From positions 1,984,001 to 2,048,000 of the forward strand of contig NZ_CP078091.1 of the NCBI RefSeq assembly GCF_025917005.1: a DNA stretch of 64,000 nt, read 5' to 3'. This document shows, in pieces, positions 1-64,000 of this stretch (position 1 is its first letter; every line of letters starts with the position of its first letter). This DNA comes from Porphyrobacter sp. ULC335. GTDB lineage: Bacteria > Pseudomonadota > Alphaproteobacteria > Sphingomonadales > Sphingomonadaceae. The translations under genes and the position numbers were made by a program. The notes beneath the pieces were generated by a model, which was not told where the DNA came from, ran no database searches, and worked only from the letters and a program-made list of their open reading frames with translations.

Positions 1-1
1 A

Positions 2-1135
2 TACTTTGCGATCTTCGACGCCGACTTCGTCCCCCCGACCGACTTTCTGACCCGCGCAATCCCGCATTTCTACGACATAACCGGGCGTCCGTTCGCCGAC
101 CTTGCGGTTGTGCAGGCGCAGTGGGGGCACCTCAATGATACCGAGAGCTTCCTGACCTGTGCGCAGGCCTTGTGGGTGGACGATCACCACACTCTGCAAA
201 AGACCTGGCGCAGCGGGGTGATTGGGTTCGTCAACTTCACCGGCACCGCCGGGGTGTGGCGCGGCCGGGCGATCGAGGCCGCGGGCGGCTGGCGCGCGGC
301 AAGCCTCGTCGAGGATTGCGAGCTCAGTATCCGCGCACTGTTCGCCGGATACCGCACGCGCTTCGTCGGCACTATCGTTGCGCCCGCAGAGCTGCCCTCC
401 ACCATCGCCGCCTACCGCTCGCAGCAGAAGCGCTGGACGCAGGGTTGGGCTCAACTCCAGCGGCTGCATATGCCGACCCTGCTAATGCGATACCCCGCAT
501 CCTTCGCGCGCCGGCTCTACCTTGCCTATTTCGCCGGGATTTCATGGCAGTGGTTCCTGTGGACCATCTGGATCATGGTCCTGCCCTTCCTGATCGCGAG
601 CGGCATGTGGCTGGGTGCTGTGGCGATGGAATACGCGGTCGCCGCCTATGTTTTCCCGCCGATGTTCTTCGCGGCGTTTGCAGGGACCATCGCCGCCAAC
701 GAGGCCCGCCCGACCTATGCGCTGCAGGGCCGCAACGGCTGGCGGGCGCGGCTGCTGCGCATTGGCCGAGTGGTACCGTACATGATCCTCAATACCGGCA
801 TGATGCCGCACCACTTCTGCGCCTTCCTTGAAGGGATGTTGGGGCCGCTCCACGCCGAATTCGTGCGCACCCCCAAAACCGCCTCGACCGGTGCGGCAGG
901 CGCCGCCGGTGCGGGAAGGGCCCCGCGGCCCAAGACGACGATCAAGGACGCGAGTTACCTCAAGTTCGAGCTGTTCTTCTGTCTGACGCTCGTCGTCTGG
1001 GCCGCATTCTTTGTCCATGCCGGGCAGGTCTTCGCCGCCTTCTGGTCCGTGTGGATTCTCGTCTGCGTGGTCGGCCTCAGAGCCGCGCCATTCCTCAATT
1101 CCATGCGTGCCAAGGAACCTGCCAATGCCTGCTAA
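2..1135 (+). CDS. Glycosyltransferase family 2 (processive synthase type), 5' end outside window
   Basis: The visible 377 residues are the catalytic and C-terminal part of a membrane-bound family 2 glycosyltransferase of the cellulose synthase/NfrB kind. The substrate-binding DAD motif lies at residues 7-9 of the visible part, the VEDCELS acidic motif follows about 100 residues later, and the QQKRW (QxxRW) motif of processive synthases comes next. At least four hydrophobic segments follow, consistent with an inner-membrane channel. The stop overlaps the start of the next gene, an outer-membrane TPR/barrel protein, so the pair probably makes and exports a polysaccharide. The sugar is unknown. 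The reading frame is open to the window edge. Confidence 0.88.
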   Translation, partial: YFAIFDADFVPPTDFLTRAIPHFYDITGRPFADLAVVQAQWGHLNDTESFLTCAQALWVDDHHTLQKTWRSGVIGFVNFTGTAGVWRGRAIEAAGGWRAASLVEDCELSIRALFAGYRTRFVGTIVAPAELPSTIAAYRSQQKRWTQGWAQLQRLHMPTLLMRYPASFARRLYLAYFAGISWQWFLWTIWIMVLPFLIASGMWLGAVAMEYAVAAYVFPPMFFAAFAGTIAANEARPTYALQGRNGWRARLLRIGRVVPYMILNTGMMPHHFCAFLEGMLGPLHAEFVRTPKTASTGAAGAAGAGRAPRPKTTIKDASYLKFELFFCLTLVVWAAFFVHAGQVFAAFWSVWILVCVVGLRAAPFLNSMRAKEPANAC

Positions 1136-2753
1136 TGCCATGATCCGCCTGCTGCTGGGTACCGCACTCGGCGTTGCTCTGGCTGCCACTTCGGCGACCG
1201 CACAGGATGCCGCCGAAGCAGCCGTTGCCGAAGCCCGCCGCGCCGCTGATGCCGGGCGCAATGCCGAGGCCATAGCCCCCTACCGTGAAGCTTTGCGCCA
1301 GGCGGAAGGCGCGCGGCCCGACTGGCGGCTTGAGCTCGCCGAGCAGCTGACGTGGGCGGGGGACCTTGATGCGGCTGTTGCGGAATACCGTCAGGTGATC
1401 GCCAGCGGGCAGGGCGATTTGATGGAGAAGGCGCAGACCGGCTTGGGCCGTGCACTGGCGCGGCGCGGGGAGTATGTTCTCGCGGTTGCAGCTTTCGATG
1501 CCGCGCTGGCGCTCGATCCGTCGGACCGCGAGGCGGCGCTACTGCGCGCGCAGGCCCTGTCCTGGGACAACCGGCAGGCCGAAGCCGAGGCTGCTTATAT
1601 CGCCCTTTTGGCACGCGATCCGGCAGACGAGCGCGCGCTGCTCGGCCTTGCCCGTGTACAAAGCTGGCGCGGACGGCAGCGCGCGGCGCTGGCGACGCTG
1701 GGGCGGCTTCCGGGTGAGCCCGCAGATCCAGTCGAGGCGACCACCATCACCGCCGAAGCCCAGCAATGGCTCGGCCGTCCCGATCGCGCCGCTGCCACGT
1801 TGCGCGCCCGCCTTGGCGCCGTGCCCGACGATTCCCGCGCGCGCTGGCTGCTAGAACGGCTGGCGCGCGATACACGCCACGAAGCGCGCTTCGATGCGCG
1901 GCGCTTCGACCAGTCGGATGGGCTCGATGTGGAACAGTACAATCTCGGCGCGGATTACCGTTTCGCCGGGGGTCGGGGACGGGTCGGGCCGCGGCTGGCC
2001 TATGCCGCCTTCGACCCCTTCGATGGCCCCGGTGATACCATCACCGTCACCCGCATCGCCGCCAGCGGGGGCTGGCGACTGTCAGACAATGTCGATCTGA
2101 ACGCAACCATCGGGGTGGACAGCATCGACGAACCGGGGCCCGGGCGCACACAGGATTATCTCACCTATGACGCTTATCTGACCCTTTTCCCCGAAGATCG
2201 GGTGCGGATCGACCTCGGTGCACAGCGTTTCACGCTCGACAGCGAGCCAACCTTGCGCAGCCGCGTGGTGGTCGACCAGTTCAAGATCTCTGCTGATGTC
2301 CTGCCGACCGAGCGCAGCCGCCTGACAGTGCGCGCTGCCCATGCCGATTACACAGACGGCAACCGCCAGTCGTGGTGGCAAGCCGAGTTCGAACAGCGCG
2401 TCGCCATGGCGCCGCGCGTCCATGTCGGTCTGCGCTATACCGGCACCAGCTTTCGGCTGGTCAATCAACCGGGCTATTTCAGCCCCAGTGAATATCACGC
2501 GATGGAAGCCACGGCGCGGTTCGATGGGCAGGCGGGCCCGCGCACCTGGTATGGGTTTCGTGCCAACGCGGGTGCAGAACGCGATGCGGGTAGTGCCGCA
2601 CGCTTCATTGTCAGCGGCACGGTCTATCTGCGCCAGCAACTTTCGCAAGCCATCGATATCGAAGCTGCCTATGATTACAGTTCTTCGAGCGCGGCATCCT
2701 CTACCGGCTTCGAACGTGGCATCGCAAGGATCAGCCTGGTTGCACGCTTTTGA
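1125..2753 (+). CDS. TPR plus YaiO-type outer-membrane beta-barrel protein, likely polysaccharide exporter
   Basis: A 542-residue secreted protein. The N-terminal hydrophobic stretch followed by TAQDA looks like a Sec signal cleaved near residue 27. Residues about 30-270 are Ala/Arg-rich tetratricopeptide repeats. Residues about 285-542 alternate like an outer-membrane beta-barrel (YaiO/NfrA style) and end in phenylalanine, as such barrels do. The ATG at 1125 is chosen because AGGA sits 8 bases upstream; it overlaps the glycosyltransferase stop by 11 bases. A second ATG at 1140 is possible. Established knowledge: synthase plus TPR-barrel pairs (BcsC, PgaA, NfrA) carry a glycan across the outer membrane. 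Confidence 0.82.
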   Translation: MPANAMIRLLLGTALGVALAATSATAQDAAEAAVAEARRAADAGRNAEAIAPYREALRQAEGARPDWRLELAEQLTWAGDLDAAVAEYRQVIASGQGDLMEKAQTGLGRALARRGEYVLAVAAFDAALALDPSDREAALLRAQALSWDNRQAEAEAAYIALLARDPADERALLGLARVQSWRGRQRAALATLGRLPGEPADPVEATTITAEAQQWLGRPDRAAATLRARLGAVPDDSRARWLLERLARDTRHEARFDARRFDQSDGLDVEQYNLGADYRFAGGRGRVGPRLAYAAFDPFDGPGDTITVTRIAASGGWRLSDNVDLNATIGVDSIDEPGPGRTQDYLTYDAYLTLFPEDRVRIDLGAQRFTLDSEPTLRSRVVVDQFKISADVLPTERSRLTVRAAHADYTDGNRQSWWQAEFEQRVAMAPRVHVGLRYTGTSFRLVNQPGYFSPSEYHAMEATARFDGQAGPRTWYGFRANAGAERDAGSAARFIVSGTVYLRQQLSQAIDIEAAYDYSSSSAASSTGFERGIARISLVARF

Positions 2754-2918
2754 GGCTTGAGCGCAGTTCAGCCACAGGAAGTGGCACCCAGGTGCGGCCA
2801 TTGCCGTCACACGGAGTCTTGCCCGTGATCACAGCTGTATTCTGCCGGCGGGGACCGCACCACCTTGTCTTTCCGCAAGGGGGAAATGCGTTATTTCTTG
2901 GATGATTATCGCAAAAAG

Positions 2919-2944
2919 TGGTCGGGGAGACAGGATTTGAACCT
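2919..2944 (-). repeat. tRNA-Pro 3'-end fragment, left attachment site of genomic island
   Basis: Twenty-five of 26 bases are identical to 9684-9709, the 3' end of the intact tRNA-Pro(TGG), in the same orientation. The fragment covers the CCA end, the acceptor 3' strand and the T-arm, then stops matching. No anticodon or D-arm follows, so this is not a tRNA gene. It is the duplicated crossover segment expected when an element inserts at a tRNA 3' end. Confidence 0.85.
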
Positions 2945-3832
2945 CTTAGTGCATAAATATGCAATTATTTTAAAATGTTAACCGCATTTTCCGACTTACC
3001 GGCACCGCTACCAACAGGCATTTTATCGCAACTCTTGCGCGGCCTGTCAGTTATCCACAATCTCGCTGTGGCTCGGGCGATCTAAGTGCATCCCGTCACA
3101 GCAAGCACCGAGTGAATTTCAAAATTCGAGGAAAATCGGCTTCCAACGCGTGTTGGCCGATGGTCCCATGTGAGCCTGTGGTCGATGCCGCATTAGATGA
3201 ATCCTTTAAATCCCGATCCCGCTTCCCCTACCAAGATTGGCGCCATGAGTGACCGCGAGCTCGCAACCAAGACTGCGACCTGACTCGAAACTGGGGCCGA
3301 GCTCGCGCTTGCGGTTGGCAAGGATCGACTTCAGGTGCGGATCGTGTCCAAGGCTTTTTGCCATGTCGCCGATCGCAGAGCGCGTTGCCCTGTAGCCGGG
3401 CATGTCGGCGGTGCGGATCAGTGCGCAGCTCAGTTTCAAGCTGAAGCGCTTGCCTCGCGTGCGACGCCGAGCATCGCGCTCTTGCCGGTCCCGGCTTAGC
3501 CAACGACGACGCCGAGACCGCGCTCGCCGTTGGCCGCGAGAACTCAAGAAGGATCGGGCGCGCTACTCGAAGCATTACCGCGTGACTAAAGAGGATCTCG
3601 AATGGTTCGGTGCACAGGTTGAGGAGCTCGGAGGCGTCGTGCACGAGGTCTGCTCGGAGCGGATCGAGAGTTTCAGAGCCGAGGCAAAAGCGAAGCCCGA
3701 CAAGGTCCTGTAATTGTGCGGGGCTTTGTACGTCTGCTTTTGTGCACCTTTGGGAAAAAGCTGCCGTTCGGGAATCGACCTCAAATCGGACCTAACAAAG
3801 GGTATGTGATCTTCGTCTTTGTCCAGCCCTTC
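2945..3832 (+). pseudogene. Decayed coding remnants without an intact gene
   Basis: About 0.9 kb of island DNA with no convincing intact gene. From ATG 3195 a frame reads 28 codons to a TGA and then stays open in the same frame for over 70 further codons, ending at a TAG near 3500. The TGA could be a mutated TGG codon. A second open stretch (3402-3713) ends in about 50 residues that look coding (from KKDRARYSKHYRV to the end), preceded by Arg-rich nonsense. I do not recognise either. A perfect DnaA-box word (TTATCCACA) is at 3051-3059, on its own. Confidence 0.3.
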
Positions 3833-5323
3833 TCAAGCGTGTCTCTCTTTAAGGCCGGGGTCATTTCTGGCCGCGTCTGTGGCCTGCGAAAGAGCAGACA
3901 GCACTTCTTCTGCAGCACATTCCCCTGACTGGATCGCCCCTTCGATGTAGCCGGTCCAGTGTCGAGACGTTTCTGTTCCCGCCCAGACTATTGGGCCGAC
4001 CGCCTGGCGGAGCCAAGACCCGTGCCGGGCAAACATCCCTGGCGGGAAATAAGCACCATAGCATCCGCCAGACCATACCTCTGCGGTCCAATCGGCCTCC
4101 ACGTAATCCACCGGCGTCATCGCAGCAGGACCGAAGTGATCGGCCAGCATCGACAGCACGGCATTGCGCCGATGATTTGCACTGCTGTCCCCATGGCGCA
4201 GGGCGTGATCGCCATCAAAGAAGCCCGCAATTACGCCAAGCGGCTGACCGGTGGGGGAGACATCAAAGCAGGGAGAGCAAGGCGCATCGTCCCGCACAAT
4301 GGAACCATTGAAGCCCAAATCGCGCCAGAAAGGACGATCATAAGCTACCCAGTATTTAATTGCCGATCCCATCGCCACCCGCGCATGAAGCGATGCTTTT
4401 GGCTGCGGGAGAGGCGGGCAAAATCCAATTCGCGGAACAAGGGTCGGAGGCACCGCGACAATCACTCGCGAGGCTTGATATGTGCCCCGCTGGGAATGGA
4501 CGGTGGCACACGCACCTTTCCAATCAATGGCCGTAACGGGTTCATCAAGATGGAGGCGCGCTCCGATTGCCTCCCCCATCCTGCGCGCGATCTGGTGAAC
4601 CCCGCCATGAAACAGAAAGTTCTGCGCGCCGCCCGTCTCGGCCGACATTAGGATTTCAAGCCCACCTGCTGACTTGAGATAGTTCACAAAGAACAGAAGC
4701 GAAATCTGATCGGCTTCGGCGCAGAGGATAGAGAAACAAAGAAGCCGGTAAAGCTGCCGCACCCTCTCGCTTCGGACGTTGTCCATGACCCATTGCTCGA
4801 CCGTCTGCGCGTCCAGCACCGCTGCTTGTTCATGCGACCAGGGCTGTTCGCAGTCGATAGCGGCCACAAGGCGGTCCAGCTTCCGGCTTGCGGTAAGGTA
4901 GGAAAGCTTATCCCACCAGGTCAGCAACCCGTCCATCCGCTCGCGCTCGCCATGATGCTCCCGGCCGTGCAGCCGGAATATGCTCTTGCCGTCGAGATGT
5001 GTGGGGTATGTTTCTACCTGAAACTGTTGCGCCAGCGCGGCAAGCCTTGCCTGCGTCGGACCGAGCCACATGCCGCCAAGATCGATCTCGAGGCCGGCCA
5101 ACTTGCCGTGCTTGGTCCGACCGCCAACCCGGTCCCGCGCCTCGAGCACGATAAAGTCGTCGCAGCCTTTCTCCATCAGTCGGGCCGCCGCCGCGAGGCC
5201 GGAAAAGCCCGCTCCGATAATGATGACATCAGGCATGGCGCATGGCCCTTTTGCAAGTGAACTGACACCAGCCAGCGGAAGCGCCATCAGCCGACGGGCG
5301 CGAATGGGGACATTTTTCAGCAT
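3833..5323 (-). CDS. Flavin-containing amine oxidase (MAO/polyamine oxidase family)
   Basis: A 496-residue FAD-dependent amine oxidase, expected to oxidise a primary or secondary amine to an aldehyde with release of hydrogen peroxide. The Rossmann motif IIIGAGFSGLAAA is followed by LEARDRVGGRT, which binds the FAD ribityl chain. Near the C-terminus WAGTETSRHWTGYIEGA is the conserved FAD-closing segment with the MAO-type aromatic residues. The annotated start overlaps the stop of the HDAC-like gene (ATGCTGA), suggesting translational coupling. An alternative ATG at 5236 begins 6 residues before the Rossmann motif and removes an unusual 29-residue leader. Co-transcribed with the amidohydrolase, so likely acts on its product. 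The exact substrate is unknown. Confidence 0.85.
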   Translation of the reverse strand: MLKNVPIRARRLMALPLAGVSSLAKGPCAMPDVIIIGAGFSGLAAAARLMEKGCDDFIVLEARDRVGGRTKHGKLAGLEIDLGGMWLGPTQARLAALAQQFQVETYPTHLDGKSIFRLHGREHHGERERMDGLLTWWDKLSYLTASRKLDRLVAAIDCEQPWSHEQAAVLDAQTVEQWVMDNVRSERVRQLYRLLCFSILCAEADQISLLFFVNYLKSAGGLEILMSAETGGAQNFLFHGGVHQIARRMGEAIGARLHLDEPVTAIDWKGACATVHSQRGTYQASRVIVAVPPTLVPRIGFCPPLPQPKASLHARVAMGSAIKYWVAYDRPFWRDLGFNGSIVRDDAPCSPCFDVSPTGQPLGVIAGFFDGDHALRHGDSSANHRRNAVLSMLADHFGPAAMTPVDYVEADWTAEVWSGGCYGAYFPPGMFARHGSWLRQAVGPIVWAGTETSRHWTGYIEGAIQSGECAAEEVLSALSQATDAARNDPGLKERHA

Positions 5324-6426
5324 ACAGGTCGCAGCAGCGGCGCAGCGGCGCGTGCGGCGTCGATGGCCGCTCTTTGGTGCGATTGTAGCTCCTGCCCCGG
5401 CATCGCGTCGATCATCGGCGCAAACGGATCAATGCATCCGGTCGACACGCCGCTCAGCGCTTCCACCACGGCGAGCCCGCAAAAGGGAACATATTCGGCA
5501 GAATATCCGCCCTCATGCACGAAGCATACGCGCCCGTTGATCCGGTGATCTGACCAGACCAAAAGCTTCTCGGTCATAAGGCGGTAATGGGCCGAACTGA
5601 GCATCATTGCCGCAAGCGGATCCATGGCGCAGGCATCGAAACCGCACGATACAATCAGGATTTCAGGATCGAACGCGTCGAGCGCCGGGAGCACAATCTG
5701 GTCGATCGCGTGGAGATATGCACCCCCGCCCGAACCTGCCGGAAGCGGGACGTTGATGTTGAAGCCAACTCCGGCGCCTTCGCCGACAGCGTCTGTTCCT
5801 CCGCGTGCCATCGGATAGAGGCCATCCTGATGTACCGAAATGACCAGCGTCTCGCTGTCGGTCAAAAATGCGCTCTCGGTTCCATTTCCGTGATGCACAT
5901 CCCAATCGATCACGGCTACGCACCGCACGTCGGAAGTGTTGCGCAAGTGGTGAATGGCAATCGCCACATTGTTGAAAATGCAGAACCCGCGGCCCATGGT
6001 CGGCCCGGCGTGGTGCCCGGGCGGACGGCAGAGTGCATAGGCGTTGCGGACTTCACCGGAGGCCACAGCCGCCAGTGCGGCCATCGCCCCGCCAGCAGCG
6101 AGCAAGGCGATCTCATAAGTGCCCGGGCCAACCAGCGCGAATTCGCCTGCATCGCCGCCGCTGCCTGAGCTCAACCGCTGCACGCGCTCGACGTAGGCGG
6201 CATCATGAACCGCAAGAATGTCGGCGAGGGCAGCGGGGGCGAAAGGTACGGGCTTGAGGCGGGGTGTGAGTTCGTAACCGTCCATGAGGTTCTTCAGGCG
6301 ACGCTTCGTTTCAGCGCTCTCGAAGTGGACGCCCGGCTGATAGATTCCCCGCGCGGGTAGGACCGCGACCGACGGCCCCGCGTCGTGCCACATCATTCGT
6401 TCATGCCAAACAAAACCGGTTGCCAT
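5317..6426 (-). CDS. Class II histone deacetylase-like amidohydrolase (acetylpolyamine amidohydrolase type)
   Basis: A 369-residue zinc amidohydrolase of the HDAC/AcuC/APAH superfamily that removes acetyl groups from amines. Visible catalytic features: RPPGHHA with the tandem active-site histidines, DWDVHHGNGTE with zinc-binding Asp and His, SCGFDA with the second zinc Asp, and HEGGY with the transition-state tyrosine; EGGY is typical of class II enzymes. ATG 6426 is preferred over 6438 because GGAGA lies 5 bases upstream. First gene of a two-gene operon with an amine oxidase. Pseudomonas acetylpolyamine hydrolases are the closest functional model. The substrate assignment is inference. Confidence 0.85.
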   Translation of the reverse strand: MATGFVWHERMMWHDAGPSVAVLPARGIYQPGVHFESAETKRRLKNLMDGYELTPRLKPVPFAPAALADILAVHDAAYVERVQRLSSGSGGDAGEFALVGPGTYEIALLAAGGAMAALAAVASGEVRNAYALCRPPGHHAGPTMGRGFCIFNNVAIAIHHLRNTSDVRCVAVIDWDVHHGNGTESAFLTDSETLVISVHQDGLYPMARGGTDAVGEGAGVGFNINVPLPAGSGGGAYLHAIDQIVLPALDAFDPEILIVSCGFDACAMDPLAAMMLSSAHYRLMTEKLLVWSDHRINGRVCFVHEGGYSAEYVPFCGLAVVEALSGVSTGCIDPFAPMIDAMPGQELQSHQRAAIDAARAAAPLLRPVC

Positions 6427-6447
6427 CGCAATCTCCATTCGACTCCG

Positions 6448-6476
6448 AATTAATCGAACGCGTTCGGATATGTCAA
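6448..6476 (-). promoter_or_regulatory. Promoter of the amidohydrolase operon with embedded TetR operator
   Basis: Read leftwards, TTGACA (6476-6471, a perfect -35) is followed by a 17-base spacer and TTAATT (6453-6448) as a weak -10. The spacer contains the perfect 12-bp palindrome CGAACGCGTTCG (6455-6466). A palindrome between -35 and -10, beside a divergent TetR gene, is where such repressors bind. The start point would be about 6441, giving a leader of about 15 bases that contains the GGAGA ribosome site. Confidence 0.62.
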
Positions 6477-6505
6477 TCCTCGAAACTTCATGCTACCGAG
6501 GCAGG

Positions 6506-7165
6506 ATGGTTGATCCTGTTCGTCACATGGCTGTCGGCAAATCTGTGCGGGGGCGGCCGCGGATGAGCGATTCTGCGGTTGCGGACGTGCGCCAACAGAT
6601 CATCGATCGCGCCAAGACCCTCTTCCAAACAGAAGGTTATGGTGCTGTCTCGATGCGGCGACTGGCTGCCGAAACGAACCGCGGTGTCGCCACGATTTAC
6701 GAGTATTTTCCCTCAAAGGCGGACTTGTTGCGCCACGTCTGGGCAGACTTCTTCGATGAGATCTTCAGCCAGATATCGGATGCCAGCCAAGGAAAGATCG
6801 GGCTTGCGGCCTTAAAGGCGATGGCGACCGCTTACGCCGAGTATTGGTTCGAGCATCCAGACAGGTTCCGAATGGTGTTCTTCAATGAGGATCGGTCCGA
6901 GCAAGGAGAGCCGCTGTTTGTTCATCGTTTTTCGATGGAGTCCCGGCTGCATCCCTTGTTGACCGCGATCGAAGAAGGCCAAGCAGCGGGCGAGATCATA
7001 CCTGGCGATCCGGTAACACTGCTACAGGTTCTGGTCGGATTTGTGCATGGCGCCGCATTGAACCTGATCACAATCAGCGAATTTGAATGGGTGGAACGCG
7101 ACCAGCTCATAAGCACGGCGCTGCGTTTGCTTGAAAGACAGGCTTCGACGAGCGATCGTCTTTGA
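6506..7165 (+). CDS. TetR/AcrR-family transcriptional repressor
   Basis: The residues from about 20 to 70 form the TetR DNA-binding domain: a helix-turn-helix with GAVSMRRLAAETNRGVATIY and the EYFPSKADLLRHV helix. The C-terminal 130 residues are the ligand-binding/dimerisation part. The frame is open from ATG 6470 (231 residues). That codon lies 3 bases from the operator palindrome and has no ribosome site, so ATG 6506 (219 residues, GAGGCAGG just upstream) is preferred; 6527 is also possible. It is divergent from the amidohydrolase/amine oxidase operon and probably represses it until an acetylated amine or related ligand binds. Confidence 0.82.
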   Translation: MVDPVRHMAVGKSVRGRPRMSDSAVADVRQQIIDRAKTLFQTEGYGAVSMRRLAAETNRGVATIYEYFPSKADLLRHVWADFFDEIFSQISDASQGKIGLAALKAMATAYAEYWFEHPDRFRMVFFNEDRSEQGEPLFVHRFSMESRLHPLLTAIEEGQAAGEIIPGDPVTLLQVLVGFVHGAALNLITISEFEWVERDQLISTALRLLERQASTSDRL

Positions 7166-7447
7166 ACAGCGCGCGTGAACGAGAATCTGCGTTTGCCGAC
7201 CAGCGCCCAGCGTCGTCTCTAGTTAACGTCAAGTTCGGCAGTGCACGGCGCGCCAAAAGCCGCCATTCGCAAATCCACCCATGAGCTGCCATGAGCTGGG
7301 CAGAGGCGCGATCCCGAACACTGCCCTTTTGCGAGCATGCGCCTGAGGCCGCGTAGACCGTTATTACGGTGCCTCGGCGTGCCCAGCGCTATGTGCTTGG
7401 CTTGGCGCGCGTTCTTTCTTCCTGGCCAATCAAGGCCATGGAGAAAG

Positions 7448-8083
7448 ATGATGACCTACTCTCACCTCGACCCCGCCATGCAAAACCGGGTCTCGTGGAA
7501 TGCTGGCAGAACCGTCGGCACCAAGCGGCCATTTACCCAAAGGCAGATTTAGGCGATCCGGTTCTTCCTCGATCGCGACGAGCGACTGCGAGATCGCGCT
7601 CTGTTCGACCTGGCGATCGACCGGAAACTGCGGGGCTGCGATCTGGTAAAGCTCAAGATCGGCGATCTCGTGGCCGGAACTGAAGTCCGCGACCGCGCGA
7701 TGATCATTCAGCGGAAAACCGGTCGACCCGTGCAATTTGAGATCACCGCTGACGCCCGCTCGAGCCTGGCGACATGGCTACTGCGACGGGGCGGCACCAT
7801 CGATGATTTCGTGTTCCCAAGCAGAATTCATTCCGGCCAACCGATGAGCACGCGGCAGTATGCCCGGCTCGTCGATGAATGGGTCACCGCGGTCGGGTTG
7901 CGGACGGAAGACTACGGCACCCACTCCATGCGCCGCACCAAGGCGGCCATGATCCACCGGACAACCGGAAATCTGCGGGCGGTCCAAATTTTGCTTGGTC
8001 ACTCCAAGATCGAGAACACGGTCCGGTATCTCGGGGTCGACGTTGAGGATGCTCTTGTCCTGGCGGAGCGCATCGAGGTCTGA
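7448..8083 (+). pseudogene. Tyrosine recombinase (integrase), interrupted by amber codon
   Basis: A 211-codon stand-alone tyrosine recombinase of a kind common in alphaproteobacteria. The frame starts at ATG 7448 or 7451 behind GGAG (7440-7443) and runs through the whole catalytic domain, except that codon 7550-7552 is TAG at a position where related proteins have tryptophan (from memory of the family). After it the catalytic residues are all present: Arg in KLRGCDLVK, HSMRR (HxxR), the His of LLGHSKIENT and the Tyr of VRYLG. A single TGG to TAG change explains the break. A shorter product from an internal start could exist but would lack the N-terminus. Confidence 0.75.
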
Positions 8084-8171
8084 CAATACTGGCGGCCGTC
8101 GGCAAGCTCCGATGGCCGCTTTTGTCGAAGTTCGACGATCACTGAATCGGCAACAAGTGGGTGGAAAACGG

Positions 8172-8333
8172 TCAATCATCTTTAGCTGATGTCGCCGCAT
8201 AAAGGCCTGCCCATGCCAAGGCTTCTGCGACAAAGATTATGATCGCCGAAGTCTTAGAACCAGACCACCAAAGTAGCGTCCCGACAATGAGACCGATCAG
8301 GAGGCACGATACGGCGGGGCTAGGCAGCTTCAT
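8172..8333 (-). CDS. Small hydrophobic protein, two predicted membrane helices
   Basis: A 53-codon open frame from ATG 8333 to TGA 8172, read codon by codon. Residues 8-23 (SCLLIGLIVGTLLWWS) and about 28-46 (TSAIIIFVAEALAWAGLY) are hydrophobic, separated by GSK, and the tail is charged (AKDD). The pattern looks selected rather than random. No clear Shine-Dalgarno precedes the start, and nothing is known of its function. It lies in the island between the broken integrase and a hypothetical protein. Confidence 0.38.
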   Translation of the reverse strand: MKLPSPAVSCLLIGLIVGTLLWWSGSKTSAIIIFVAEALAWAGLYAATSAKDD

Positions 8334-8366
8334 CTGATGATAGGTGCCACATTGGACATGACGGCA

Positions 8367-8387
8367 GCAATGGGGTCGATTTCAGAA
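8367..8387. repeat. 21-bp direct repeat, copy 1
   Basis: Matches 9051-9071 at 20 of 21 bases (GCAATGGGGTCG, then A or C, then TTTCAGAA), same orientation. The two copies bracket the hypothetical gene at 8475-9026. Adjacent bases (CGGCA versus CGTCC) are only partly alike. Resembles short dispersed sequences I associate with sphingomonad intergenic regions, but I cannot confirm this here. Confidence 0.6.
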
Positions 8388-8474
8388 GGGCAGGAATTTT
8401 TCGGAAGCGATGCAAAGCCGCAAGTCCGCTTTCCGGATCGCGCAACAGCCTCGCTCATGACCGGTAGTGGGTGG

Positions 8475-9026
8475 TTAGCTGCCATTCAGAGAAAGATGCT
8501 CGGCGTAATCTTCAATCCACATGCGCTCGCACCAAGCGTTCTCACCATGCTGTTCGATTTCTGACCTCACCTGCGTCAGCGGCAACGTCATGGCCCAAGG
8601 AAGGAAGTGATCTTCGATATTACTGGTGATCCGATCCAGCTTTTGCAGCACAGCATCCTCACTCGCGCCTTCCCAGTGAAGTCGCTCGTAATGGTAACTT
8701 AGATTTTGGGGCCGGTAGATCAGTTCACTTCCGCCATCCTCCAGCGGCCTTAGTTTGTAAGGATAGTCGAAAATCTCTTTTGTGAAACCTGTAGGGACTT
8801 TCTCTGATCTGTCCCGCAAAATGGAATGTCGGAAGCAAAGAATATGCGAGATCGATCCTGGAGCACTCATCCGACCGCCCAGTCGGAAAAGCGCAAGTGT
8901 TTGGCACCCGTCGAAAAAGACGAGCGTTTTACCCTTAGGCGCAAAGCCGAGCGAAGCTAATCTCCTAGCCACGCGATCCTCGAAAAGAGCGTCAAAAGCT
9001 TCCTTGTTCATAATCCTATTCGGCAT
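8475..9026 (-). CDS. Hypothetical protein, DUF4304-like
   Basis: A 183-residue soluble protein. The N-terminal part (LASLGFAPKGKTLVFFDGCQTLALFRLGG) has the feel of the DUF4304 family, whose members start with a region of the type GFkkkG and then a beta-sheet, but this is a weak resemblance and I do not claim membership. No transmembrane segments or signal are visible. ATG 9026 is the longest start; ATG 9011 is equally possible, with AGGA close by. It sits alone in the island between two copies of a 21-bp repeat. Function unknown. Confidence 0.6.
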   Translation of the reverse strand: MPNRIMNKEAFDALFEDRVARRLASLGFAPKGKTLVFFDGCQTLALFRLGGRMSAPGSISHILCFRHSILRDRSEKVPTGFTKEIFDYPYKLRPLEDGGSELIYRPQNLSYHYERLHWEGASEDAVLQKLDRITSNIEDHFLPWAMTLPLTQVRSEIEQHGENAWCERMWIEDYAEHLSLNGS

Positions 9027-9511
9027 TCACGGCTGCGCCTGTCAACGTCCGCAATGGGGTCGCTTTCAGAATGTCGCCTTATGGCGAGAAAACCGTTGAA
9101 GCTGCCGGGCAAGTCATCCCAGTCGGAGACATCGTCATTGATTATGAGCCGATCGCCCAGCGCATTCCATGCCGCAGGCCAGACGGCACGCGATCCGGTT
9201 GCGATCACCACGCGCCCAGCTTCGATTGCGGTTCCATCGTCCAGGATCAGACGGTCGGGGGCAGTGAAGCGGGCTGATCCGCTGATCTTGTGGGCATCCG
9301 GCCAGCCTTCGACATCTTCAACCACCAAGCCGACAAAGCGGTCGCGCTCGGCACGGACCCGGGCCATCACGGCCTTGCCGCAAAAGCGGTAGCTGAGTCG
9401 CCAGAACTTCTTTCTGTCGGGGTTCGACAAGAGAAACAAGCCTCCGCCATCGGCGTGCTTGGTTGGTTTGGGGCCGGCCTTCAGGCTGCGGATTTTCGCA
9501 ACGCTAAGCAT
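9008..9511 (-). pseudogene. Chimeric relic: P4-type integrase N-terminus joined to a dihydrolipoamide dehydrogenase-like fragment
   Basis: The 167-codon frame is a mosaic. Residues 1 to about 47 are the arm-binding N-terminus of a DUF4102/P4-type integrase (KIRSLKAGPKPTKHADGGGL, then FWRLSYRFCGK). From VMARVRAERDRFVG to about residue 138 it matches the middle of a pyridine nucleotide-disulphide oxidoreductase (dihydrolipoamide dehydrogenase class), including the IATGSRAVWP stretch, but lacks the FAD and NAD folds. The last 29 residues are unrelated repeat-derived sequence. Neither activity can survive. The integrase stub begins about 170 bases from the tRNA-Pro 3' end and reads away from it, as island integrases do. 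Confidence 0.72.
9051..9071. repeat. 21-bp direct repeat, copy 2
   Basis: Second copy of the repeat at 8367-8387, one mismatch. It overlaps the C-terminal codons of the integrase/dehydrogenase chimera, whose translated tail here is SESDPIADVD. Confidence 0.6.
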
Positions 9512-9680
9512 TGAGACAAGCTAGCGGATCCCAGCTTCGCTACCAAAATTCTTACCAACAAAGTGCAGGTAACTCGTGAAATTGCATGAAATGCGCTGAT
9601 ACAACGTGGCTCAATTATCTACATGAAAATATGAGATAAAATGAACGCGATGGCGCAATATGGGGTCTACTGAGAAAAGA

Positions 9681-9760
<80 letters not shown>

Positions 9761-9784
9761 ACACTCTTCTTCTCGCCCTTCCGG

Positions 9785-9857
9785 TGGGCCCGGCAGGATT
9801 CGAACCCGCGACCTAGCCGTTATGAGCGGCCAGCTCTAACCGCTGAGCTACAGGCCC
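9785..9857 (-). tRNA. tRNA with CAT anticodon, probably tRNA-Ile2 (elongator Met possible)
   Basis: A 73-base cloverleaf: acceptor GGGCCTG with CGGGCCC, D-arm with AGCGGTTAGA, anticodon loop CTCATAA (anticodon CAT), T-loop GGTTCGAATCC, discriminator A. The C4-G69 and C5-G68 pairs are those described as recognition features for TilS, which turns C34 into lysidine so that the tRNA reads ATA as isoleucine. This supports tRNA-Ile2 over elongator Met. The terminal CCA is not encoded (CCG follows). Confidence 0.85.
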
Positions 9858-9939
9858 TTGCGCACAAGGCACCGGAAGACAGGGCGACGGTCAGCCCCTA
9901 CTCTGGCGGCGGCGTTGAGACAAGCGCGCAAACTGACCT

Positions 9940-10941
9940 CTATCCGCCGGTTGCAGCAATGATATCTGCGACGGTGCAGCTTTGCACGCCGCGCGCTGCC
10001 AGGTGCCGGTAGACCGCTTCAAGCCAGGCGTAGAGCGCCTCTACCCCCGATGCGTCGGCGGCATAGGGAGTGTGGCCCGGGGCAAGCGTGGGGCTGTGCA
10101 ATGACAATACCAGCACGGGCAGTCCGGCACGCACGGCAATGTCCACGCCGCGCAGGCCCTCCTCGATCGAAACGCCTTCGGGGGTCAGCGCGATATGTTC
10201 CAGCAAGCCAAGCCGCGACAGCACGCCCATCGCTCGAAAGAGTGGTTCGGCAAAGCGCTGCAAGGGACGCCCCGCGCCGCGCAGAAGTCCCGAGTGGACG
10301 CTCGTCACCGGCAACTCCAGCAGCCGCATCGCGCCATCGACCCAGTAGGGCGCAAGCGGGTGGCGGCTGTAATCCGGTCCGCCCTGGGCCGTGTAATCGA
10401 AGAGTGATCGCACGGAGGTGTCGATCCGGATTCCAGCCTGCTTGAGCAGATCGGCCGTATGTGGCCCCAGCCCGTAGCGTCCGGCGCGGTAAATCAGCGG
10501 GGCGGCCCCGAAAGCTGCCTCGATCGCATCGCGCAGCGCCATGAACTTGGCCGCTTCAAGATCCCGCGGCAGGTTGCCGGCAAAGGAATTGTGGCCGCTC
10601 ACCTCCTCATCAAAGGGCGGATTGACCCAGGGGTGGAGCTGCACGCCGACCTCGGCGCAGCCGCGCCGCACCGCATCGCCGATGATCTCCACAGCGCGTG
10701 CGTCTTGTACGACCGGCCAGTCGACGAGGTAGACCGGTTGCGCGCCGATCCGCTCGCAGAAGGTCTGGAAGCGCGCAATCGCGGGAATATGGGTCAGGCC
10801 GTACCCGTCGCGGCGGAAGGGGCCTTTCCAGTCGAATTCCTCTTCGGTATCGACTGTCAGCAGCACCCGCTGGCCGAAGCCGGGGGCAAAGGCAGCACTG
10901 CGCCCTGCTGGCGGGGGTTGGAGCATCGAGCCTGAGGTCAT
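9940..10941 (-). CDS. WalW-type polysaccharide deacetylase family protein
   Basis: A 333-residue protein of the NodB-homology (carbohydrate esterase 4-like) superfamily, WalW branch. It opens with QRVLLTVDTEEEFDW, matching the start of the NodB fold and its metal-binding acids. VGVQLHPWVNPPF carries the histidine region, YRAGRYGLGPHT is the active-site arginine segment, and LVLSLHSPTLAPG near the end supplies the last conserved His. The ATG at 10941 is chosen because the frame upstream of it overlaps the kinase gene and looks non-coding. It starts 31 bases after the sensor kinase stop on the same strand, so the two are probably one operon. Confidence 0.8.
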   Translation of the reverse strand: MTSGSMLQPPPAGRSAAFAPGFGQRVLLTVDTEEEFDWKGPFRRDGYGLTHIPAIARFQTFCERIGAQPVYLVDWPVVQDARAVEIIGDAVRRGCAEVGVQLHPWVNPPFDEEVSGHNSFAGNLPRDLEAAKFMALRDAIEAAFGAAPLIYRAGRYGLGPHTADLLKQAGIRIDTSVRSLFDYTAQGGPDYSRHPLAPYWVDGAMRLLELPVTSVHSGLLRGAGRPLQRFAEPLFRAMGVLSRLGLLEHIALTPEGVSIEEGLRGVDIAVRAGLPVLVLSLHSPTLAPGHTPYAADASGVEALYAWLEAVYRHLAARGVQSCTVADIIAATGG

Positions 10942-10972
10942 TTCCGCTGTGCGCTGCCGCCGTTTGCGCGCG

Positions 10973-12742
10973 CTACGCGCCCACCGCGCCGGGCAGGTTT
11001 GCGTCTTCGCTGAAGAGCGGCAGGGTGAGCACGATCGCGTCGCCTTCACGCGCCAACCCGCCGCTTGCCGCACGCGCTTCGGCCCGGGCAAGGCGCAAGG
11101 CAAAGCCTGATCCGAACAGCCCGGGATTGATCGCCCCTTCCGCCGCGCGGGTTGTGGCTGCGAACAGATTGTCCTCCGCCGCAAGCCGGGCGGGAAGGGT
11201 GCAGCGCAATTGCGCCATCGCACGGCCGCCGCCGATCAACGGGTTCAGCCTGACCGCAATCGTCTCGCCCGGTGCACAGGCCGCTCCGAGGCTCGCCAGG
11301 AGACGCCAGACGAGCGCTTCAGCATCGTCAGGGTCGATCCCGATCAGCATCGTCGTGGTTTCGGCAAAGCCAAGCGCGAGGCCCGCATTCTGCGGCGCAA
11401 GCACCGGATCAAGCTGCGCGGCGGTGCGGCGTACCAGCGCGGCCAGATCGGCCTCGCCCGGCTCGGTCCATATGACGCCGGTCTCGAGCCGCGCCAGCCG
11501 GTCAAGCTCCTCGAAGCCAGCAAGGATGCGCGCGGCATCGGCGGCAATCGCGGCTGCAAGCGCGCGATATTCATGCGGAGCAGGGCCGAACAATTGCTGC
11601 TGGATCACCTCGGCATAGCCTTGAACCGCGGTGACAGGCGTGCGCAGTTCGTGCAGCAACTGGCGGATGCGGTCGGCTTCGCGCGCCTCTGCACCGGCAG
11701 GGATGGCGGCGGCTTTGGGCACACGGCGGAAGCGGCCGAAATAGCCGGTAAAATGGCCTTCCTCGCTGAAGCGCGGTTCGGCATCGATGATCCACTCTCC
11801 GGCGATGGCAGGTGCGCCGGACAGGCTGATAGGACCGCGTGCGATCGGCTGACGGCGAGCGAATGCACGGGCGATCCCTGCACCCTCGGCGCTATCCCCG
11901 CCGCCGGGAGTTGCGGAGAACAGGCGGGACCCCACCACCATCGGTGCCACATCGCTGGTCGCCCAGCTGATCCGGCCGTTCGTATCCGAGACAAAACCGA
12001 AATTGGAGACGACACGTTCGGGCCGTTCGGTCACTTCGCCAAGGGGTAGGCGCGGCGAGCGTTCGCTATCGACGGGATTGTCGCCGCGCTCGCGCCGGAA
12101 CTGGGCGATACGCTCGACCAGTGCGGAGATTTCCGTGCGACCGGCATCGTCGCGGTTGCGGGCGGAGACCTGGGCCGGCGCGGCAGGCACCTTGCGCAGC
12201 GGGATCGGGTCACTGGCTGACGCGGCACGTGTGATCGGAGTCACAATGTCTTTAACCGGCTCTGCATCCGGAGAAGTGGCGGCAGCGGGGGTGGGGGCAG
12301 GCAGGCCACGATCATGCACGCCGAGGCGCGCCAGCAGCGCTTCGACGTCAACCGGCAGGTCGCGGCGCAGACGCAAAAAACCGCGCGCACGTACAGGCAG
12401 GCGCGGGATCAGCGCGGCCCAGTCCTCCGAGGTGAGATCGGCCCGGGTGAGCGCTGCGGCCGCTACTTCAGGCTCGTGATCGGCGAGATGCGAGGCGAGA
12501 TCGGGGCTGCGGAAACGCCAGCCGGGTTCGCGGATGATGCGCGCGCGCGTGTCCGCAGGGATTGCTTCGGCCAGAGCATCCATCCGCAACCATGCGGCTG
12601 CCATCAAGCTCTGGTCTTGCCCCCGCTCATGGAGACGTTCCTTGCCGAGAAGATCGAGCAATTGCCTGTACTTCGTACGCAGGCTCGCCTCGCCTGTGGC
12701 GCGTTGGCGCAGCACGGTGGCAAGGCGGTCATCGAAAAACAC
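10973..12742 (-). CDS. PAS-containing sensor histidine kinase
   Basis: A 589-residue cytoplasmic kinase with no membrane segments. The N-terminal 150 residues are alpha-helical with Arg/Asp-rich repeats. A PAS-like domain follows (SNFGFVSDTNGRISWAT to about GYFGRFRRV). The HisKA box is LLHELRTPVTAVQGYAE, with the phosphorylatable His. The ATPase domain is degenerate: the N box is not obvious, but GSGFALRLARAEARAASGG fits the G2/lid. Starts with GTG 12742 behind AGGAGA. Upstream of and probably co-transcribed with the deacetylase. No response regulator lies nearby, so the partner is unknown. Confidence 0.8.
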   Translation of the reverse strand: MFFDDRLATVLRQRATGEASLRTKYRQLLDLLGKERLHERGQDQSLMAAAWLRMDALAEAIPADTRARIIREPGWRFRSPDLASHLADHEPEVAAAALTRADLTSEDWAALIPRLPVRARGFLRLRRDLPVDVEALLARLGVHDRGLPAPTPAAATSPDAEPVKDIVTPITRAASASDPIPLRKVPAAPAQVSARNRDDAGRTEISALVERIAQFRRERGDNPVDSERSPRLPLGEVTERPERVVSNFGFVSDTNGRISWATSDVAPMVVGSRLFSATPGGGDSAEGAGIARAFARRQPIARGPISLSGAPAIAGEWIIDAEPRFSEEGHFTGYFGRFRRVPKAAAIPAGAEAREADRIRQLLHELRTPVTAVQGYAEVIQQQLFGPAPHEYRALAAAIAADAARILAGFEELDRLARLETGVIWTEPGEADLAALVRRTAAQLDPVLAPQNAGLALGFAETTTMLIGIDPDDAEALVWRLLASLGAACAPGETIAVRLNPLIGGGRAMAQLRCTLPARLAAEDNLFAATTRAAEGAINPGLFGSGFALRLARAEARAASGGLAREGDAIVLTLPLFSEDANLPGAVGA

Positions 12743-12902
12743 AGGCTCTCCTCAATAGCGGCCAGCGGAGCGAATCGCGCTGGCCGATCACGTCTGCAGC
12801 GGGACCATAGCCAGTGCCGACCTATCCGTCTTAGCAGGATAGGGGAATTGTCACAGTTTGACGCGAATGGCGCGTTGCAAAGCGGGACAATTGCTGCCAG
12901 AC

Positions 12903-12915
12903 CTAATAATATTAG
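12903..12915. promoter_or_regulatory. AT-rich palindrome upstream of the Lrp-type regulator
   Basis: CTAATAATATTAG is a perfect inverted repeat (CTAATA/TATTAG) around one base, in an otherwise GC-rich 270-base divergent region between the kinase gene (start 12742) and the Lrp gene (start 13013). Lrp/AsnC proteins bind AT-rich palindromes of about this size and commonly regulate their own promoter, so it is a candidate autoregulatory site. This is inference. Confidence 0.35.
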
Positions 12916-13012
12916 CCAAGCGGGCCATGCGGCACGCGTCTTGTTTCTTTGGGATCATGTTGCACGGGCTGCGTCGCTGAGCGTCGGGGCGTGCTGGAGG
13001 AGCTTTAGCCAC

Positions 13013-13474
13013 GTGGCCAATCTCGACGATATCGACCGCCGTTTGCTATCGGAACTGCAGGCTGAAGGCCGCGTGACCAATGTTGAACTTGCCCAGCGGG
13101 TCGGGCTGACCGCACCTCCCTGTCTGCGCCGCGTGCGGGGCCTCGAGGAGGACGGGGTGATCCGCGGCTATCACGCCGATCTCGATCCGTCGAAGTTGGG
13201 ATTTGCCATCACCGTCTTTGCGATGGTCAGTCTCAAGAGCCAGGCCGAATCCAGCTTGCGCGAGTTCGAGGAGCATATGCGTGCACTACCCGAAGTGCGC
13301 GAATGCCACATGCTCAACGGCGAGATCGACTTCATTCTCAAGATCGTGAGCAAGGATCTCCAGAGCTTCCAGGAATTCCTGACCGGCAAGCTGACGCCTG
13401 CGCCGAACGTGGAAAGCGTCAAGACTTCGCTGACGATCCGTACCGCCAAACAGGAACCCGGCGTCCCGCTGTGA
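13013..13474 (+). CDS. Lrp/AsnC-family transcriptional regulator
   Basis: A 153-residue feast/famine regulator. Residues 2-60 are the AsnC-type HTH (LDDIDRRLLSELQAEGRVTN, then VELAQRVGL and CLRRVRGLEEDGVIRGYHA). The remainder is the RAM (ligand-sensing, oligomerising) domain with the LPEVRECHMLNGEIDFILKI stretch. The GTG at 13013 is the start: AGGAG lies 10 bases upstream, and the protein then begins exactly where Lrp proteins do. The longer in-frame extension back to 12314 is antisense to the kinase and is not real. The stop overlaps the next start by 4 bases. Confidence 0.92.
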   Translation: MANLDDIDRRLLSELQAEGRVTNVELAQRVGLTAPPCLRRVRGLEEDGVIRGYHADLDPSKLGFAITVFAMVSLKSQAESSLREFEEHMRALPEVRECHMLNGEIDFILKIVSKDLQSFQEFLTGKLTPAPNVESVKTSLTIRTAKQEPGVPL

Positions 13475-13917
13475 GCGAGGCAACGCGCCTCACCGGAGCC
13501 GTGACCGGCCGGTGCCTGTGCGGCGCGGTGGCGATCACGGTTGAAGCCATGCAGGCTGAGGTCGATGTCTGCCATTGTGCGATGTGCCAGCGCTGGGGCG
13601 GCGCGTTCTACGCGGGCGTCAAGGGTGATGTCGCCGCGGTGACAGGCGAGGAAGCGATCACCGTCTATCGCTCAAGCGAATGGGCCGAGCGCGCCTTCTG
13701 TGGCACCTGCGGCAGCAACTTGTGGTACCACTTCCTGCCGACCGGCAACCGCAGCTTCCTTGCCGGGCTGTTCGACCTGCCGCCGGGCTTCGGAATCGAA
13801 CGGCAGATTTTTGTCGACGAGAAGCCCGATTGGTATGATCTTGCCCAGCAAAGCCCGATGCTTACCGCTGAGCAGGTGATCGCGGAGGCGGAGGCTGCGG
13901 GCTTTAGCTTCGGTTGA
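13471..13917 (+). CDS. GFA/CENP-V domain protein (zinc-binding, glutathione-dependent formaldehyde-activating family)
   Basis: A 148-residue protein with the zinc-binding cysteines of the GFA fold: GRCLCGAV near the start, CHCAMCQRWGG and FCGTCGSNLWY. Some members catalyse glutathione-formaldehyde adduct formation, but most have no proven activity. Starts at GTG 13471, overlapping the Lrp stop (GTGA), so translation is coupled. Co-expression with an Lrp regulator hints at amino-acid or one-carbon metabolism, but the substrate cannot be read from sequence. Confidence 0.88.
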   Translation: MSEATRLTGAVTGRCLCGAVAITVEAMQAEVDVCHCAMCQRWGGAFYAGVKGDVAAVTGEEAITVYRSSEWAERAFCGTCGSNLWYHFLPTGNRSFLAGLFDLPPGFGIERQIFVDEKPDWYDLAQQSPMLTAEQVIAEAEAAGFSFG

Positions 13918-13956
13918 CGGTCCGTATGGCCCGGTGCTCCGTCTCGTGCAAATGCT

Positions 13957-15267
13957 CTAGTGCAGCTTCAGCCGTGGCCGCACAATGCGGTTCACGCGGC
14001 CCACCAGCATCAGGAAGGTCGCCTTCATCCAGCCATGGATGCCGATCAGGTGCAGGCGGTAGAGCGAGGTATAGATGAACCGCGCCAGCCTTCCCTCGAT
14101 CGCCATGCTCCCGCCGATCAGGTTGCCCATCAGACTCCCCACGGTCGAGAAGCGGCTCAGCGATACCAAAGACCCCTTGTCGCGATAGACGAAGTGGGTG
14201 AGCGGACGGCCTTTCTGCATCCGCACGATGTTGGCGAACACGGTCTCGGCCATCTGGTGCGCGGCCTGCGCGCGCGGCGGGACAGGGCGATCCTCACCCG
14301 GCGGCGTGTAGCTGGCGCAGTCGCCGAGCGCGTAGATGCACGTGTCCACCGTGGTCTGGAGCGTGTCGGTGACGAGGATCTGGTTCCTCGGATTGGTCTC
14401 CAGCCCGAGGCCTGAGAGAAACTCCGGGCCCTTCACGCCAGCGGCCCAGACAATCAGATCAGCCTCGATCACCTCGCCGGTCTTGGTAATGAGCTGGCGT
14501 GGGCGCGCCTCGACGACCTGCACGTCGGGGCGGACCTGCACGCCCAGCTGGCCCAGTTCGTGGGTCGCGGCAGCAGCGAGCTTGTCGGGCAGGGCAGGCA
14601 GAATGCGTGGCCCGGCTTCGAGCAGGGTCACGTGCATCCGGCTCTCGTCGAACACCTCAAGGCCGTAGTGCCGCAGCGCGCCAGCCGCGTTGTAGAGCTC
14701 GGCCGCAAGTTCCACGCCCGTTGCGCCGCCGCCGACGATGGCGATGCGCACCTGCTCGTCCGCGCCCGGATCGTTCATCATCGCCCGGCTGACGCGAAGG
14801 CAATGGTTCAGCAGCCGCGTGCGGAAGCGGTCGGCCTGCTCGCGGCTATCGAGATAGAGGCAGTGTTCCTTCACCCCCGGCACGCCGAAATCGTTCGATA
14901 CCGAACCCAGCGCCAACGCCAGAATGTCATAGCGGATGGTGTGAGCCTCGATCAGGTCGCTGCCGTCCTCGTCCTTTACCGGCGCGAGGCTGATGGTCTT
15001 CGCCTCGCGGTCGATCCCGTCGAGGCTGCCTTGGAAGAAGCGATAACCCCAGCGGTAGCAGTGCCCGCGATAGCCGACCTCGTCGAGGTTTGCGTCAAGC
15101 GATCCGGCCGCGACCTCGTGCAGCAAGGGCTTCCAGATGTGGGAGAGGTTCTTGTCGACAAGGATGATGTCGTGCCGCTTGCGCCCGTATTTCGCACCGA
15201 GCCGCCGCACCAGTTCAAGCCCGCCCGCGCCCCCGCCGACGACGACAATCTGGGTCTTGCGGCTCAT
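13957..15267 (-). CDS. ndh: Type II NADH:quinone oxidoreductase (NDH-2)
   Basis: A 436-residue flavoprotein that passes electrons from NADH to quinone at the inner membrane face without pumping protons. Two Rossmann motifs are visible: VVVGGGAGGLELVRRL for FAD at the N-terminus and IAIVGGGATGVELAAELYN for NADH in the middle. IYALGDCASY is the second FAD-contacting segment, and AAHQMAE the quinone-site helix. The amphipathic C-terminus (RLHLIGIHGWMKATFLM) anchors it to the membrane. Start ATG 15267 with GAAGGAGT five bases upstream; the longer frame to 15327 is not needed. Monocistronic. Confidence 0.93.
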   Translation of the reverse strand: MSRKTQIVVVGGGAGGLELVRRLGAKYGRKRHDIILVDKNLSHIWKPLLHEVAAGSLDANLDEVGYRGHCYRWGYRFFQGSLDGIDREAKTISLAPVKDEDGSDLIEAHTIRYDILALALGSVSNDFGVPGVKEHCLYLDSREQADRFRTRLLNHCLRVSRAMMNDPGADEQVRIAIVGGGATGVELAAELYNAAGALRHYGLEVFDESRMHVTLLEAGPRILPALPDKLAAAATHELGQLGVQVRPDVQVVEARPRQLITKTGEVIEADLIVWAAGVKGPEFLSGLGLETNPRNQILVTDTLQTTVDTCIYALGDCASYTPPGEDRPVPPRAQAAHQMAETVFANIVRMQKGRPLTHFVYRDKGSLVSLSRFSTVGSLMGNLIGGSMAIEGRLARFIYTSLYRLHLIGIHGWMKATFLMLVGRVNRIVRPRLKLH

Positions 15268-15421
15268 CCAATACTCCTTCGCACAAGCGTGCAGCGCAAT
15301 CCCGCCAAAGGCATAGCCTGTAGCCACGGCAAAATCGCGTCAAATCAGCGCATGCTCCACGCGAATCTTGCTGCAGTGCAACATTAAGGCATCAGCGCCA
15401 GAGTGGTTCCACGCATTGAGC

Positions 15422-16135
15422 CTAGACTGCGCCTGAGATGTCCAGCGCCCATGCAAGCGGGGTAGGCAGGCTCTCGGCACTGAAGTCGATTTGCAGGACG
15501 CGTCTTTGTCCTGACGCTGTGGATTTCTGCGAGGCGTGCAGAATGGGGGTTGCATAGGCCCAGACATCGCCCGGCCGCGCGAGACAGGCGAGGGTCTGAC
15601 TGGACTCGACCAGCCGCGACACCTCCCTTTCAGGGATGTAGCCACACCGATGAGAAGCGAGCGCGACTTCAAGCGGTGCGTTATCGATCGTGACCGGATC
15701 GAGATGGATGCGCAGGGTTATCATCGCCTCGATCAGGGCGAACGGCGGTTGGACATGGGGACTGCCCTGCTTGACGGTCCACGGGCCAAACCCGGGCACC
15801 TCCACGCGTGCCGCGACGTTGATCGTCCGATCCTGATGCCAGCCAAGCGACCAGTTGGCACCGGGTGATTTGTCGAAGGCAATGGCACGGACCGGGCGCG
15901 CGTTCGGCCCGATCAGGCCCTTGGCGATCCGCGCAATCGGGCCGTCCCCGGTCAGGAAAGGCGCAAGCGCTCCAAGCCGCGTGATCCGCGTGCCCGGCGC
16001 CGAGGGAGCGTTGTCATACCAGTCGCTCAGCGCAGGAAGCATCTCCCGCGCCGCACCCGCAAAGAGTGCGGCTCCGTGGGTGTCCAGCTGCTGGCCGGTC
16101 AGACCTCGCGTTCTTCCAGCCACTTTTCCAGCCAC
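15422..16135 (-). CDS. Phytanoyl-CoA dioxygenase (PhyH)-family Fe(II)/2-oxoglutarate oxygenase
   Basis: A 237-residue protein with the HxD...H iron triad of PhyH oxygenases: [12 protein letters not shown] supplies His and Asp, and PILHASQKS the distal His, with Arg in QRRVLQIDF positioned for 2-oxoglutarate. The substrate is unknown. The longest start is GTG 16135; GTG 16123 is also possible. Both lie inside the last codons of accC, giving an overlap of up to 37 bases in another frame. The gene therefore looks translationally coupled to accC and is the last gene of the aroQ-accB-accC operon, an unusual place for an oxygenase. Confidence 0.78.
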
Positions 16136-17448
16136 TTGATCGAATAGTCGCCGTTCAGCACATCGTCCTGCCGCAGCAATTCCTGATGCAGCGGGATGTT
16201 GGTCTTCACCCCTTCGACCACCATTTCCTCGAGCGCGCGGCGCAGGCGCATGATGCAGCCTTCGCGGGTGCGGCCGTAGACGATCAGCTTGGCGATCATG
16301 CTGTCATAGTAGGGCGGGATCTTGTATCCGGCGTAAAGTCCTGAATCCACACGCACATGCATGCCGCCGGCGGCGTGGAAATAGGTCACCAGGCCGGGCG
16401 AGGGCGCGAAGTTGAACGGGTCTTCGGCGTTGATCCGGCACTCGATCGCGTGGCCGTGAAACTCCAGCTCGTCCTGCGTGACCGAAAGCGGGCGGCCTTC
16501 GGCGATGCGGATCTGTTCGCGCACCAGATCGACACCGGTGATCGCTTCGGTCACCGGATGTTCGACCTGCAGGCGGGTGTTCATTTCGATGAAGTAGAAC
16601 TCGCCGTCTTCCCACAGGAACTCGATCGTGCCTGCGCCGCGATAACCCATGTCGCGCATCGCCTTGGAGCAGACTTCGCCCATCCGCATCCGCTCTTCGT
16701 GGCTGATGACGGGCGAGGGGGCTTCTTCCAGCACCTTCTGGTGACGGCGCTGGAGCGAGCAGTCGCGCTCGCCCAGATGGATGGCATTGCCGTTGCCGTC
16801 GCCGAACACCTGGAATTCGATGTGGCGCGGGTTGCCGAGATATTTCTCGATATAGACGGTCGCATCACCGAAGGCGGCCTTCGCCTCGCTGCCGGCCTGC
16901 TGGATCAGCGTTTCAAGCTGGTCGGGGCCGTTGCACACCTTCATGCCGCGCCCGCCGCCGCCAGACGCCGCCTTGATGATCACCGGATAGCCAGCCGCCT
17001 CGGCAATCGCCTTGGCTTCGGTGATATCTGAGACCGCCCCATCGGAGCCGGGCACCAGCGGCAGACCGAGCGCGCCAGCGGTGCGCTTGGCCTCGATCTT
17101 GTCGCCCATCGTGCGGATATGTTCGGGCTTGGGGCCGATCCAGATGATGTCATGCGCTTCGACGATGTCGGCGAATTTGGCGTTCTCGGACAGGAAGCCA
17201 TAGCCCGGGTGGATCGCATCGCACTGCGCGATTTCCGCCGCCGAGATGATGTTCGCGATGTTGAGATAGCTGTCGGTCGCAGGCGGCGGGCCGATGCACA
17301 CCGCGTGATCGGCGAGCCGCACATGCATGGCGTCGGCATCGGCGGTGGAGTGCACCGCCACCGTCTCGATCCCCATTTCATGCGCCGCGCGGTGGATGCG
17401 CAAGGCGATCTCGCCGCGATTGGCGATCAGAATGCGTTTGATGCCCAT
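16099..17448 (-). CDS. accC: Biotin carboxylase subunit of acetyl-CoA carboxylase
   Basis: A 449-residue ATP-grasp enzyme that carboxylates biotin on AccB, the first half-reaction of acetyl-CoA carboxylase (fatty-acid synthesis). Start [15 protein letters not shown] is the biotin-carboxylase N-domain signature. [13 protein letters not shown] is the glycine-rich ATP loop, [16 protein letters not shown] and [20 protein letters not shown] are conserved, and [16 protein letters not shown] holds the catalytic Glu/Asn/Arg residues. Lies 4 bases after accB. Confidence 0.98.
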
Positions 17449-17452
17449 GATC

Positions 17453-17968
17453 TTAGGAGATCACCACCAGCGGCTGATCGAATTCGACCGGCTGGGCGTT
17501 GTCGATCAGGATCGCGGTAACGGTGCCGGCGCGCGGCGCGGTGATCGGGTTCATCACCTTCATCGCCTCGACGATCAGCAGAGTGTCGCCTTCCTTCACA
17601 GCCGAGCCGACAGAGACGAACGCCGCAGCGCCCGGTTCAGGCGTGAGGTAGCATGTGCCGACCATCGGTGACTTCACCGCATTCTTGAGATCGGGACCAG
17701 CGGGTGCAGCAGGCTCTGCCGGGGCAGGCGCGGCAGCGGCAGGCGCAGGCGCAGCAGCGGCCGGGGCTGGCGCGGCGGCATAGACCGGCGCAGCAGCGGC
17801 AACCGCACCGCGCGAAACGCGGATCTTGCGGTCGTCATCCTCGACCTCGATCTCGGTCAGCCCGGTTTCGTTGAGCAGTTCGGCCAGTTCACGCACCAAT
17901 GCGGTGTCGATGTTCATGCCCGATTTGCGCCCGTTCGCCTTGCTGCCTTGGCCAGCGTCGTTTGCCAT
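17453..17968 (-). CDS. accB: Biotin carboxyl carrier protein of acetyl-CoA carboxylase
   Basis: A 171-residue carrier. The C-terminal biotinyl domain carries EAMKVMN, whose lysine takes the biotin. A Pro/Ala-rich linker (residues about 60-95) joins it to the N-terminal dimerisation segment ([20 protein letters not shown]). The ATG at 17968 gives an N-terminal extension of 17 residues; ATG 17917 ([11 protein letters not shown]) is the start that fits the usual family length. Middle gene of aroQ-accB-accC. Confidence 0.96.
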
Positions 17969-18074
17969 GTATGTCCCTTGTTATCCTGTATCGCCCGTTG
18001 AGCGCAGGGGACTATTGCCGCGAATTGCGGCTGGCAAGTGGCAAGGGTGCAAAATGTGAAAGTCTGGTGACGAA

Positions 18075-18515
18075 TTACACCGCGCCCGACGCTACGGCTT
18101 CGAGCGCGATGCGATAGGAATCCGCGCCGTGGCCCTCCACTGTCAGCGCCGCAGCCATGCCGACATAGGAGAGATGGCGGAAGGCTTCGCGGGTTTTGGG
18201 GTCGGACAGGTGGACCTCGATCACCGGCGTGCGGATTGCCTTGATCGCATCGAGCAGCGCAATGGAAGTGTGGGTATAGGCCGCCGCATTGAGCAGCACT
18301 GCGCGCGCGCCCTCGGCCTGCGCTTCGTGCAGCCAGTCAACCAGCATGCCTTCGTGATTGGTCTGGCGCATCTCGATTTCGAGGCCCAGTTCGCGCGCGC
18401 GGTCTTCGAGCATCCCGGCGATATCATCGAGCGTGGTGGTGCCATAAATCTCCGGCTCGCGCGTGCCGAGGAGATTGAGATTGGGGCCGTTGAGGACGTA
18501 GACGAGGTTGCTCAT
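18075..18515 (-). CDS. aroQ: Type II 3-dehydroquinate dehydratase
   Basis: A 146-residue dodecameric-type dehydratase of the shikimate pathway (3-dehydroquinate to 3-dehydroshikimate). VLNGPNLNLLGTREPEIYG at the start contains the catalytic Tyr and the mobile loop Arg. RQTNHEGMLVDWLHEA, LLNAAAYTHTSIALLDAI and VIEVHLSDPKTREAFRHLS hold the substrate-binding Asn, His and Arg residues. Upstream of accB by about 100 bases on the same strand, a common alphaproteobacterial arrangement. Confidence 0.97.
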   Translation of the reverse strand: MSNLVYVLNGPNLNLLGTREPEIYGTTTLDDIAGMLEDRARELGLEIEMRQTNHEGMLVDWLHEAQAEGARAVLLNAAAYTHTSIALLDAIKAIRTPVIEVHLSDPKTREAFRHLSYVGMAAALTVEGHGADSYRIALEAVASGAV

Positions 18516-18599
18516 GGGGTGGCTTTAGCGATCAAAACCGGCAGGTCAAAATCCACAAAAGACTTCAGAGTTTGATATGGCCTTCTCCACTGCTAGCCT

Positions 18600-18986
18600 G
18601 TGAGTATGAAGATCGATCAACGACCGATTGAAGTGTTGGAGGAGGGGTTTTCCGGAATCGTTAGGCTGGGATCGGTGGGTCGGCTAAGATTGCCCGACCT
18701 CATTGCACACCGGCCCGAAAAATCGCGGTTCGAACGACTGGTAACAGTTCTCACCAGGGCCGTTTTGACAGCCGAGCAGAGCATGGGTGATTATGCTGCC
18801 GCCCGGATGCTTGATGCCATCGAGTCATTCTCCGATTTCAAGGGCGATTTTCTGGTGGAGTGGCGGCCCGGACTTCACGATCCGGCGTTTGAGGCGTTTA
18901 TCAACGCGGCGCTTGCCGAAGTGGGCGAAACCGAAATCTGTCATGAGATCGCGCGGGAGAGCGCCCCTACCGATCCACCCCCTTGA
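18600..18986 (+). CDS. Hypothetical protein
   Basis: A 128-residue soluble protein without recognised domain. It is rich in Glu/Arg, with likely helices in the middle (RFERLVTVLTRAVLTAEQSM) and a Pro-rich end. GTG 18600 or ATG 18606 could start it; neither has a strong ribosome site. It is the only gene here on this strand between aroQ and the lyase, and its 3' end overlaps the holin gene by 20 bases tail to tail. No function proposed. Confidence 0.55.
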   Translation: MSMKIDQRPIEVLEEGFSGIVRLGSVGRLRLPDLIAHRPEKSRFERLVTVLTRAVLTAEQSMGDYAAARMLDAIESFSDFKGDFLVEWRPGLHDPAFEAFINAALAEVGETEICHEIARESAPTDPPP

Positions 18987-19380
18987 CCTTCCCCCACTGC
19001 CGCGCTGCCGTGTAACCGAGGTAGCCAGTGCCGAAGAGCGCATAGAGCGGCTCAGGCAGGCCAGCGAGATAGGCATTCATCCCCGCTGCGATATCGCGCG
19101 CGGCGGTTGGGCTGAACGCGCTCAGCACGCCCATCGGCAGCGCGGCGAGCAGCAGGATGTACATCACGTAGAGAAAGCTCGGGCGGGCGCGGCTGGTCCA
19201 GGGGTCTTTCGAGTTCGCCTCGGCGACGATCGCCTGGAGCTGCGCCTCGATCATGCGCATTTCCTGCGTTCCCTCCAGCGCGATCAATTCGAGTTTGGCG
19301 CGCGCCTGTGCTTCCTTGTCGGGAATGATCTTGTCGATGATCGAGGCGATGGGGCCGATGAGAATGTCGAGTAGGGCCAT
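18967..19380 (-). CDS. GTA-type holin (three-helix holin family)
   Basis: A 137-residue protein resembling the 3TM holins tied to gene-transfer-agent release (PF11351-like). An amphipathic N-terminus (MALLDILIGPIASIIDKIIP) is followed by a charged helix, then hydrophobic segments FLYVMYILLLAALPMGVLSA and a C-terminal pair around LYALFGTGYLGYTAARQWGK. Start ATG 19380 (AGGA and GGAG upstream); the longer frame from TTG 19398 is not needed. Orphan: no endolysin or phage structural gene is nearby, although in Rhodobacterales and sphingomonads release genes often lie away from the main GTA cluster. Confidence 0.75.
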   Translation of the reverse strand: MALLDILIGPIASIIDKIIPDKEAQARAKLELIALEGTQEMRMIEAQLQAIVAEANSKDPWTSRARPSFLYVMYILLLAALPMGVLSAFSPTAARDIAAGMNAYLAGLPEPLYALFGTGYLGYTAARQWGKVKGVDR

Positions 19381-19449
19381 GTTCCTGCGCTCCTTCAATG
19401 AGTCGCCGCAGGAATGACCAATCTGGTTAAAGTAGGAAAATGTTTTAAC

Positions 19450-20352
19450 CTATTCTTCGCCCGCCTCGGCCAGCAGCCGTTGCGCCAGTGCCAGATGCGG
19501 GCGGTCGAGCATCGCGCCATCGAGCGCCACCACGCCTGCGCCGGGGTGGTCGGCGAAGGCCTGCACCACCGCGCGGGCATGAGCCAATTCCTCTGCGCTC
19601 GGAGTGAAGGCGGCGTTGATGGGATCGACCTGCGCCGGGTGGATCGCCAGCATTCCACGAAAGCCCTGCGCCCGCACGTTCCGCGCACGCTTTTCCAATG
19701 CCTCAAGATCGCGGAATTCTGGCTGCACCGTCTCGATAGCCGCCACGCCCGCTGCCGAAGCGCCGATCAGGCACAGACTCCGCGCCATTTCGTAGGTATG
19801 CGAATATTCGCCATCGGCCCCGCGTTGTTCGCGCGCGCCGAGCGCCGAGGAGAGATCCTCCGCCCCCCAGCTCATCGCCACCAGTCGCGTCTTGCCGGGA
19901 TAGTCGCCTGAATATTCGCCGGTGCGGAACATCGCCGCCGCTGTCTCGGTGACGAGCGCGGCGATAAGCGTGCGCCCCTTCGGTATGCCGTTCGCGGCCT
20001 CCAGTGCGGTCAGGTAGTGGTGGAGCTGCGTGATATCTGCCGCGCCTTCGGCCTTGGGCAGGAATACTCCGCCGGGCCGCGCAGGGATAATCGCGGCAAG
20101 ATCGGCGATGCAGTCAGCCGTGCTGACCGGATTGAGCCGCACCCACAGCCTCGCGCGGTTGTCGCTCGCAGCGATCTGCTCGGCCACCATCGCGCGGGCC
20201 GCCGCCTTGTTTTCGGGCGATACCGAATCCTCCAGATCGAGCAGCGCGATATCGGCCGGGCTGGCAATCGCCTTGCCCATCTTCTTCTCGCTATCGCCGG
20301 GCGCGAACAGCCATGAACGCATTTTCGGGTGGGCGGGGGCGGTGTGGGCCAT
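19450..20352 (-). CDS. HpcH/HpaI aldolase/citrate lyase beta-like CoA ester lyase
   Basis: A 300-residue TIM-barrel lyase of the CitE-like group (malyl-/citramalyl-/hydroxymethylglutaryl-CoA lyase relatives). RSWLFAPGDSEKKMGKA at the start binds the CoA pyrophosphate region. LLDLEDSVSPENKAAAR and FLPKAEGAADI hold metal-binding acids, AMSWGAEDLSSALGA the catalytic segment, and AIHPAQVDPINAAFTP the C-terminal signature. The precise CoA ester cannot be told. Single gene between holin and TonB receptor. Confidence 0.87.
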   Translation of the reverse strand: MAHTAPAHPKMRSWLFAPGDSEKKMGKAIASPADIALLDLEDSVSPENKAAARAMVAEQIAASDNRARLWVRLNPVSTADCIADLAAIIPARPGGVFLPKAEGAADITQLHHYLTALEAANGIPKGRTLIAALVTETAAAMFRTGEYSGDYPGKTRLVAMSWGAEDLSSALGAREQRGADGEYSHTYEMARSLCLIGASAAGVAAIETVQPEFRDLEALEKRARNVRAQGFRGMLAIHPAQVDPINAAFTPSAEELAHARAVVQAFADHPGAGVVALDGAMLDRPHLALAQRLLAEAGEE

Positions 20353-20405
20353 GAAAAGATCCTCTCGAGGCTTCGCTTACGAAGCGCGTCACCTCGGGGC
20401 AAGCC

Positions 20406-22484
20406 TTAGAACGAACCTTCGATATCGAAGCTGAAGATCGTCCCGAACTGCCGGTCGCGCCGTTCGGAAAAGGCGATCTGCCCCGCTGCGCGATCGGCAA
20501 AGATCGTGCGCGAGAACCGGTTGCGCTGGCCAAGCAGATTGCCCACCCGCGCCCGCAGGGTCATGCCCGCCACATCCTTGTTTTCGACAAAAGCCGAAAG
20601 CAGGGCAAAGCTTGGCTGGTTCAGGGACACCTCGTCCAACCGCACCTGCCGCGCGTTCTTCTGCCACTCGGTTGTGCTCCCGAAAGCCCAGGAGGATGCG
20701 GGCACATCGTGGCGCAGGTTCAGATTGATTGTCAGCAATTCATTGCCCGACACCTCGCGCACGAAACCGAGCAGTGGATCGCGCACCTCGCTTTCTGTCC
20801 AGGCCGCGCCGAAATCTGCCCGCGTGCCCTTCCAACCCAGGCCGTCGGACAGCAGCGTGGCATTGCCTTCGATCCCGTAGAACCGCGCAGAGGGCAGGTT
20901 GCCCGGGGCCTGCCCGCCACCTTCGATCGGAATCTGGTCGACGATGTCGGTGATATCCTCGACAAAGCTGCGCAGGTTGAGGTTGCCCAGCGCTCCCATC
21001 CGCCAACTCGCCTCCAGCTCGTAGACCCAGCTTTGTTCAGGCACGAGATTGGCGTTGCTTACGTCTTCGCGGTCCTGATCGAGATCGACCGAGGCGATGA
21101 AATCGAAGAAGTTGAGCTGGCCGACCACCCGCTCCACCCGGCCCGCGATGTTGAGCGCCGGGGTGACCTTCCAATCGAGCGCGGCAAAACCTTTTGGCCG
21201 CCAGAAATTGCGGGTGAGGCCCTGCGGTCCGGCCTGACTGAGGCGCGAGTATTCCGCGCCGGCTGACATCTGCAATTGCAGATTGGCGGCAAGCGCGCGG
21301 CTGTAGGTGAGGCCAGCGTCGATGCGGTCTTCATCGACCCGGTCACTCGCACCGGGCAGCGGGACCGGTTTCAGCACGCCCGCGCCATCGCGCACCGCCA
21401 GCGATGAATTGATCTCGAGGAAATTGCGCACTCCCTCGATCGCTGCGACCACATTGCCTCCGCCTGCGCCAAAGGTGTATTCCGAACGCAGAATGCTTTC
21501 GGCCTCGTCAGCATCCTGTACGAACAGCGAGCCCTGGGGTGCGCCTCCGGCCGCCAGTTCAGTCAGCACGCCGGTGGTGAAGGGGCTGTCCTCGTAGCGG
21601 TGATAGGCGATCAGCTTGAGCTGGCCCGACCCCAGACTGAATTGATAATCTGCGCCGAGTTCGAAGTTGAACTCGTCCTCGGTGCGGCGAAGATTGCGCA
21701 CCCGTTCGAGCCCTGCGCCGGGGAGGCTCTGGCGCGAGACTTCGGTTTCGCGGAAAAAGTAGCCCTGCGTCTGGCCTGTGAGGTTGAGGACATTGCCATT
21801 GTCAGCCGTGCGCGTGAACGAGCCGGACAAGCCGACGCGGTCGGAATTGAAGTTGGCTTGCTCGTCGCGCAGTGCGGTCAATGCGCCACTGCCGTCGAAG
21901 ACTTCTTCGAGCCCCTCGTTACCGCGCCGGTTGGATTCGTTGCGCAGCGCGAGCGTCCACTCGCTTTTCGCACTGCCGCCCGCCAAGGCCACGCTGCCGT
22001 TGAGCAAACGCGCGGGCGTGCCGAAGGTGCGGAATTCGGGCGAATAGCGATATTGCCCGGTGATCCGTCCGCTTGACCGGGTGACGACATTGAGCACCTG
22101 TCCGGTGAGGCCGCCGATCTCAAGGCTCGCTCCGTCGACCAGTTCCAGGCGCACCACATCTTCTACCGGAATGCGCCGCAGTGCCTCGATCGGGCCGTTG
22201 GACTTGCCCGAGATCCGCCGTCCGTTGACGATGACATTGGTATCGGCTTGCCCCAGTCCGCGCGCGCCGTCGCCTTCGCGGATGGCAAAGCCTGGCACTT
22301 GCTGGGCCATGTCGAGCGCGCTGCGGGGGGCGAAGCGAGCGAAGTCTTCGGGCAGGAAAGTGCTGCGCGTGGTCGCGGCGGCCGCGGCGGGTTCTGCGCT
22401 GCCATCCTGCGCCGAAGCGGGAACGGCAAGGCTGTTGGCTACGACAAACAAGATGGCGGCAGAGCGGTAGGGGGCTTTGGACAT
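20406..22484 (-). CDS. TonB-dependent outer-membrane receptor
   Basis: A 692-residue receptor. Signal peptide in residues 1-25, ending near AVPASAQDG. A plug domain follows (DMAQQVPGFAIREGDGARGL, then TNVIVNGRRISGKSNGPIEA, IPVEDVVRLELVDGASLEI). The rest is a beta-barrel closing with DIEGSF, the expected terminal Phe. No clear TonB box is visible. ATG 22484 is chosen because it directly precedes the signal peptide. Divergent from the molybdenum hydroxylase operon across about 200 bases, so it may import that enzyme's substrate; the ligand is unknown. Confidence 0.9.
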   Translation of the reverse strand: MSKAPYRSAAILFVVANSLAVPASAQDGSAEPAAAAATTRSTFLPEDFARFAPRSALDMAQQVPGFAIREGDGARGLGQADTNVIVNGRRISGKSNGPIEALRRIPVEDVVRLELVDGASLEIGGLTGQVLNVVTRSSGRITGQYRYSPEFRTFGTPARLLNGSVALAGGSAKSEWTLALRNESNRRGNEGLEEVFDGSGALTALRDEQANFNSDRVGLSGSFTRTADNGNVLNLTGQTQGYFFRETEVSRQSLPGAGLERVRNLRRTEDEFNFELGADYQFSLGSGQLKLIAYHRYEDSPFTTGVLTELAAGGAPQGSLFVQDADEAESILRSEYTFGAGGGNVVAAIEGVRNFLEINSSLAVRDGAGVLKPVPLPGASDRVDEDRIDAGLTYSRALAANLQLQMSAGAEYSRLSQAGPQGLTRNFWRPKGFAALDWKVTPALNIAGRVERVVGQLNFFDFIASVDLDQDREDVSNANLVPEQSWVYELEASWRMGALGNLNLRSFVEDITDIVDQIPIEGGGQAPGNLPSARFYGIEGNATLLSDGLGWKGTRADFGAAWTESEVRDPLLGFVREVSGNELLTINLNLRHDVPASSWAFGSTTEWQKNARQVRLDEVSLNQPSFALLSAFVENKDVAGMTLRARVGNLLGQRNRFSRTIFADRAAGQIAFSERRDRQFGTIFSFDIEGSF

Positions 22485-22682
22485 GGCCGGCGCCTGATCG
22501 GAAAAGCCGCGCGATGTCGAGATCCTGCCCTGAGGCCTTCGTCCAAACATATGTGGCTATCGACGAACGCAGACGGGACGGATCGCCCGCTCATAAGGCA
22601 TCTGGCCACTTGACCTTGGCCGCGCACAGGCCTGTGCATTGCGACTGCGTCTTTCCATTGGCCGCAGAGCGATCAGGTTGCT

Positions 22683-23198
22683 ATGAAGGACGGGAATTCA
22701 ACCAGCGGGGGAGCGCCGTCTGTGGCAATCGCATTTTCTGTCAACGGCAAGCCGGTGAGCGTGGAGGCTGATGCCGATACGCCGCTGCTGTGGGTCTTGC
22801 GCGACGATCTGGGCATGACCGGCACCAAGTTCGGCTGCGGCATCGCGGCTTGCGGGGCCTGTTCAGTGCACATCGACGGCGCGGTGACGCGCTCGTGCAG
22901 CGTGCCGCTCAGCGACATCGCGGGCAAGGCCGTGACCACGATCGAGGGTCTGAAGGGCGCCGATGGCGTGCTCCACAAGGTGCAGCAGGCCTGGATCGAC
23001 GCGCAGGTGCCGCAATGCGGATACTGCCAGTCGGGCCAGATCATGGCCGCCGTGGCACTGATCGAGCAGGTCGGATCGCCGTCCGACGCGCAGATTGTCG
23101 AGGCGATGACCAACATCTGCCGCTGCGGCACTTACCCGCGCATTCGCAAGGCGATCCTTGCGGCCACCGGCGCCGCCGCACAGACGGGAGAGGCATGA
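22683..23198 (+). CDS. iorA: Molybdenum hydroxylase iron-sulphur subunit (isoquinoline 1-oxidoreductase alpha type)
   Basis: A 171-residue electron-transfer subunit with two [2Fe-2S] clusters. The plant-ferredoxin-like N-domain has [20 protein letters not shown] plus a fourth Cys in RSCSVP. The C-domain has [13 protein letters not shown] and [14 protein letters not shown]. This is the small subunit of the two-subunit aldehyde/isoquinoline oxidoreductase class, which lacks a flavin subunit. Its TGA overlaps the ATG of the large subunit (ATGA). Confidence 0.93.
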
Positions 23199-25465
23199 TG
23201 GCTGACAATCCCAATCCCGATCTTGATCTGCCCGAAGCCGATGCTCCCGTGGCCAAGCCCAAGAAGAAGGGCGTCAAGCGCCGCATCTTTCTGGCGGGCA
23301 GTGCGCTGCTTGTCGGCGGCGGAATCTTCGGCGTGTGGTGGACCGATAACTCGGCCAAGGCCAAGGCCAGGACGCTCACTGTGGGCGAGGGCGAGCACGG
23401 CTTTGCCACATGGATGAAGATCGCCGAGGATGACACCGTCACGGTTTTCTCGCCGCATATCGATTTCGGCCAGGGCTCGCACACCGCGCTCGGCCAGATG
23501 CTGGCTGACGAGCTTGATGCGGCGTGGGACAAGGTGAAGATCGAGCAGGCCCCGGCTGACCTGTCTTTCGCCAACTCGGCCCTCGCCAAGGGCTTTCTTC
23601 CTTCTATGACGGGCGAATTTGCTGCGGGACTGATCCCTGATGCGGTGATCGGCATGATGGCGCGATCAATGCCGCTGATGATCACCGGCGGCTCATCGGC
23701 AATCCGCTTCACCGGCGAAGTCGCGATGCGGCGCACCGGCGCTGCGGTGCGTGCAGCGCTGATCGCGGAAGCTGCCGACCGGCTGGGTGTTCCCGAAAGC
23801 GAGCTCACCACCGCCGATTCTGTCGTGACACACGCCAAGTCGGGCAAGTCGCTGCGCTATGGCGAGCTGGCCGCAGGCGCGGCGGAGCGTTCGCTCAGCA
23901 GCGACCCTGTTCTCAAGACCCGCGACCAGTGGAAGCTGATCGGCAAGCCGGTGGTTCGCCGCGACATCCCCGCCAAGGTTGATGGCACCGCGGTCTACGG
24001 TATCGATTTCACTCTGCCCGAAATGCGGGTCGCCACCATCGCGGCGGCGCCCGTGCGCGGCGGCAAGCTGGAATCGGTCGACGAGGCTCCGGCCTTGGCG
24101 GTCAAGGGTGTCGAAAAGGTCGTGAAGCTGCCTGATGCGGTAATCGTCGTCGCTAAGGGTTACTGGCAGGCGCAAAAGGGCCTTGCCGCGCTTTCGCCGA
24201 AGTTCTCTGATGGCGGCCATGCGGCAGTCTCCACCCCGGCGATCTACGCCGCGCAAACCAAGCTCCGCCAGACGGCGGAGAAGCCGGATAATGAAGGCGG
24301 CGAAGGCGATGTCGATGCGGCTTTCAAGGGCGCAGGCGTAAAGGTCGTCGAGGCCGAATACCGCGTTCCCTTCCTCCACCATGCGATGATGGAGCCCTTC
24401 GCGCTCACCGGCCATTTCAGGGACGGCACGCTCACCTTGTGGGGCGGTCTGCAAGACCCACTCAGCACCCGCACAAAGGCAGCGGCAGCGGCCGGGCTGG
24501 AGGTCGATCAGGTCGTCTTCAACCCGATGATCATGGGCGGCGGCTTTGGCAGGCGCTTCCCCGATCTGGTCGAAATCATCGATCAGATCGCGGTGCTCGC
24601 AAAGCAGGTGCCCTATCCGGTCAAGCTGATCTGGAGCCGCGAGGAAGAACTTCGCCACGGCACCTATCGACCGCAGTCCTCGGCGGGGCTCAAGGCATCG
24701 CTCAAGGATGGCAAGATCACCGGCATGCGCATGGACTACGCCCAGAGCGGCAATGCAGAGGGCGAGGTGCCTTTCATCTATGCCATCCCCGCGACCTCGC
24801 GGCGCCACTTTGCCTACCAGTCGAACCAGATTGACGGGCCATGGCGCTCGGTCAACGCCACCCAGATCGGGTTCTATACCGAAAGCTTCATGGACGAACT
24901 GGCCGCAGCGGCGGGCGAGGATCCCTACCAGTTCCGGCGCAAGCACCTGCCCGCCGGATCGCGCCATGTCGCCGCGCTCGACATGGTGGCCAAACGGTCG
25001 GGCTGGGGCTCGCCCCTGCCTGAAGGCGTCGGGCGCGGGATCGCGATCGTTGAAAGCTTCGGCACAATCGTAGCCGAGGTGGTCGAAGCGAGCGTCAAGG
25101 AAGACGGCAGCCCCAAGGTGCTCAAGGCCTGGGCGGTGGTCGATTGCGGCACGACGGTGAACCCGCTCAACGCCGAAGCGCAGATTGCAGGCGGCCTCAT
25201 CATGGGTCTGTCCTCGGCGATTGGCGAGCAGGTGACGCTCGACAAGGGCGCCGTGGTCGAGAGCAATTTCGCCGACTATCCGATCCTCAAGCTGGCCGAT
25301 GCGCCGCCTGCGGTGGATGTGCACTTCATCGAGAGCGGGGCCGAGACTGGTGGCATCGGTGAGCCCGGCCTGCCGCCTGCCTCACCCGCATTGGCCAATG
25401 CGCTGGCCGCTGCGAGCGGCAAGCGCATCCGCAACCTGCCGTTGCTGACGCAAGCCAAGGCGTAA
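23195..25465 (+). CDS. iorB: Molybdenum hydroxylase large subunit (isoquinoline 1-oxidoreductase beta/aldehyde oxidase type)
   Basis: A 756-residue molybdopterin-binding subunit. A twin-arginine-like leader ([19 protein letters not shown]) after a Lys-rich stretch suggests Tat export as a folded complex with IorA. Motifs: [28 protein letters not shown] (molybdopterin loop), [16 protein letters not shown] and, near the end, [20 protein letters not shown] with the catalytic Glu (GEPG). Only the two-subunit membrane/periplasmic type has this arrangement; electrons probably go to a cytochrome. Substrate (aromatic aldehyde or N-heterocycle) unknown. Confidence 0.92.
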
Positions 25466-25466
25466 G

Positions 25467-26114
25467 TTGGACGGCTGGTCCGCGCTGATCCTCGCCGGAG
25501 GGGCGGGGCGGCGTTTCGGCGGGAGCAAGCTGCTTGCCGATCTCGCTGGCGCGCCGGTGATCCGGCGCGTGACCCAACGCGTCGTGCAGGGCGGGTTTGC
25601 CGAAACGCTGGTGGTGACGGGGGCGGATGACGCCGCCATCCGTACTTCGCTGGCAGGCATTGAGGTGCGCATCATCCACGCGCCCGATTGGGCTGAAGGC
25701 ATGGCTGCGACGCTGCGCACGGGCATCGCAGGACTTGACCCTGAAGCAACGGGCGTGTGCGTTTTCCTCGGCGATATGCCGCTGGTGCCGGTGGAACTGG
25801 CTCTAGCGCTCGCAGAAGCGGCAGAGCGGGCCGGCTATGCGGCGCGGCCCCGCCATGACGGCAAGCCGGGGCATCCTGCCGCTTTCACCCGCGCGGCCTT
25901 TACCGACCTGCTTTCGCTCCAAGGCGATCAGGGTGCGAATGCACTGCTGCGGACGCGCGCAGACGTAGCCTATTGCGACACGGCCGAAAGCGGCGCGCTG
26001 CTGGACATCGACACGCCGGATGACCTCGCCGCTGCCGTCGCCGCATGGAACGCCTGCGCGACCTCGGCCACCAGTGACAGCGCAACGTCGCGCGGGGCCT
26101 TGCCGAAACCATAG
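25467..26114 (+). CDS. mocA: MocA-type molybdenum cofactor cytidylyltransferase
   Basis: A 215-residue nucleotidyltransferase expected to convert Mo-molybdopterin to its cytosine dinucleotide form, the version used by this oxidase class. ALILAGGAGRRFGGSKLL is the GT-A nucleotide-binding motif. VFLGDMPLVPVEL holds the metal Asp, and GKPGHPAAFTRAAF the cofactor site. Starts with TTG 25467, one base after the large-subunit stop, with AAGG upstream. The last 48 codons overlap the xdhC gene on the other strand, and the final 20 residues (NACATSATSD onwards) look like added tail. Confidence 0.85.
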   Translation: MDGWSALILAGGAGRRFGGSKLLADLAGAPVIRRVTQRVVQGGFAETLVVTGADDAAIRTSLAGIEVRIIHAPDWAEGMAATLRTGIAGLDPEATGVCVFLGDMPLVPVELALALAEAAERAGYAARPRHDGKPGHPAAFTRAAFTDLLSLQGDQGANALLRTRADVAYCDTAESGALLDIDTPDDLAAAVAAWNACATSATSDSATSRGALPKP

Positions 26115-26977
26115 AGCCCGATGGGGGCGTGAAGGCGTGCAATCTGCGCCTCGCTGACTCCATGCCCGCGCAACCGCGCTACCCGCACGTCGAGCCGGGC
26201 GCGTGCGCCGATCGCGCCAACATAGAAAGCCTCGCTCTGCAAGGCAGCGGCAAGCCCACGTTCGTCGTCCTCGCGGTCGTGGGAGAGAACCGCGATGGCG
26301 GTCCAGCGGTCGGGCGTGATGGCAGCAAGCGCTTCTGCCGGATCGGCACGATGATAGGTGATGCCCGGAAATGGCGATGCGTCCGGCCCGCCTGGCGTAA
26401 CAAGAACAACATCCCAACCCATTTCGCGGCCCAGCGTCGCCGCGGTCAGCGCTGCACCATCTTCGCCCACTAACACCAACCGCAAGGGCGGGGTGAACCG
26501 CCGGGTGTAGCGCGCGCCGTCCCAGCTATCGGCCTGGGTGTCATCTGTGCCGACCAAGGCGTGACGTTGCGTTCCATCGCTGGTCCATTGCACCGGGCAC
26601 CGCCGCTGCCAGCCTGCGAGCAAAGCCGCCACCGCGGCCTCATCCGCAGCGACCGGTTCGACCAGAACAGAAATCCCCGAACCGCAAGCGAGCTTGATGT
26701 CGATCCACGGACTGCCCTCGCCATAACGGAGCAGGCGCGGCGCGCCCTCGGCCATGACCTCGCGGCCGTGGCGCGCGACATCGGCTTCGATGCAGCCGCC
26801 CGACAGGAAGCCCCAATATTCGTCCACGGTGATGAGCATCTGAGCGCCCACATCGCGCGGTGCCGAGCCGTCAACTTCCACCAGAGTGGCAATCGCAAAA
26901 CGCTCTGGCACCGCGCCACCGGCCAGCAAAGCTGCGCGGATATCGTCAACGGGAGCGGCATTGCGCCAAGGATTCAT
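25970..26977 (-). CDS. xdhC: XdhC-family molybdenum hydroxylase maturation factor
   Basis: A 335-residue XdhC/CoxI protein that helps sulphurate and insert the molybdenum cofactor. N-terminal XdhC domain: ATLVEVDGSAPRDVGAQMLI, FLSGGCIEADVARHG, LACGSGISVLVEP. C-terminal Rossmann-like domain: LRLVLVGEDGAALTAATLGR, AVLSHDREDDERGLAAAL and FYVGAIGARARL. It is convergent to mocA and overlaps its last 145 bases, a long tail-to-tail overlap. Functionally it belongs with the oxidase operon although on the opposite strand. Confidence 0.9.
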   Translation of the reverse strand: MNPWRNAAPVDDIRAALLAGGAVPERFAIATLVEVDGSAPRDVGAQMLITVDEYWGFLSGGCIEADVARHGREVMAEGAPRLLRYGEGSPWIDIKLACGSGISVLVEPVAADEAAVAALLAGWQRRCPVQWTSDGTQRHALVGTDDTQADSWDGARYTRRFTPPLRLVLVGEDGAALTAATLGREMGWDVVLVTPGGPDASPFPGITYHRADPAEALAAITPDRWTAIAVLSHDREDDERGLAAALQSEAFYVGAIGARARLDVRVARLRGHGVSEAQIARLHAPIGLYGFGKAPRDVALSLVAEVAQAFHAATAAARSSGVSMSSSAPLSAVSQ

Positions 26978-27418
26978 GAAACCGGCAGGCCTTTGCGAGA
27001 GAGAGCTGCGAGCCTAACCGAGCGGGCTGAGCGGGGCAATCACTCTCGGGCAGCCCATGCGACTCATACGGTTCCGGAAAGGTGTCTGCGTGGTTTACTA
27101 AGACAGATTGATGACCATTTGGCGAGTTCTTACAAGAACAGAGTATTGATATGAAATTAGTCATATTATATTTGGAGACTTACGCAAAAGCTTTACTCGT
27201 CTGAGCGCGCGCACGGCTCGATTGACCGCATCGTCGGCTCGGGCCCGATTGACCTTGCTCCCGCTATCTCTGACCTTGCCGGCTTCTGCGCCACGCTCGA
27301 GGTCGTCTGGTCAGTCGGAAACGTCGCTTTCCGCCAGGCACATCTGCGCGTGTTTCAGACGTGTAACTACAAGAACAGAATTTGGCACCAAGCGCTCTGG
27401 GGATGGGAGAGCAAGTGG
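26978..27418. other. Intergenic region upstream of the sigma-54 activator
   Basis: About 440 bases, distinctly AT-rich around 27105-27190. It contains the inverted repeat GTTCTT-AC-AAGAAC (27126-27139) and two exact copies of TACAAGAACAGA (27131-27142, 27368-27379), possible regulator sites. From about 27160 to the activator ATG the activator frame stays open and reads like protein (for example IDRIVGSGPIDLAPAISDLA), but it has no ATG, and the first GTG is 27350. A 17-codon frame from ATG 27151 shows nothing recognisable. Confidence 0.4.
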
Positions 27419-28357
27419 ATGTCGGAGTGTGCGACCGAAATTCTCGGGACGAGCCGTGCGATCGCGCATTTGCGCGACTTCGTGCCCAAGCTCGGTCGCA
27501 GTGACGCCTCATTGCTCATCACCGGCTCGACCGGCACCGGCAAGGAACACATTGCCCGTGCTGTCCACCAGCATAGCCACCGCTCACGCAAGCCCTTCGT
27601 TGCGATCAATTGCGGCGCAATTCCCGATAACCTGTTTGAAGCCGAATTGTTCGGCTTTGAACGCGGCAGTTTCACAGGTGCATTCCAGGCCCAGAAGGGC
27701 AAGGCGGTTCTGGCCGACGGCGGCACGCTGTTTCTTGACGAGATCGGCGAGCTGTCGCCGCTTTGCCAGACCAAGCTTTTGCGGATGCTGGAGGAGCGCG
27801 AAGTGCAGCCGATTGGCGCCCCGCGCCCGGTCAAAGTCGATCTGCGCGTCGTGGCTGCCACCAACCGTTCGGTCGAGGAACAGGTGGAAGAAGGCAGTTT
27901 CCGTTCGGACCTGTACTTCCGCCTCAACGTCGCCCGCATTGTGCTTCCCGATCTGAGCGAACGGCCCGAGGATATCGCGATCTATCTCCTCCACTTCATC
28001 CGTCATTTCAACGAGCGTACCGGCTATAATGTTGGCGGGCCGAATGCCGAGCTGCTTGATGTGCTCAGCCAATACGACTGGCCGGGCAATATCCGCGAGG
28101 TGCGCAATTTCGTGGAAGGGGTGTTCATCGATCCGCCGCGTGGTGCGATCGGGGTCGATCACATCCCCCAGGCATTCATGCAGCTCCAGCGTTCATGGCG
28201 GCGTAGCGGTACCGACGAGCGCGACCGCATCCTGGCGGCGCTGGAGGCGACAGACTGGAACAAGGCCGAAGCAGCCAAGGCGCTGCGCTGGTCGCGCATG
28301 ACGCTGTACCGCAAACTCACCAAGCATCACGTCACGCGCGGCGGGCTGGGGCTGTGA
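27419..28357 (+). CDS. Sigma-54-dependent transcriptional activator lacking a sensory domain
   Basis: A 312-residue bacterial enhancer-binding protein. Almost the whole protein is the AAA+ domain: Walker A GSTGTGKE (about residues 37-44), the sigma-54 contact loop GSFTGA (canonical GAFTGA with A to S), Walker B GGTLFLDEIGE, sensor I VAATNRSVEEQV, sensor II WPGNIREVRNFVEG. The C-terminal 45 residues are a Fis-type HTH (LAALEATDWNKAEAAKALRW, then SRMTLYRKL). No receiver, GAF or PAS domain, so like PspF it may be held by a separate partner. ATG 27419 has GGGAG 9 bases upstream; GTG 27350 is the next upstream candidate. It lies immediately upstream of a sigma-54 promoter. Confidence 0.9.
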   Translation: MSECATEILGTSRAIAHLRDFVPKLGRSDASLLITGSTGTGKEHIARAVHQHSHRSRKPFVAINCGAIPDNLFEAELFGFERGSFTGAFQAQKGKAVLADGGTLFLDEIGELSPLCQTKLLRMLEEREVQPIGAPRPVKVDLRVVAATNRSVEEQVEEGSFRSDLYFRLNVARIVLPDLSERPEDIAIYLLHFIRHFNERTGYNVGGPNAELLDVLSQYDWPGNIREVRNFVEGVFIDPPRGAIGVDHIPQAFMQLQRSWRRSGTDERDRILAALEATDWNKAEAAKALRWSRMTLYRKLTKHHVTRGGLGL

Positions 28358-28391
28358 CACGTGTCGCAGGTTGCGGCGTATCATGTGACAC
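28353..28391 (+). promoter_or_regulatory. Candidate enhancer sites for the sigma-54 activator
   Basis: TGTGACAC occurs at 28353-28360 and again at 28384-28391, 31 bases apart (about three helical turns, so on one face). The first is part of TGTGACACGTGTCGCA, a 16-bp palindrome with one mismatched pair. They lie 55-93 bases upstream of the -24 element, the usual place for enhancer-binding protein sites. The first overlaps the activator gene's own stop codon. Confidence 0.6.
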
Positions 28392-28445
28392 TGCCTGAAC
28401 CTTCGGACCCGGCATAAATATCTGAAAAACTGACATTTAGGAATC

Positions 28446-28460
28446 TGGCACGGGGCTTGC
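28446..28460 (+). promoter_or_regulatory. Sigma-54 (-24/-12) promoter
   Basis: TGGCACGGGGCTTGC matches the consensus TGGCACG-N4-TTGC in every fixed position, with GG and GC spaced correctly. Transcription would start about 28472, some 20 bases before the ATG of the DUF3467 gene at 28494. It is the only such element I found in the region and would drive the 28494-43340 operon. Confidence 0.88.
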
Positions 28461-28493
28461 GCCGCTTTGCACGATGCAAGGAGTTGCGGACCG

Positions 28494-28913
28494 ATGACGC
28501 GTTTCAAGACCGGTCAGGAGCAGGATCGCCACCTGGGCGCCGACGCCCCGGCCGCGCTCTATGTCAATTACTTCGAGATGGGTCACAACCCGTTCGAATT
28601 CCTGATCGACTTTGGCCAGTTCCGTCCCGGCATGGCCAGCAACGAAGCTGATAGCGACGGGACGACCGTGATCCACTCGCGCCTTGCGATGGCGCCCCCC
28701 TACGCAAAGATGCTGACCGAGATGCTCGTCCGCTCGCTTCGCGACCACGAGACCGAGCATGGCGAAATCCTTTTGCCGACAAGTTCCGACCCCCTTCCTC
28801 CGACTGTCAGCGAAGACCTGCTGGCGCCGCTCGGCGACTTCGAGGCGCGCGCCCGCGCACTTCGGGCCGCCGCGCAATCTGTTCGTCCAACCAACAACAA
28901 GGTAGGCTCATGA
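28494..28913 (+). CDS. DUF3467-domain protein, first gene of the sigma-54 operon
   Basis: A 139-residue soluble protein. Residues about 20-80 fit DUF3467 (YVNYFEMGHNPFEFLIDFGQ, then VIHSRLAMAPPYAKMLTEML), a small domain of unknown function found in bacteria and archaea. The C-terminal 50 residues are Pro/Ala-rich and helical. ATG 28494 is chosen because AGGAG lies about 10 bases upstream; the frame from 28467 begins before the predicted transcript start. Its TGA overlaps the next ATG (ATGA, 28910-28913). Confidence 0.85.
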   Translation: MTRFKTGQEQDRHLGADAPAALYVNYFEMGHNPFEFLIDFGQFRPGMASNEADSDGTTVIHSRLAMAPPYAKMLTEMLVRSLRDHETEHGEILLPTSSDPLPPTVSEDLLAPLGDFEARARALRAAAQSVRPTNNKVGS

Positions 28914-31588
28914 CCGCGCAAATCTCACCCAATCGCATGGAAGTCAGCGATCGCTTCCCGATGCTCGGCTTTGCCGTTCGCACCAGCCAGCCCGATGTCG
29001 AGGCCGAGGTGGTGATCGCGAGCGATATCTCGCTGTTCAGCACCCAGAACCGGCAGATGCGCACACCCGCAAACTTCTACACCAGCCGCGAACATGGCAC
29101 GTTGACAGTGCCGCGCGGTGACGGCGTGTTCGTGGTGCCGCCCGAAGTGCTGGCGCGCTTTATCGGCAGCGAGAAGCTCTATTTCGGACTTGCCACCGGC
29201 CGCAGCGGAAACGGCGGCCTGCAGGTCGATGCCTTGCCGCGCGAGGGTAGCCCTTACGTGTCACTGCGCGGGTTCACCGGACGCACGCTGCGGCGCGCGT
29301 TCGGCAGCATGCGTCCCACCGCGCCGCGGCTTGAATGGGCAGGCGATCAGCCGCGTCCCGGAAGCGAGACGGCGCCTTCCGGTGCCGCCAGCCCCGCCGT
29401 GGCCGGTGGCACACCGGGCGGCTCTCTCCCGCCGGTTCCTTATGATGACGGCTTTGGCCCAATGCCGGAAATCCCGGCGCGCGAGAGCCGCTATGCCCCG
29501 CAGAATGGCGGCAATGTACGCGGCTTGCGCGGGATTCCGCTGTCGCACGCCGCGGCTTCCAATGGGGCGGGAGCAGGGCGCACCGCGCTCGCGCTCGGCA
29601 GCGGCTACACCGCGCAGCAGGCGCTCGATTATATCCGGCGGCTGGTCGAACAGGTGGTCGATGTGGTCGGATCGGACGCCACGCCCCCGTCGCTTTGGCG
29701 GCTGGGAAGCGATAGCGCCGCCTTCATCACCGCTTGGGAAACCGTGCTGACCCCGCTCGGCTGGACCAATCCCACCTATGCTTTCATGAAAGCGCTGCCC
29801 GGTCTTGCGCGGTCAAGCGGCGTCACGCTGTCGATCGGGCCCACGATCAGTGGCGGTATGTTCGATGCGGGCGTGGGCGTTGTTTTCGCCCCTGACGGCC
29901 AGGTTGCACTGTTCGGCCAGACCGATTTCGAGATCAGCATTTCGAGCCTCGGCGACCTCGTCGACAACCTCAAGATGGCCCTCGCGGCCAGCATGAAGCT
30001 CGGCTACAATAATGGCGGGCTGGACGGCTTCGAGAGCCTCGGCAAAGTCGCCGGGTTGATGGAAGGTGTCGAGATCGTTGTCGGCGCCGAAGTCTGGCTC
30101 GACCGCAATGGGCGCGGGCTGGGCGGTGCGGTCAGCATCGGGGTCGGCTTCTCGGTCCAGCTCAGCGCTGAAGAAACCGGGGCGGCCCCGGCTATCGTTC
30201 CCCCGGCGCTTCCCGGCGATCCGCGCCAACGTGCGGAACGGATTGGCGGCGGCTTTGGCCAGCGGATCGGCGAGGCGCTCGATCTCGGGCTTGAACCCGA
30301 TGGGCTGACCCGGCTGCTCGACACGCTTGATCCGCCCGCCACGGCCAAGCCGGTCGGCACGGCGATGGGAAGCCCGGTGTGGTCGATCCAGTGGGACGAT
30401 ATCCAGCTGGTGGCCCAGCCGACCGACAATGGCTGCTGGGCGACGACGCTCGCCATGCTGATCGGCTGGCGTGATCAGGTCAGCATCGCGCCGGAAACCA
30501 TCGCCGGACAATGCGGCCGCGACATCGCCAATGGCCTGCCGTGGGCGGAGCGTGCCGATGTGGCCCGCCAGCTCGGCCTTGGCACCGTCCCCCCGCAATG
30601 CTTCATGCCCGAGGCCTTCAAGGCCCTGATCGAGAACCACGGCCCGCTCTACGTCGGCAAGATGGCGAGTGCGACCACGCTGTCGGGTCACGCGGTGCTG
30701 GTGGCGGGCATGTATTCCGACGGAACGGACCATTTCATCCGCGTCGTCGATCCATGGGATCGGGCGGTGGGCACCCCGGGTGCTCCCGGCGCGCACGGCC
30801 CCGGCCATACGCAGGGCAGCCGCTACATCATCAAGTACGAGGATTTCCAGTCCGAGTACGAAATGGCGGCCGATGGCGATCCGGCGTACGTCCAGATCAT
30901 CTATGCAGGCGTGCCTGCGGGTCGGGTGATCAACCGCTCGCTCTCCGCACCGACCGGCTTCGCGATGGGCGGCGGGTCTGCCGGGCGCAAGCTCGCGCCG
31001 CCGCCCGCGCCGCACGTGCGCGAAATGAGCGCGGCCGAGATCGCCGGGATCGCCATTGACGTGATCACCAACAATACTGGCGACATCAGGACCAACCTCG
31101 CCAACTGGTCCGGGATCAAGCATCCGCGCGATCAGGCCCCGCGCCGCGAGGCGACGTTCGAAGCCGGGGAGATCAACCTGCGCGACTGGCCGATGGTCGG
31201 CGGCACCTTCGGGATCGACGACATCTACTGCTGGCTCAAGATCCGTTGGCAATACAACGGCACCTCGCTCGGCAGGGTATACATCACGGCCGACGGGCAT
31301 GATGACGCTGTCGGCTGGGGCCTTACCGTTACCGCCACGATCGAGGATGATTCGCGCCTCTATGCCCGCTCGTCGCAGGCGCGGGCAGCAGGGCCCGATC
31401 AGGTTCCGGCGCTGCATATCAACATCGACTACGTCTTCGACGAGACGATCGTTGCCGATCAGGTCGCCAACACCCGCGTGTCGCTGTTTGCTGACGGGAC
31501 GCACGCGATCGAGAGCCGGTGGGTGCAGCATTCGCGGCCCGGCGGCGGCAATCCGACCAATGTCGTCCGGCCCTTTGAACACGCCTGA
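28910..31588 (+). CDS. Large protein with central papain-like (AvrRpt2-type) cysteine protease domain
   Basis: An 892-residue protein with no signal peptide. Residues about 1-130 are a beta-rich domain I do not recognise. A Pro/Gly linker follows, then about 230-430, a region with GPTISGGMFDAGVGVVFAPD and a Gly-rich segment. The protease domain has the AvrRpt2/C39-like triad: Cys509 (in DNGCWATTLAMLIGW), His594 (in SGHAVLVAGM) and Asp614 (in VVDPWDRAVG), with Gln about 5 residues before the Cys for the oxyanion hole. The last 210 residues are a beta-rich domain with no assignment. Translationally coupled on the upstream side. It probably processes or modifies proteins of the same operon; that is inference. 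Confidence 0.85.
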   Translation: MTAQISPNRMEVSDRFPMLGFAVRTSQPDVEAEVVIASDISLFSTQNRQMRTPANFYTSREHGTLTVPRGDGVFVVPPEVLARFIGSEKLYFGLATGRSGNGGLQVDALPREGSPYVSLRGFTGRTLRRAFGSMRPTAPRLEWAGDQPRPGSETAPSGAASPAVAGGTPGGSLPPVPYDDGFGPMPEIPARESRYAPQNGGNVRGLRGIPLSHAAASNGAGAGRTALALGSGYTAQQALDYIRRLVEQVVDVVGSDATPPSLWRLGSDSAAFITAWETVLTPLGWTNPTYAFMKALPGLARSSGVTLSIGPTISGGMFDAGVGVVFAPDGQVALFGQTDFEISISSLGDLVDNLKMALAASMKLGYNNGGLDGFESLGKVAGLMEGVEIVVGAEVWLDRNGRGLGGAVSIGVGFSVQLSAEETGAAPAIVPPALPGDPRQRAERIGGGFGQRIGEALDLGLEPDGLTRLLDTLDPPATAKPVGTAMGSPVWSIQWDDIQLVAQPTDNGCWATTLAMLIGWRDQVSIAPETIAGQCGRDIANGLPWAERADVARQLGLGTVPPQCFMPEAFKALIENHGPLYVGKMASATTLSGHAVLVAGMYSDGTDHFIRVVDPWDRAVGTPGAPGAHGPGHTQGSRYIIKYEDFQSEYEMAADGDPAYVQIIYAGVPAGRVINRSLSAPTGFAMGGGSAGRKLAPPPAPHVREMSAAEIAGIAIDVITNNTGDIRTNLANWSGIKHPRDQAPRREATFEAGEINLRDWPMVGGTFGIDDIYCWLKIRWQYNGTSLGRVYITADGHDDAVGWGLTVTATIEDDSRLYARSSQARAAGPDQVPALHINIDYVFDETIVADQVANTRVSLFADGTHAIESRWVQHSRPGGGNPTNVVRPFEHA

Positions 31589-31590
31589 CG

Positions 31591-32730
31591 ATGGCCGACC
31601 GGCACCACCTTCCTCCTCCGCCCTCCGCATCGGGGCGTCAGGCCACCTCCGGCCTTGCCCCGATGCCGCAGGCGATGGCCGGGTTCTGGGACCGCTCGGG
31701 CGGTGAAGAAACCGCGCCCGATACACTCCCCGATGAACAGCCAGAGCAGGCCCAGCCCGTAGCCGCGCGCGAGCCTGCCACGGCCACCCTGGGCAGGCGT
31801 GCGGGCGCGGTTACCGACGAGCTCGATTTCCCTGAATTCGTCGCCTCGCTGATCCACGGCACTTGGGATGCGATGGTGGACAGCTCGATCCGCCAGATGG
31901 ATGCCTATGCCGACCTGGTGGCGGCGATCTCCAAGCCGCTGTCGCAATTCCGTGACGAGAACGTCACCGCCAATCAGGCGCGCGACTGGCTGGTGGCGCA
32001 ATATCCTGGCGATCTGGCGCTGGTGCGGGGCGAGAGCGAGCCGCTGGTCATTCCGCGCGGCGGCAGCGACGAATTCGGCGATGCGCCGTCGCCTGCATGG
32101 CTGCGCGAATACGGCGCGGACGGCCAGCCGCTCAGCCCCGAGCTGATCGAGGAAGTGCTGGTCCCCGCTGCGCGTGACAGGTTGGCGGGCGACCGGATGC
32201 AGACTCTCGCCACGCTGGTGATGATGGGCATGAACCGCATCGTCGTGCGCGACGGCTCGATCACCGCGCGGCTCAAGTTCCGGGCCTCGGCGGCGGACAA
32301 GACTGCGGTCGATTATGCCGTCAGCGATGATCCCGCGAGCGCGACCCCGACCGGCAGCTGGTCGACGCGGGGCAGCACGGCCTATGCCTCTCCGGTCACC
32401 AAGGTCTCGACCGTCGGCGTCAATGCGCAGACCGACACCACGCTCAACGCCGAGTTGTTCGGCGAGGTGAAGATCAACTTCGCGAGCGAGACCATCCCGC
32501 TTGACCGGTTCGTCGATGACGCACGGCGCACGATGCTCGAACGCGCGGCCAAGCCTGCGCAGATCACAGCGCCTGCACCTGCACCTGCACCTGCACTGGC
32601 ATCCATGCCCGCGCCGGCAGTGCCAGTCAGCGCGCCAATGGCCCCGCCAGTGCCAGTGCCAGCGCCCGTGGCCGTCGCCGCGCCGGTGCCCGTTCCGGCG
32701 CCAGCCACTCCGGCGGAGCCACGGCCATGA
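31591..32730 (+). CDS. Operon paralogue 1 (three-block family)
   Basis: A 379-residue protein, first of four paralogues in this operon. Shared block A: FPEFVASLIHGTWDAMVDSS followed by IRQMDAYADLVAAI (about residues 81-115). Block B: LATLVMMGMNRIVVRDGSI (about 206-225). Block C: NAELFGEVKINFASETIPLD (about 290-310). It lacks the N-terminal helical domain seen in the other three and has instead a Pro-rich start and an Ala/Pro tail of about 60 residues. No signal peptide or true transmembrane helix. Starts 2 bases after the protease gene; its stop overlaps the next start. No match to a named family that I know. Confidence 0.82.
   Translation: MADRHHLPPPPSASGRQATSGLAPMPQAMAGFWDRSGGEETAPDTLPDEQPEQAQPVAAREPATATLGRRAGAVTDELDFPEFVASLIHGTWDAMVDSSIRQMDAYADLVAAISKPLSQFRDENVTANQARDWLVAQYPGDLALVRGESEPLVIPRGGSDEFGDAPSPAWLREYGADGQPLSPELIEEVLVPAARDRLAGDRMQTLATLVMMGMNRIVVRDGSITARLKFRASAADKTAVDYAVSDDPASATPTGSWSTRGSTAYASPVTKVSTVGVNAQTDTTLNAELFGEVKINFASETIPLDRFVDDARRTMLERAAKPAQITAPAPAPAPALASMPAPAVPVSAPMAPPVPVPAPVAVAAPVPVPAPATPAEPRP
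32572..32598. repeat. Short tandem repeat coding Ala-Pro
   Basis: Several near-perfect copies of the hexamer CCTGCA encode a PAPAPAPAP run in the tail of paralogue 1. Such runs can expand or contract in steps of two residues without breaking the frame. Confidence 0.7.
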
Positions 32731-32996
32731 CTGGCGCACGGCGCAGCCTTGAAGACATGATCGGCGAACTTGCCGAAGGCCTTTTGCCGCAGCTCCAGGG
32801 CGGAACAGTGCGGCCGACTTCGATCGACCTTACGCTCCCCGTCGAAACCCGGCTTGAGCAGCGCACGGCCGACGAAGGCGGGGCGCTGCACGTCATGACC
32901 GATATGCCGCGCACCCACACCCGCACCGATTTCGACCTGCCGATGGGCCGCATCACTCTCTCGCTCGGCGTCACGCCTTGGGAGGCCGTGTCATGA
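32727..32996 (+). CDS. Small hypothetical protein of the sigma-54 operon
   Basis: An 89-residue soluble protein (begins MTGARRSLEDMIGELAEGLL) with a short N-terminal helix and a beta-rich remainder (TSIDLTLPVETRLEQ, ITLSLGVTPWEAVS). Not recognised. ATGA overlaps at both ends tie its translation to paralogue 1 and to the following HhH protein. Codon use matches its neighbours, so it is likely real despite its size. Confidence 0.72.
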   Translation: MTGARRSLEDMIGELAEGLLPQLQGGTVRPTSIDLTLPVETRLEQRTADEGGALHVMTDMPRTHTRTDFDLPMGRITLSLGVTPWEAVS

Positions 32997-33808
32997 GCGG
33001 GTTCGGCAACAATCAGGCGGTGGCGCTGGAGGATTTCATTCAGGCGGTGCAATCGCAGCTGGATACGGCGCAGACCCGGATGTCGCTGAAGGCGCAGAAC
33101 GACAAGCTGCCGCTGACCTTCGCGATCCGCGACATTGCCATGGACCTCAAGGCCCATGTCGAACTCGCCGATGGCGAGGTGCGGATCCGTCCGGCCCAGC
33201 CGCAGGACAAGGACACCACCGTTCTCCGTATCGGCTTCACCGCGATCACCAAGCCGATGATCGAGGAGAACGCCATCCAGCTGGCGGTCGATGACGATCA
33301 GGATGTCTCGCTCGACTCGCTCGGCGATGATCTTGCGCCCGATGAACGCCGGCGGCTTGAGGGCATCGGTGTCCGCACCGTTGCCAAGCTGGAGGAAATG
33401 CGGCGGCGGGGGCTGGCCGGTTCGGTGGGGCGGATCACGCGCCTGCCGGTCGACAAGCTTGAAAGCGTGCTGTCGCGCGCCACGCGGCCGATGGTCGATG
33501 ACGTATCGAGCGAAAGCGATAATTCGGGATCGAGCGAGCTGCGCCAGCGCCTCCGGGTACGCGGCCGCAATCTCTTGCGTGACGGGGTTCCGCCGCGCGT
33601 CGCGATCGGCGGGCGCGAGGTCGGCGTGGTGCAGGCCAGCGACGATTTGATCCTGCTCGAACCTGGCCCCGACCAGTTCGCCGGGCAGATGAGCCTCGAA
33701 TATGATCCACGCGCCCGCACCGAGGTGTGGTTCGACCAGAGCCAGCTTTCATCCTTCGGGATGGCGGGTGCTGACATGACGCGGCCCGGTAATGGAGGCA
33801 CGCAATGA
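32993..33808 (+). CDS. Helix-hairpin-helix plus IPT/TIG-like domain protein
   Basis: A 271-residue protein. Residues 1-115 are an unassigned alpha/beta region that ends in an acidic stretch. Residues about 115-165 read as a helix-hairpin-helix pair (ERRRLEGIGVRTVAKLEEMR, RRGLAGSVGRITRLPVDKLE), similar to DUF4332-like HhH modules. Residues about 185-250 look like an IPT/TIG immunoglobulin-like strand domain (LRVRGRNLLRDGVPPRVAIG onwards). ATG 32993 has GGAGG 7 bases upstream and overlaps the previous stop. Both domain calls come from sequence pattern only. Confidence 0.75.
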   Translation: MSGFGNNQAVALEDFIQAVQSQLDTAQTRMSLKAQNDKLPLTFAIRDIAMDLKAHVELADGEVRIRPAQPQDKDTTVLRIGFTAITKPMIEENAIQLAVDDDQDVSLDSLGDDLAPDERRRLEGIGVRTVAKLEEMRRRGLAGSVGRITRLPVDKLESVLSRATRPMVDDVSSESDNSGSSELRQRLRVRGRNLLRDGVPPRVAIGGREVGVVQASDDLILLEPGPDQFAGQMSLEYDPRARTEVWFDQSQLSSFGMAGADMTRPGNGGTQ

Positions 33809-35268
33809 GCGCCGCGGGCCGCCCCCTGCTGCCCTGGGCGCACCGGTCAGGCGCCTATGCCCTGCCGACCAGCCTGGTGGTGCGCCTGAAACTGGGCGAA
33901 GTGCCCGAGGGCATTCCGGCGGTCATGGACGTCCGGCGCGGCGCGCAGGAGGCGGCTGGCGCGTCAGGGCATGGCGCCTTTGACCGCGTCACCGCGACCT
34001 TCGGCACAGCAGTCAAGATCTCGCGCCTCCACGCGGCCGGTCGCGCGCTGCGGACGATTGGCGCGCGCCATGTCGGTTACAGCGAGGCCGAGCAGGTTAG
34101 CGGTGTGGCCCGGATGCTGCGGATCGATGTCGCTCCCGGCACTCACGTGGGCTCGATGGCGATCTCGCTGATGCAGCTCGACCTCGTTGAATCCGCGATC
34201 CCCAATTATGTCGCCACTGTCGGTCTTGATGGCCCCGTGCTGCCGCCAATGCCCGGACAGGGTGACGACGAGGACGAAGGCGGCTGGGCCGCCCGCGATC
34301 TGGTCAATGCGCGCCGTGCGCTCGCCTATTCGGCGGGGCAGAGCGGGGTGGTGGTCGGCGTCGTCGATAGCGGTCTTGCGCTGGCGCATCCCGAATTCGA
34401 GGCTCGCTTGCGCCGGGGTGTCGATACGGTCGAACTGGGGCGCGGCGATCTTGCGGGTGGCATCAAGCTGCTCGGCGACAATAGCGGGGCCGATACCGAT
34501 CCCAGTGACCGCTATGTCGGGCACGGCACGGGATGCGCAGCGATCATCGGCGGGCAGGGCCGCGGCATTCCGCCCGGTATCGGCGGGCAGTGCTCGCTGA
34601 TCCCGGTCCGCTCGCTCGGCGCGGCGTTGTTTCCCGGGCGCGAGACACCGCTCGGCGTTGGCGCGCTGAGCGATCTCGACATGGGGTTGGTGCTGGCGGT
34701 GCAGCTTGGCGCGCAAGTCGTCAATTGCAGCTTCGGCACCGATGACGAGGCGTTGGAGCCCGGCGCGCCCAAGCCGCATAGCGAGGCGGTCGCCTTTGCC
34801 GAGGCACGGGGCTGCACGCTGGTGGTCGCCTCCGGCAATAGCGGCGATCAGCGCACCTATTGGCCCGCCGCCGATCCGCGCGTCATCGCCGTCGGATCAG
34901 TCGGGCTGGACCGGCAGGTCAGCACCTTCTCGACCACCGGCGATCATGTCGCCCTGTGTGCGCCGGGCGAGCGGATCCGCACCGCCGGGCTGGGGGAGGG
35001 TTACCAGCACGCGACCGGCACCAGCTTTGCCGCGCCTTTCGTGACAGGCGCTGCCGCACTGCTGATCGAACGCGCCCAAGCCCGTGCCGCCGCACTTGAT
35101 CCGGCGCAGATCAAATCGCTGCTGATGGCGAGCGCCACGCCCCACCGCGCAGGGGTTGCCGATGGCAATGGCACCGGCGTGCTCGATGCCGCCCGCGCGC
35201 TCGAACTGCTCGATGCCGCGATCGACGCCGATGACACCACCGAATTCGGGGGCGCCGATGATGGATGA
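33805..35268 (+). CDS. S8 (subtilisin-family) serine protease without signal peptide
   Basis: A 487-residue protease. Catalytic triad: Asp188 (VVGVVDSGLALAHPEF), His240 (VGHGTGCAA) and Ser407 (GTSFAAPFVTG); the oxyanion Asn is in VVASGNSGDQ. The 180 residues before the catalytic domain may act as a propeptide or targeting module, and an acidic linker (DDEDEGG) joins them. There is no Sec signal, unusual for a subtilisin, which suggests it works inside the cell or is carried by the assembly encoded here. Coupled to the upstream gene by an ATGA overlap. Confidence 0.93.
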   Translation: MSAAGRPLLPWAHRSGAYALPTSLVVRLKLGEVPEGIPAVMDVRRGAQEAAGASGHGAFDRVTATFGTAVKISRLHAAGRALRTIGARHVGYSEAEQVSGVARMLRIDVAPGTHVGSMAISLMQLDLVESAIPNYVATVGLDGPVLPPMPGQGDDEDEGGWAARDLVNARRALAYSAGQSGVVVGVVDSGLALAHPEFEARLRRGVDTVELGRGDLAGGIKLLGDNSGADTDPSDRYVGHGTGCAAIIGGQGRGIPPGIGGQCSLIPVRSLGAALFPGRETPLGVGALSDLDMGLVLAVQLGAQVVNCSFGTDDEALEPGAPKPHSEAVAFAEARGCTLVVASGNSGDQRTYWPAADPRVIAVGSVGLDRQVSTFSTTGDHVALCAPGERIRTAGLGEGYQHATGTSFAAPFVTGAAALLIERAQARAAALDPAQIKSLLMASATPHRAGVADGNGTGVLDAARALELLDAAIDADDTTEFGGADDG

Positions 35269-35324
35269 CCCGCACCCCTCGACCACGCTTTTTGTTGCAA
35301 CTTTTCCGAATGGAAGGACCGATC

Positions 35325-37367
35325 ATGGCTAAACCCACCACTTCTGGCAGCAGCGCTGCAACGCCCACCCCCGCGACTGCTGCGGCATCTGCCCCGCCGC
35401 CGCCCCCGCCCGTCACCGCAACCGCAACCACCGGAGGTCCCACGCCTCCGCCGACCCCACCCCCTCCGCCGCCAACCGGTGGCGGTTCGGGCGGCGGCGG
35501 CGGGTCCGGCGGACGCAGTGCTTCACCGGGTTCAGGAGGACTCAAGATGATGAATATCCGTTTCTACGATCTCGCCGAGCGGGAGATCGAAGCCCGTGCC
35601 CGTCTCGAGAACGAATGGCAGCGGCTGGACAACCGCAAGAGCAAGGGTGCCGGAAACAATAACGGGAGTGGCAACACCAGCGGCAACGGCACGCTCGGCA
35701 CGGCCGACCAGCTGGAATACGCCCGTCTGACCAGCCTGAAGGCGATCGCCGATGGCACGGTTGGCAAGCCCCCGCAGTTCATCGACCCGCTGTTCGCCTC
35801 GGTCCGCACGCTGCTGGCGAGCAACAATTTCGGCTTGAACCCGATCGATGTCGAATATGTCTTTACCGGCAAGGTGCCTGAGGCGGTTCTGAAGTTCCCC
35901 TCGCTCGCCAAACCCGATCAGAGCAACGAGGTCGTCCGCGTCGCGTTGACGCTCGGCCTGCTGCAATTGTGGGGCGCGCCGGTCCCGCGTCTTGTGGCCG
36001 ACAAGTCCGACAATGCCGTGCCGGACAAGACCCACCAGAACTACAGCAGCTTTGGCGAAGTGATGGTGCGGGCGATGGCGCGCGCTTCGGCCAACCTGCC
36101 GCTGGCGGCGCATACGCTCAAGACGCTGGTCGATGCGGTCAACGTTCCCGGAGACCGTCGCTCGCCCGACATCTCGACGGTCGATTTCGCCAAGACATTC
36201 GAGAAGCTGCTCGACAGGGACGTGCAGGTCTCCGACCCGAGCATCAAGCTCCAGATCGAGGACGCTTTCGAGCGCGTCCAGCGCATCGGTGCCGATACGC
36301 CGCTGCATGAATTCGTGCTCAACCTGCCCGATCTCGAAGCGGCGACCGATATCGAGGTGATCCCCGAACATTGCCGCCTGATGGGATCGTTCATCTTCGC
36401 CTCCGCCTTCGAGGAGTTGAAGGCCTTCCAGGTGGTCGACAAGCTGGTGGAGCTGTCACAGCGCGGCGAGATTCCGCTGATGCGCGGACCGGCGGGCACC
36501 CAGCTCTACAATTACTGGCGCGAGGCGCCGAACCGGATGAGCGAGGTCGAACGCCAGAACTTCTACGCCATGACCCTCGGCCTGCCGACCGGTCAGCCGG
36601 GCGTCGGCGTCAACGCCGATTTCCAGGACCTGTGGCTGCGGTTCGTCTCCTCGATCTCGACACTGGTGCGCGAAAGCCGGGTGGAGAACCTGCTGCGGTC
36701 GAACATTCCGCTGGCGGTCAACCAGCAACAGGTCAAGAAAGCGGCCCGCGATCTGGCGCACAACATGTCTTCGCGCGGCTACGGCATGGCGTTCTATGCC
36801 GCGGCCGATCTCAACAAACAGATCAACGAGATCATCCAGCTGCTCAGCAACAAGGAGCTCCAGCGCGTATTCGGCGCGACCAGCCCCTATGACGTGATCG
36901 AGCAGGTCGCCCAGACCGAACTGGGCGGGGCGCGCAATTCGTCCAAGTACCGGATGCTGGCGACGTCGGGCGCGATCATCACCAACTGGATCGCCGATCA
37001 TGCCGACCGGCTGCGCGATCCGACCTTGCCGATGATCGACCTCCAGAACGTCGCCTATCCGCCGGCCCGCGCCTCCGGGGCGACTGCGGTATCGAACCCG
37101 ACCGACTATGATCTCGTCAATGCCTGCGAGATGTGGCTGGCGGATTCAGCGATGGGCGAGGACCGGGTGGCGATCCTGTCCGAACCGCGCGAAAGCCCGC
37201 AGCATTCCAGCCGTCCGATCCAGATCCCGAGCATCGCGCGCGATCTGCTCGAAGGCACGGGGCTGGGCCTGGGGATGGGATACGGCGGCGGTTACGGCGG
37301 CGGATACGGCAATGGCAATGGCGCAGCTCCGGCGCGCGCCAATGGCCGTTCTTACGGCGTCTACTGA
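35325..37367 (+). CDS. Large operon protein with Pro/Gly-rich head and Gly/Tyr-rich tail
   Basis: A 680-residue protein with no recognised domain. Residues 1-75 are Ser/Thr/Pro/Gly-rich (a run of prolines, then GGGSGGGGGSGG). The main body of about 560 residues is alpha-helical with a Ser/Asn/Gly linker near residue 110. The tail is GYGGGYGGGYGNGNG. ATG 35325 has GGAAGGA 7 bases upstream; ATG 35265, overlapping the protease stop, is the longer option. A second excellent start is internal: AGGAGGA (35534-35540) with ATG 35547, which would make a form lacking the head. The segment DLWLRFVSSISTLVRESRVE faintly recalls block A of the paralogues. Confidence 0.82.
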   Translation: MAKPTTSGSSAATPTPATAAASAPPPPPPVTATATTGGPTPPPTPPPPPPTGGGSGGGGGSGGRSASPGSGGLKMMNIRFYDLAEREIEARARLENEWQRLDNRKSKGAGNNNGSGNTSGNGTLGTADQLEYARLTSLKAIADGTVGKPPQFIDPLFASVRTLLASNNFGLNPIDVEYVFTGKVPEAVLKFPSLAKPDQSNEVVRVALTLGLLQLWGAPVPRLVADKSDNAVPDKTHQNYSSFGEVMVRAMARASANLPLAAHTLKTLVDAVNVPGDRRSPDISTVDFAKTFEKLLDRDVQVSDPSIKLQIEDAFERVQRIGADTPLHEFVLNLPDLEAATDIEVIPEHCRLMGSFIFASAFEELKAFQVVDKLVELSQRGEIPLMRGPAGTQLYNYWREAPNRMSEVERQNFYAMTLGLPTGQPGVGVNADFQDLWLRFVSSISTLVRESRVENLLRSNIPLAVNQQQVKKAARDLAHNMSSRGYGMAFYAAADLNKQINEIIQLLSNKELQRVFGATSPYDVIEQVAQTELGGARNSSKYRMLATSGAIITNWIADHADRLRDPTLPMIDLQNVAYPPARASGATAVSNPTDYDLVNACEMWLADSAMGEDRVAILSEPRESPQHSSRPIQIPSIARDLLEGTGLGLGMGYGGGYGGGYGNGNGAAPARANGRSYGVY

Positions 37368-37390
37368 CACCCTCGCACAGGAGACAGGCC

Positions 37391-38443
37391 ATGCCTTTCG
37401 AACCGCTCAGTGCACCGCTCAAGTCCCGCTTGCAAAACGCGGCGCGAACCCTGCGGACGGCCAATCCGATGAGTTACGTCAACGGGTTGCTCGAAGACAG
37501 CTTCGCCCTGCCGATGGGTGACAGCCGATACTTGCGCAATCATCTGGTCCAGGGCGCCGCGCCGTTCCTGCCGAAGTACGAATCCGCCCAGCAGCGGGTG
37601 CTGTCCTTCGCGCTCGAACCGCTCGGCCCCGATGCCTCGCCTACCGACCGGCGCGACGGGGCAACCCGCGAGATGCGGCGGCTGGTCAGCGACAACTTCG
37701 GCAATGCGGCGCTCCACTGGCTCGACAGGGCCAGCGAAAGCGAACGTTCGCTCTGCCGGCGCGGCGCTATGAACTACGGCGCGTTCTTCGGGTCGAGCTT
37801 CGATGGCGATGGCCTGCAAAGCGCGACCATCACCTATGAAGGCGGGGTGGGCAGCCATTCCAGCATCAATCCCGATCTGGCGCGGCTTGTCATGGCTTCG
37901 ATGTCGGCGATGCCGGGGCTGCGGCCGCTGTTCACCACGCTGGTCGCAGGCCGCGATTACGGCAGCCAGTGGGTGACGTTCCTGCTCACCAACGGCTTCC
38001 GGCTGGTGGAGATGCAGCCGATGCTCGACGAGCTGGGGCTGGGTCAGCGGCTTGCCGGGATCCTTCAGGTGGTGGGCGTGGCGCTGGGCGGACGGTTCGA
38101 CATTCCGTCGGGCGCGGCGCTGGTCGCCTTCGGGCGCGGGCCGGAAGGGGTCAGCCTCGAACTGCAGGTGATGCTCGACGCGATCCCCGATGTGCCGCCC
38201 AACTTCCTGCAATTGCTGACGATGAACCTGCGCGAACGCCCGCGCGAGCTGGCCTCGCTGGAACGATTCCTCGAAGCCTTCACGCCGGAAGACAACATCT
38301 GGCCCGGCCGCTTCAGCATCCTGACGATCCGCATCGGCCCATCCGGCCCGCCGCGCATCGGCTTGTCGCTGCGACCGATCGAGTTCGAAATCAGCCCCGC
38401 AGCCGCGCTGGTCACGGCCAGCACTCCGCCCGCGCTCGCCTGA
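37391..38443 (+). CDS. Hypothetical protein of the sigma-54 operon, 350 aa
   Basis: A 350-residue mixed alpha/beta protein with no signal or membrane helix. Features: SYVNGLLEDSFALPMGDSRY near residue 30, AMNYGAFFGSSFDGDGL, MLDAIPDVPPNFLQLL, and a beta-rich C-terminus (FSILTIRIGPSGPPRIGLSL). I do not recognise it. ATG 37391 has AGGAGA 6 bases upstream; the longer frame from 37133 overlaps the previous gene and is rejected. Codon use matches the rest of the operon. Confidence 0.78.
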   Translation: MPFEPLSAPLKSRLQNAARTLRTANPMSYVNGLLEDSFALPMGDSRYLRNHLVQGAAPFLPKYESAQQRVLSFALEPLGPDASPTDRRDGATREMRRLVSDNFGNAALHWLDRASESERSLCRRGAMNYGAFFGSSFDGDGLQSATITYEGGVGSHSSINPDLARLVMASMSAMPGLRPLFTTLVAGRDYGSQWVTFLLTNGFRLVEMQPMLDELGLGQRLAGILQVVGVALGGRFDIPSGAALVAFGRGPEGVSLELQVMLDAIPDVPPNFLQLLTMNLRERPRELASLERFLEAFTPEDNIWPGRFSILTIRIGPSGPPRIGLSLRPIEFEISPAAALVTASTPPALA

Positions 38444-38498
38444 GTTTCCCGCCGCCGCTGTCGCTGTCCGAGGCGAGCGGCTCTGAAGGATGACCACC

Positions 38499-39845
38499 AT
38501 GACCGCGCTTGCTTTTGCCCCATCGCCCGATCCTGCCGCCGCCGATCTGCCCGCGCCCCGCCCGGAAGTGCGCGCCAAGGTGCACGATCTGCTCCGCGCC
38601 TCTCCCTCGTTCCACGAGCTGCCGCCCGCGCGCCAGCAGCAAGTGGCGCGCGACACCGCGCTGATTGCTGATGCCTTGGTGGGTAGTCAGGTGCCGGGCG
38701 CTGCGTCCGTCTCCTCGCAGGCGATGGCGGGCGGAAACGACCAGTGGGAGTCGAACCAGGAAGCTGTCGCCGCCATCGGCGAAGACCCCTTCACCGCCGG
38801 CGCGGCGCGCGAGGGCGCGGCGGTCGCGGGCGAGTTCATGCGGCAGGTCAATTTCGTCGAATTCGTGTCCGGCCTGATCGACGGGGTGTTCAATTCGATT
38901 GTGACGTCGAACATCCAGCAGATGGAAGCCTATTCCAAGATGGTCGCCGACGTGTCGAAGTCGCTCAACCAGTTTCGCGATGACAACACCACGTCCGACG
39001 ACGGCAAGGACAATCTGGTCGATGCCTTCCCCGACGTGTTCGACATCGGCGTCGACGCGCTGACGGGCGCAGGCGAACCGACGCTGAAACTGAAGGACGG
39101 GGTCGATCAGGACGCGGCGCTCGCGCAGGTGCAACAGTCACTGGGCCAGCACACTGACAGCGCGATCGAATCCATTGATGTGTCCGATCCCGAAGTCGCC
39201 CAGACGCTGATCCTCGCCTCGCGCCAGCAGATCGCGACCTCGCGCCAACAATTGCTGGCAACGATGGTGCTGATGGGCCTGTCGCGGATTGTCGTCACCA
39301 ACGGCAAGATCCAGGCCAAGATCATGTACGATTTCAATGCGTCCAGCCAGCGGGTCTTGTCGCGCAGCGCGCAGGCGCGGGACTTTGCCCGCGACGCGCA
39401 GGGCAACATGATCCTGACGACCGAAGAGGAAGGCGAAAGCGAGACCAGCGACAAGGGAAAGCGCACCCGCGATTACACCTACGAAAGCGGGAAGGGCACC
39501 TACACCGGCAGCTACGACGCCGATTACTACACCAAGGGCAAATACAAGTACGCCCAGAAGCCGATCATCACCGCCCAATCGATGGCGAGCGAGACGCAGA
39601 CCGACAACTTCTCGGCCAAAGCGAGCCTGATGGGTGCCGTCGAGGTCAACTTCAAATCGGATTATCTGCCGCTCGAAAAGATGGCGACGCCCGAGATGAT
39701 GGCGGCGATCCAGATGCGCTCGAAGCCGATCGATCACAACAAGCCGCAATATGTTCCGGGTCCGGCGCAAGCCCCCGCGCCGGCACCCGGAGCACCCGCG
39801 CCCGCCGCTGCGGCGGCACCGGCACCCGTACCGGCAAGGGCCTGA
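38499..39845 (+). CDS. Operon paralogue 2 (three-block family)
   Basis: A 448-residue protein. N-terminal helical domain (VRAKVHDLLRASPSFHELPP, then RQQQVARDTALIADAL) is shared with paralogues 3 and 4. Block A: VEFVSGLIDGVFNSIVTSN with IQQMEAYSKMVADVSKSLNQ. Block B: LLATMVLMGLSRIVVTNGKI. Between B and C is a Tyr/Lys/Gly-rich stretch (YTGSYDADYYTKGKYKYAQK). Block C: GAVEVNFKSDYLPLEKMATP. An Ala/Pro tail ends the protein. ATG 38499 is preferred (GAAGG 9 bases upstream) over ATG 38490. Confidence 0.82.
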   Translation: MTALAFAPSPDPAAADLPAPRPEVRAKVHDLLRASPSFHELPPARQQQVARDTALIADALVGSQVPGAASVSSQAMAGGNDQWESNQEAVAAIGEDPFTAGAAREGAAVAGEFMRQVNFVEFVSGLIDGVFNSIVTSNIQQMEAYSKMVADVSKSLNQFRDDNTTSDDGKDNLVDAFPDVFDIGVDALTGAGEPTLKLKDGVDQDAALAQVQQSLGQHTDSAIESIDVSDPEVAQTLILASRQQIATSRQQLLATMVLMGLSRIVVTNGKIQAKIMYDFNASSQRVLSRSAQARDFARDAQGNMILTTEEEGESETSDKGKRTRDYTYESGKGTYTGSYDADYYTKGKYKYAQKPIITAQSMASETQTDNFSAKASLMGAVEVNFKSDYLPLEKMATPEMMAAIQMRSKPIDHNKPQYVPGPAQAPAPAPGAPAPAAAAAPAPVPARA

Positions 39846-39848
39846 GCC

Positions 39849-41048
39849 ATGAGCGCGGTCACCCCCACGGCGCCGCCGGGCATATCGGCCCAATCGCTCG
39901 AAGCGGTGCGCCCGCAGGTGCAGGCGATGCTGACCCGCATCCCCGCCTATGCCCAGTTGAGCGGCGAAGAGCAGGGCAAGCTGGCGCACGACATGGTCAA
40001 GGTGCTGGCCTATATGAACGACCCCAACCGGGTGGTCGAACAATCCTCCGCGTCCCCTGCGCCGCTCGCCGAAGCGCAGAACCGCCGGCCCGATGCCAAC
40101 GAGCAGACCCGCCAGAACCTCTCCCGGTCACCCGGCTTTGCGGGCAAGGATTTTGTCGGCGGGGCGGCGCGCGAAGGCACCGAACAGTTCGGCAATCTGG
40201 TCAAGACGGTCGACTTCCCGGCGTTCGTCGGCGGGCTGATCAACAATGTCTTCAAGGTGATCGTCGAGACCTCGATCGAGCAGATGCGGGCTTACGGCGA
40301 ACTCGTCGCCGCCGTGGCCAAGACGGCCGATGAATACATGGCCGAGAATATCGGCATGGGGCAGGGCCGCGACTATCTGGCGCAGCGCTTTCCCGATCTG
40401 GTCGACGTCGAAGTGGGCGAGGATGGCAGTTCATCACTCAAGGTGATCGCCGAGGACGGCGAGACTGCCTTGACCGAGATCCACAACACGCTGGGCATGC
40501 CGGGCCAGCCGGTGACCGACATCAGTGATGCCGAAGCGGAGACGGTGTTCGTCAACGCCGCGCGGTTGCAGATGGCGAAATCCCGCCAGCAATTGCTCGC
40601 TTCGATGGTGATGCTGGGGATCAACCGCATCGTCGTGACCGACGGCACGATCAACGCCAAGGTGAAGTTCGACATGCGCTCCACCGACGAGGCGAAGCGG
40701 CAATACCGCGCATCGGCCTCCGACCGTCAAACCAGCCGCAACCGCAACACATCAGCCTTCGGCGGGACTTTCCTCGGCTTTGGCGGCGGATCGGTGAACG
40801 TCAACGAACAGTCGCATGTCGCCACGGTCAGCACCGGGGTGGACGAGACCAGCGAGTCCAAGCTCGAAATGTCGGCGCGGTTGCAGGGCGAGGTGCGGGT
40901 CAACTTCAAGTCCGATTACCTGCCGCTTGAAAAGATGGCGACGCCTGAAATGATCGGCGCGATCCAGGGCAATGCCCAGCCGACTGCGCCGCGGTCCATG
41001 CCGGCAGGCGCGCCCGCAGCGGCGCCGGCCGCAGGGGGGACAACATGA
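39849..41048 (+). CDS. Operon paralogue 3 (three-block family)
   Basis: A 399-residue protein, closest to paralogue 2. N-domain: VRPQVQAMLTRIPAYAQLSG with EEQGKLAHDMVKVLAYM. Block A: FPAFVGGLINNVFKVIVETS with IEQMRAYGELVAAVAKT. Block B: LLASMVMLGINRIVVTDGTI. Block C: GEVRVNFKSDYLPLEKMATP, nearly identical to that of paralogue 2. Instead of the Tyr/Lys insert it has a Gly/Phe stretch (FGGTFLGFGGGSVNVNEQS). Ends in a short Pro/Ala tail. Starts 3 bases after paralogue 2; its stop overlaps the next ATG. Confidence 0.83.
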   Translation: MSAVTPTAPPGISAQSLEAVRPQVQAMLTRIPAYAQLSGEEQGKLAHDMVKVLAYMNDPNRVVEQSSASPAPLAEAQNRRPDANEQTRQNLSRSPGFAGKDFVGGAAREGTEQFGNLVKTVDFPAFVGGLINNVFKVIVETSIEQMRAYGELVAAVAKTADEYMAENIGMGQGRDYLAQRFPDLVDVEVGEDGSSSLKVIAEDGETALTEIHNTLGMPGQPVTDISDAEAETVFVNAARLQMAKSRQQLLASMVMLGINRIVVTDGTINAKVKFDMRSTDEAKRQYRASASDRQTSRNRNTSAFGGTFLGFGGGSVNVNEQSHVATVSTGVDETSESKLEMSARLQGEVRVNFKSDYLPLEKMATPEMIGAIQGNAQPTAPRSMPAGAPAAAPAAGGTT

Positions 41049-41986
41049 ACGCACGGATGGTCGCCGCGCTCGATACCACCGCGCCGTTCGGCCTGCGCCG
41101 GGCGCTGGACGAGGCAGGCGCGCTGCTGCTGTCGTGCGAGCTGCAATCGACGATGCTCGCCGAGCTCGACTTGCCCGAACTCCCTCCTGCCGCGCGCGCC
41201 GACGCGATCCAGCTGCGTGCGGCGGCAAGCCTCTACCTCGCCTCGACGCTGGAGGCGGCAGGCGTGATCCAGGCGGCCGACGATCTCACCCGGCTGCTGC
41301 GCAGCGGCGCGGTGCAAGGCGATCCCGGCACGGCCGCCCCATTGATCGAGGCCTTCTGGGACGACCGTCACCAGCGCGCCAGCGAGACCGAGCGGCTGGC
41401 GCTGTTCGACCGCCTGTTCGGCGCGCCCGCAGGGCCGCAGGACATAGCCACCGGCTCCAACCACGAATTCGAGGAGCTGTTGCTCAACCTGTGCGATGCG
41501 CTGATGAAAGCGGTCGAGGGTGGCAGCCATGCGCGGGTGCGTTCGGCGGCGCTTACGCTCGCTGAGAATCTGGCGCAGGCCACAAATGGCGTGGTGCAGA
41601 TGCTGGCGGGCGAGATACTCTCCAGCCTGTCGGCAGCGGTGGCGATCCTCAATCACCCCGATCTGCGCATGATGCTTGGCGGGCGCACGATGTGGGATGC
41701 GGTCGCCTCTATCGACCGCCGCCTCAAACGGCCTGCCCGCCCGACCCTGACCCATCTGCGGCGCGGGCGGGCGGGTATGGCACTGCTGGCCTGGCTTGCC
41801 GACAATGTCGACCGGCTCGAATCTTCGGGCGGGCCCATGGTCGCGGCCGGCGATCTGGTGGTCGATGCCGCAATCGACTGGATTGACGAAACGCTTTCGA
41901 TCGTGCGCGGCGACGATGGCCCTCCGGCTGCACCCGCCGAACGCAGGCCGCAGGCGAGCTCGGGCTGGCACGATCTGGGGCGCTAG
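41045..41986 (+). CDS. Alpha-helical hypothetical protein of the sigma-54 operon
   Basis: A 313-residue, almost entirely helical Ala/Leu-rich protein (for example AADLTRLL-type heptads, FEELLLNLCDALMKAVEGGS, LAQATNGVVQMLAGEILSSL). No signal, membrane span or known domain. ATGA overlap with paralogue 3 and 4 bases before paralogue 4 place it firmly in the operon; sitting between two paralogues it may be a partner or scaffold for them. Function unknown. Confidence 0.78.
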   Translation: MNARMVAALDTTAPFGLRRALDEAGALLLSCELQSTMLAELDLPELPPAARADAIQLRAAASLYLASTLEAAGVIQAADDLTRLLRSGAVQGDPGTAAPLIEAFWDDRHQRASETERLALFDRLFGAPAGPQDIATGSNHEFEELLLNLCDALMKAVEGGSHARVRSAALTLAENLAQATNGVVQMLAGEILSSLSAAVAILNHPDLRMMLGGRTMWDAVASIDRRLKRPARPTLTHLRRGRAGMALLAWLADNVDRLESSGGPMVAAGDLVVDAAIDWIDETLSIVRGDDGPPAAPAERRPQASSGWHDLGR

Positions 41987-41990
41987 GCCC

Positions 41991-43340
41991 ATGCCGCTGC
42001 CCGAGCTTGAGCGCCCCCCGGCCGAACTCCGCCTCGCCGTGCGCGAGGCGCTGACGCGGGACGGTGCGGCACAAGCACTGGGCGAGGACGAGCGCCGCGA
42101 CATTGCCCGCGCGTTGGTGCGCATCGCCCATGCCGCGCAATTGCTCGATTCCGACGGCACGACGCCCGCCGCACCGCCTGCGAAGCCTCTTGCTCGGGGA
42201 ATGAATGCGGCCGGAGCCTATGGTGGCAACGCGGTCGCCAACATGGCCGATACCGCGCGCCGCACGCTCCAGGCGATCAGCTTCCCGCGATTTGTCTCCG
42301 AACTGATCCAGGGCGTGTTCCGCGCGATGCTGGAAACCAATCAGGCGCAGTTGCAGCAATATCTCGATCTGGTGCGCGCAGTCTCGCAGTCGCTCGATGG
42401 CTATGCCTCGCTGGGGGGCGGGGGTGACGACGCGGCAAAGCGCTGGCTGGCGGAGCAATTCCCATCAAGCTACGCCATCGAAGAGCCCGATCCCGAGGAT
42501 GTGGAGCGCGCCCGGCTCGATCCCGAGGAGGAGCTTGATCCGATCCGGCTGACCACGCGCGGTGCGGCCCCCAGCGCCGATGCGATCCGCGCCGCGCTGG
42601 GCACAGAAGCCGATGCCGAAGTGCCCACCAGTCCGCAGGATCTGGTTGCCTTCGTCAAACGCTCGCTGGCGCGCAACCGGCAGGGGATGCTGGCGACGAT
42701 GATCCAGATGGGGATGCAGCGGATCGTGATCGATTCCGGGCGCATCCATGCTTCGATGCGGTTTCATATCGACGCGACTTCGGCGGCGGCAGAACAGGCG
42801 CATACCGGGTTTGACACGCGGCATTCGGTTTCGGCCAGTGCCTCTGGCGGGTGGGGACCGTTCAGCGCCTCGGCCGCGGTCAGTTCGAGCATCGGCTTCG
42901 TGCGCACCACCGACACCCAGACCGAGGAGCGCACCAATGCCTCGGCTGACCTCAATTCCTCGGTCGAATTACAGTTCCGCACGGATCAGGTGCCGCTTGA
43001 CCGGATTGCCTCCTCGCAAACAGTCGACCGGTTGCGGCTCAACACCCTCAACCCCGAACGCGAAATGGAGATAGCGGGCGAGACCGACCGCGCGCGGATC
43101 AGCGCCAATCAGGCGGTCGATACGGCGCGGGCCAGCCGCGAGCGGACTGAACTCGCGCCCGGCGAGGTTCCCACGGCGCCGACTCTGCCGACTAGAACGG
43201 GTGGTGCGTCGGGAGGCGGTTCAGGCGGGGGTGCAGCAACAGGCGGTGCTGCGCCAGGTGGAGCGGCAACAGGCGGTGCTGCAACAGGCGGTGCGGCGAC
43301 CGGCGGCGGTGCGACGGGCGGTGCCGCCCCGACGGCCTAG
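41991..43340 (+). CDS. Operon paralogue 4 (three-block family), Gly-rich tail
   Basis: A 449-residue protein, the most diverged paralogue. N-domain: LRLAVREALTRDGAAQALGE with DERRDIARALVRIAHAA. Block A: FPRFVSELIQGVFRAMLETN with QAQLQQYLDLVRAVSQSL. Block B: MLATMIQMGMQRIVIDSGRI. Block C: SSVELQFRTDQVPLDRIASS. A Ser/Ala-rich beta segment (VSASASGGWGPFSASAAVSS) precedes C. The tail is a repeated pentapeptide (GGAAT/GGAAP). Last gene of the operon; a tRNA-Pro follows on the other strand and no clear terminator hairpin is visible. Confidence 0.82.
   Translation: MPLPELERPPAELRLAVREALTRDGAAQALGEDERRDIARALVRIAHAAQLLDSDGTTPAAPPAKPLARGMNAAGAYGGNAVANMADTARRTLQAISFPRFVSELIQGVFRAMLETNQAQLQQYLDLVRAVSQSLDGYASLGGGGDDAAKRWLAEQFPSSYAIEEPDPEDVERARLDPEEELDPIRLTTRGAAPSADAIRAALGTEADAEVPTSPQDLVAFVKRSLARNRQGMLATMIQMGMQRIVIDSGRIHASMRFHIDATSAAAEQAHTGFDTRHSVSASASGGWGPFSASAAVSSSIGFVRTTDTQTEERTNASADLNSSVELQFRTDQVPLDRIASSQTVDRLRLNTLNPEREMEIAGETDRARISANQAVDTARASRERTELAPGEVPTAPTLPTRTGGASGGGSGGGAATGGAAPGGAATGGAATGGAATGGGATGGAAPTA
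43243..43332. repeat. 15-bp tandem repeat encoding GGAAT/GGAAP
   Basis: Six imperfect 15-base units of the type GGCGGTGCTGCAACA in phase with the reading frame of paralogue 4, coding GGAAP, GGAAT, GGAAT, GGAAT-like and GGGAT units. Likely to vary in copy number by slippage while keeping the frame. Confidence 0.85.
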
Positions 43341-43388
43341 ACCAGCGGCCCAGCCGCCTGATCTTGCCTGCAAAAAAGAAAATTCCAC

Positions 43389-43465
43389 TGGTCGGGACGA
43401 GAGGATTCGAACCTCCGACCCCCACACCCCCAGTGTGATGCGCTACCAGGCTGCGCTACGTCCCG
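43389..43465 (-). tRNA. tRNA-Pro(GGG)
   Basis: A 77-base cloverleaf on the minus strand: acceptor CGGGACG with CGTCCCG, D-arm GCGCAGCCTGGTAGCGC, anticodon loop CTGGGGG (anticodon GGG), T-loop GGTTCGAATCC, discriminator A, encoded CCA. Reads CCC/CCT proline codons. Its 3' end faces the sigma-54 operon, but no copy of that 3' end was found near 27000, so no insertion event is evident here. Confidence 0.94.
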
Positions 43466-43700
43466 TCACCAGTGGAGGGGGGCCTATAGGGGGGAGGGCC
43501 AAGGGTTGCAAGCGGGTTTGGCGGGGAAGTGGTGTGGCTGCGATGCACCGCTCTTGCCCCCGCGCGATTGCGGGTCGCTTGCAATGCTGCTAGGCGCGCC
43601 CACTTGAACGGGAGGGGACGCCGGACTGCCGCATTTTCGGGTGCGTGCGGGACAGCGCAGCCCCCGATATCTTCAACGGGATCCTGACAGGCTTTAACGC

Positions 43701-44027
43701 ATGACATTCGACCTTCTCGCCGCCGCCGCAGGTGCCGCTGGCGCACCGCCCGCATGGATCAGCTTCCTGCCGATTATCGGCATGATCGCGATCTTCTGGT
43801 TCCTGATCATCGCTCCGCAGATGAAGAAGCAGAAGCAGCATCAGGCCAAGATCGCCGCCGTCAAGAAGGGCGATCAGGTCGTCACCGCGGGCGGGCTCGT
43901 CGGCAAGGTGATCAAGGTCGACGACATCTATGTCGAACTGGAACTGGGCACCAATGTGCGGGTGAAGGCGATCAAGGCCACCATCGGCGACATCATCCCT
44001 CCCGGCGGCAGCCCCGCCAACGATTGA
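43701..44027 (+). CDS. yajC: YajC, Sec translocase accessory subunit
   Basis: A 108-residue inner-membrane protein with one N-terminal membrane helix (FLPIIGMIAIFWFLIIAPQM), followed by the conserved KKQKQHQAKIAAVKKGDQVV and TAGGLVGKVIKVDD segments. Associates with SecD-SecF. Standard order yajC-secD-secF. Confidence 0.97.
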   Translation: MTFDLLAAAAGAAGAPPAWISFLPIIGMIAIFWFLIIAPQMKKQKQHQAKIAAVKKGDQVVTAGGLVGKVIKVDDIYVELELGTNVRVKAIKATIGDIIPPGGSPAND

Positions 44028-44085
44028 TCCGGCCGGGCGCGCGGCGCCCGCCATTCTCCCCCTTTGCGTGTGAGACCCTGACGCA

Positions 44086-45684
44086 ATGCTCGACTTCCCC
44101 TTATGGAAAAAGCTGTCCCTGTGGGCGACAACGCTGGCGGCATCGCTGCTGGCGCTGCCTTCGCTGTTCAATGTGGCGGGGCTGGATTGGCCCGCGTCAC
44201 TGCCGAACCCGCAGGTCAACCTCGGGCTTGACCTTGCCGGCGGCTCGCACCTGCTGCTCGAAGCCAAGGCGGGCGATGTGCGCGCCCAGCGGCTCACCAA
44301 CATGGAAGAGACCGTCCGCCAGCTGATGCGCAACGCCAAGCCGCGCATCCGCATCGGCGACGTGTCGACCGCGGGCGGCGAGCTGTCCTTCATGCTCGAA
44401 AGCGCGGCCGACATTGATCGTGCGCGCGGGCTGATCGAGCCGACCATGCAGGGCCAGACTACCGTGCGCGAGTGGGAATTGAAGGTGGTCGATGGCCAGC
44501 GCATGGTGCTCAGCCAGACCGATGCCGGGGTCAATCAGGCCATCGACGATGCGATGGACAGCGCGACCGAAGTGGTGCGCCGCCGTATCGACGAACTCGG
44601 CACGCGCGAGCCGACGATCATTCGTCAGGGCGACACCCGCATCGTGGTGCAGGTGCCGGGCCTTCAGGACCCCGAGGCCTTGAAGAACCTGCTCGGCCAG
44701 ACCGCGCAGCTCGAATTCAAGCTGGTCGATCTCAATGCCCTGCCCAGCAATGTGCAGGCGGGCATCGCCCCGGCTGGTAGCGAGATTTTCCCCTTCGCCC
44801 CCGGCACGCCGGAACAGGGCAGCTTCATCGCGGTCCGACGCCTCGGCGGCATTCGCGGCGACAATCTGACCGGCGCGCAGGCCGGGGTCGATCCGCAGAG
44901 CAACCAGAGCGTCGTCAACATTGCCTTCGATGCGCAAGGCGGGGCCAAGTTCGCCAAGCTGACGACCGAGAATGTCGGCAAGCCCTTTGCGATCATTCTC
45001 GATGGGCAGGTGCTTTCGGCCCCCAATATCAACGAACCGATCCAGGGCGGGCGCGCGCAGATTTCGGGTAGCTTCACGCCGGAAAGCTCGAACCAGCTGG
45101 CGATTGCGCTGCGATCCGGCGCGCTGCCGGTGCCGCTGGCGATTGTCGAGGAACGCACCGTCGGGCCGGACCTTGGCGCGGATTCGATCCGCAAGGGCCT
45201 GCTGGCGATGGGCATCGGCAGCCTTGCGGTGATCGCGTTGATGATCGCGACCTATGGCCGCTTCGGCGTCTATGCGACCGTCGCGCTGGTGTTCAACGTG
45301 CTGATGCTGCTTGGCCTGATGGCCGCGGGCGGGTTCACCCTGACCCTGCCGGGGATCGCGGGCTTTGTCATCACGATCGGCGCGGCGGTGGACGCCAACG
45401 TGCTGATCAACGAGCGTATCCGCGAGGAACGCGCACGCGGCCGCAAGGTGATCGCGGCGGTCGAGACCGGCTACAAGGAAGCAAGCCGCGCGATCTGGGA
45501 CGCGAACCTCACCAACGTCATTTCCGGGGTCGCGCTGTTCGCCTTCGGTTCGGGGCCGGTCAAGGGCTTCGCGGTGGTGCTGATTATCGGCATCATGACC
45601 TCGGTGTTCACCGGCGTGACGCTGACCCGCATGTTCGTCGCCGGTTGGCTGCGCAAGGCGCGCCCCAACGACATCAACATTTGA
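44086..45684 (+). CDS. secD: Protein translocase subunit SecD
   Basis: A 532-residue protein that uses the proton gradient to help pull exported proteins through SecYEG. N-terminal membrane helix, then VNLGLDLAGGSHLLLEA, the conserved D1 motif. The large periplasmic P1 domain follows, and five C-terminal helices include GFVITIGAAVDANVLINERI with the functionally important Asp. Somewhat shorter than the E. coli protein, as usual in alphaproteobacteria. Confidence 0.97.
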   Translation: MLDFPLWKKLSLWATTLAASLLALPSLFNVAGLDWPASLPNPQVNLGLDLAGGSHLLLEAKAGDVRAQRLTNMEETVRQLMRNAKPRIRIGDVSTAGGELSFMLESAADIDRARGLIEPTMQGQTTVREWELKVVDGQRMVLSQTDAGVNQAIDDAMDSATEVVRRRIDELGTREPTIIRQGDTRIVVQVPGLQDPEALKNLLGQTAQLEFKLVDLNALPSNVQAGIAPAGSEIFPFAPGTPEQGSFIAVRRLGGIRGDNLTGAQAGVDPQSNQSVVNIAFDAQGGAKFAKLTTENVGKPFAIILDGQVLSAPNINEPIQGGRAQISGSFTPESSNQLAIALRSGALPVPLAIVEERTVGPDLGADSIRKGLLAMGIGSLAVIALMIATYGRFGVYATVALVFNVLMLLGLMAAGGFTLTLPGIAGFVITIGAAVDANVLINERIREERARGRKVIAAVETGYKEASRAIWDANLTNVISGVALFAFGSGPVKGFAVVLIIGIMTSVFTGVTLTRMFVAGWLRKARPNDINI

Positions 45685-45697
45685 GGAGCACGAGACG

Positions 45698-46675
45698 ATG
45701 AAACTCCTGAAGCTCGTCCCCGACAATACCAACATCAAGTTCCTGAAGCTGCGCGTGCCGTTCTTCGTGCTCAGCCTGGTGCTGATCATCGGCAGCTGGG
45801 CTGCGGTGGCGGTCAACGGCCTCAACTTCGGCGTCGATTTCGCCGGGGGGCAGGAAGTGCGCATGACCTTCCAGCAGCGCCAGACCGCACCGATTGCGAG
45901 CTTGCGCGAACTGGTCGGCGGCCTCGGCTATGGCGATCCGGTGGTGCAGGAATTCGGCGCGCCCAATCAGGTGTCGATCCGCGTGGCCCTGCCTGAGGGG
46001 GTCGAGGATCAATCCGGTGCCGCAGACGCGATCGGCGACAAGGTGATCGCCACGATCAAGGCCGAATACCCCGACGCGCGCCGCGACGGTAACGACACTG
46101 TCTCGGGCAAGGTCGCAGGCGAGTTCCGCGATCAGGCGATCCTCGCGCTGTTGGCGGCGATGGCGGCGGTTTCGCTCTACATCTGGATCCGGTTCGAATG
46201 GCAGTTCGGCGTCGGCGCGATGTTCGCGCTGGTGCACGACGTGTCGGTGACGGTCGGATTGTTCGCGCTGACGCAGATGGAGTTCTCCCTCCAGATCGTC
46301 GCGGCGATCCTTGCGATCATCGGTTACTCGCTGAACGACACCATCGTGGTCTATGACCGCATCCGCGAGAACCTGAAGAAGTACCGCAAGATGCCGATGG
46401 GCGAGCTGCTCGACCTGTCGGTCAACGAGACGCTGGCGCGCACGGTGATGACCTCGCTGACGCTGTTCATCGCGCTGATCCCGCTGCTGATCTTTGGCCC
46501 GCCGAGCCTGTTCGGCATGGTCGCGGCGATCACCGTCGGCCTGTTCATCGGCACCTATTCGTCGGTCTACATGGCCGGTCCGCTGCTGATCTGGATGGGG
46601 GTGACCTCAAACAGCTTCGTGCCGACCGAGAGCGCGGTCGACCGTCAGGAAAAGATCGCGCGCGGGGAAGTGTAA
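45698..46675 (+). CDS. secF: Protein translocase subunit SecF
   Basis: A 325-residue partner of SecD with six membrane helices. FGVDFAGGQEVRMTF is the N-terminal motif. GYSLNDTIVVYDRIRENLKK contains the conserved Asp/Arg pair of helix 4 that takes part in proton use. Starts 13 bases after secD with GAGGAGC upstream. Confidence 0.97.
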   Translation: MKLLKLVPDNTNIKFLKLRVPFFVLSLVLIIGSWAAVAVNGLNFGVDFAGGQEVRMTFQQRQTAPIASLRELVGGLGYGDPVVQEFGAPNQVSIRVALPEGVEDQSGAADAIGDKVIATIKAEYPDARRDGNDTVSGKVAGEFRDQAILALLAAMAAVSLYIWIRFEWQFGVGAMFALVHDVSVTVGLFALTQMEFSLQIVAAILAIIGYSLNDTIVVYDRIRENLKKYRKMPMGELLDLSVNETLARTVMTSLTLFIALIPLLIFGPPSLFGMVAAITVGLFIGTYSSVYMAGPLLIWMGVTSNSFVPTESAVDRQEKIARGEV

Positions 46676-46690
46676 GCGGGAAGGCGGGGC

Positions 46691-47875
46691 TCAGGCCTCG
46701 CCGACCAGACTTTCATAATGCGCAGCCAGCGCAGCGGCGTTGGCCTCCCAGCTGAATGCTTCCGTCAGCGCGGCCACCGCCTCGCGCGGGGGCGGGTTGT
46801 TGAGGACGGCGTTGACCCCTGCCGCCACAGCAGCGGGGTTGCGCTCGACCAGCCGCCCTGCGGTATCGCTCGTGATCAGCTCACGCGCACCGCCGACATC
46901 GCAGGTCACCACCGGCGTCCCGCAGGCAAGCGCCTCGACCCAGGCATTGGCCAACCCTTCGTTGGCTGTGGGCAGCACCATCACATCGGCGGCGGACAGG
47001 ATCAGCGGCATGATGTCGTGATCGATCGATCCCGCGAAGTGCACCCGCTCGGCCACCCCCTCGCTCGCCGCCTGCGCGCGCAGCCGCGCCTCGTCCTCGC
47101 CCTTGCCGACCAGCACCAACCGCGCGCCCGGAATGTCGCGCAGCGCGGCAATCGCGATGCCTTGTCCCTTGCGCTCGATCAGCGCGCCGACGCAGGCGAG
47201 CAGCGGGGCATTGTCAGGCAGCGCAAAGCCCAGCTCCTCGCTCAGCTGGCGGCGCAGTTGCGGATGATCGAAGGGCCGGAAACGGTCACGGTCGAGCCCG
47301 GTGTAATGCACCGTGATCTTGCCCGCATCCATACCCATCGCCGCCATCTGCGCGGCGAGATCGTGGCTGACGGCCAGCAGCCCTGTGGCCGCGCGGGCAG
47401 CGTCCAGTATCTGCCTGCGGGCGAAATCCTGCGCGCCCCAGAACGTGATGTCGCTCCCGCGTGCCTTGATCGAAAGCGGCAGCTGCATTGCGTCGGCAAT
47501 CTCGGCAGCGGCGGGGCCATCGGGGAAGAAGAACTGCGCGTCAATCAGGTCGATCGGCGTTTCGGCGTGGATGCGGCGCGCCAGCGGTAGCACTGCGCGG
47601 GCGATGGCGGCTGCGTTGCGCCGCGCGCCGATGCGCGGGATCAGGGTGAAGCGCGGGCGGTGGACGGTGATGGCACCTTCCACGCTCACCTCCGGCAGAT
47701 CGGCAAGCGGGCGGTAGCGGCCCAGCGCCAGCGGCGGCAGGCCGATGGGATTGACCAGTGTCACCCGCCAGTCGCCGCGCTTCGCCAGCGCCTCGATCGA
47801 ACGCGCCACAAAGGTACCGAACCGCGGATTGACCGGGTTGGGGTAGAGCGTCGAGAGGACGAGGGCATGTCTCAC
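46691..47875 (-). CDS. GT4-family glycosyltransferase
   Basis: A 394-residue GT-B fold transferase (glycosyltransferase family 4). N-domain: LVLSTLYPNPVNPRFGTFVA; SIKARGSDITFWG in the middle. The C-domain has LLACVGALIERKGQGIAIAA, LVLVGKGEDEARLRAQA and the EX7E-type nucleotide-sugar motif in PTANEGLANAWVEALACGTP. Start is GTG 47875, where the fold begins; the frame upstream is Arg-rich antisense sequence. Convergent with secF. The acceptor glycan is unknown. Confidence 0.88.
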   Translation of the reverse strand: MRHALVLSTLYPNPVNPRFGTFVARSIEALAKRGDWRVTLVNPIGLPPLALGRYRPLADLPEVSVEGAITVHRPRFTLIPRIGARRNAAAIARAVLPLARRIHAETPIDLIDAQFFFPDGPAAAEIADAMQLPLSIKARGSDITFWGAQDFARRQILDAARAATGLLAVSHDLAAQMAAMGMDAGKITVHYTGLDRDRFRPFDHPQLRRQLSEELGFALPDNAPLLACVGALIERKGQGIAIAALRDIPGARLVLVGKGEDEARLRAQAASEGVAERVHFAGSIDHDIMPLILSAADVMVLPTANEGLANAWVEALACGTPVVTCDVGGARELITSDTAGRLVERNPAAVAAGVNAVLNNPPPREAVAALTEAFSWEANAAALAAHYESLVGEA

Positions 47876-47901
47876 GGTGCGGAGGTCTAACGCCGAAACA
47901 C

Positions 47902-48480
47902 TTAAAGCGGCCTGACCAGCATGAAGGCGACCGCGATCCATGCCGGATTGTCGACCACCACCTGCTTCTGCCCAGCACCCGGCGGCAGCAGGCCGACCAG
48001 CGTGCCGCGCCGGTCGATCAGCCGCCCGAAGGCGAAGCGCCCGCCGGGGCGGGGCAGCAGGCAATCGCGGTTGATCGCGCTTTGGGCGTGATCGGGATCG
48101 AGCGGGCGGAGCCACAGCAGATCACCGGGGCGATATTCGCCGACACTCTCGGTTACGGCGAGGACCAGCGGGGCAGGGCCATCCTCGCTGGCCAGATCGC
48201 TCGGCAGCAGCGCTTCGCGCGGGGCGGTAAGCGCATCCGGCCCGCCCGCACCGAGTTCCGCGACGATCTGCGCCGTGGCGGCGGCATCGGCGCGCATCAG
48301 GCTGGCTGGATCGATTTGCAGGGCGGCGGCAATGCGGTTCATCCAGGTGAGCGACAATTGCCGCATCCCTGTTTCAAGCCGACCGATGGTCTGCGCGGTG
48401 GTTGGCGGATCGCAGGCGGCGGCGAGATCGGCCAGTGTCAGCCCCTTGGCCTTGCGGATATCGCGGATACGGTTGCTCAT
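47902..48480 (-). CDS. XRE-family HTH regulator with S24-like C-terminal domain
   Basis: A 192-residue regulator. Residues 1-60 are a Cro/CI HTH (IRDIRKAKGLTLADLAAACD, QTIGRLETGMRQLS). The C-terminal part (EYRPGDLLWLRP, DCLLPRPGGRFAFGRLID) resembles the peptidase S24-like fold of LexA/CI repressors, but no Ser/Lys catalytic pair is evident. ATG 48480 or 48483. Upstream of and divergent from the DUF6456 gene. Confidence 0.8.
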   Translation of the reverse strand: MSNRIRDIRKAKGLTLADLAAACDPPTTAQTIGRLETGMRQLSLTWMNRIAAALQIDPASLMRADAAATAQIVAELGAGGPDALTAPREALLPSDLASEDGPAPLVLAVTESVGEYRPGDLLWLRPLDPDHAQSAINRDCLLPRPGGRFAFGRLIDRRGTLVGLLPPGAGQKQVVVDNPAWIAVAFMLVRPL

Positions 48481-48572
48481 CATACGCCTCAATTAACCGG
48501 ATTGGTTTCTTCTTTCCTACAGTTGCGCCGTGTTGGCAAGTCCCGCCGTGTTCAACACACGGAGGAAATGCC

Positions 48573-49055
48573 ATGAAGCGCGAGTTGGTCGAACGTGAAC
48601 TCACCCCGGAAGGGCCGCGCCGCCGGCCTGCTGGCCCCGGCGGGCTGCGATCCTCGCGTTCGGTCACGGTCAATCTTGCGGAAAGCCCGCTGGCCTGGCT
48701 CCACGCGCGCGGCCATCTCTGTCACCGGCTGTTTGATGCAGGCGAGGCGCTGCGCAGCGATTACGAGCGCGCGCAGCTTTCGGCGAGCATCACCATGCGT
48801 TGGGATCCGGTGCGGGTGAAATCGACCGGCGAGCGGGGCCTTGCGCCCAACGAGCGCCAGATTGCCGCCCGCCAGCGCTTCGATGGCGCGATCCGTGCGG
48901 CAGGCAAGGGGTTGGAGGATATCCTGTGGCGCGTGGTCTGCGCCGGCGAGCCGCTGCCCGAAGCGGAAAAGACCCTCGGCTGGCCCGCACGCAGTGGCAA
49001 GCTGGTGCTGCGTATCGCTTTGGAGCGGGTGGCGGAATTCTACCGGATCACCTGA
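48573..49055 (+). CDS. DUF6456-domain protein
   Basis: A 160-residue protein of a family found in Sphingomonadales and Rhizobiales. VNLAESPLAWLHARGHLCHR, LFDAGEALRSDYERAQLSAS, the RWDPVRV region and LEDILWRVVCAGEPLPEAEK are conserved-looking segments. In other alphaproteobacteria the DUF6456 domain is fused to HTH domains, suggesting a regulatory role. ATG 48573 has GGAGG about 8 bases upstream. Overlaps the glycosylase gene by 16 bases tail to tail. Confidence 0.82.
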   Translation: MKRELVERELTPEGPRRRPAGPGGLRSSRSVTVNLAESPLAWLHARGHLCHRLFDAGEALRSDYERAQLSASITMRWDPVRVKSTGERGLAPNERQIAARQRFDGAIRAAGKGLEDILWRVVCAGEPLPEAEKTLGWPARSGKLVLRIALERVAEFYRIT

Positions 49056-49648
49056 TCCAGTGCCGTGCGGACATTTGCGCGCAATTGCGGCAGCACCTCG
49101 GCCTCGAACCACGGATGTTTCGCCATGAATAGGCGCGATCGCCAGGCGGGGTGGGGGAGGGCGATGAAGGGCAGGTCCTCCCCGAACCGGCTCACCCGCT
49201 CGGCAAGGCTGAGGCGCTTCAGATGCGGCAGATAGCGCGCCTGGGCATGGATGCCGACGAGCAGCGTCAGGCGCCCGGGCGGCAGCAGATCGAGGATCGC
49301 GTCATGCCACTGCGGGGCGCATTCCTTGCGGGGCGGGGCGTCGCCACCGCTCGTTTTGCCGGGGTAGCAGAACCCCATCGGCATCTGCGCGACCTGAGCG
49401 GGATCGTAGAAGGTGGGTTTGTCGAGGCCCATCCAATCGCGCAGCCGGTCACCGCTATCGTCGTCCCACGGGACACCGCTGGCATGGACCTTGGTCCCGG
49501 GGGCCTGTCCGATGATGAGCAAGCGGCTGGTGGCGGAGAACTGCGCAATCGGGCGCGGGCCGCGCGGGAGGTGCGCTGCACACAGGGTGCAGGCGGCGAT
49601 CCGTGCGCGCAATGTCTCGATGCTGTCCCCCGGTGCGGGGGCGCTCAC
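49040..49648 (-). CDS. Uracil-DNA glycosylase-superfamily protein
   Basis: A 202-residue protein with the UDG fold motifs: LLIIGQAPGTKVHASGVPWD (motif A, GQAPG) and IALPHPAWRSRLFMA (motif B, HPAWRS in place of HPS). Cys12-type residues CTLCAAHL near the start could bind a [4Fe-4S] cluster, but the full set of family 4/5 cysteines is not seen. Activity on uracil is not proven; many members are unassigned. The start codon overlaps the ABC-F stop. Confidence 0.8.
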   Translation of the reverse strand: MSAPAPGDSIETLRARIAACTLCAAHLPRGPRPIAQFSATSRLLIIGQAPGTKVHASGVPWDDDSGDRLRDWMGLDKPTFYDPAQVAQMPMGFCYPGKTSGGDAPPRKECAPQWHDAILDLLPPGRLTLLVGIHAQARYLPHLKRLSLAERVSRFGEDLPFIALPHPAWRSRLFMAKHPWFEAEVLPQLRANVRTALDQVIR

Positions 49649-51477
49649 CCCTCGACCAGCTCGGCCAGCATCAGCCAGCGTTCCTCTGCCGCGTCCTTTT
49701 CAGACCGGGCGTTGGCGATGCCCTGGCTGATGGTCGCGAACCTTTGCGGGTCCTTGGCATAGAGCTCGGGATCGTTCAGCAACGCCTCGCCCTTGGCGAT
49801 TGCGGCTTCGAGTTCCGTGATCCGGGCGGGCAGGATCTCGTAATCGCGCTGGTCCTTGTAGGAGAGTTTGGCCGCTGGAGCGGGCGTTTTTTCAGGGGCG
49901 TTTTGCGCAGGGTTAGACCGGCTTTGACCCCCGCTAGACCCCGTCTTGACCCCTGCTAGAGGCGCTTTGCGCTTCGCTTCCCAGTCGGCATATCCGCCCG
50001 CCACAATATCCACCTTGCCCGACCCGTCGAGCCCAAGGGTGATGGTCACCGTGCGGTCAAGGAAGTCGCGATCATGGCTGACGATCAGCACCGTGCCATC
50101 GAAATCGGCGATGACTTCCTGAAGAAGATCAAGCGTTTCGAGGTCGAGATCATTGGTCGGCTCGTCCAGCACAAGCAGGTTCGCGGTCCGCGCAAATTCG
50201 CGTGCGAGCAGCAGCCGCGATCGCTCTCCGCCCGACAGAATGCCGATCTTGGTGTCGACCAGACCGGGATCGAACAGGAAGTCCTTGAGATAGGCGATCA
50301 CATGCTTGCGCACCCCCCGGACATCGATCCAGTCCCCGCCCTCGGCAAGGATCTGGCGGACTGTCGCGCCCGGTTCTAGCAGTTTCCTCTGCTGGTCGAT
50401 CATCACGCCTGAAAGGGTGCGGGCATGGGTGATGGTGCCGGTGTCGGGCTCAAGCTCTTTCGTGAGCAATCTCAGCAGGGTAGTCTTGCCCGCGCCGTTC
50501 GAACCGACGATCCCGATGCGGTCGCCATTCTGGATGCGCAGGGTGAACGGTTTGATGATCGGACGATCGCCGTAAGTCTTTGAAATGTTTTCCGCGACAA
50601 TCACCGACTTCGACTTGAAGTCGGCATCGCTGGCAAGCTTCAGCTTCGCCGTCCCCGCGCCCGAAATCATCGCCGCCCGCGTCGCTCGCATCTGGTAGAG
50701 CTTCTCAAGCCGCCCCTGATTGCGCTTGCGCCGAGCCGTCACCCCGCGCTCAAGCCAGTGGGCCTCCAATTTCAGTTTGGCATCTAGGCGATCCGCGTTG
50801 CGGGCCTCTTCGGCATAGACGGTCTCTTCCCACGCCTCGTAGCCGCCGAAGCCCACTTCCTTGCGCCGCAGGGTGCCACGGTCGAGCCACAGCGTCGCAC
50901 GGGTCAGGCGGGTCAGGAAGGTCCGGTCGTGGCTGATCGTGATGAACGCCCCGCGATAACGCGAGAGCCAGTCCTCCAGCCAATCGATCGCGGCAAGATC
51001 GAGGTGGTTGGTCGGCTCGTCGAGCAGGATCAGATCGGGTTCCTGCGCTAGCGCGCGGGCAATGGCGGCGCGGCGCCTTTCGCCGCCACTGGCGGTGGCG
51101 GCGGGGCGGCTCATGTCGATGCCGAGCTGCCCGGCAATCGCATCGACATCGTGCATAGCGGGGGCATCATCGCCGCTCAGCGCGAAGTCCATCAGTGTTT
51201 CGGCCTGCGTGAAATCCGGGTCCTGCTCAAGAAACACGATCCGCGTTCCGGGCTTGATCCGGCGCTGGCCGCGATCGGCATCGATCTGTCCGGCAACCAG
51301 CCGCAGCAGGGTGGTCTTCCCCGCGCCATTGCGGCCGATCAGCGCCAGCCTGTCACCCGGCAGCACATGGAGATCGATCGGCGCCGCGCCCGTCGTCGGC
51401 GTCGGACCGCCGAACAGCCAGCGCCCCCCCTGCTGGAGAGCGAGGCCTTCGAACGAAAAGATGGGGGGCTGTGCCAT
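49645..51477 (-). CDS. ABC-F family ATPase (Uup-like)
   Basis: A 610-residue soluble protein with two ABC domains and no membrane part. Walker A: IGRNGAGKTTLLRLV and VGSNGAGKTTLLRLL. Signatures: ASGGERRRAAIARAL and LSGGERSRLLLAREF. Walker B: LILLDEPTNHLDL and LLVLDEPTNDLDL. The Arg/Lys-rich linker sits between the domains (RGVTARRKRNQGRL). A Pro/Ala hinge leads to a C-terminal coiled coil (about residues 555-610), typical of Uup, which acts on ribosomes and DNA branch points. ATG 51477. Confidence 0.94.
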   Translation of the reverse strand: MAQPPIFSFEGLALQQGGRWLFGGPTPTTGAAPIDLHVLPGDRLALIGRNGAGKTTLLRLVAGQIDADRGQRRIKPGTRIVFLEQDPDFTQAETLMDFALSGDDAPAMHDVDAIAGQLGIDMSRPAATASGGERRRAAIARALAQEPDLILLDEPTNHLDLAAIDWLEDWLSRYRGAFITISHDRTFLTRLTRATLWLDRGTLRRKEVGFGGYEAWEETVYAEEARNADRLDAKLKLEAHWLERGVTARRKRNQGRLEKLYQMRATRAAMISGAGTAKLKLASDADFKSKSVIVAENISKTYGDRPIIKPFTLRIQNGDRIGIVGSNGAGKTTLLRLLTKELEPDTGTITHARTLSGVMIDQQRKLLEPGATVRQILAEGGDWIDVRGVRKHVIAYLKDFLFDPGLVDTKIGILSGGERSRLLLAREFARTANLLVLDEPTNDLDLETLDLLQEVIADFDGTVLIVSHDRDFLDRTVTITLGLDGSGKVDIVAGGYADWEAKRKAPLAGVKTGSSGGQSRSNPAQNAPEKTPAPAAKLSYKDQRDYEILPARITELEAAIAKGEALLNDPELYAKDPQRFATISQGIANARSEKDAAEERWLMLAELVEG

Positions 51478-51592
51478 GACCCGCGCCACCTAGGGGTTGG
51501 GCAGGCAAGCGACAAGCCCGCGTTCGGCACGCGGTTCAGTCGCGCGAAAGGCGAAGCGCGCCAAAGGCACGACCAACCGGAGGAAATGACCC

Positions 51593-52333
51593 ATGATTAA
51601 ACCCGCTCTCGCCCTTTTTGCCGCCACGGCGCTGACCTTGCCCGCCGCCGCCATCGCCGCCCCGCAGGTCGACATCGCCGCCACCGGCCCCGTGGTCGAA
51701 CTCACCGTCTACGAGAGTGTCGAGAGTGCACCCGATCTTGCCACCATCGGCGCAGGCGTCGTGACCAATGCACCCACCGCGACAGAAGCGATGCGCCAGA
51801 ACGCTGCCGAAATGACGAAGGTGATCGCGCGTCTCAAAGCGCTCGGCATTGCCGAAAAGGACATCCAGACGAGCGGGATCAACCTGGGCGCGCAGTACGA
51901 CTATACTGATGCTGGGCCGGTGTTCCGTTCCTATCAGGCAGGCAACCGCGTGAGCGTGATCCTGCGCAAGATCGACGATACGGGCCGCGTGCTTGATGCA
52001 CTGGTCGAGTCCGGCGCCAACGATCTCTCAGGCCCTGCCTTCAGCATCGAAAATGACACAGCCGCCAAAGAGCAGGCCCGCAGCCGCGCGGTCGCGCGGG
52101 GCGAGGCGCAGGCCAAGGCCTACGCAAAGATGCTCGGGTACGAGGGCGTGAAGGTGCTTGCCGTTTCGGAGACCGTCAGCAACAGTTTCCAGATCATCGA
52201 AGCGAAAATGGCGGTTGCAAGGGCTGCCGATGCGGCGGCGGCAACGCCGGTGCAACCCGGACAGATTTCCACCGGTGTGAACGTCACCATCACCTATGAA
52301 CTGGTCGGCAAGGCCGCCGCCGCAGCCAAGTAA
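51593..52333 (+). CDS. SIMPL (DUF541) domain periplasmic protein
   Basis: A 246-residue exported protein. A signal peptide in residues 1-23 ends near AAIAAPQV. The SIMPL domain follows: SAPDLATIGAGVVTNAPTAT, IARLKALGIAEKDIQTSGIN, and the AxxYAKMLGYEGVKVLAVSE region. Related proteins help resist oxidative stress; their mechanism is unknown. ATG 51593 has GGAGG upstream. Ends in an Ala-rich tail. Confidence 0.9.
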   Translation: MIKPALALFAATALTLPAAAIAAPQVDIAATGPVVELTVYESVESAPDLATIGAGVVTNAPTATEAMRQNAAEMTKVIARLKALGIAEKDIQTSGINLGAQYDYTDAGPVFRSYQAGNRVSVILRKIDDTGRVLDALVESGANDLSGPAFSIENDTAAKEQARSRAVARGEAQAKAYAKMLGYEGVKVLAVSETVSNSFQIIEAKMAVARAADAAAATPVQPGQISTGVNVTITYELVGKAAAAAK

Positions 52334-52380
52334 GCCATTCACGGCTTGTTCAATGGACATACGCTAGGCATGATCCTGTC

Positions 52381-52689
52381 ATGAAAGTCTTTCCTGCCAT
52401 CTTCCTTGCTTCCCTTGGCGCCTTCGCGCTGGTCAGTGCACCTGCGTGTGCGCAGGACCAGCCGCGCGGCGATCAGGGCGAGGCGCGGCGCGAGGCGCAG
52501 GCGGGCAACATCATGCGTTCGGGCGAAATCGAGGCGCGGATCCTGCCGACGATGCGGGATGCCGAATATCTCGGCTTTGCCTATGATTCGACCGCTCGCG
52601 CCTATCGCCTCAAGTTCATCAAGGACGGCCGCGTGACCTATGTCGATGTTGATGCCCGGACCGGGCGGATCATTGGCCGCTCACGTTGA
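52381..52689 (+). CDS. PepSY-like periplasmic protein upstream of two-component genes
   Basis: A 102-residue protein with a signal peptide (LVSAPACAQDQ) and one PepSY-like domain, ending YRLKFIKDGRVTYVDVDART GRIIG in style. PepSY proteins often sit next to PhoP/PhoQ-type systems and may influence the sensor in the periplasm. Followed, after 122 bases, by the response regulator. Confidence 0.8.
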   Translation: MKVFPAIFLASLGAFALVSAPACAQDQPRGDQGEARREAQAGNIMRSGEIEARILPTMRDAEYLGFAYDSTARAYRLKFIKDGRVTYVDVDARTGRIIGRSR

Positions 52690-52811
52690 TAGTGCGCTGA
52701 CATGCATGTTTCGCGGGGGAAAGCCGCAGGGTTGGCGCATGGCGCTCGCTTGACGCACTCGCGCCAAAAGCGCACGACCCGGCGCATCGCTAGGCAGGAA
52801 AATGGTGGATC

Positions 52812-53489
52812 ATGCGCATTCTGATCGTCGAAGACGAACCGACCCTTGGCGCACAGCTCAAATCGACGTTGGAAGGGCAAGGCTATGCCGTGGACCTGTC
52901 CACCGATGGCGAGGACGGGCACTTCATGGGCTCGACCGAGGATTATGACGCGGTGGTTCTCGATCTCGGCCTGCCCGAGATTGACGGGCTGACCGTCCTT
53001 GGCATGTGGCGGCGTGAGGGGCGCACCTTCCCGGTGCTGGTGCTGACCGCGCGGGACAGCTGGAGCGACAAGGTTGCTGGCCTTGATGCCGGCGCTGACG
53101 ATTATCTCGCCAAGCCGTTCCAGACCGAAGAACTGATCGCCCGTCTGCGCGCGCTGATTCGCCGTGCTTCGGGCAATACCTCGTCGGAACTGACCGCGGG
53201 CGACGTGCGGCTGGACACCCGCTCGGGCCGGGTCACGCTGGCAGGCGAGCCGGTGAAGCTGACGGCGCAGGAATACAAGCTGCTCAGCTACCTCATGCAC
53301 CACAAGGGCAAGGTGGTGAGCCGCACCGAGTTGATCGAGCATATCTACGATCAGGATTTCGACCGGGATTCCAACACCATCGAAGTCTTCGTCACCCGCA
53401 TTCGCAAGAAGCTTGGCGCAGACGTGATAACGACCATCCGTGGCCTCGGTTACAGCCTCGACGACCCCGCCGACCAGCCGCGCGCCTGA
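52812..53489 (+). CDS. OmpR/PhoP-family response regulator
   Basis: A 225-residue DNA-binding regulator. Receiver domain: MRILIVEDEPTLG (acidic pair), VVLDLGLPEIDGL (phospho-acceptor Asp), VLTARDSW (Thr) and DYLAKPF (Lys). Winged-helix output: LTAQEYKLLSYLMHHKGKVV, SRTELIEHIYDQ, then EVFVTRIRKKLG and IRGLGYSLDD. Paired with the sensor kinase that follows. Confidence 0.97.
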   Translation: MRILIVEDEPTLGAQLKSTLEGQGYAVDLSTDGEDGHFMGSTEDYDAVVLDLGLPEIDGLTVLGMWRREGRTFPVLVLTARDSWSDKVAGLDAGADDYLAKPFQTEELIARLRALIRRASGNTSSELTAGDVRLDTRSGRVTLAGEPVKLTAQEYKLLSYLMHHKGKVVSRTELIEHIYDQDFDRDSNTIEVFVTRIRKKLGADVITTIRGLGYSLDDPADQPRA

Positions 53490-53547
53490 GGCGGCTGCGT
53501 CTGGCGGCGACGCCCGCGCAACCTTGCCTGCTGGCGAGGGGGCTGGC

Positions 53548-54951
53548 GTGCCGGAGGACGTGAGCAGCGCTCCCTTGGCGAAGCCGCGGGCGAGCCTTGC
53601 CCGGCGTATGGGGTTGATTGCGGCGGGCTGGATCTTCGTGCTCCTGCTCGGTGGCGGCGTCGCGCTGGAGCGCACGCTGACCACGCAGGTCGAAGCCAAT
53701 TTCGACGAACAGCTCGATTACATCCTGACCGCAATGATCGCCTCGGCCGAGATCGACGCGAGCGGCGAGGTCTATTTCTACCGCACGCTTGGCGACCAGC
53801 GGTTCCTTGAGCCGGGCAGTGGGCTCTACTGGCAAATCAGCGGGGGCAATTACGAGCCCTGGCCATCGCGCAGTCTGTGGGACCGCACGCTGAAGCTGCA
53901 CGGCGCCGAGACCAAGGGCGACCAGTTCGACAGCGAAGTCCATTTCTACAATTCCGACCAGTTTTCGGGCGAGCCGCTGCGGCTGGCCGAGCGCACCGTG
54001 ATCCTGCCCGGCAGCGAGACACGCTGGACCTTCGCGGTTGCCAGCGCGACCGAGCAGATGGATGCACAGATCGGGCGGGTGCGGCTGATCCTGATCTGGA
54101 GCTTTGCCGTGTTGGGCCTCGGGTTGCTGCTGATGGCGCTGCTCCAGATCCGCTACGGCCTGTCACCGCTACGGCGGGTGCGCGCCGCTATCTCGAACCT
54201 GCGCACCACCGGGGCGGGCCGCATTACCGAGCCGCTGCCGCTTGAAGTGCAGCCGCTGGTCGAGGAATTGAACGGACTGCTCGAACATTCCGAGCGGCAG
54301 GCCGAAGAAGCGCGGCGGCATGCAGGCAATCTGGCGCACGCCTTGAAGACCCCGCTCACCGTCCTCACCAACGCCGCCACCGCGCGCGCCCCCGATCTTG
54401 GCGAAGCGGTCATGCGCGAGACGCGCACGATGCAGCGCCATGTCGACCACCACTTGGCCCGCGCCCGCGCTGTCGGCCGCCGCGCTGTCGGCCATGCGCG
54501 CACCAATGTCATGGCCAGTGCAGAAGCCGTGCGCCGTGCTGTCGAGCGGCTCTACCCCGAAGGACGCCTCGACATTGCAGGGGACAAGGCTGCGACCGTC
54601 GCTCTGGAGCGTCAGGATCTGGACGAGTTGCTCGGCAACCTGATCGAGAACGCCGCGAAATACGGAGGCGGCAGCGTCTTCGTGACCATCGATCCCGAGG
54701 AGGCCGACACGCCCCCCGATCTGAAGATGTGCCTAATCTGGGTCGAGGATGACGGCACGGGAATTCCCGAGGCTGAACGCATTCGCATCTTCGATCGCGG
54801 CGTGAGGCTCGATACCGACAAGCCCGGCACCGGCCTTGGCCTCGCAATCGTGCGCGATGTGGCGGAAATCTACGGCGGCAGCGTGACGCTGGGCGAGAGC
54901 GAGGATCTGGGCGGGCTGCTGGTCGAGCTGCGCCTGCCCCGCGCGGATTGA
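53548..54951 (+). CDS. Membrane sensor histidine kinase (PhoQ-like)
   Basis: A 467-residue inner-membrane kinase. Two membrane helices (LIAAGWIFVLLLGGGVAL and ILIWSFAVLGLGLLLMALL) flank a periplasmic domain of about 150 residues. HAMP follows, then the H box NLAHALKTPLTVLTNAA. The ATPase part has LLGNLIENAAKYGGG (N box), WVEDDGTGIPEAE (G1) and GTGLGLAIVRDVAEIYGG (G2). GTG 53548 is the best start (GAGGGGG upstream); GTG 53440 would overlap the regulator gene. Confidence 0.92.
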   Translation: MPEDVSSAPLAKPRASLARRMGLIAAGWIFVLLLGGGVALERTLTTQVEANFDEQLDYILTAMIASAEIDASGEVYFYRTLGDQRFLEPGSGLYWQISGGNYEPWPSRSLWDRTLKLHGAETKGDQFDSEVHFYNSDQFSGEPLRLAERTVILPGSETRWTFAVASATEQMDAQIGRVRLILIWSFAVLGLGLLLMALLQIRYGLSPLRRVRAAISNLRTTGAGRITEPLPLEVQPLVEELNGLLEHSERQAEEARRHAGNLAHALKTPLTVLTNAATARAPDLGEAVMRETRTMQRHVDHHLARARAVGRRAVGHARTNVMASAEAVRRAVERLYPEGRLDIAGDKAATVALERQDLDELLGNLIENAAKYGGGSVFVTIDPEEADTPPDLKMCLIWVEDDGTGIPEAERIRIFDRGVRLDTDKPGTGLGLAIVRDVAEIYGGSVTLGESEDLGGLLVELRLPRAD

Positions 54952-55034
54952 TTCTGCACCCCCCGCGAAGGGTTTTGGCAAGCCCCGCGTTGTAGCTGCT
55001 AAACACGACACGCAAACGGGGCCATTTGCACGAT

Positions 55035-55652
55035 ATGACCGCCACCGGCGAGCCATCCATACTTGCACAGGCAGTCGCCGGCCCCGGCGATGATGCGATA
55101 TGGGCAGCGCAGTTGGCGGCGCGCGATCCTGCGGCTCTGCGCGAGATGATTGCGCGTCATGGCCGGCAGGTTCACCGCGTCGCCTTTCGCATGACGGGCG
55201 ATGCGCATGAGGCCGAGGATATCGTGCAGGAGGCGATGCTGCGGCTGTGGGATCAGGCGCCCGGCATTGCCGCACGCCATCCGGCGGGAAGCCAGGCTGC
55301 GGCGACGCTCAGGCTTGGCGGGTGGCTGAACCGCGTGGTCACCAACCTTGCGATTGACCGCCTGCGCCGCACGCGGCGGCTCTCGGATGGAGAGGTACCG
55401 GATCGCGAGGATGCGGAGCCGCTTGCCGATGCCCTGATCGAGGCAGGCGAGCGCGACGGCATGGCACGGGCGCTGGTGCTGGCGCTCCCAGAGCGGCAGC
55501 GCGCCGCAATCGTGCTGACCTACTACGAGGAACTGCCCAATGTCGAAGCTGCCGAAGCGATGGAAATGAACATCAAGGCCTTCGAATCCCTGCTGCATCG
55601 CGCCCGATCGGCGCTGCGGCAGGCCTTTGCGGCGCAGGGAGATGCGCGATGA
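55035..55652 (+). CDS. ECF-type RNA polymerase sigma factor
   Basis: A 205-residue sigma factor with region 2 (VHRVAFRMTGDAHEAEDIVQ, EAMLRLWDQA), the TNLAIDRLRRTRR core-binding end, and region 4 (LPERQRAAIVLTYYEELPNV, EAAEAMEMNIKAFESLLHRA). A linker of about 30 residues joins them. ATG 55035 is preferred over TTG 55026. The next gene overlaps by 4 bases and encodes a membrane protein that may be its anti-sigma factor. Confidence 0.92.
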   Translation: MTATGEPSILAQAVAGPGDDAIWAAQLAARDPAALREMIARHGRQVHRVAFRMTGDAHEAEDIVQEAMLRLWDQAPGIAARHPAGSQAAATLRLGGWLNRVVTNLAIDRLRRTRRLSDGEVPDREDAEPLADALIEAGERDGMARALVLALPERQRAAIVLTYYEELPNVEAAEAMEMNIKAFESLLHRARSALRQAFAAQGDAR

Positions 55653-56569
55653 GCGTGAATGAACAGGAACAGGGCGGGCCGATCATGCCGGGCAGTCCCT
55701 TGGCCAAGGTGCTCGACGATTACCCCGTCCCTGGCCTTTCCACCGGGTTTGCCGACCGCGTGCTTGCGGCTGCGGAAGTGCGCCCTGCGCCCTTGCCGGC
55801 ATTGCGCCGCCCGGCCCTCCGGCCCGGCTGGCGAACCGGGCGGCGCATAGCCATCGGCCTTGCCAGCTTTGGCGCTCTGGCCACCGCAGCCGCGGCGACA
55901 GGGCTGCTCGAACGGCTCGATATCACCATTCCTGCACCTCAGACGGTTTGGGCTAGCATTACCGGTTCCGAAACCGCTGCGGCGGCATCGTCGCCCAAGG
56001 CGCTGGCGGATAACGCCGTGCCCGCTCCCGCCGTCTCGCCGACGCCGATCAAAATAGTCGGACCAGTCGACACGCCCGAGGAACTGGGCGAAGCCTTCCG
56101 CCGCATTGATGCGATGCGGGCAGGGCGGCGCGAGGAGCGTCGGCAGATCACCGACCAGCGCATCAATAATGCCATCGAGCGTCGCCGCGCGGCCGGCCTG
56201 CCGGTGCCGGACGCCGAACAGGAAGCCCGCCTGCGCGCCCGCATCGACGAGGCGCAGGCCCGGCGCGAGCAGCTTATCGACCAACGCATCGAAGAACGGC
56301 GTGCGGAGATGCAGCGCAAGGTTGATCAGGGCGAAGCACTCACCCGCGAAGATATTTTGCGGCCCTTGCGTGAAGACAAGCAGGCGCTTGAGCGGCGTGA
56401 GCGGATCGAGAAGCTGCGTCGCATGTCGCCCGAAGAACGGCGTGAGGCGCTGCGCCAAATGCCGCCCGAACAACGCCGCGCGTTGATCGACGAATACCGC
56501 GCCCGCCGCAGCATTGTAGTCCCGGCGATAAGTCCCGCGTCTGCCCCCGAACCGTCACCTGCCGAGTAA
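55649..56569 (+). CDS. Membrane-anchored coiled-coil protein, possible anti-sigma factor
   Basis: A 306-residue protein. About 75 N-terminal cytoplasmic residues precede one membrane helix (IAIGLASFGALATAAAATGL). The remainder is predicted periplasmic: a Pro/Ala linker, then about 150 residues of Arg/Glu-rich continuous helix (RREERRQITDQRINNAIERR and on to the LRRMSPEERREALRQMPPEQ repeats). The 4-base overlap with the ECF sigma gene suggests it holds that sigma factor at the membrane; no zinc-finger (ZAS) motif is seen, so the role is inferred from position. Confidence 0.75.
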   Translation: MSVNEQEQGGPIMPGSPLAKVLDDYPVPGLSTGFADRVLAAAEVRPAPLPALRRPALRPGWRTGRRIAIGLASFGALATAAAATGLLERLDITIPAPQTVWASITGSETAAAASSPKALADNAVPAPAVSPTPIKIVGPVDTPEELGEAFRRIDAMRAGRREERRQITDQRINNAIERRRAAGLPVPDAEQEARLRARIDEAQARREQLIDQRIEERRAEMQRKVDQGEALTREDILRPLREDKQALERRERIEKLRRMSPEERREALRQMPPEQRRALIDEYRARRSIVVPAISPASAPEPSPAE

Positions 56570-56691
56570 AAAACTTGTAGCCAGCGCGAAGGGTCAGGCG
56601 CGGTCGCACGTTTTCCTCATGTCACCGGCGGCATCGACCCCCGCCTCCGGAAAGACCCCGCAAGCTTTTGATTGCAAGGAGGAAAACTGCC

Positions 56692-57249
56692 ATGCTCAAG
56701 ACCCCCCTTATGCTCGCCTCGCTCACTGCCATTGCGCTCGCTCTCCCGGCCGCAGCGCAGGAGCAGACCCGCACGAAGACTTTTGAAGGCCCCAATGTCA
56801 GCGCCGTCCAGACGACCACGGTTGACCGCGAAACCGGCACTGCCACCCGCGACCGCGAGGCGACCAATCTCAACACCGGCAACACCGCTTCCAGCAGCGC
56901 CGTGCGCCAGCGTACCGAGACCGGCGCGGAAGTCTCGCTGACCCAGACCGGACCCCAGGGCCGCACCCGCAGCGTCGAGGGCGAGCGTGTTCGCACCGAA
57001 AACGGATCGACCTTCACCGGGACTGCCACCGGCCGTCGCGGCGAGACCTATGGCCTTGCCAGTGGCCGCAGCCGCGACGGGCAGGGCAACTCCTCGGCCA
57101 GCCAGAGCGTCACCAACAGCGCCGGCGAAACCCTCGCCTCGCGTCAGCGGACCACGACGCGCGCCAATGGGCAGGTGAGCAACACCGTTACCCGCACCCG
57201 CGCCGAGGGCGTCTCGCGCCCGCCCCGCGCCCGCCGCCCGCGCGGCTGA
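56692..57249 (+). CDS. Secreted Thr/Arg-rich repeat protein
   Basis: A 185-residue exported protein with signal peptide (ALALPAAAQEQ) and a mature part very rich in Thr, Ser, Arg and Gly. Loose repeats of the type TTTVDRETGTATRDRE, TGTATGRRGETYGLASGRSR suggest a stack of beta strands. No enzymatic motif. ATG 56692 has AGGAGG 8 bases upstream. A strong terminator follows. Function unknown. Confidence 0.78.
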   Translation: MLKTPLMLASLTAIALALPAAAQEQTRTKTFEGPNVSAVQTTTVDRETGTATRDREATNLNTGNTASSSAVRQRTETGAEVSLTQTGPQGRTRSVEGERVRTENGSTFTGTATGRRGETYGLASGRSRDGQGNSSASQSVTNSAGETLASRQRTTTRANGQVSNTVTRTRAEGVSRPPRARRPRG

Positions 57250-57323
57250 TCTGTCAACTTGCGACGCTCTGGCAAGGTGATGCGGCCCCGCAGCCCTGCC
57301 ATCCCGATGGAGCGCGCATGATG

Positions 57324-57363
57324 GGGGCACGCAGCTTCTGAACCGGCTGCGTGCCCCTTTTTT
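57324..57363 (+). terminator. Rho-independent terminator
   Basis: Perfect 11-bp stem GGGGCACGCAG (57324-57334) and CTGCGTGCCCC (57347-57357) with a 12-base loop, followed by six T residues (57358-57363). It ends transcription of the secreted repeat protein before the oppositely oriented chorismate mutase gene. Confidence 0.92.
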
Positions 57364-57370
57364 CCGGGTA

Positions 57371-57679
57371 CTATCCCGCGGCCGCGCGTTCGTGGTGGCG
57401 GATCACTTCATCAATGATGAAGCGCAGGAATTTCTCCGAGAACTCGGGATCGAGATCGGCATCTTCCGAAAGTTTGCGCAGCCGCGCGATCTGCCGTGCC
57501 TCGCGATCAGGGTCGGCAGGGGGCAGGGTCGCCTTCGCCTTGTACTGACCCACCGCCTGGGTGATGCGGAAACGCTCCGCCAGGATATGGATCAGCGCCG
57601 CATCAATATTGTCGATGCTTTTGCGAAAGGCGGCCAGAACGGGATCGGGCTCGGGATGGGCTTGCGGATTGTGCGGCAT
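57371..57679 (-). CDS. Chorismate mutase (AroQ class)
   Basis: A 102-residue all-helical mutase of the monofunctional AroQ type, converting chorismate to prephenate for Phe/Tyr synthesis. The pattern IDNIDAALIHILAERFRITQ AVGQYK-like, with Arg, Lys (QYKAKATLPPADPDREARQI) and the C-terminal EKFLRFIIDEVIRHHE, matches the family. ATG 57679 is preferred over the frame start at 57715, which would overlap the ispB leader. Confidence 0.88.
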   Translation of the reverse strand: MPHNPQAHPEPDPVLAAFRKSIDNIDAALIHILAERFRITQAVGQYKAKATLPPADPDREARQIARLRKLSEDADLDPEFSEKFLRFIIDEVIRHHERAAAG

Positions 57680-57747
57680 AGAGCGCAAAACTAGCAGCAA
57701 TTCTGCGCTTGCCAAGCACGCTGGGGCCGCCGTAGAGCCGATGGAGT

Positions 57748-58758
57748 ATGAGTGCCGACATCATTCCTCTGCCGCGCAAGGCGCCGACACTCGATCCGAT
57801 GCTGTCCCTGACGGCGGGCGGGATGAATTCTGTGAACGCCGTGATCCTTGACCGGATGCAGAGCGAAATCCCGCTGATCCCGCGTCTGGCCGGGCATCTG
57901 ATCTCGGGCGGGGGCAAGCGGCTGCGTCCGATGCTGACGCTCGCTGGAGCCGAACTGGTCGGCTACAAGGGCACCCGCCATCATAAACTCGCCGCCGCAG
58001 TCGAGTTCATTCACACCGCCACGCTGCTGCATGATGATGTTGTGGATGGCAGCGAACTGCGGCGCGGCAAGGCGGCGGCCAATATCATTTTCGGCAATCC
58101 GGCGACCGTGCTGGTTGGCGACTTCCTGTTCAGCCGCGCTTTCGAACTGATGACCGAGGACGGCTCCCTGCGCGTCCTCTCGATCCTCTCCCGCGCCAGC
58201 GCGGTGATCGCGGAGGGCGAAGTCTCGCAGCTTTCGGCCCAGCGCCAGATCAACACTAGTGAAGAGCAATATCTCCACATCATCGGTGCCAAGACCGCCG
58301 CGCTGTTTGCCGCCGCCAGCCAGATCGCGGCGGTGGTGGCTGAATGCTCTGAAGAGCAGGAGCACGCGCTCGAAGCCTATGGCCGTAACCTCGGGGTGGC
58401 CTTCCAGCTGGTCGACGATGCGATCGATTATGATTCCGACGCCGCCGAAATGGGCAAGGATCAGGGGGACGACTTCCGCGAAGGCAAGATGACCCTGCCG
58501 GTGATCCTCGCCTATGCCCGCGGGAACGAGGAAGAGCGCAAGTTCTGGAAGGACGCGATCATCGGCCATCGCTCGTCCGATGCAGACCTTGCCCATGCGA
58601 TTGCCCTGATCGGCAAGCACAACGCGCTTGAGGATACCCGCGAACGGGCACGCCACTTCGCGCACCGGGCAATCGACGCGATTTCTATCTTCCCCGACGG
58701 GAAGGCGCGTGCAGCCATGGCCGAAGCGGCGCAATTCGCGGTCGCGCGCGGGCATTGA
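57748..58758 (+). CDS. ispB: Polyprenyl diphosphate synthase (octaprenyl type, quinone side chain)
   Basis: A 336-residue trans-prenyltransferase that builds the isoprenoid tail of ubiquinone. ISGGGKRLRPMLTLAGAELV precedes the first Asp-rich motif LLHDDVVDGSELRRG, with small residues upstream that allow a long chain. The second Asp-rich motif is LVDDAIDYDSDAAEMGKDQG (DDxxD). The chain length (C40-C50) is inferred from family; Sphingomonadales make Q-10. Confidence 0.92.
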   Translation: MSADIIPLPRKAPTLDPMLSLTAGGMNSVNAVILDRMQSEIPLIPRLAGHLISGGGKRLRPMLTLAGAELVGYKGTRHHKLAAAVEFIHTATLLHDDVVDGSELRRGKAAANIIFGNPATVLVGDFLFSRAFELMTEDGSLRVLSILSRASAVIAEGEVSQLSAQRQINTSEEQYLHIIGAKTAALFAAASQIAAVVAECSEEQEHALEAYGRNLGVAFQLVDDAIDYDSDAAEMGKDQGDDFREGKMTLPVILAYARGNEEERKFWKDAIIGHRSSDADLAHAIALIGKHNALEDTRERARHFAHRAIDAISIFPDGKARAAMAEAAQFAVARGH

Positions 58759-58768
58759 TTCCTCTCGC

Positions 58769-58857
58769 CGTCACCCTGAACTTGTTTCAGGGTCTATTTG
58801 TCCGCAAGCACCGAGCATGATTGCGGGCATGGATGCTGAAACAAGTTCAGCATGACG
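58769..58857. repeat. Paired palindromic intergenic repeat (REP-like)
   Basis: Two related 26-base arms in inverted orientation, 58769-58794 and 58832-58857. Each centres on the core TGAACTTGTTTCA or its complement, CCCTGAAC/CAGGG in the left arm and TGCTGAAAC/CAGCA in the right. The arms can pair into a long hairpin. The element reaches across the upstream candidate start of hrpB (58852). Similar elements are scattered in sphingomonad genomes to my knowledge; not verified here. Confidence 0.8.
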
Positions 58858-58866
58858 ATTGAGAAA

Positions 58867-61299
58867 ATGACAGACCTCCCCATTCAAGCCGTCCTCCCCG
58901 CGATCCGTTCCGCGTTGGCGGGGGAGGGCGCGGGCGTACTGATTGCGCCGCCGGGAGCGGGCAAGACCACGGCGGTCGCGCCTGACCTGCTGGGCGAGGC
59001 ATGGTGCACCGGGCAGATCATCCTCACCTCGCCCCGCCGCGTCGCCGCCCGCGCTGCGGCAGAGCGCATGGCCGAAATGCTGGGCGAGAAGCCGGGCGAG
59101 ACGGTTGGCTACATGACCCGCCTCGACAGCAAGGTTTCGGCCTGCACCCGTATCCTCGTCGTCACCGAGGCAATCCTTGTGAACCGGCTGGTGGATGATC
59201 CCGAACTCCCCGGGGTTTCCGCACTGCTGTTCGACGAGGCGCATGAACGCGCGCTCGACAGTGATCTCGGTCTGGCGCTGGCGCTTGAGACCCGCGCTGT
59301 GCTGCGCGAAGACCTGCGGGTGCTGGTTATGTCAGCGACGATCGACGGTGCACGCTTTGCCCAGTTGCTGGGCGAAGGCGCACCGATCATCGAAAGCGAA
59401 GGGCGCAGTTTTCCGCTGACAATCAAGTGGCTTGGCGGCGATTCTGCGCAGGCTATCGAAGACCGCATGGCCGCCGCCGTGCTTACCGCATGGCGCGACG
59501 AGACGGGCGATATTCTCGCCTTCCTTCCCGGCGTGCGCGAGATTGAACGCGTGCGAGATAGGCTGGAGCCGCGCCTCGCCAATGTGCCGATCCACCCGCT
59601 CCACGGCCAGATAGAGCCCGCCGCTCAGCGCGCTGCGATCCGCCGTGATGCAGAAGGCCGCCGCCGGATTGTGCTCGCCACGGCAATTGCCGAAACCTCG
59701 CTGACTTTGGACGGGGTGGGCGTGGTGGTCGATAGTGGACTTGCACGCCTTGCCGAGTTCGACCGGGCGGCGGGAACGACGCATCTCGTGACCCGGCGCG
59801 CCAGCCAGGCGTCAGCGGCCCAGCGCGCGGGCCGTGCGGCGCGGCAGGGGCCGGGGGTCGCTTACCGCTTGTGGGAAGAGGCAGGCCACGCAGGACGCCC
59901 CGAATTCGCCCCCGCCGAGATTATGCAGGCTGACCTTGCTCCGCTGCTTCTGAGGCTCGCGAAGTGGGGCACGGTCAATCCGGCAGCTTTGCCATGGCTC
60001 GATCCGCCGCCCGAGGCTTCTGTGGCTGCTGCGCGGACCGCGCTGGAAGCCTTGGGGGCGCTCGATACATCCGGGCGGATCACTCCGCTGGGCGAGGCGA
60101 TTGGTGCGCTCCCCATGGCACCCGATCAGGCTGCGGCTGTGCTCCACGGCGCGGCGGCGGGCTGCGGGGAAGATGCGGCGCGGCTGGTGATGCTGTTGCA
60201 GGAACGCGGGCTAGGCGGGCGGGGCGAGGATTTGCTGCACCGCCTCACCCGCTGGCGCGGCGACCGCGCACCGCGCAGCGTGGCGGCGGCGCGGATCGCG
60301 CAGGGCTGGGCGGGGCAGGCCCGCAAATTGGCTCATGTGATCGGTGAAAGCCCTGCGGCAGACGCCGCCGAAGCGCTGGCGCTTGCGCGTCCGGATTTCG
60401 TGGCCCGGCGGCGCGATCCTTCTGGCGAGCACTGGTTGAGCGCAGGGGGGCGCGGCTACATGCTCGATGCAGCCTCACCACTGGCGCGCGCCGAGTGGAT
60501 CGTGATCGGCGACGCACAAGGCCAGGCCAAGGGCGCGCGGATCACGGCGGGAGCAGAGATCGCCTCCGAGAGGATTGCGGCGCTATTTGCAAAGGCACTT
60601 CAGGAACGCATCACAACCCGCTGGAATAGCGAAAAGGAGCGCGTCGAAGCCCGGCGCGAACGGCGGCTTGGCGCGATTGTGCTGGCAAGTGTGCCGGAGC
60701 CTTCGCCAGATCCGGCAGTGCTTGTGGATATCCTTGTGGAGAAAGCTCTGGAGCGGCTGGGGGACATTCTCCCCGCAGGCTTTCTTGCCCGCGCCCGCTT
60801 TGCCGGAGTGGATGCCCTGTCTGCGCAGAACTTGACCGAGCGCGCAGGGGAATGGCTTTCGCCGCTTCTGGCCGGACGGCGCGATCTCGATCTGCCAATG
60901 CATCGTTTCGCAGAAGCGGCTTTGGGCCTGCTCGACTGGAATGCGCGGCAGGCGCTTGACCGCGCCGCGCCCACGCACTTCACCTCGCCCGCCGACACCC
61001 GCCACGCCATCGACTATGCGGGCGATGATGCTCCCAGTGTCGAAGTGCGGGTGCAGGGGGTGTTCGGCCTCGATACCCACCCGATGATCGGCACCACCCC
61101 GCTGCTTCTCAAGCTGACCAGCCCGGGCGGGCGTCCGGTCCAGTCGACCCGCGACCTGCCGGGTTTCTGGCGTGGCAGCTGGCGCGATGTCGTCAAGGAC
61201 ATGAAGGGCCGCTATCCCAAGCATCGCTGGCCGGATCAGCCGTGGCTCGAAAAGCCGAGCATGAAGACCAAAAACGCCTTCAACCGCAGCGATTCGTGA
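58867..61299 (+). CDS. hrpB: ATP-dependent RNA helicase HrpB
   Basis: A DEAH-box helicase of 810 residues. Walker A IAPPGAGKTTAVAPDL, motif Ia SPRRVAARAAAERMAEML, DEAH in LLFDEAHERALDSD, motif III VMSATIDG, motif VI QRAGRAARQGPGVAYRLW. The HrpB-specific C-terminal domain ends near KHRWPDQPWLEKPSMKTK. The frame opens at ATG 58852, but that codon lies in the palindromic repeat, so ATG 58867 is preferred. Role in E. coli is unclear; probably RNA processing. Confidence 0.92.
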   Translation: MTDLPIQAVLPAIRSALAGEGAGVLIAPPGAGKTTAVAPDLLGEAWCTGQIILTSPRRVAARAAAERMAEMLGEKPGETVGYMTRLDSKVSACTRILVVTEAILVNRLVDDPELPGVSALLFDEAHERALDSDLGLALALETRAVLREDLRVLVMSATIDGARFAQLLGEGAPIIESEGRSFPLTIKWLGGDSAQAIEDRMAAAVLTAWRDETGDILAFLPGVREIERVRDRLEPRLANVPIHPLHGQIEPAAQRAAIRRDAEGRRRIVLATAIAETSLTLDGVGVVVDSGLARLAEFDRAAGTTHLVTRRASQASAAQRAGRAARQGPGVAYRLWEEAGHAGRPEFAPAEIMQADLAPLLLRLAKWGTVNPAALPWLDPPPEASVAAARTALEALGALDTSGRITPLGEAIGALPMAPDQAAAVLHGAAAGCGEDAARLVMLLQERGLGGRGEDLLHRLTRWRGDRAPRSVAAARIAQGWAGQARKLAHVIGESPAADAAEALALARPDFVARRRDPSGEHWLSAGGRGYMLDAASPLARAEWIVIGDAQGQAKGARITAGAEIASERIAALFAKALQERITTRWNSEKERVEARRERRLGAIVLASVPEPSPDPAVLVDILVEKALERLGDILPAGFLARARFAGVDALSAQNLTERAGEWLSPLLAGRRDLDLPMHRFAEAALGLLDWNARQALDRAAPTHFTSPADTRHAIDYAGDDAPSVEVRVQGVFGLDTHPMIGTTPLLLKLTSPGGRPVQSTRDLPGFWRGSWRDVVKDMKGRYPKHRWPDQPWLEKPSMKTKNAFNRSDS

Positions 61300-61314
61300 T
61301 CTAAGGGGCAGGGC

Positions 61315-61593
61315 ATGAGCGCGAGAATTTACCAGAAGACCAAGCACGCCATGCAGTCCGGCAAGGCGCATACCGATGAATGGCTGCTCGAGTTCGAGCA
61401 GTCGGAGGCGCGCTTTGCCGATCCGCTGATGGGGTGGACCGGCAGCGGCGACACGCAATCGCAGGTGCGGCTCACCTTCCCATCGAAGGATGCGGCCAAG
61501 GCCTATGCGGCGAAATACGGCATCCCCGCGCGCGTCCACGCGACCCCGCCCAAGCGGCTGAAGCTTCAGGCCTACGCGGATAATTTTCGCTGA
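61315..61593 (+). CDS. NDUFS4-like accessory subunit of complex I
   Basis: A 92-residue protein of the ETC complex I subunit (NDUFS4/AQDQ) family, an alphaproteobacterial and mitochondrial supernumerary subunit. ARIYQKTKHAMQSGKAHTDE, then WLLEFE and the DPLMGWTGSGDTQSQVRLTF core, are family hallmarks, as is KAYAAKYGIPARVHATPPKR. Start 16 bases after hrpB. Confidence 0.95.
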   Translation: MSARIYQKTKHAMQSGKAHTDEWLLEFEQSEARFADPLMGWTGSGDTQSQVRLTFPSKDAAKAYAAKYGIPARVHATPPKRLKLQAYADNFR

Positions 61594-61719
61594 TCGGATG
61601 AGTTGCCAGCATTTCTGTCAAGTGTCCTGCTACACCTGAGAGAGTTGAGGCTGGAGCCATCGGCACGTAATGATCGAAGCTTAGCTTTGGTAAGGGCGGT
61701 CTAGCCGAGGGGTTCCACT

Positions 61720-62343
61720 GTGCGCATCTGTCTTTTGGCCGTTCTGGTTGCGATTTGTGTGCCCGCGCAGGCTGGTGCTCCTGCACCTGAGGCCAAGGCG
61801 CTTGCCGTTGATCCTGCTCACCAGGGTGGCGCGGCCAATGACCCCAAGCCGGTCCATCCGGGGGGGTTGTGGCGGAGGCAGGTCGATGCCTTCCTATCCA
61901 ATTTCGACTGTTCGAAATCAGACTTTCGCGATGACTTGGCGGCGCTCGAGAACCTGAAGGGGCTTGAGGATGTTCTGCGTGAACATGTAGCCGAAGTTCC
62001 TGATTTTACCGCGGAAGCCAAATATCAGGAGCTGCTGAAAGCTTGGCTGATCAAGCGGCTCCTTAAAGAGGACGGGATTTCGGAAAAGCAAATCGCCAGC
62101 CTTCTCGAAGCCTATCCCGGCATGACAACTGCCGAACAAGTTGCGGATATCAAACGGCAGGCTGAAGTCGGCAGCCGCCTCGGGGAGGCAGAGGATGCAC
62201 GCGATGGCCTTGCCATTTGCGTGGCGATACGGGACCTCTTTTTGGATGACTTGCAGCGCAGCACCCGCCGCGCAGACCGCATAGCTGCAGCTAACGCCGC
62301 GTTGGAGGCAGAAGCGCTGCGGCTGGGGATCGCGCTCGACTGA
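61720..62343 (+). CDS. Hypothetical secreted protein
   Basis: A 207-residue protein starting with GTG 61720 and a short signal peptide (RICLLAVLVAICVPAQAGA). The mature part has no recognised domain; it is helical with one Cys near residue 64 and another near 166, and LREHVAEVPDF / LLKAWLIKRLLKEDGISEKQ segments. Not part of an obvious operon. No function proposed. Confidence 0.65.
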   Translation: MRICLLAVLVAICVPAQAGAPAPEAKALAVDPAHQGGAANDPKPVHPGGLWRRQVDAFLSNFDCSKSDFRDDLAALENLKGLEDVLREHVAEVPDFTAEAKYQELLKAWLIKRLLKEDGISEKQIASLLEAYPGMTTAEQVADIKRQAEVGSRLGEAEDARDGLAICVAIRDLFLDDLQRSTRRADRIAAANAALEAEALRLGIALD

Positions 62344-62401
62344 TTACGCTTACCGGCAATCATCTTGCAAAACTGCATCTTCGCCGCCATATGCGCGCTC
62401 G

Positions 62402-62490
62402 GGAGTCGGGTGGACGTTTGCGTCTGCTCACCGAGTCAGGTCCGGAAGGAAGCAGCTCAGGTGGATTGCGGCGGGTCGCTCGGCTCCTTT
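62402..62490 (+). ncRNA. ffs: Signal recognition particle RNA (4.5S type)
   Basis: The conserved tip GTCAGGTCCGGAAGGAAGCA, in order, is at about 62435-62454 (the Ffh-binding domain with GGAAG). The 5' strand GGAGTCGGGTGG pairs with the 3' strand CGCTCGGCTCC to close the hairpin. Five T residues follow at the 3' end (about 62488-62492). Binds Ffh to direct membrane proteins. Located upstream of dnaX, as in other alphaproteobacteria. Confidence 0.92.
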
Positions 62491-62552
62491 TTCACGGCAT
62501 TCGCCCTGATGCGCACCATGACAAAGCGGGTTTGAACGCCTAGCTTGTTGGC

Positions 62553-64000
62553 ATGACCGATTCCGATCCCGATCTGCCTGAGGAAACTGACGCCGGCCCG
62601 ACCGCGGCCGAGCTGGAGGCGGCCGGGCAGAACGCGCTGTTTGGTGACCTCGCGCCGGCGGCTCCAGCCCCAGCTCCACCCGCGCCAGAGCCGGTCTTGC
62701 CCGCTCCTGACCCGGTCTTGACCCCGGCCAGCGTGACGCAGCCTTACCGTGTCCTAGCCCGCAAATATCGCCCGCAGACCTTTTCCGAGCTGATCGGGCA
62801 GGAGGCGATGGTCCGCACCCTCGCCAATGCCATCGCCCGCGACCGGCTGGCCCATGCCTTCCTGATGACCGGCGTGCGCGGGGTCGGCAAGACTTCGACC
62901 GCGCGGCTGATTGCCAAGGCGCTCAATTGCATTGGGCCTGACGGGCAGGGCGGTCCGACGATCGACCCTTGCGGCCAATGTGAGCCATGCACCGCCATCG
63001 CGGAAGGCCGCCACATCGACGTGATCGAGATGGACGCCGCCTCCAACACCGGTGTCGACGATGTGCGCGAGATCATCGAACAGGTACGCTACGCAGCCGT
63101 TTCGGCGCGCTACAAGATCTACATTATCGATGAAGTCCACATGCTGTCCCGCAATGCTTTCAATGCCTTGCTCAAGACTCTTGAGGAACCGCCGCCGCAT
63201 GTGAAGTTCCTGTTCGCCACCACCGAGGTCGACAAGCTGCCCGTCACGGTGCTGAGCCGCACCCAGCGCTTCGACCTGCGCCGCATTCCCGCGCCGATGC
63301 TGGCCGATCATTTCGCTAAGGTCTGCCGTCTCGAAGGGGTGGACGCCGAAGCCGAAGCGCTCAGCATCATCGCCAATGCCGCCGAAGGTTCGGTGCGTGA
63401 CGGGCTGTCGATCCTTGATCAGGCGATTGCCCATGCCGACCTCGATGGCGAGGGCAAGGTTGCCGCCACGCGTGTGCGCGACATGCTCGGTCTGGCCGAC
63501 AAGAGCGCGCAGCGCCGCCTGCTCGGCCACCTGCTCGAAGGCGACGCACCGGCGTTGCTCGCCGCCGTCGACGAACAATATGCCCTTGGTGTCGAGCCGC
63601 TGGCTCTGATCCGCGCGCTGATGGACCTTACCCACCGCGTCACGCTCGCGCAGGTTTCGGGCTCCGAGCCCGATGCGCCTGCCGAGGAAGAGCGCGCCGC
63701 GCTTGCCGATTTTGCCGCGCGGCTGGGGGCAGGAGAGTTGCATCGCCTGTGGCAATTGCTGCTCAAAGGCCATGACGAGGTGCGCACCGCGCCCGATCCG
63801 CTGGTCTCGCTCCAGATGGCGCTGCTGCGCATCCTCCACGCGGCGCAAATGCCCGATCCCGGCAAGCTGGCGAAACGCATCGAGGAACTTGCCGCGAGTG
63901 GCTTTGCCGCTGCGCCGATCGGTGAGGGCGCCCAAGGCACCGCCCCCGCGCCGGCCGCACCCGCCGCCGCTTCCCCGGTGCAGACCTGGGCCGCGCTGGT
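62553..64000 (+). CDS. dnaX: DNA polymerase III gamma/tau subunit, 3' end outside window
   Basis: The first 482 codons of the clamp-loader ATPase. A Pro/Ala/Glu-rich leader of about 60 residues precedes the usual start (PYRVLARKYRPQTFSELIGQ). Walker A MTGVRGVGKTSTARLIAKAL; zinc-binding Cys residues in ALNCIG...DPCGQCEPC; Walker B with IYIIDEVHMLS; the SRC-like motif VLSRTQRFDLRR. The frame is open to the window edge. Confidence 0.96.
   Translation, partial: MTDSDPDLPEETDAGPTAAELEAAGQNALFGDLAPAAPAPAPPAPEPVLPAPDPVLTPASVTQPYRVLARKYRPQTFSELIGQEAMVRTLANAIARDRLAHAFLMTGVRGVGKTSTARLIAKALNCIGPDGQGGPTIDPCGQCEPCTAIAEGRHIDVIEMDAASNTGVDDVREIIEQVRYAAVSARYKIYIIDEVHMLSRNAFNALLKTLEEPPPHVKFLFATTEVDKLPVTVLSRTQRFDLRRIPAPMLADHFAKVCRLEGVDAEAEALSIIANAAEGSVRDGLSILDQAIAHADLDGEGKVAATRVRDMLGLADKSAQRRLLGHLLEGDAPALLAAVDEQYALGVEPLALIRALMDLTHRVTLAQVSGSEPDAPAEEERAALADFAARLGAGELHRLWQLLLKGHDEVRTAPDPLVSLQMALLRILHAAQMPDPGKLAKRIEELAASGFAAAPIGEGAQGTAPAPAAPAAASPVQTWAAL

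What the first reader, a model, noticed from the sequence alone, without database searches (positions are those of the whole stretch)
27419..43340. Undescribed-looking sigma-54-controlled operon of eleven genes and two proteases
Seen: an enhancer-binding protein gene, a consensus -24/-12 promoter, then eleven co-directional genes over 14.9 kb, most overlapping by ATGA. Contents are a DUF3467 protein, a protein with a papain-like protease, a subtilisin, an HhH/IPT-like protein, four mutual paralogues and several unassigned proteins. None has a signal peptide. Established: only DUF3467, AvrRpt2-like peptidase, S8 peptidase and bEBP are known families. Inference: the paralogues are the building blocks of an intracellular or cell-released assembly that the proteases mature, made in one burst. 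I know of no described system with this set.
Basis: partly seen in the sequence, partly recalled or inferred. Interest (0 to 1): 0.92.

Follow-up and report, generated by a model that had tools for sequence, protein, structure and literature searches.

The report
Undescribed twelve-gene sigma-54 enzyme-assembly island
A self-contained set of twelve genes under its own on-switch, found as a block in distantly related bacteria, appears to make an unknown protein assembly carrying exchangeable wall- and protein-cutting enzymes; no described system that we could find matches it.

Summary
The operon is real: a bEBP gene, a perfect -24/-12 site, then twelve (not eleven) co-directional genes, 28494-43340, on a ~16.4 kb insertion beside tRNA-Pro that is absent from two same-genus genomes compared. 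A scan of 84,980 species genomes found 31 further contigs in 30 assemblies (alpha-, beta-, gammaproteobacteria, Desulfobulbus, Actinomycetota); gene order agrees in 31 of 31 as far as contigs reach. The four paralogues form four clades; trees show transfer between classes and phyla. The sigma-54 site precedes gene 1 in 25 of 25 loci, with a recurrent TGTNACA motif; four Roseobacteraceae copies carry their own rpoN. Gene 2 is modular: constant ends around varying hydrolase domains (C70 25/27, N-acetylmuramoyl amidase 13/27, DUF3238, C92, trypsin). The S8 triad is conserved 31/31. No profile or PDB-sequence match was found for the paralogues, g7 or g8, and no fold match for g10 or g7 (the two that were modelled). 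Best reading: an inducible multi-subunit particle, matured by S8, whose exchangeable hydrolase payload attacks cell walls. The module is well supported; its function is inferred. An intracellular suicide/defence system is the main rival.

The parts
26969..43384 (.). genomic island (approximate ends) holding the whole system
   Evidence: flank homology to same-genus genomes ends at 26914-26968 and resumes at 43372-43385; two relatives (L083, L086) have 113-174 bp there
27419..28357 (+). bEBP: sigma-54 activator, AAA+ and Fis-type HTH, no sensor domain found
   Evidence: Pfam
28353..28390 (+). two TGTGACA enhancer (UAS) candidates, 28353-28359 and 28384-28390
   Evidence: sequence; motif 42 sites vs 0.86 expected over 25 loci, motif chosen after inspection of the same loci
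28446..28460 (+). -24/-12 sigma-54 promoter TGGCACGGGGCTTGC
   Evidence: 11 of 11 consensus positions; 9-11 of 11 in all 25 loci tested
28494..28913 (+). g1, DUF3467 protein, 139 aa
   Evidence: Pfam 32.0 bits
28910..31588 (+). g2, modular hydrolase carrier with one C70 papain-like domain in this copy, 892 aa
31591..32730 (+). g3, paralogue A, 379 aa
   Evidence: alignment A1; clade support 100
32993..33808 (+). g5, Trypco2-like N-terminus, HhH/IPT-like rest, 271 aa
   Evidence: Trypco2 E 0.03 here, 0.0002 in L018, all below cut-off; TIG in the Tolypothrix relative
33805..35268 (+). g6, S8 subtilisin-type peptidase, 487 aa
   Evidence: 123 bits; triad motifs in 31 of 31
35265..37367 (+). g7, helical protein, 700 aa as called (true start may be further in)
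   Evidence: AF2 pLDDT 72; no significant fold match
37391..38443 (+). g8, conserved unknown, 350 aa
   Evidence: 45-71% identity in 23 orthologues aligned; no family
38490..39845 (+). g9, paralogue B, 451 aa
39849..41048 (+). g10, paralogue C, 399 aa
41045..41986 (+). g11, homologue of the later part of g7, 313 aa
   Evidence: HHalign 99.6%; tblastn
41991..43340 (+). g12, paralogue D, 449 aa
43389..43465 (-). tRNA-Pro(ggg) bordering the island
   Evidence: ARAGORN

Best explanation
SHOWN by sequence: a self-contained module of twelve genes, kept in order and transferred between lineages, preceded by a dedicated sensorless bEBP gene, a recurrent TGTNACA motif and a -24/-12 promoter. INFERRED: when the bEBP is freed (DUF3467 protein g1 is a candidate partner, because g1 and the bEBP are both missing in the two Cellulomonas loci), the cell makes in one burst a soluble multi-subunit assembly. 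Its body is built of four non-interchangeable paralogues (g3, g9, g10, g12), the helical g7/g11 and g8, with g4/g5 as adaptors. The S8 peptidase g6 trims or licenses it. Gene 2 is the exchangeable payload: constant N- and C-terminal docking regions flank one or more hydrolase domains (papain-like C70, N-acetylmuramoyl-L-alanine amidase, C92, trypsin). The target is most likely peptidoglycan and proteins of a bacterial envelope, reached after release by lysis or after local wall opening; that is, an inducible wall-attacking protein particle not built on the known contractile-tail parts.
For: Same order in 31 of 31 contigs as far as they reach. Four paralogue clades, SH-aLRT 97-100 (quick tree), all four present in each locus not cut by a contig end, as expected of fixed hetero-oligomer subunits. 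g2 constant at both ends, variable within: C70 25/27, Amidase_2 13/27, DUF3238 10/27, C92 6/27, Trypsin_2 1/27; up to three C70 copies. S8 triad motifs 31/31. Compact relatives of the paralogues sit near a PG_binding_1 protein in Tolypothrix and, in L097, near a PG_binding_1/M15 protein and a gp19 tail-tube protein. Sigma-54 site 25/25; TGTNACA 42 sites vs 0.86 expected; own rpoN in four Roseobacteraceae loci (profile-tested for one).
Against: No secretion, sheath, baseplate or lysis family and no recognisable immunity gene among the twelve by profile. The amidase domain is in only half of the g2 proteins and not in the window copy; C70 need not act on the wall. The paralogue model is weak (pLDDT 63, pTM 0.37) and no oligomer was predicted. 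The g1-bEBP co-loss rests on two closely related loci. TGTNACA was chosen by inspection and the loci are related, so its excess is not an independent test. Some orthologues of g7 (5 of 32) and g11 (4 of 30) have a stretch hydrophobic enough for a membrane segment. The compact paralogue loci tested (L097, L098, L069, L052) lack a sigma-54 site and may do something else. Nothing here measures expression, assembly or activity.
Confidence: 0.38

Rival explanations
1. Intracellular biological-conflict (defence/suicide) system: the products stay in the cell; a trigger releases the S8 and g2 hydrolases, which destroy the own wall and proteins to stop an invader.
For: Peptidases without obvious signal peptides, a Trypco2-like adaptor and variable effector enzymes recall the systems of Kaur et al. 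2020 (PMC7159879, passages seen), where S8 or trypsin peptidases and papain/lysozyme-like wall effectors co-occur. The S8 protein matches PADLOC's subtilase model (E 2.6e-20) and, over 47 residues, IetS (E 2.7e-7). Patchy, island-borne distribution.
Against: No NTPase, vWA, MoxR, STAND or EAD family hit in the twelve genes (Pfam); Trypco2 stays below cut-off; the PADLOC S8 hits may be generic to subtilases; in PADLOC the other operon proteins tested gave nothing. That sigma-54 burst control is untypical of such systems is recalled, not tested.
Confidence: 0.27
2. Cell-structure or envelope-maintenance apparatus: an assembly made under stress or in a life-cycle stage that remodels the own wall.
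For: Many sigma-54 regulons serve envelope and appendage functions (recalled knowledge); wall-related domains in g2 and near compact relatives.
Against: Patchy (own genome plus 3 of 245 others of the order; none but the own among 398 drawn from the phylum), absent from close relatives, transferred between phyla; payload variability is unusual for own-wall upkeep.
Confidence: 0.15
3. Derived phage tail or contractile injection system that has lost recognisable similarity.
For: gp19 tail-tube protein (139.7 bits) a few genes after short paralogues in L097; weak ring-building-motif and flagellin rows for the paralogue model.
Against: No PHROGs match for nine operon proteins (best E 0.065); no match for g10 in 50,697 phage records nor for g7 in a pattern-based IMG/VR scan; no significant PDB or BFVD fold match for the weak g10 model; no sheath, baseplate or tail ATPase by Pfam.
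Confidence: 0.1
4. Anti-eukaryote (amoeba, fungus, plant) effector complex, the C70 domain acting like AvrRpt2 on host proteins.
For: C70 is the commonest payload (25/27); some carriers look root-associated by strain name (Rhizobacter sp. Root1221, Cellulomonas sp. Root930).
Against: No delivery machinery in the operon; also in Roseobacteraceae and a Desulfobulbus MAG; half of the payloads carry an amidase of the bacterial-wall type.
Confidence: 0.1

Closest known systems
NTP-dependent conflict systems with peptidase cores and Trypco adaptors (Kaur et al. 2020, PMC7159879, passages seen)
   Same: peptidases, an adaptor resembling Trypco2 (below cut-off), variable effector enzymes including wall-directed ones, patchy distribution
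   Different: no NTPase core, vWA, MoxR or STAND family found; twelve fixed genes, sigma-54/bEBP switch, four paralogues of unknown family
Extracellular contractile injection systems, tailocins, phage tails
   Same: multi-gene, co-expressed, hydrolase cargo conceivable; gp19 near a compact relative (L097)
   Different: no tube, sheath, baseplate or AAA+ loading ATPase found in the operon by profiles
Polymorphic toxin systems
   Same: constant region plus exchangeable enzyme domains in g2
   Different: the variable part lies between two constant ends; no recognisable immunity gene; fixed company of eleven other genes
PspF/RtcR-type bEBP regulons
   Same: sensorless or small sigma-54 activator next to its target operon, -24/-12 site, enhancer candidates
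   Different: target genes unrelated to psp or rtc
DUF2589 (PF11655) tandem-gene loci
   Same: tandem paralogues; similar helix-then-beta layout by eye; HHalign of g12 exceeds 40 of 40 column shuffles
   Different: not convincing for the pooled paralogues (2 of 40 shuffles reach it) or g10 (4 of 40 and 12 of 40); no S8, g2, g7 or g8 homologue found in the two annotated neighbourhoods examined

Membership tests
sigma-54/bEBP-controlled operon | -24/-12 promoter before the first gene | tested here: met
   11/11 in the window; 9-11/11 in 25 of 25 loci, reached by at most 1% of 300 shuffles each; consensus recalled
sigma-54/bEBP-controlled operon | activator with AAA+ sigma-54 domain and DNA-binding HTH | tested here: met
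   PF00158 217.5 bits, PF02954 50.6 bits
sigma-54/bEBP-controlled operon | upstream enhancer sites | tested here: inconclusive
   TGTNACA in 21 of 25 loci, 0.84 expected; 42 sites vs 0.86, but motif picked by inspection and binding not tested
sigma-54/bEBP-controlled operon | rpoN present in the genome | tested here: met
   own genome 220.8 bits; 5 of 6 genomes tested have a match, the Desulfobulbus MAG has none
contractile injection system / tailocin / phage tail | sheath, tube, baseplate genes in the operon | tested here: not met
   Pfam on all 12 proteins; PHROGs on 9 of 12, not g1, g4, g6
contractile injection system / tailocin / phage tail | fold of tail components in paralogues | tested here: inconclusive
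   no significant match but low-confidence model of one paralogue
VMAP/MoxR-type conflict system | NTPase plus vWA/VMAP component | tested here: not met
   no such Pfam hit in the 12 genes
VMAP/MoxR-type conflict system | Trypco1/2 adaptor | tested here: inconclusive
   g5: E 0.03 in the window; E 0.0002, 22.0 bits in L018, cut-off 24.2
polymorphic toxin system | exchangeable enzyme domain on a constant carrier | tested here: met
   g2; toxicity not tested
polymorphic toxin system | immunity gene beside the toxin | tested here: inconclusive
   gene set does not change with g2 content and flanks are not conserved beyond close relatives, but immunity genes need not be recognisable by profile
T7SS mycosin | TIGR03921 above cut-off | tested here: not met
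   144.5 bits vs cut-off 278.75
DUF2589 family | PF11655 profile match | tested here: not met
   no PF11655 hit at E<=1 for g3, g9, g10 or g12; profile-profile comparison only suggestive

The most novel reading that the evidence does not exclude
A hitherto undescribed class of bacterial nanomachine or particle, not derived from phage tails: four obligatory paralogues and helical partners form the body, an S8 peptidase licenses it, and a swappable cassette of wall and protein hydrolases is its payload. It moves between phyla as an island with its own sigma-54 switch, sometimes with its own sigma-54, and compact relatives exist in cyanobacteria, Desulfobacterota and Actinomycetota.
Probability: 0.35. 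Interest if true: 0.93.

Novelty: categorically new. Interest (0 to 1): 0.8.

Why it matters
A twelve-gene set kept in one order across Alpha-, Beta- and Gammaproteobacteria, Desulfobulbus and Actinomycetota very probably acts as one machine, yet eight of its proteins (g3, g4, g7-g12) matched no described family and none of those searched had a solved relative. The set, its switch and its boundaries are now defined, so its function is testable: turn on one activator gene and look. If it is a weapon or a suicide device, it adds a class not built on tails, needles or NTPase cores; the exchangeable hydrolases would also be a natural catalogue of wall and protein-cutting enzymes.

Tried and rejected

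Rows dropped or conditional: one of two g12 fragments of L031 was left out of the alignments, and paralogues under 300 aa out of the tree, which is a quick tree without bootstrap in which long branches of g12 and g3 meet. L023 was left out of the g2 scan (27 of 28 proteins). The 31 contigs were found with two short g7 peptide patterns, so they are a lower bound and 'in order' is conditional on g7; L048 and L051 come from one assembly and may be halves of one locus; L027, L029 and L043 are the genomes from which three of the four HMM seed sets came. In the sample counts the centre genome is a known carrier: order 4 of 246 with the own genome, phylum 1 of 398, the own, Actinomycetota 2 of 296 with the centre G246, Desulfobulbus phylum 3 of 148 with the centre G247.
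Full report
OBSERVATION. The window is part of a one-contig 3.6 Mb genome, G000. From 27419 a bEBP of 312 aa (Sigma54_activat, AAA lid, HTH_8; no sensor domain found) is followed by a -24/-12 site matching the consensus at 11 of 11 fixed positions (28446-28460), the only TGGCAC-N5-TTGC in the 64 kb, and by twelve genes to 43340. Six of eleven junctions overlap by four bases, one of them depending on the uncertain start of g7.

CONSERVATION. Paralogue profile searches matched the own genome and 3 of 245 others of the order, each with four paralogues; none but the own among 398 of the phylum sample; in Actinomycetota the centre (full set) and 1 of 295 others (compact); in the Desulfobulbus phylum the centre (full set) and 2 of 147 others (compact). 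One scan of 84,980 species genomes with the g7 alignment gave 31 contigs in 30 assemblies: Sphingomonas, Erythrobacter, Croceibacterium, Thermaurantiacus, Roseobacter, Ruegeria, Rhizobacter, Burkholderia, Massilia, Dyella, Desulfobulbus, Cellulomonas and an Actinomycetota MAG (two contigs). With HMMs of all genes, 31 of 31 show the same order as far as they reach; of 24 whose sequence reaches the bEBP, 23 have all thirteen genes and one (L050) lacks a separate g4. Two Cellulomonas loci lack bEBP and g1; in one of them (L044) g8 was not called separately and probably lies in the long g7 frame. Because these contigs were found through g7, the co-occurrence is measured outward from g7. Flanking genes are not conserved beyond close relatives, so the module is bounded by bEBP and g12. 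A Burkholderia pyrrocinia plasmid holds a further copy.

MOBILITY. Same-genus genomes align to the window up to 26914-26968 and again from 43372-43385; two of five examined have only 113 and 174 bp between. Two others have about 11.4 and 12 kb of other sequence there, and in a fifth no left flank lies within the 14.9 kb fetched; that content was only glanced at. No same-genus genome other than the own has a match. The right edge is the 3' end of tRNA-Pro(ggg). No repeats of 10 bp or more join the ends. The window proteins are closer to those of Rhizobacter, a betaproteobacterium (g8 70%), than to Sphingomonas pruni (51%), and in the tree the Cellulomonas rows lie among proteobacterial rows for all four paralogues: the block moves between classes and phyla.

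REGULATION. In all 25 loci with bEBP and g1 (window plus 24) a site scoring 9-11 of 11 stands between them, reached in at most 1% of 300 shuffles each. TGTNACA, a palindromic motif noticed by eye in these regions, occurs 42 times upstream of the sites where block shuffles give 0.86, in 21 of 25 loci (0.84 expected), 50-161 bp upstream of the -24 element; a relaxed form gives 104 vs 6.1. The loci are related and the motif was chosen after looking, so this is description, not an independent test. In the window a second TGTGACA overlaps the bEBP stop codon. The own genome has rpoN. Four Roseobacteraceae loci carry an rpoN-like gene starting 58-62 bp after g12, with the recalled RpoN box in all four; the L045 copy passes the NCBIfam rpoN cut-off (292.4 vs 277.35 bits). 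The Cellulomonas loci have no site above 8 of 11 and no TGTNACA upstream of g2; L035 has a BTAD-type activator upstream (98.1 bits). That g1 (DUF3467) is missing together with the bEBP there suggests, but does not show, that g1 is the bEBP's partner.

PROTEINS. g2 keeps roughly its first 185 and last 150-200 residues and varies between them: of 27 proteins scanned, 25 have C70, 13 Amidase_2, 10 DUF3238, 6 C92, 6 C39_2 (over the same stretch as C70 where positions were shown), 2 Peptidase_C1 (weak), 1 Trypsin_2, with up to three C70 copies. A C70 cysteine motif was found by pattern in 25 of 28 g2 proteins; a stricter His/Asp pattern in fewer. S8: Asp, His and Ser motifs in 31 of 31; in the plasmid collection its only relatives at E<=1e-20 are the copies in B. 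pyrrocinia and the three Tolypothrix-type plasmids, so it looks like a dedicated member. The paralogues fall into four groups with support 97, 99, 99 and 100 (quick tree). Their C-terminal 40 residues are P/A/G/S/T-rich in 25 of 28 (g3), 28 of 31 (g9), 25 of 30 (g12) but only 6 of 30 (g10). AF2 of g10 (26 sequences): pLDDT 63, long helical pair and a beta hairpin with an unmodelled insert. AF2 of g7: pLDDT 72, almost all helical. No significant fold match for either.

WIDER FAMILY. A Tolypothrix plasmid carries a compact relative: S8, a PG_binding_1/coiled-coil protein, one g7-like protein, one paralogue, two unknowns, a g4-like (E 0.009, weak) and a g5-like protein with TIG just below cut-off. 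Two genomes of the Desulfobulbus phylum have short tandem paralogues; in L097 a PG_binding_1/M15 protein, a gp19 tail-tube protein (139.7 bits) and papain-type proteins follow; L098 shows a similar PG-binding-type protein by eye but no gp19 on its short contig. An actinobacterium has short paralogues and a fused HhH-like protein. Paraburkholderia PGU19 and an alphaproteobacterium have one g7/g11-like protein in other cassettes with acidic/cationic proteins. The compact paralogue loci tested have no good sigma-54 site; the Paraburkholderia cassette has a 9-of-11 match 273 bp away.

HOW IT MOST LIKELY WORKS. Shown by sequence: one unit with one promoter, fixed membership, exchangeable payload, four old paralogue lines, transfer. 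Inferred: hetero-oligomeric assembly, S8 maturation, hydrolase attack on walls. The wall target rests on Amidase_2 in half of the payloads and on peptidoglycan-binding neighbours of compact forms; export is unexplained. The intracellular conflict reading fits the lack of export equally well, and PADLOC's subtilase and IetS models touch the S8, but the NTPase core of those systems is missing. I give 0.38 to the first and 0.27 to the second.

KNOWN OR NEW. Membership in sigma-54 regulons is met on promoter, activator and rpoN. Membership in contractile systems and VMAP-type conflict systems fails on tested features; polymorphic-toxin membership is partly met. Papers were seen as search listings, plus passages of PMC7159879, PMC10907252 and PMC3949148; no paper listed describes this set, within an open-licence library. 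Names such as ring-building motif, SARP, RpoN box, the sigma-54 consensus and AvrRpt2's function are recalled knowledge.

Noticed in passing
L045, L046, L047, L049 just after g12 (17999 etc.): An rpoN-like gene starts 58-62 bp after the operon in Roseobacteraceae (RpoN box in all four; NCBIfam cut-off passed for L045).
   Followed up: yes
L105 about 5950-8080 (G246:C1): Cellulomonas sp. Root930 has a sigma-54-like gene (96 bits), unexpected for an actinobacterium, beside an acidic/cationic protein gene preceded by a 10-of-11 sigma-54 site (1 of 300 shuffles reach it).
   Followed up: partly
L097 8710-19501: Short tandem paralogues followed by a PG_binding_1/M15 protein, a lone gp19 tail-tube protein and papain-type proteins; no other tail genes seen by eye in the next 20 kb (L100).
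   Followed up: partly
L082 7688-14873, L099 3178-13026: Another cassette type: glutamate/aspartate-rich proteins with a cationic hydrophobic stretch, a g7/g11-like protein and (L099) a trypsin without obvious signal peptide.
   Followed up: partly
L078 7392-9174, L079 7134-9214, L075, L076: DUF2589 genes followed by a conserved ~88-aa protein in a Vibrio plasmid, a cockroach deltaproteobacterium plasmid and two further genomes; DUF2589 genes there come as tandem pairs.
   Followed up: partly
window 26969-43384 next to tRNA-Pro 43389-43465: The same site holds about 11.4 and 12 kb of other content in L085 and L087, and perhaps more in L084, so it may be an insertion hotspot.
   Followed up: partly
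L050 6198-7619: g3 was called at 473 aa and no separate g4 was called; possibly a g3-g4 fusion.
   Followed up: no
L044 9977-12952: A 991-aa open frame starts with g7 and no separate g8 was called in Cellulomonas humilata; possibly a g7-g8 fusion.
   Followed up: no
L035 1189-1500, L044 1174-1491: A conserved ~100-aa protein lies between the BTAD-type regulator and g2 in Cellulomonas, in the place of DUF3467.
   Followed up: no
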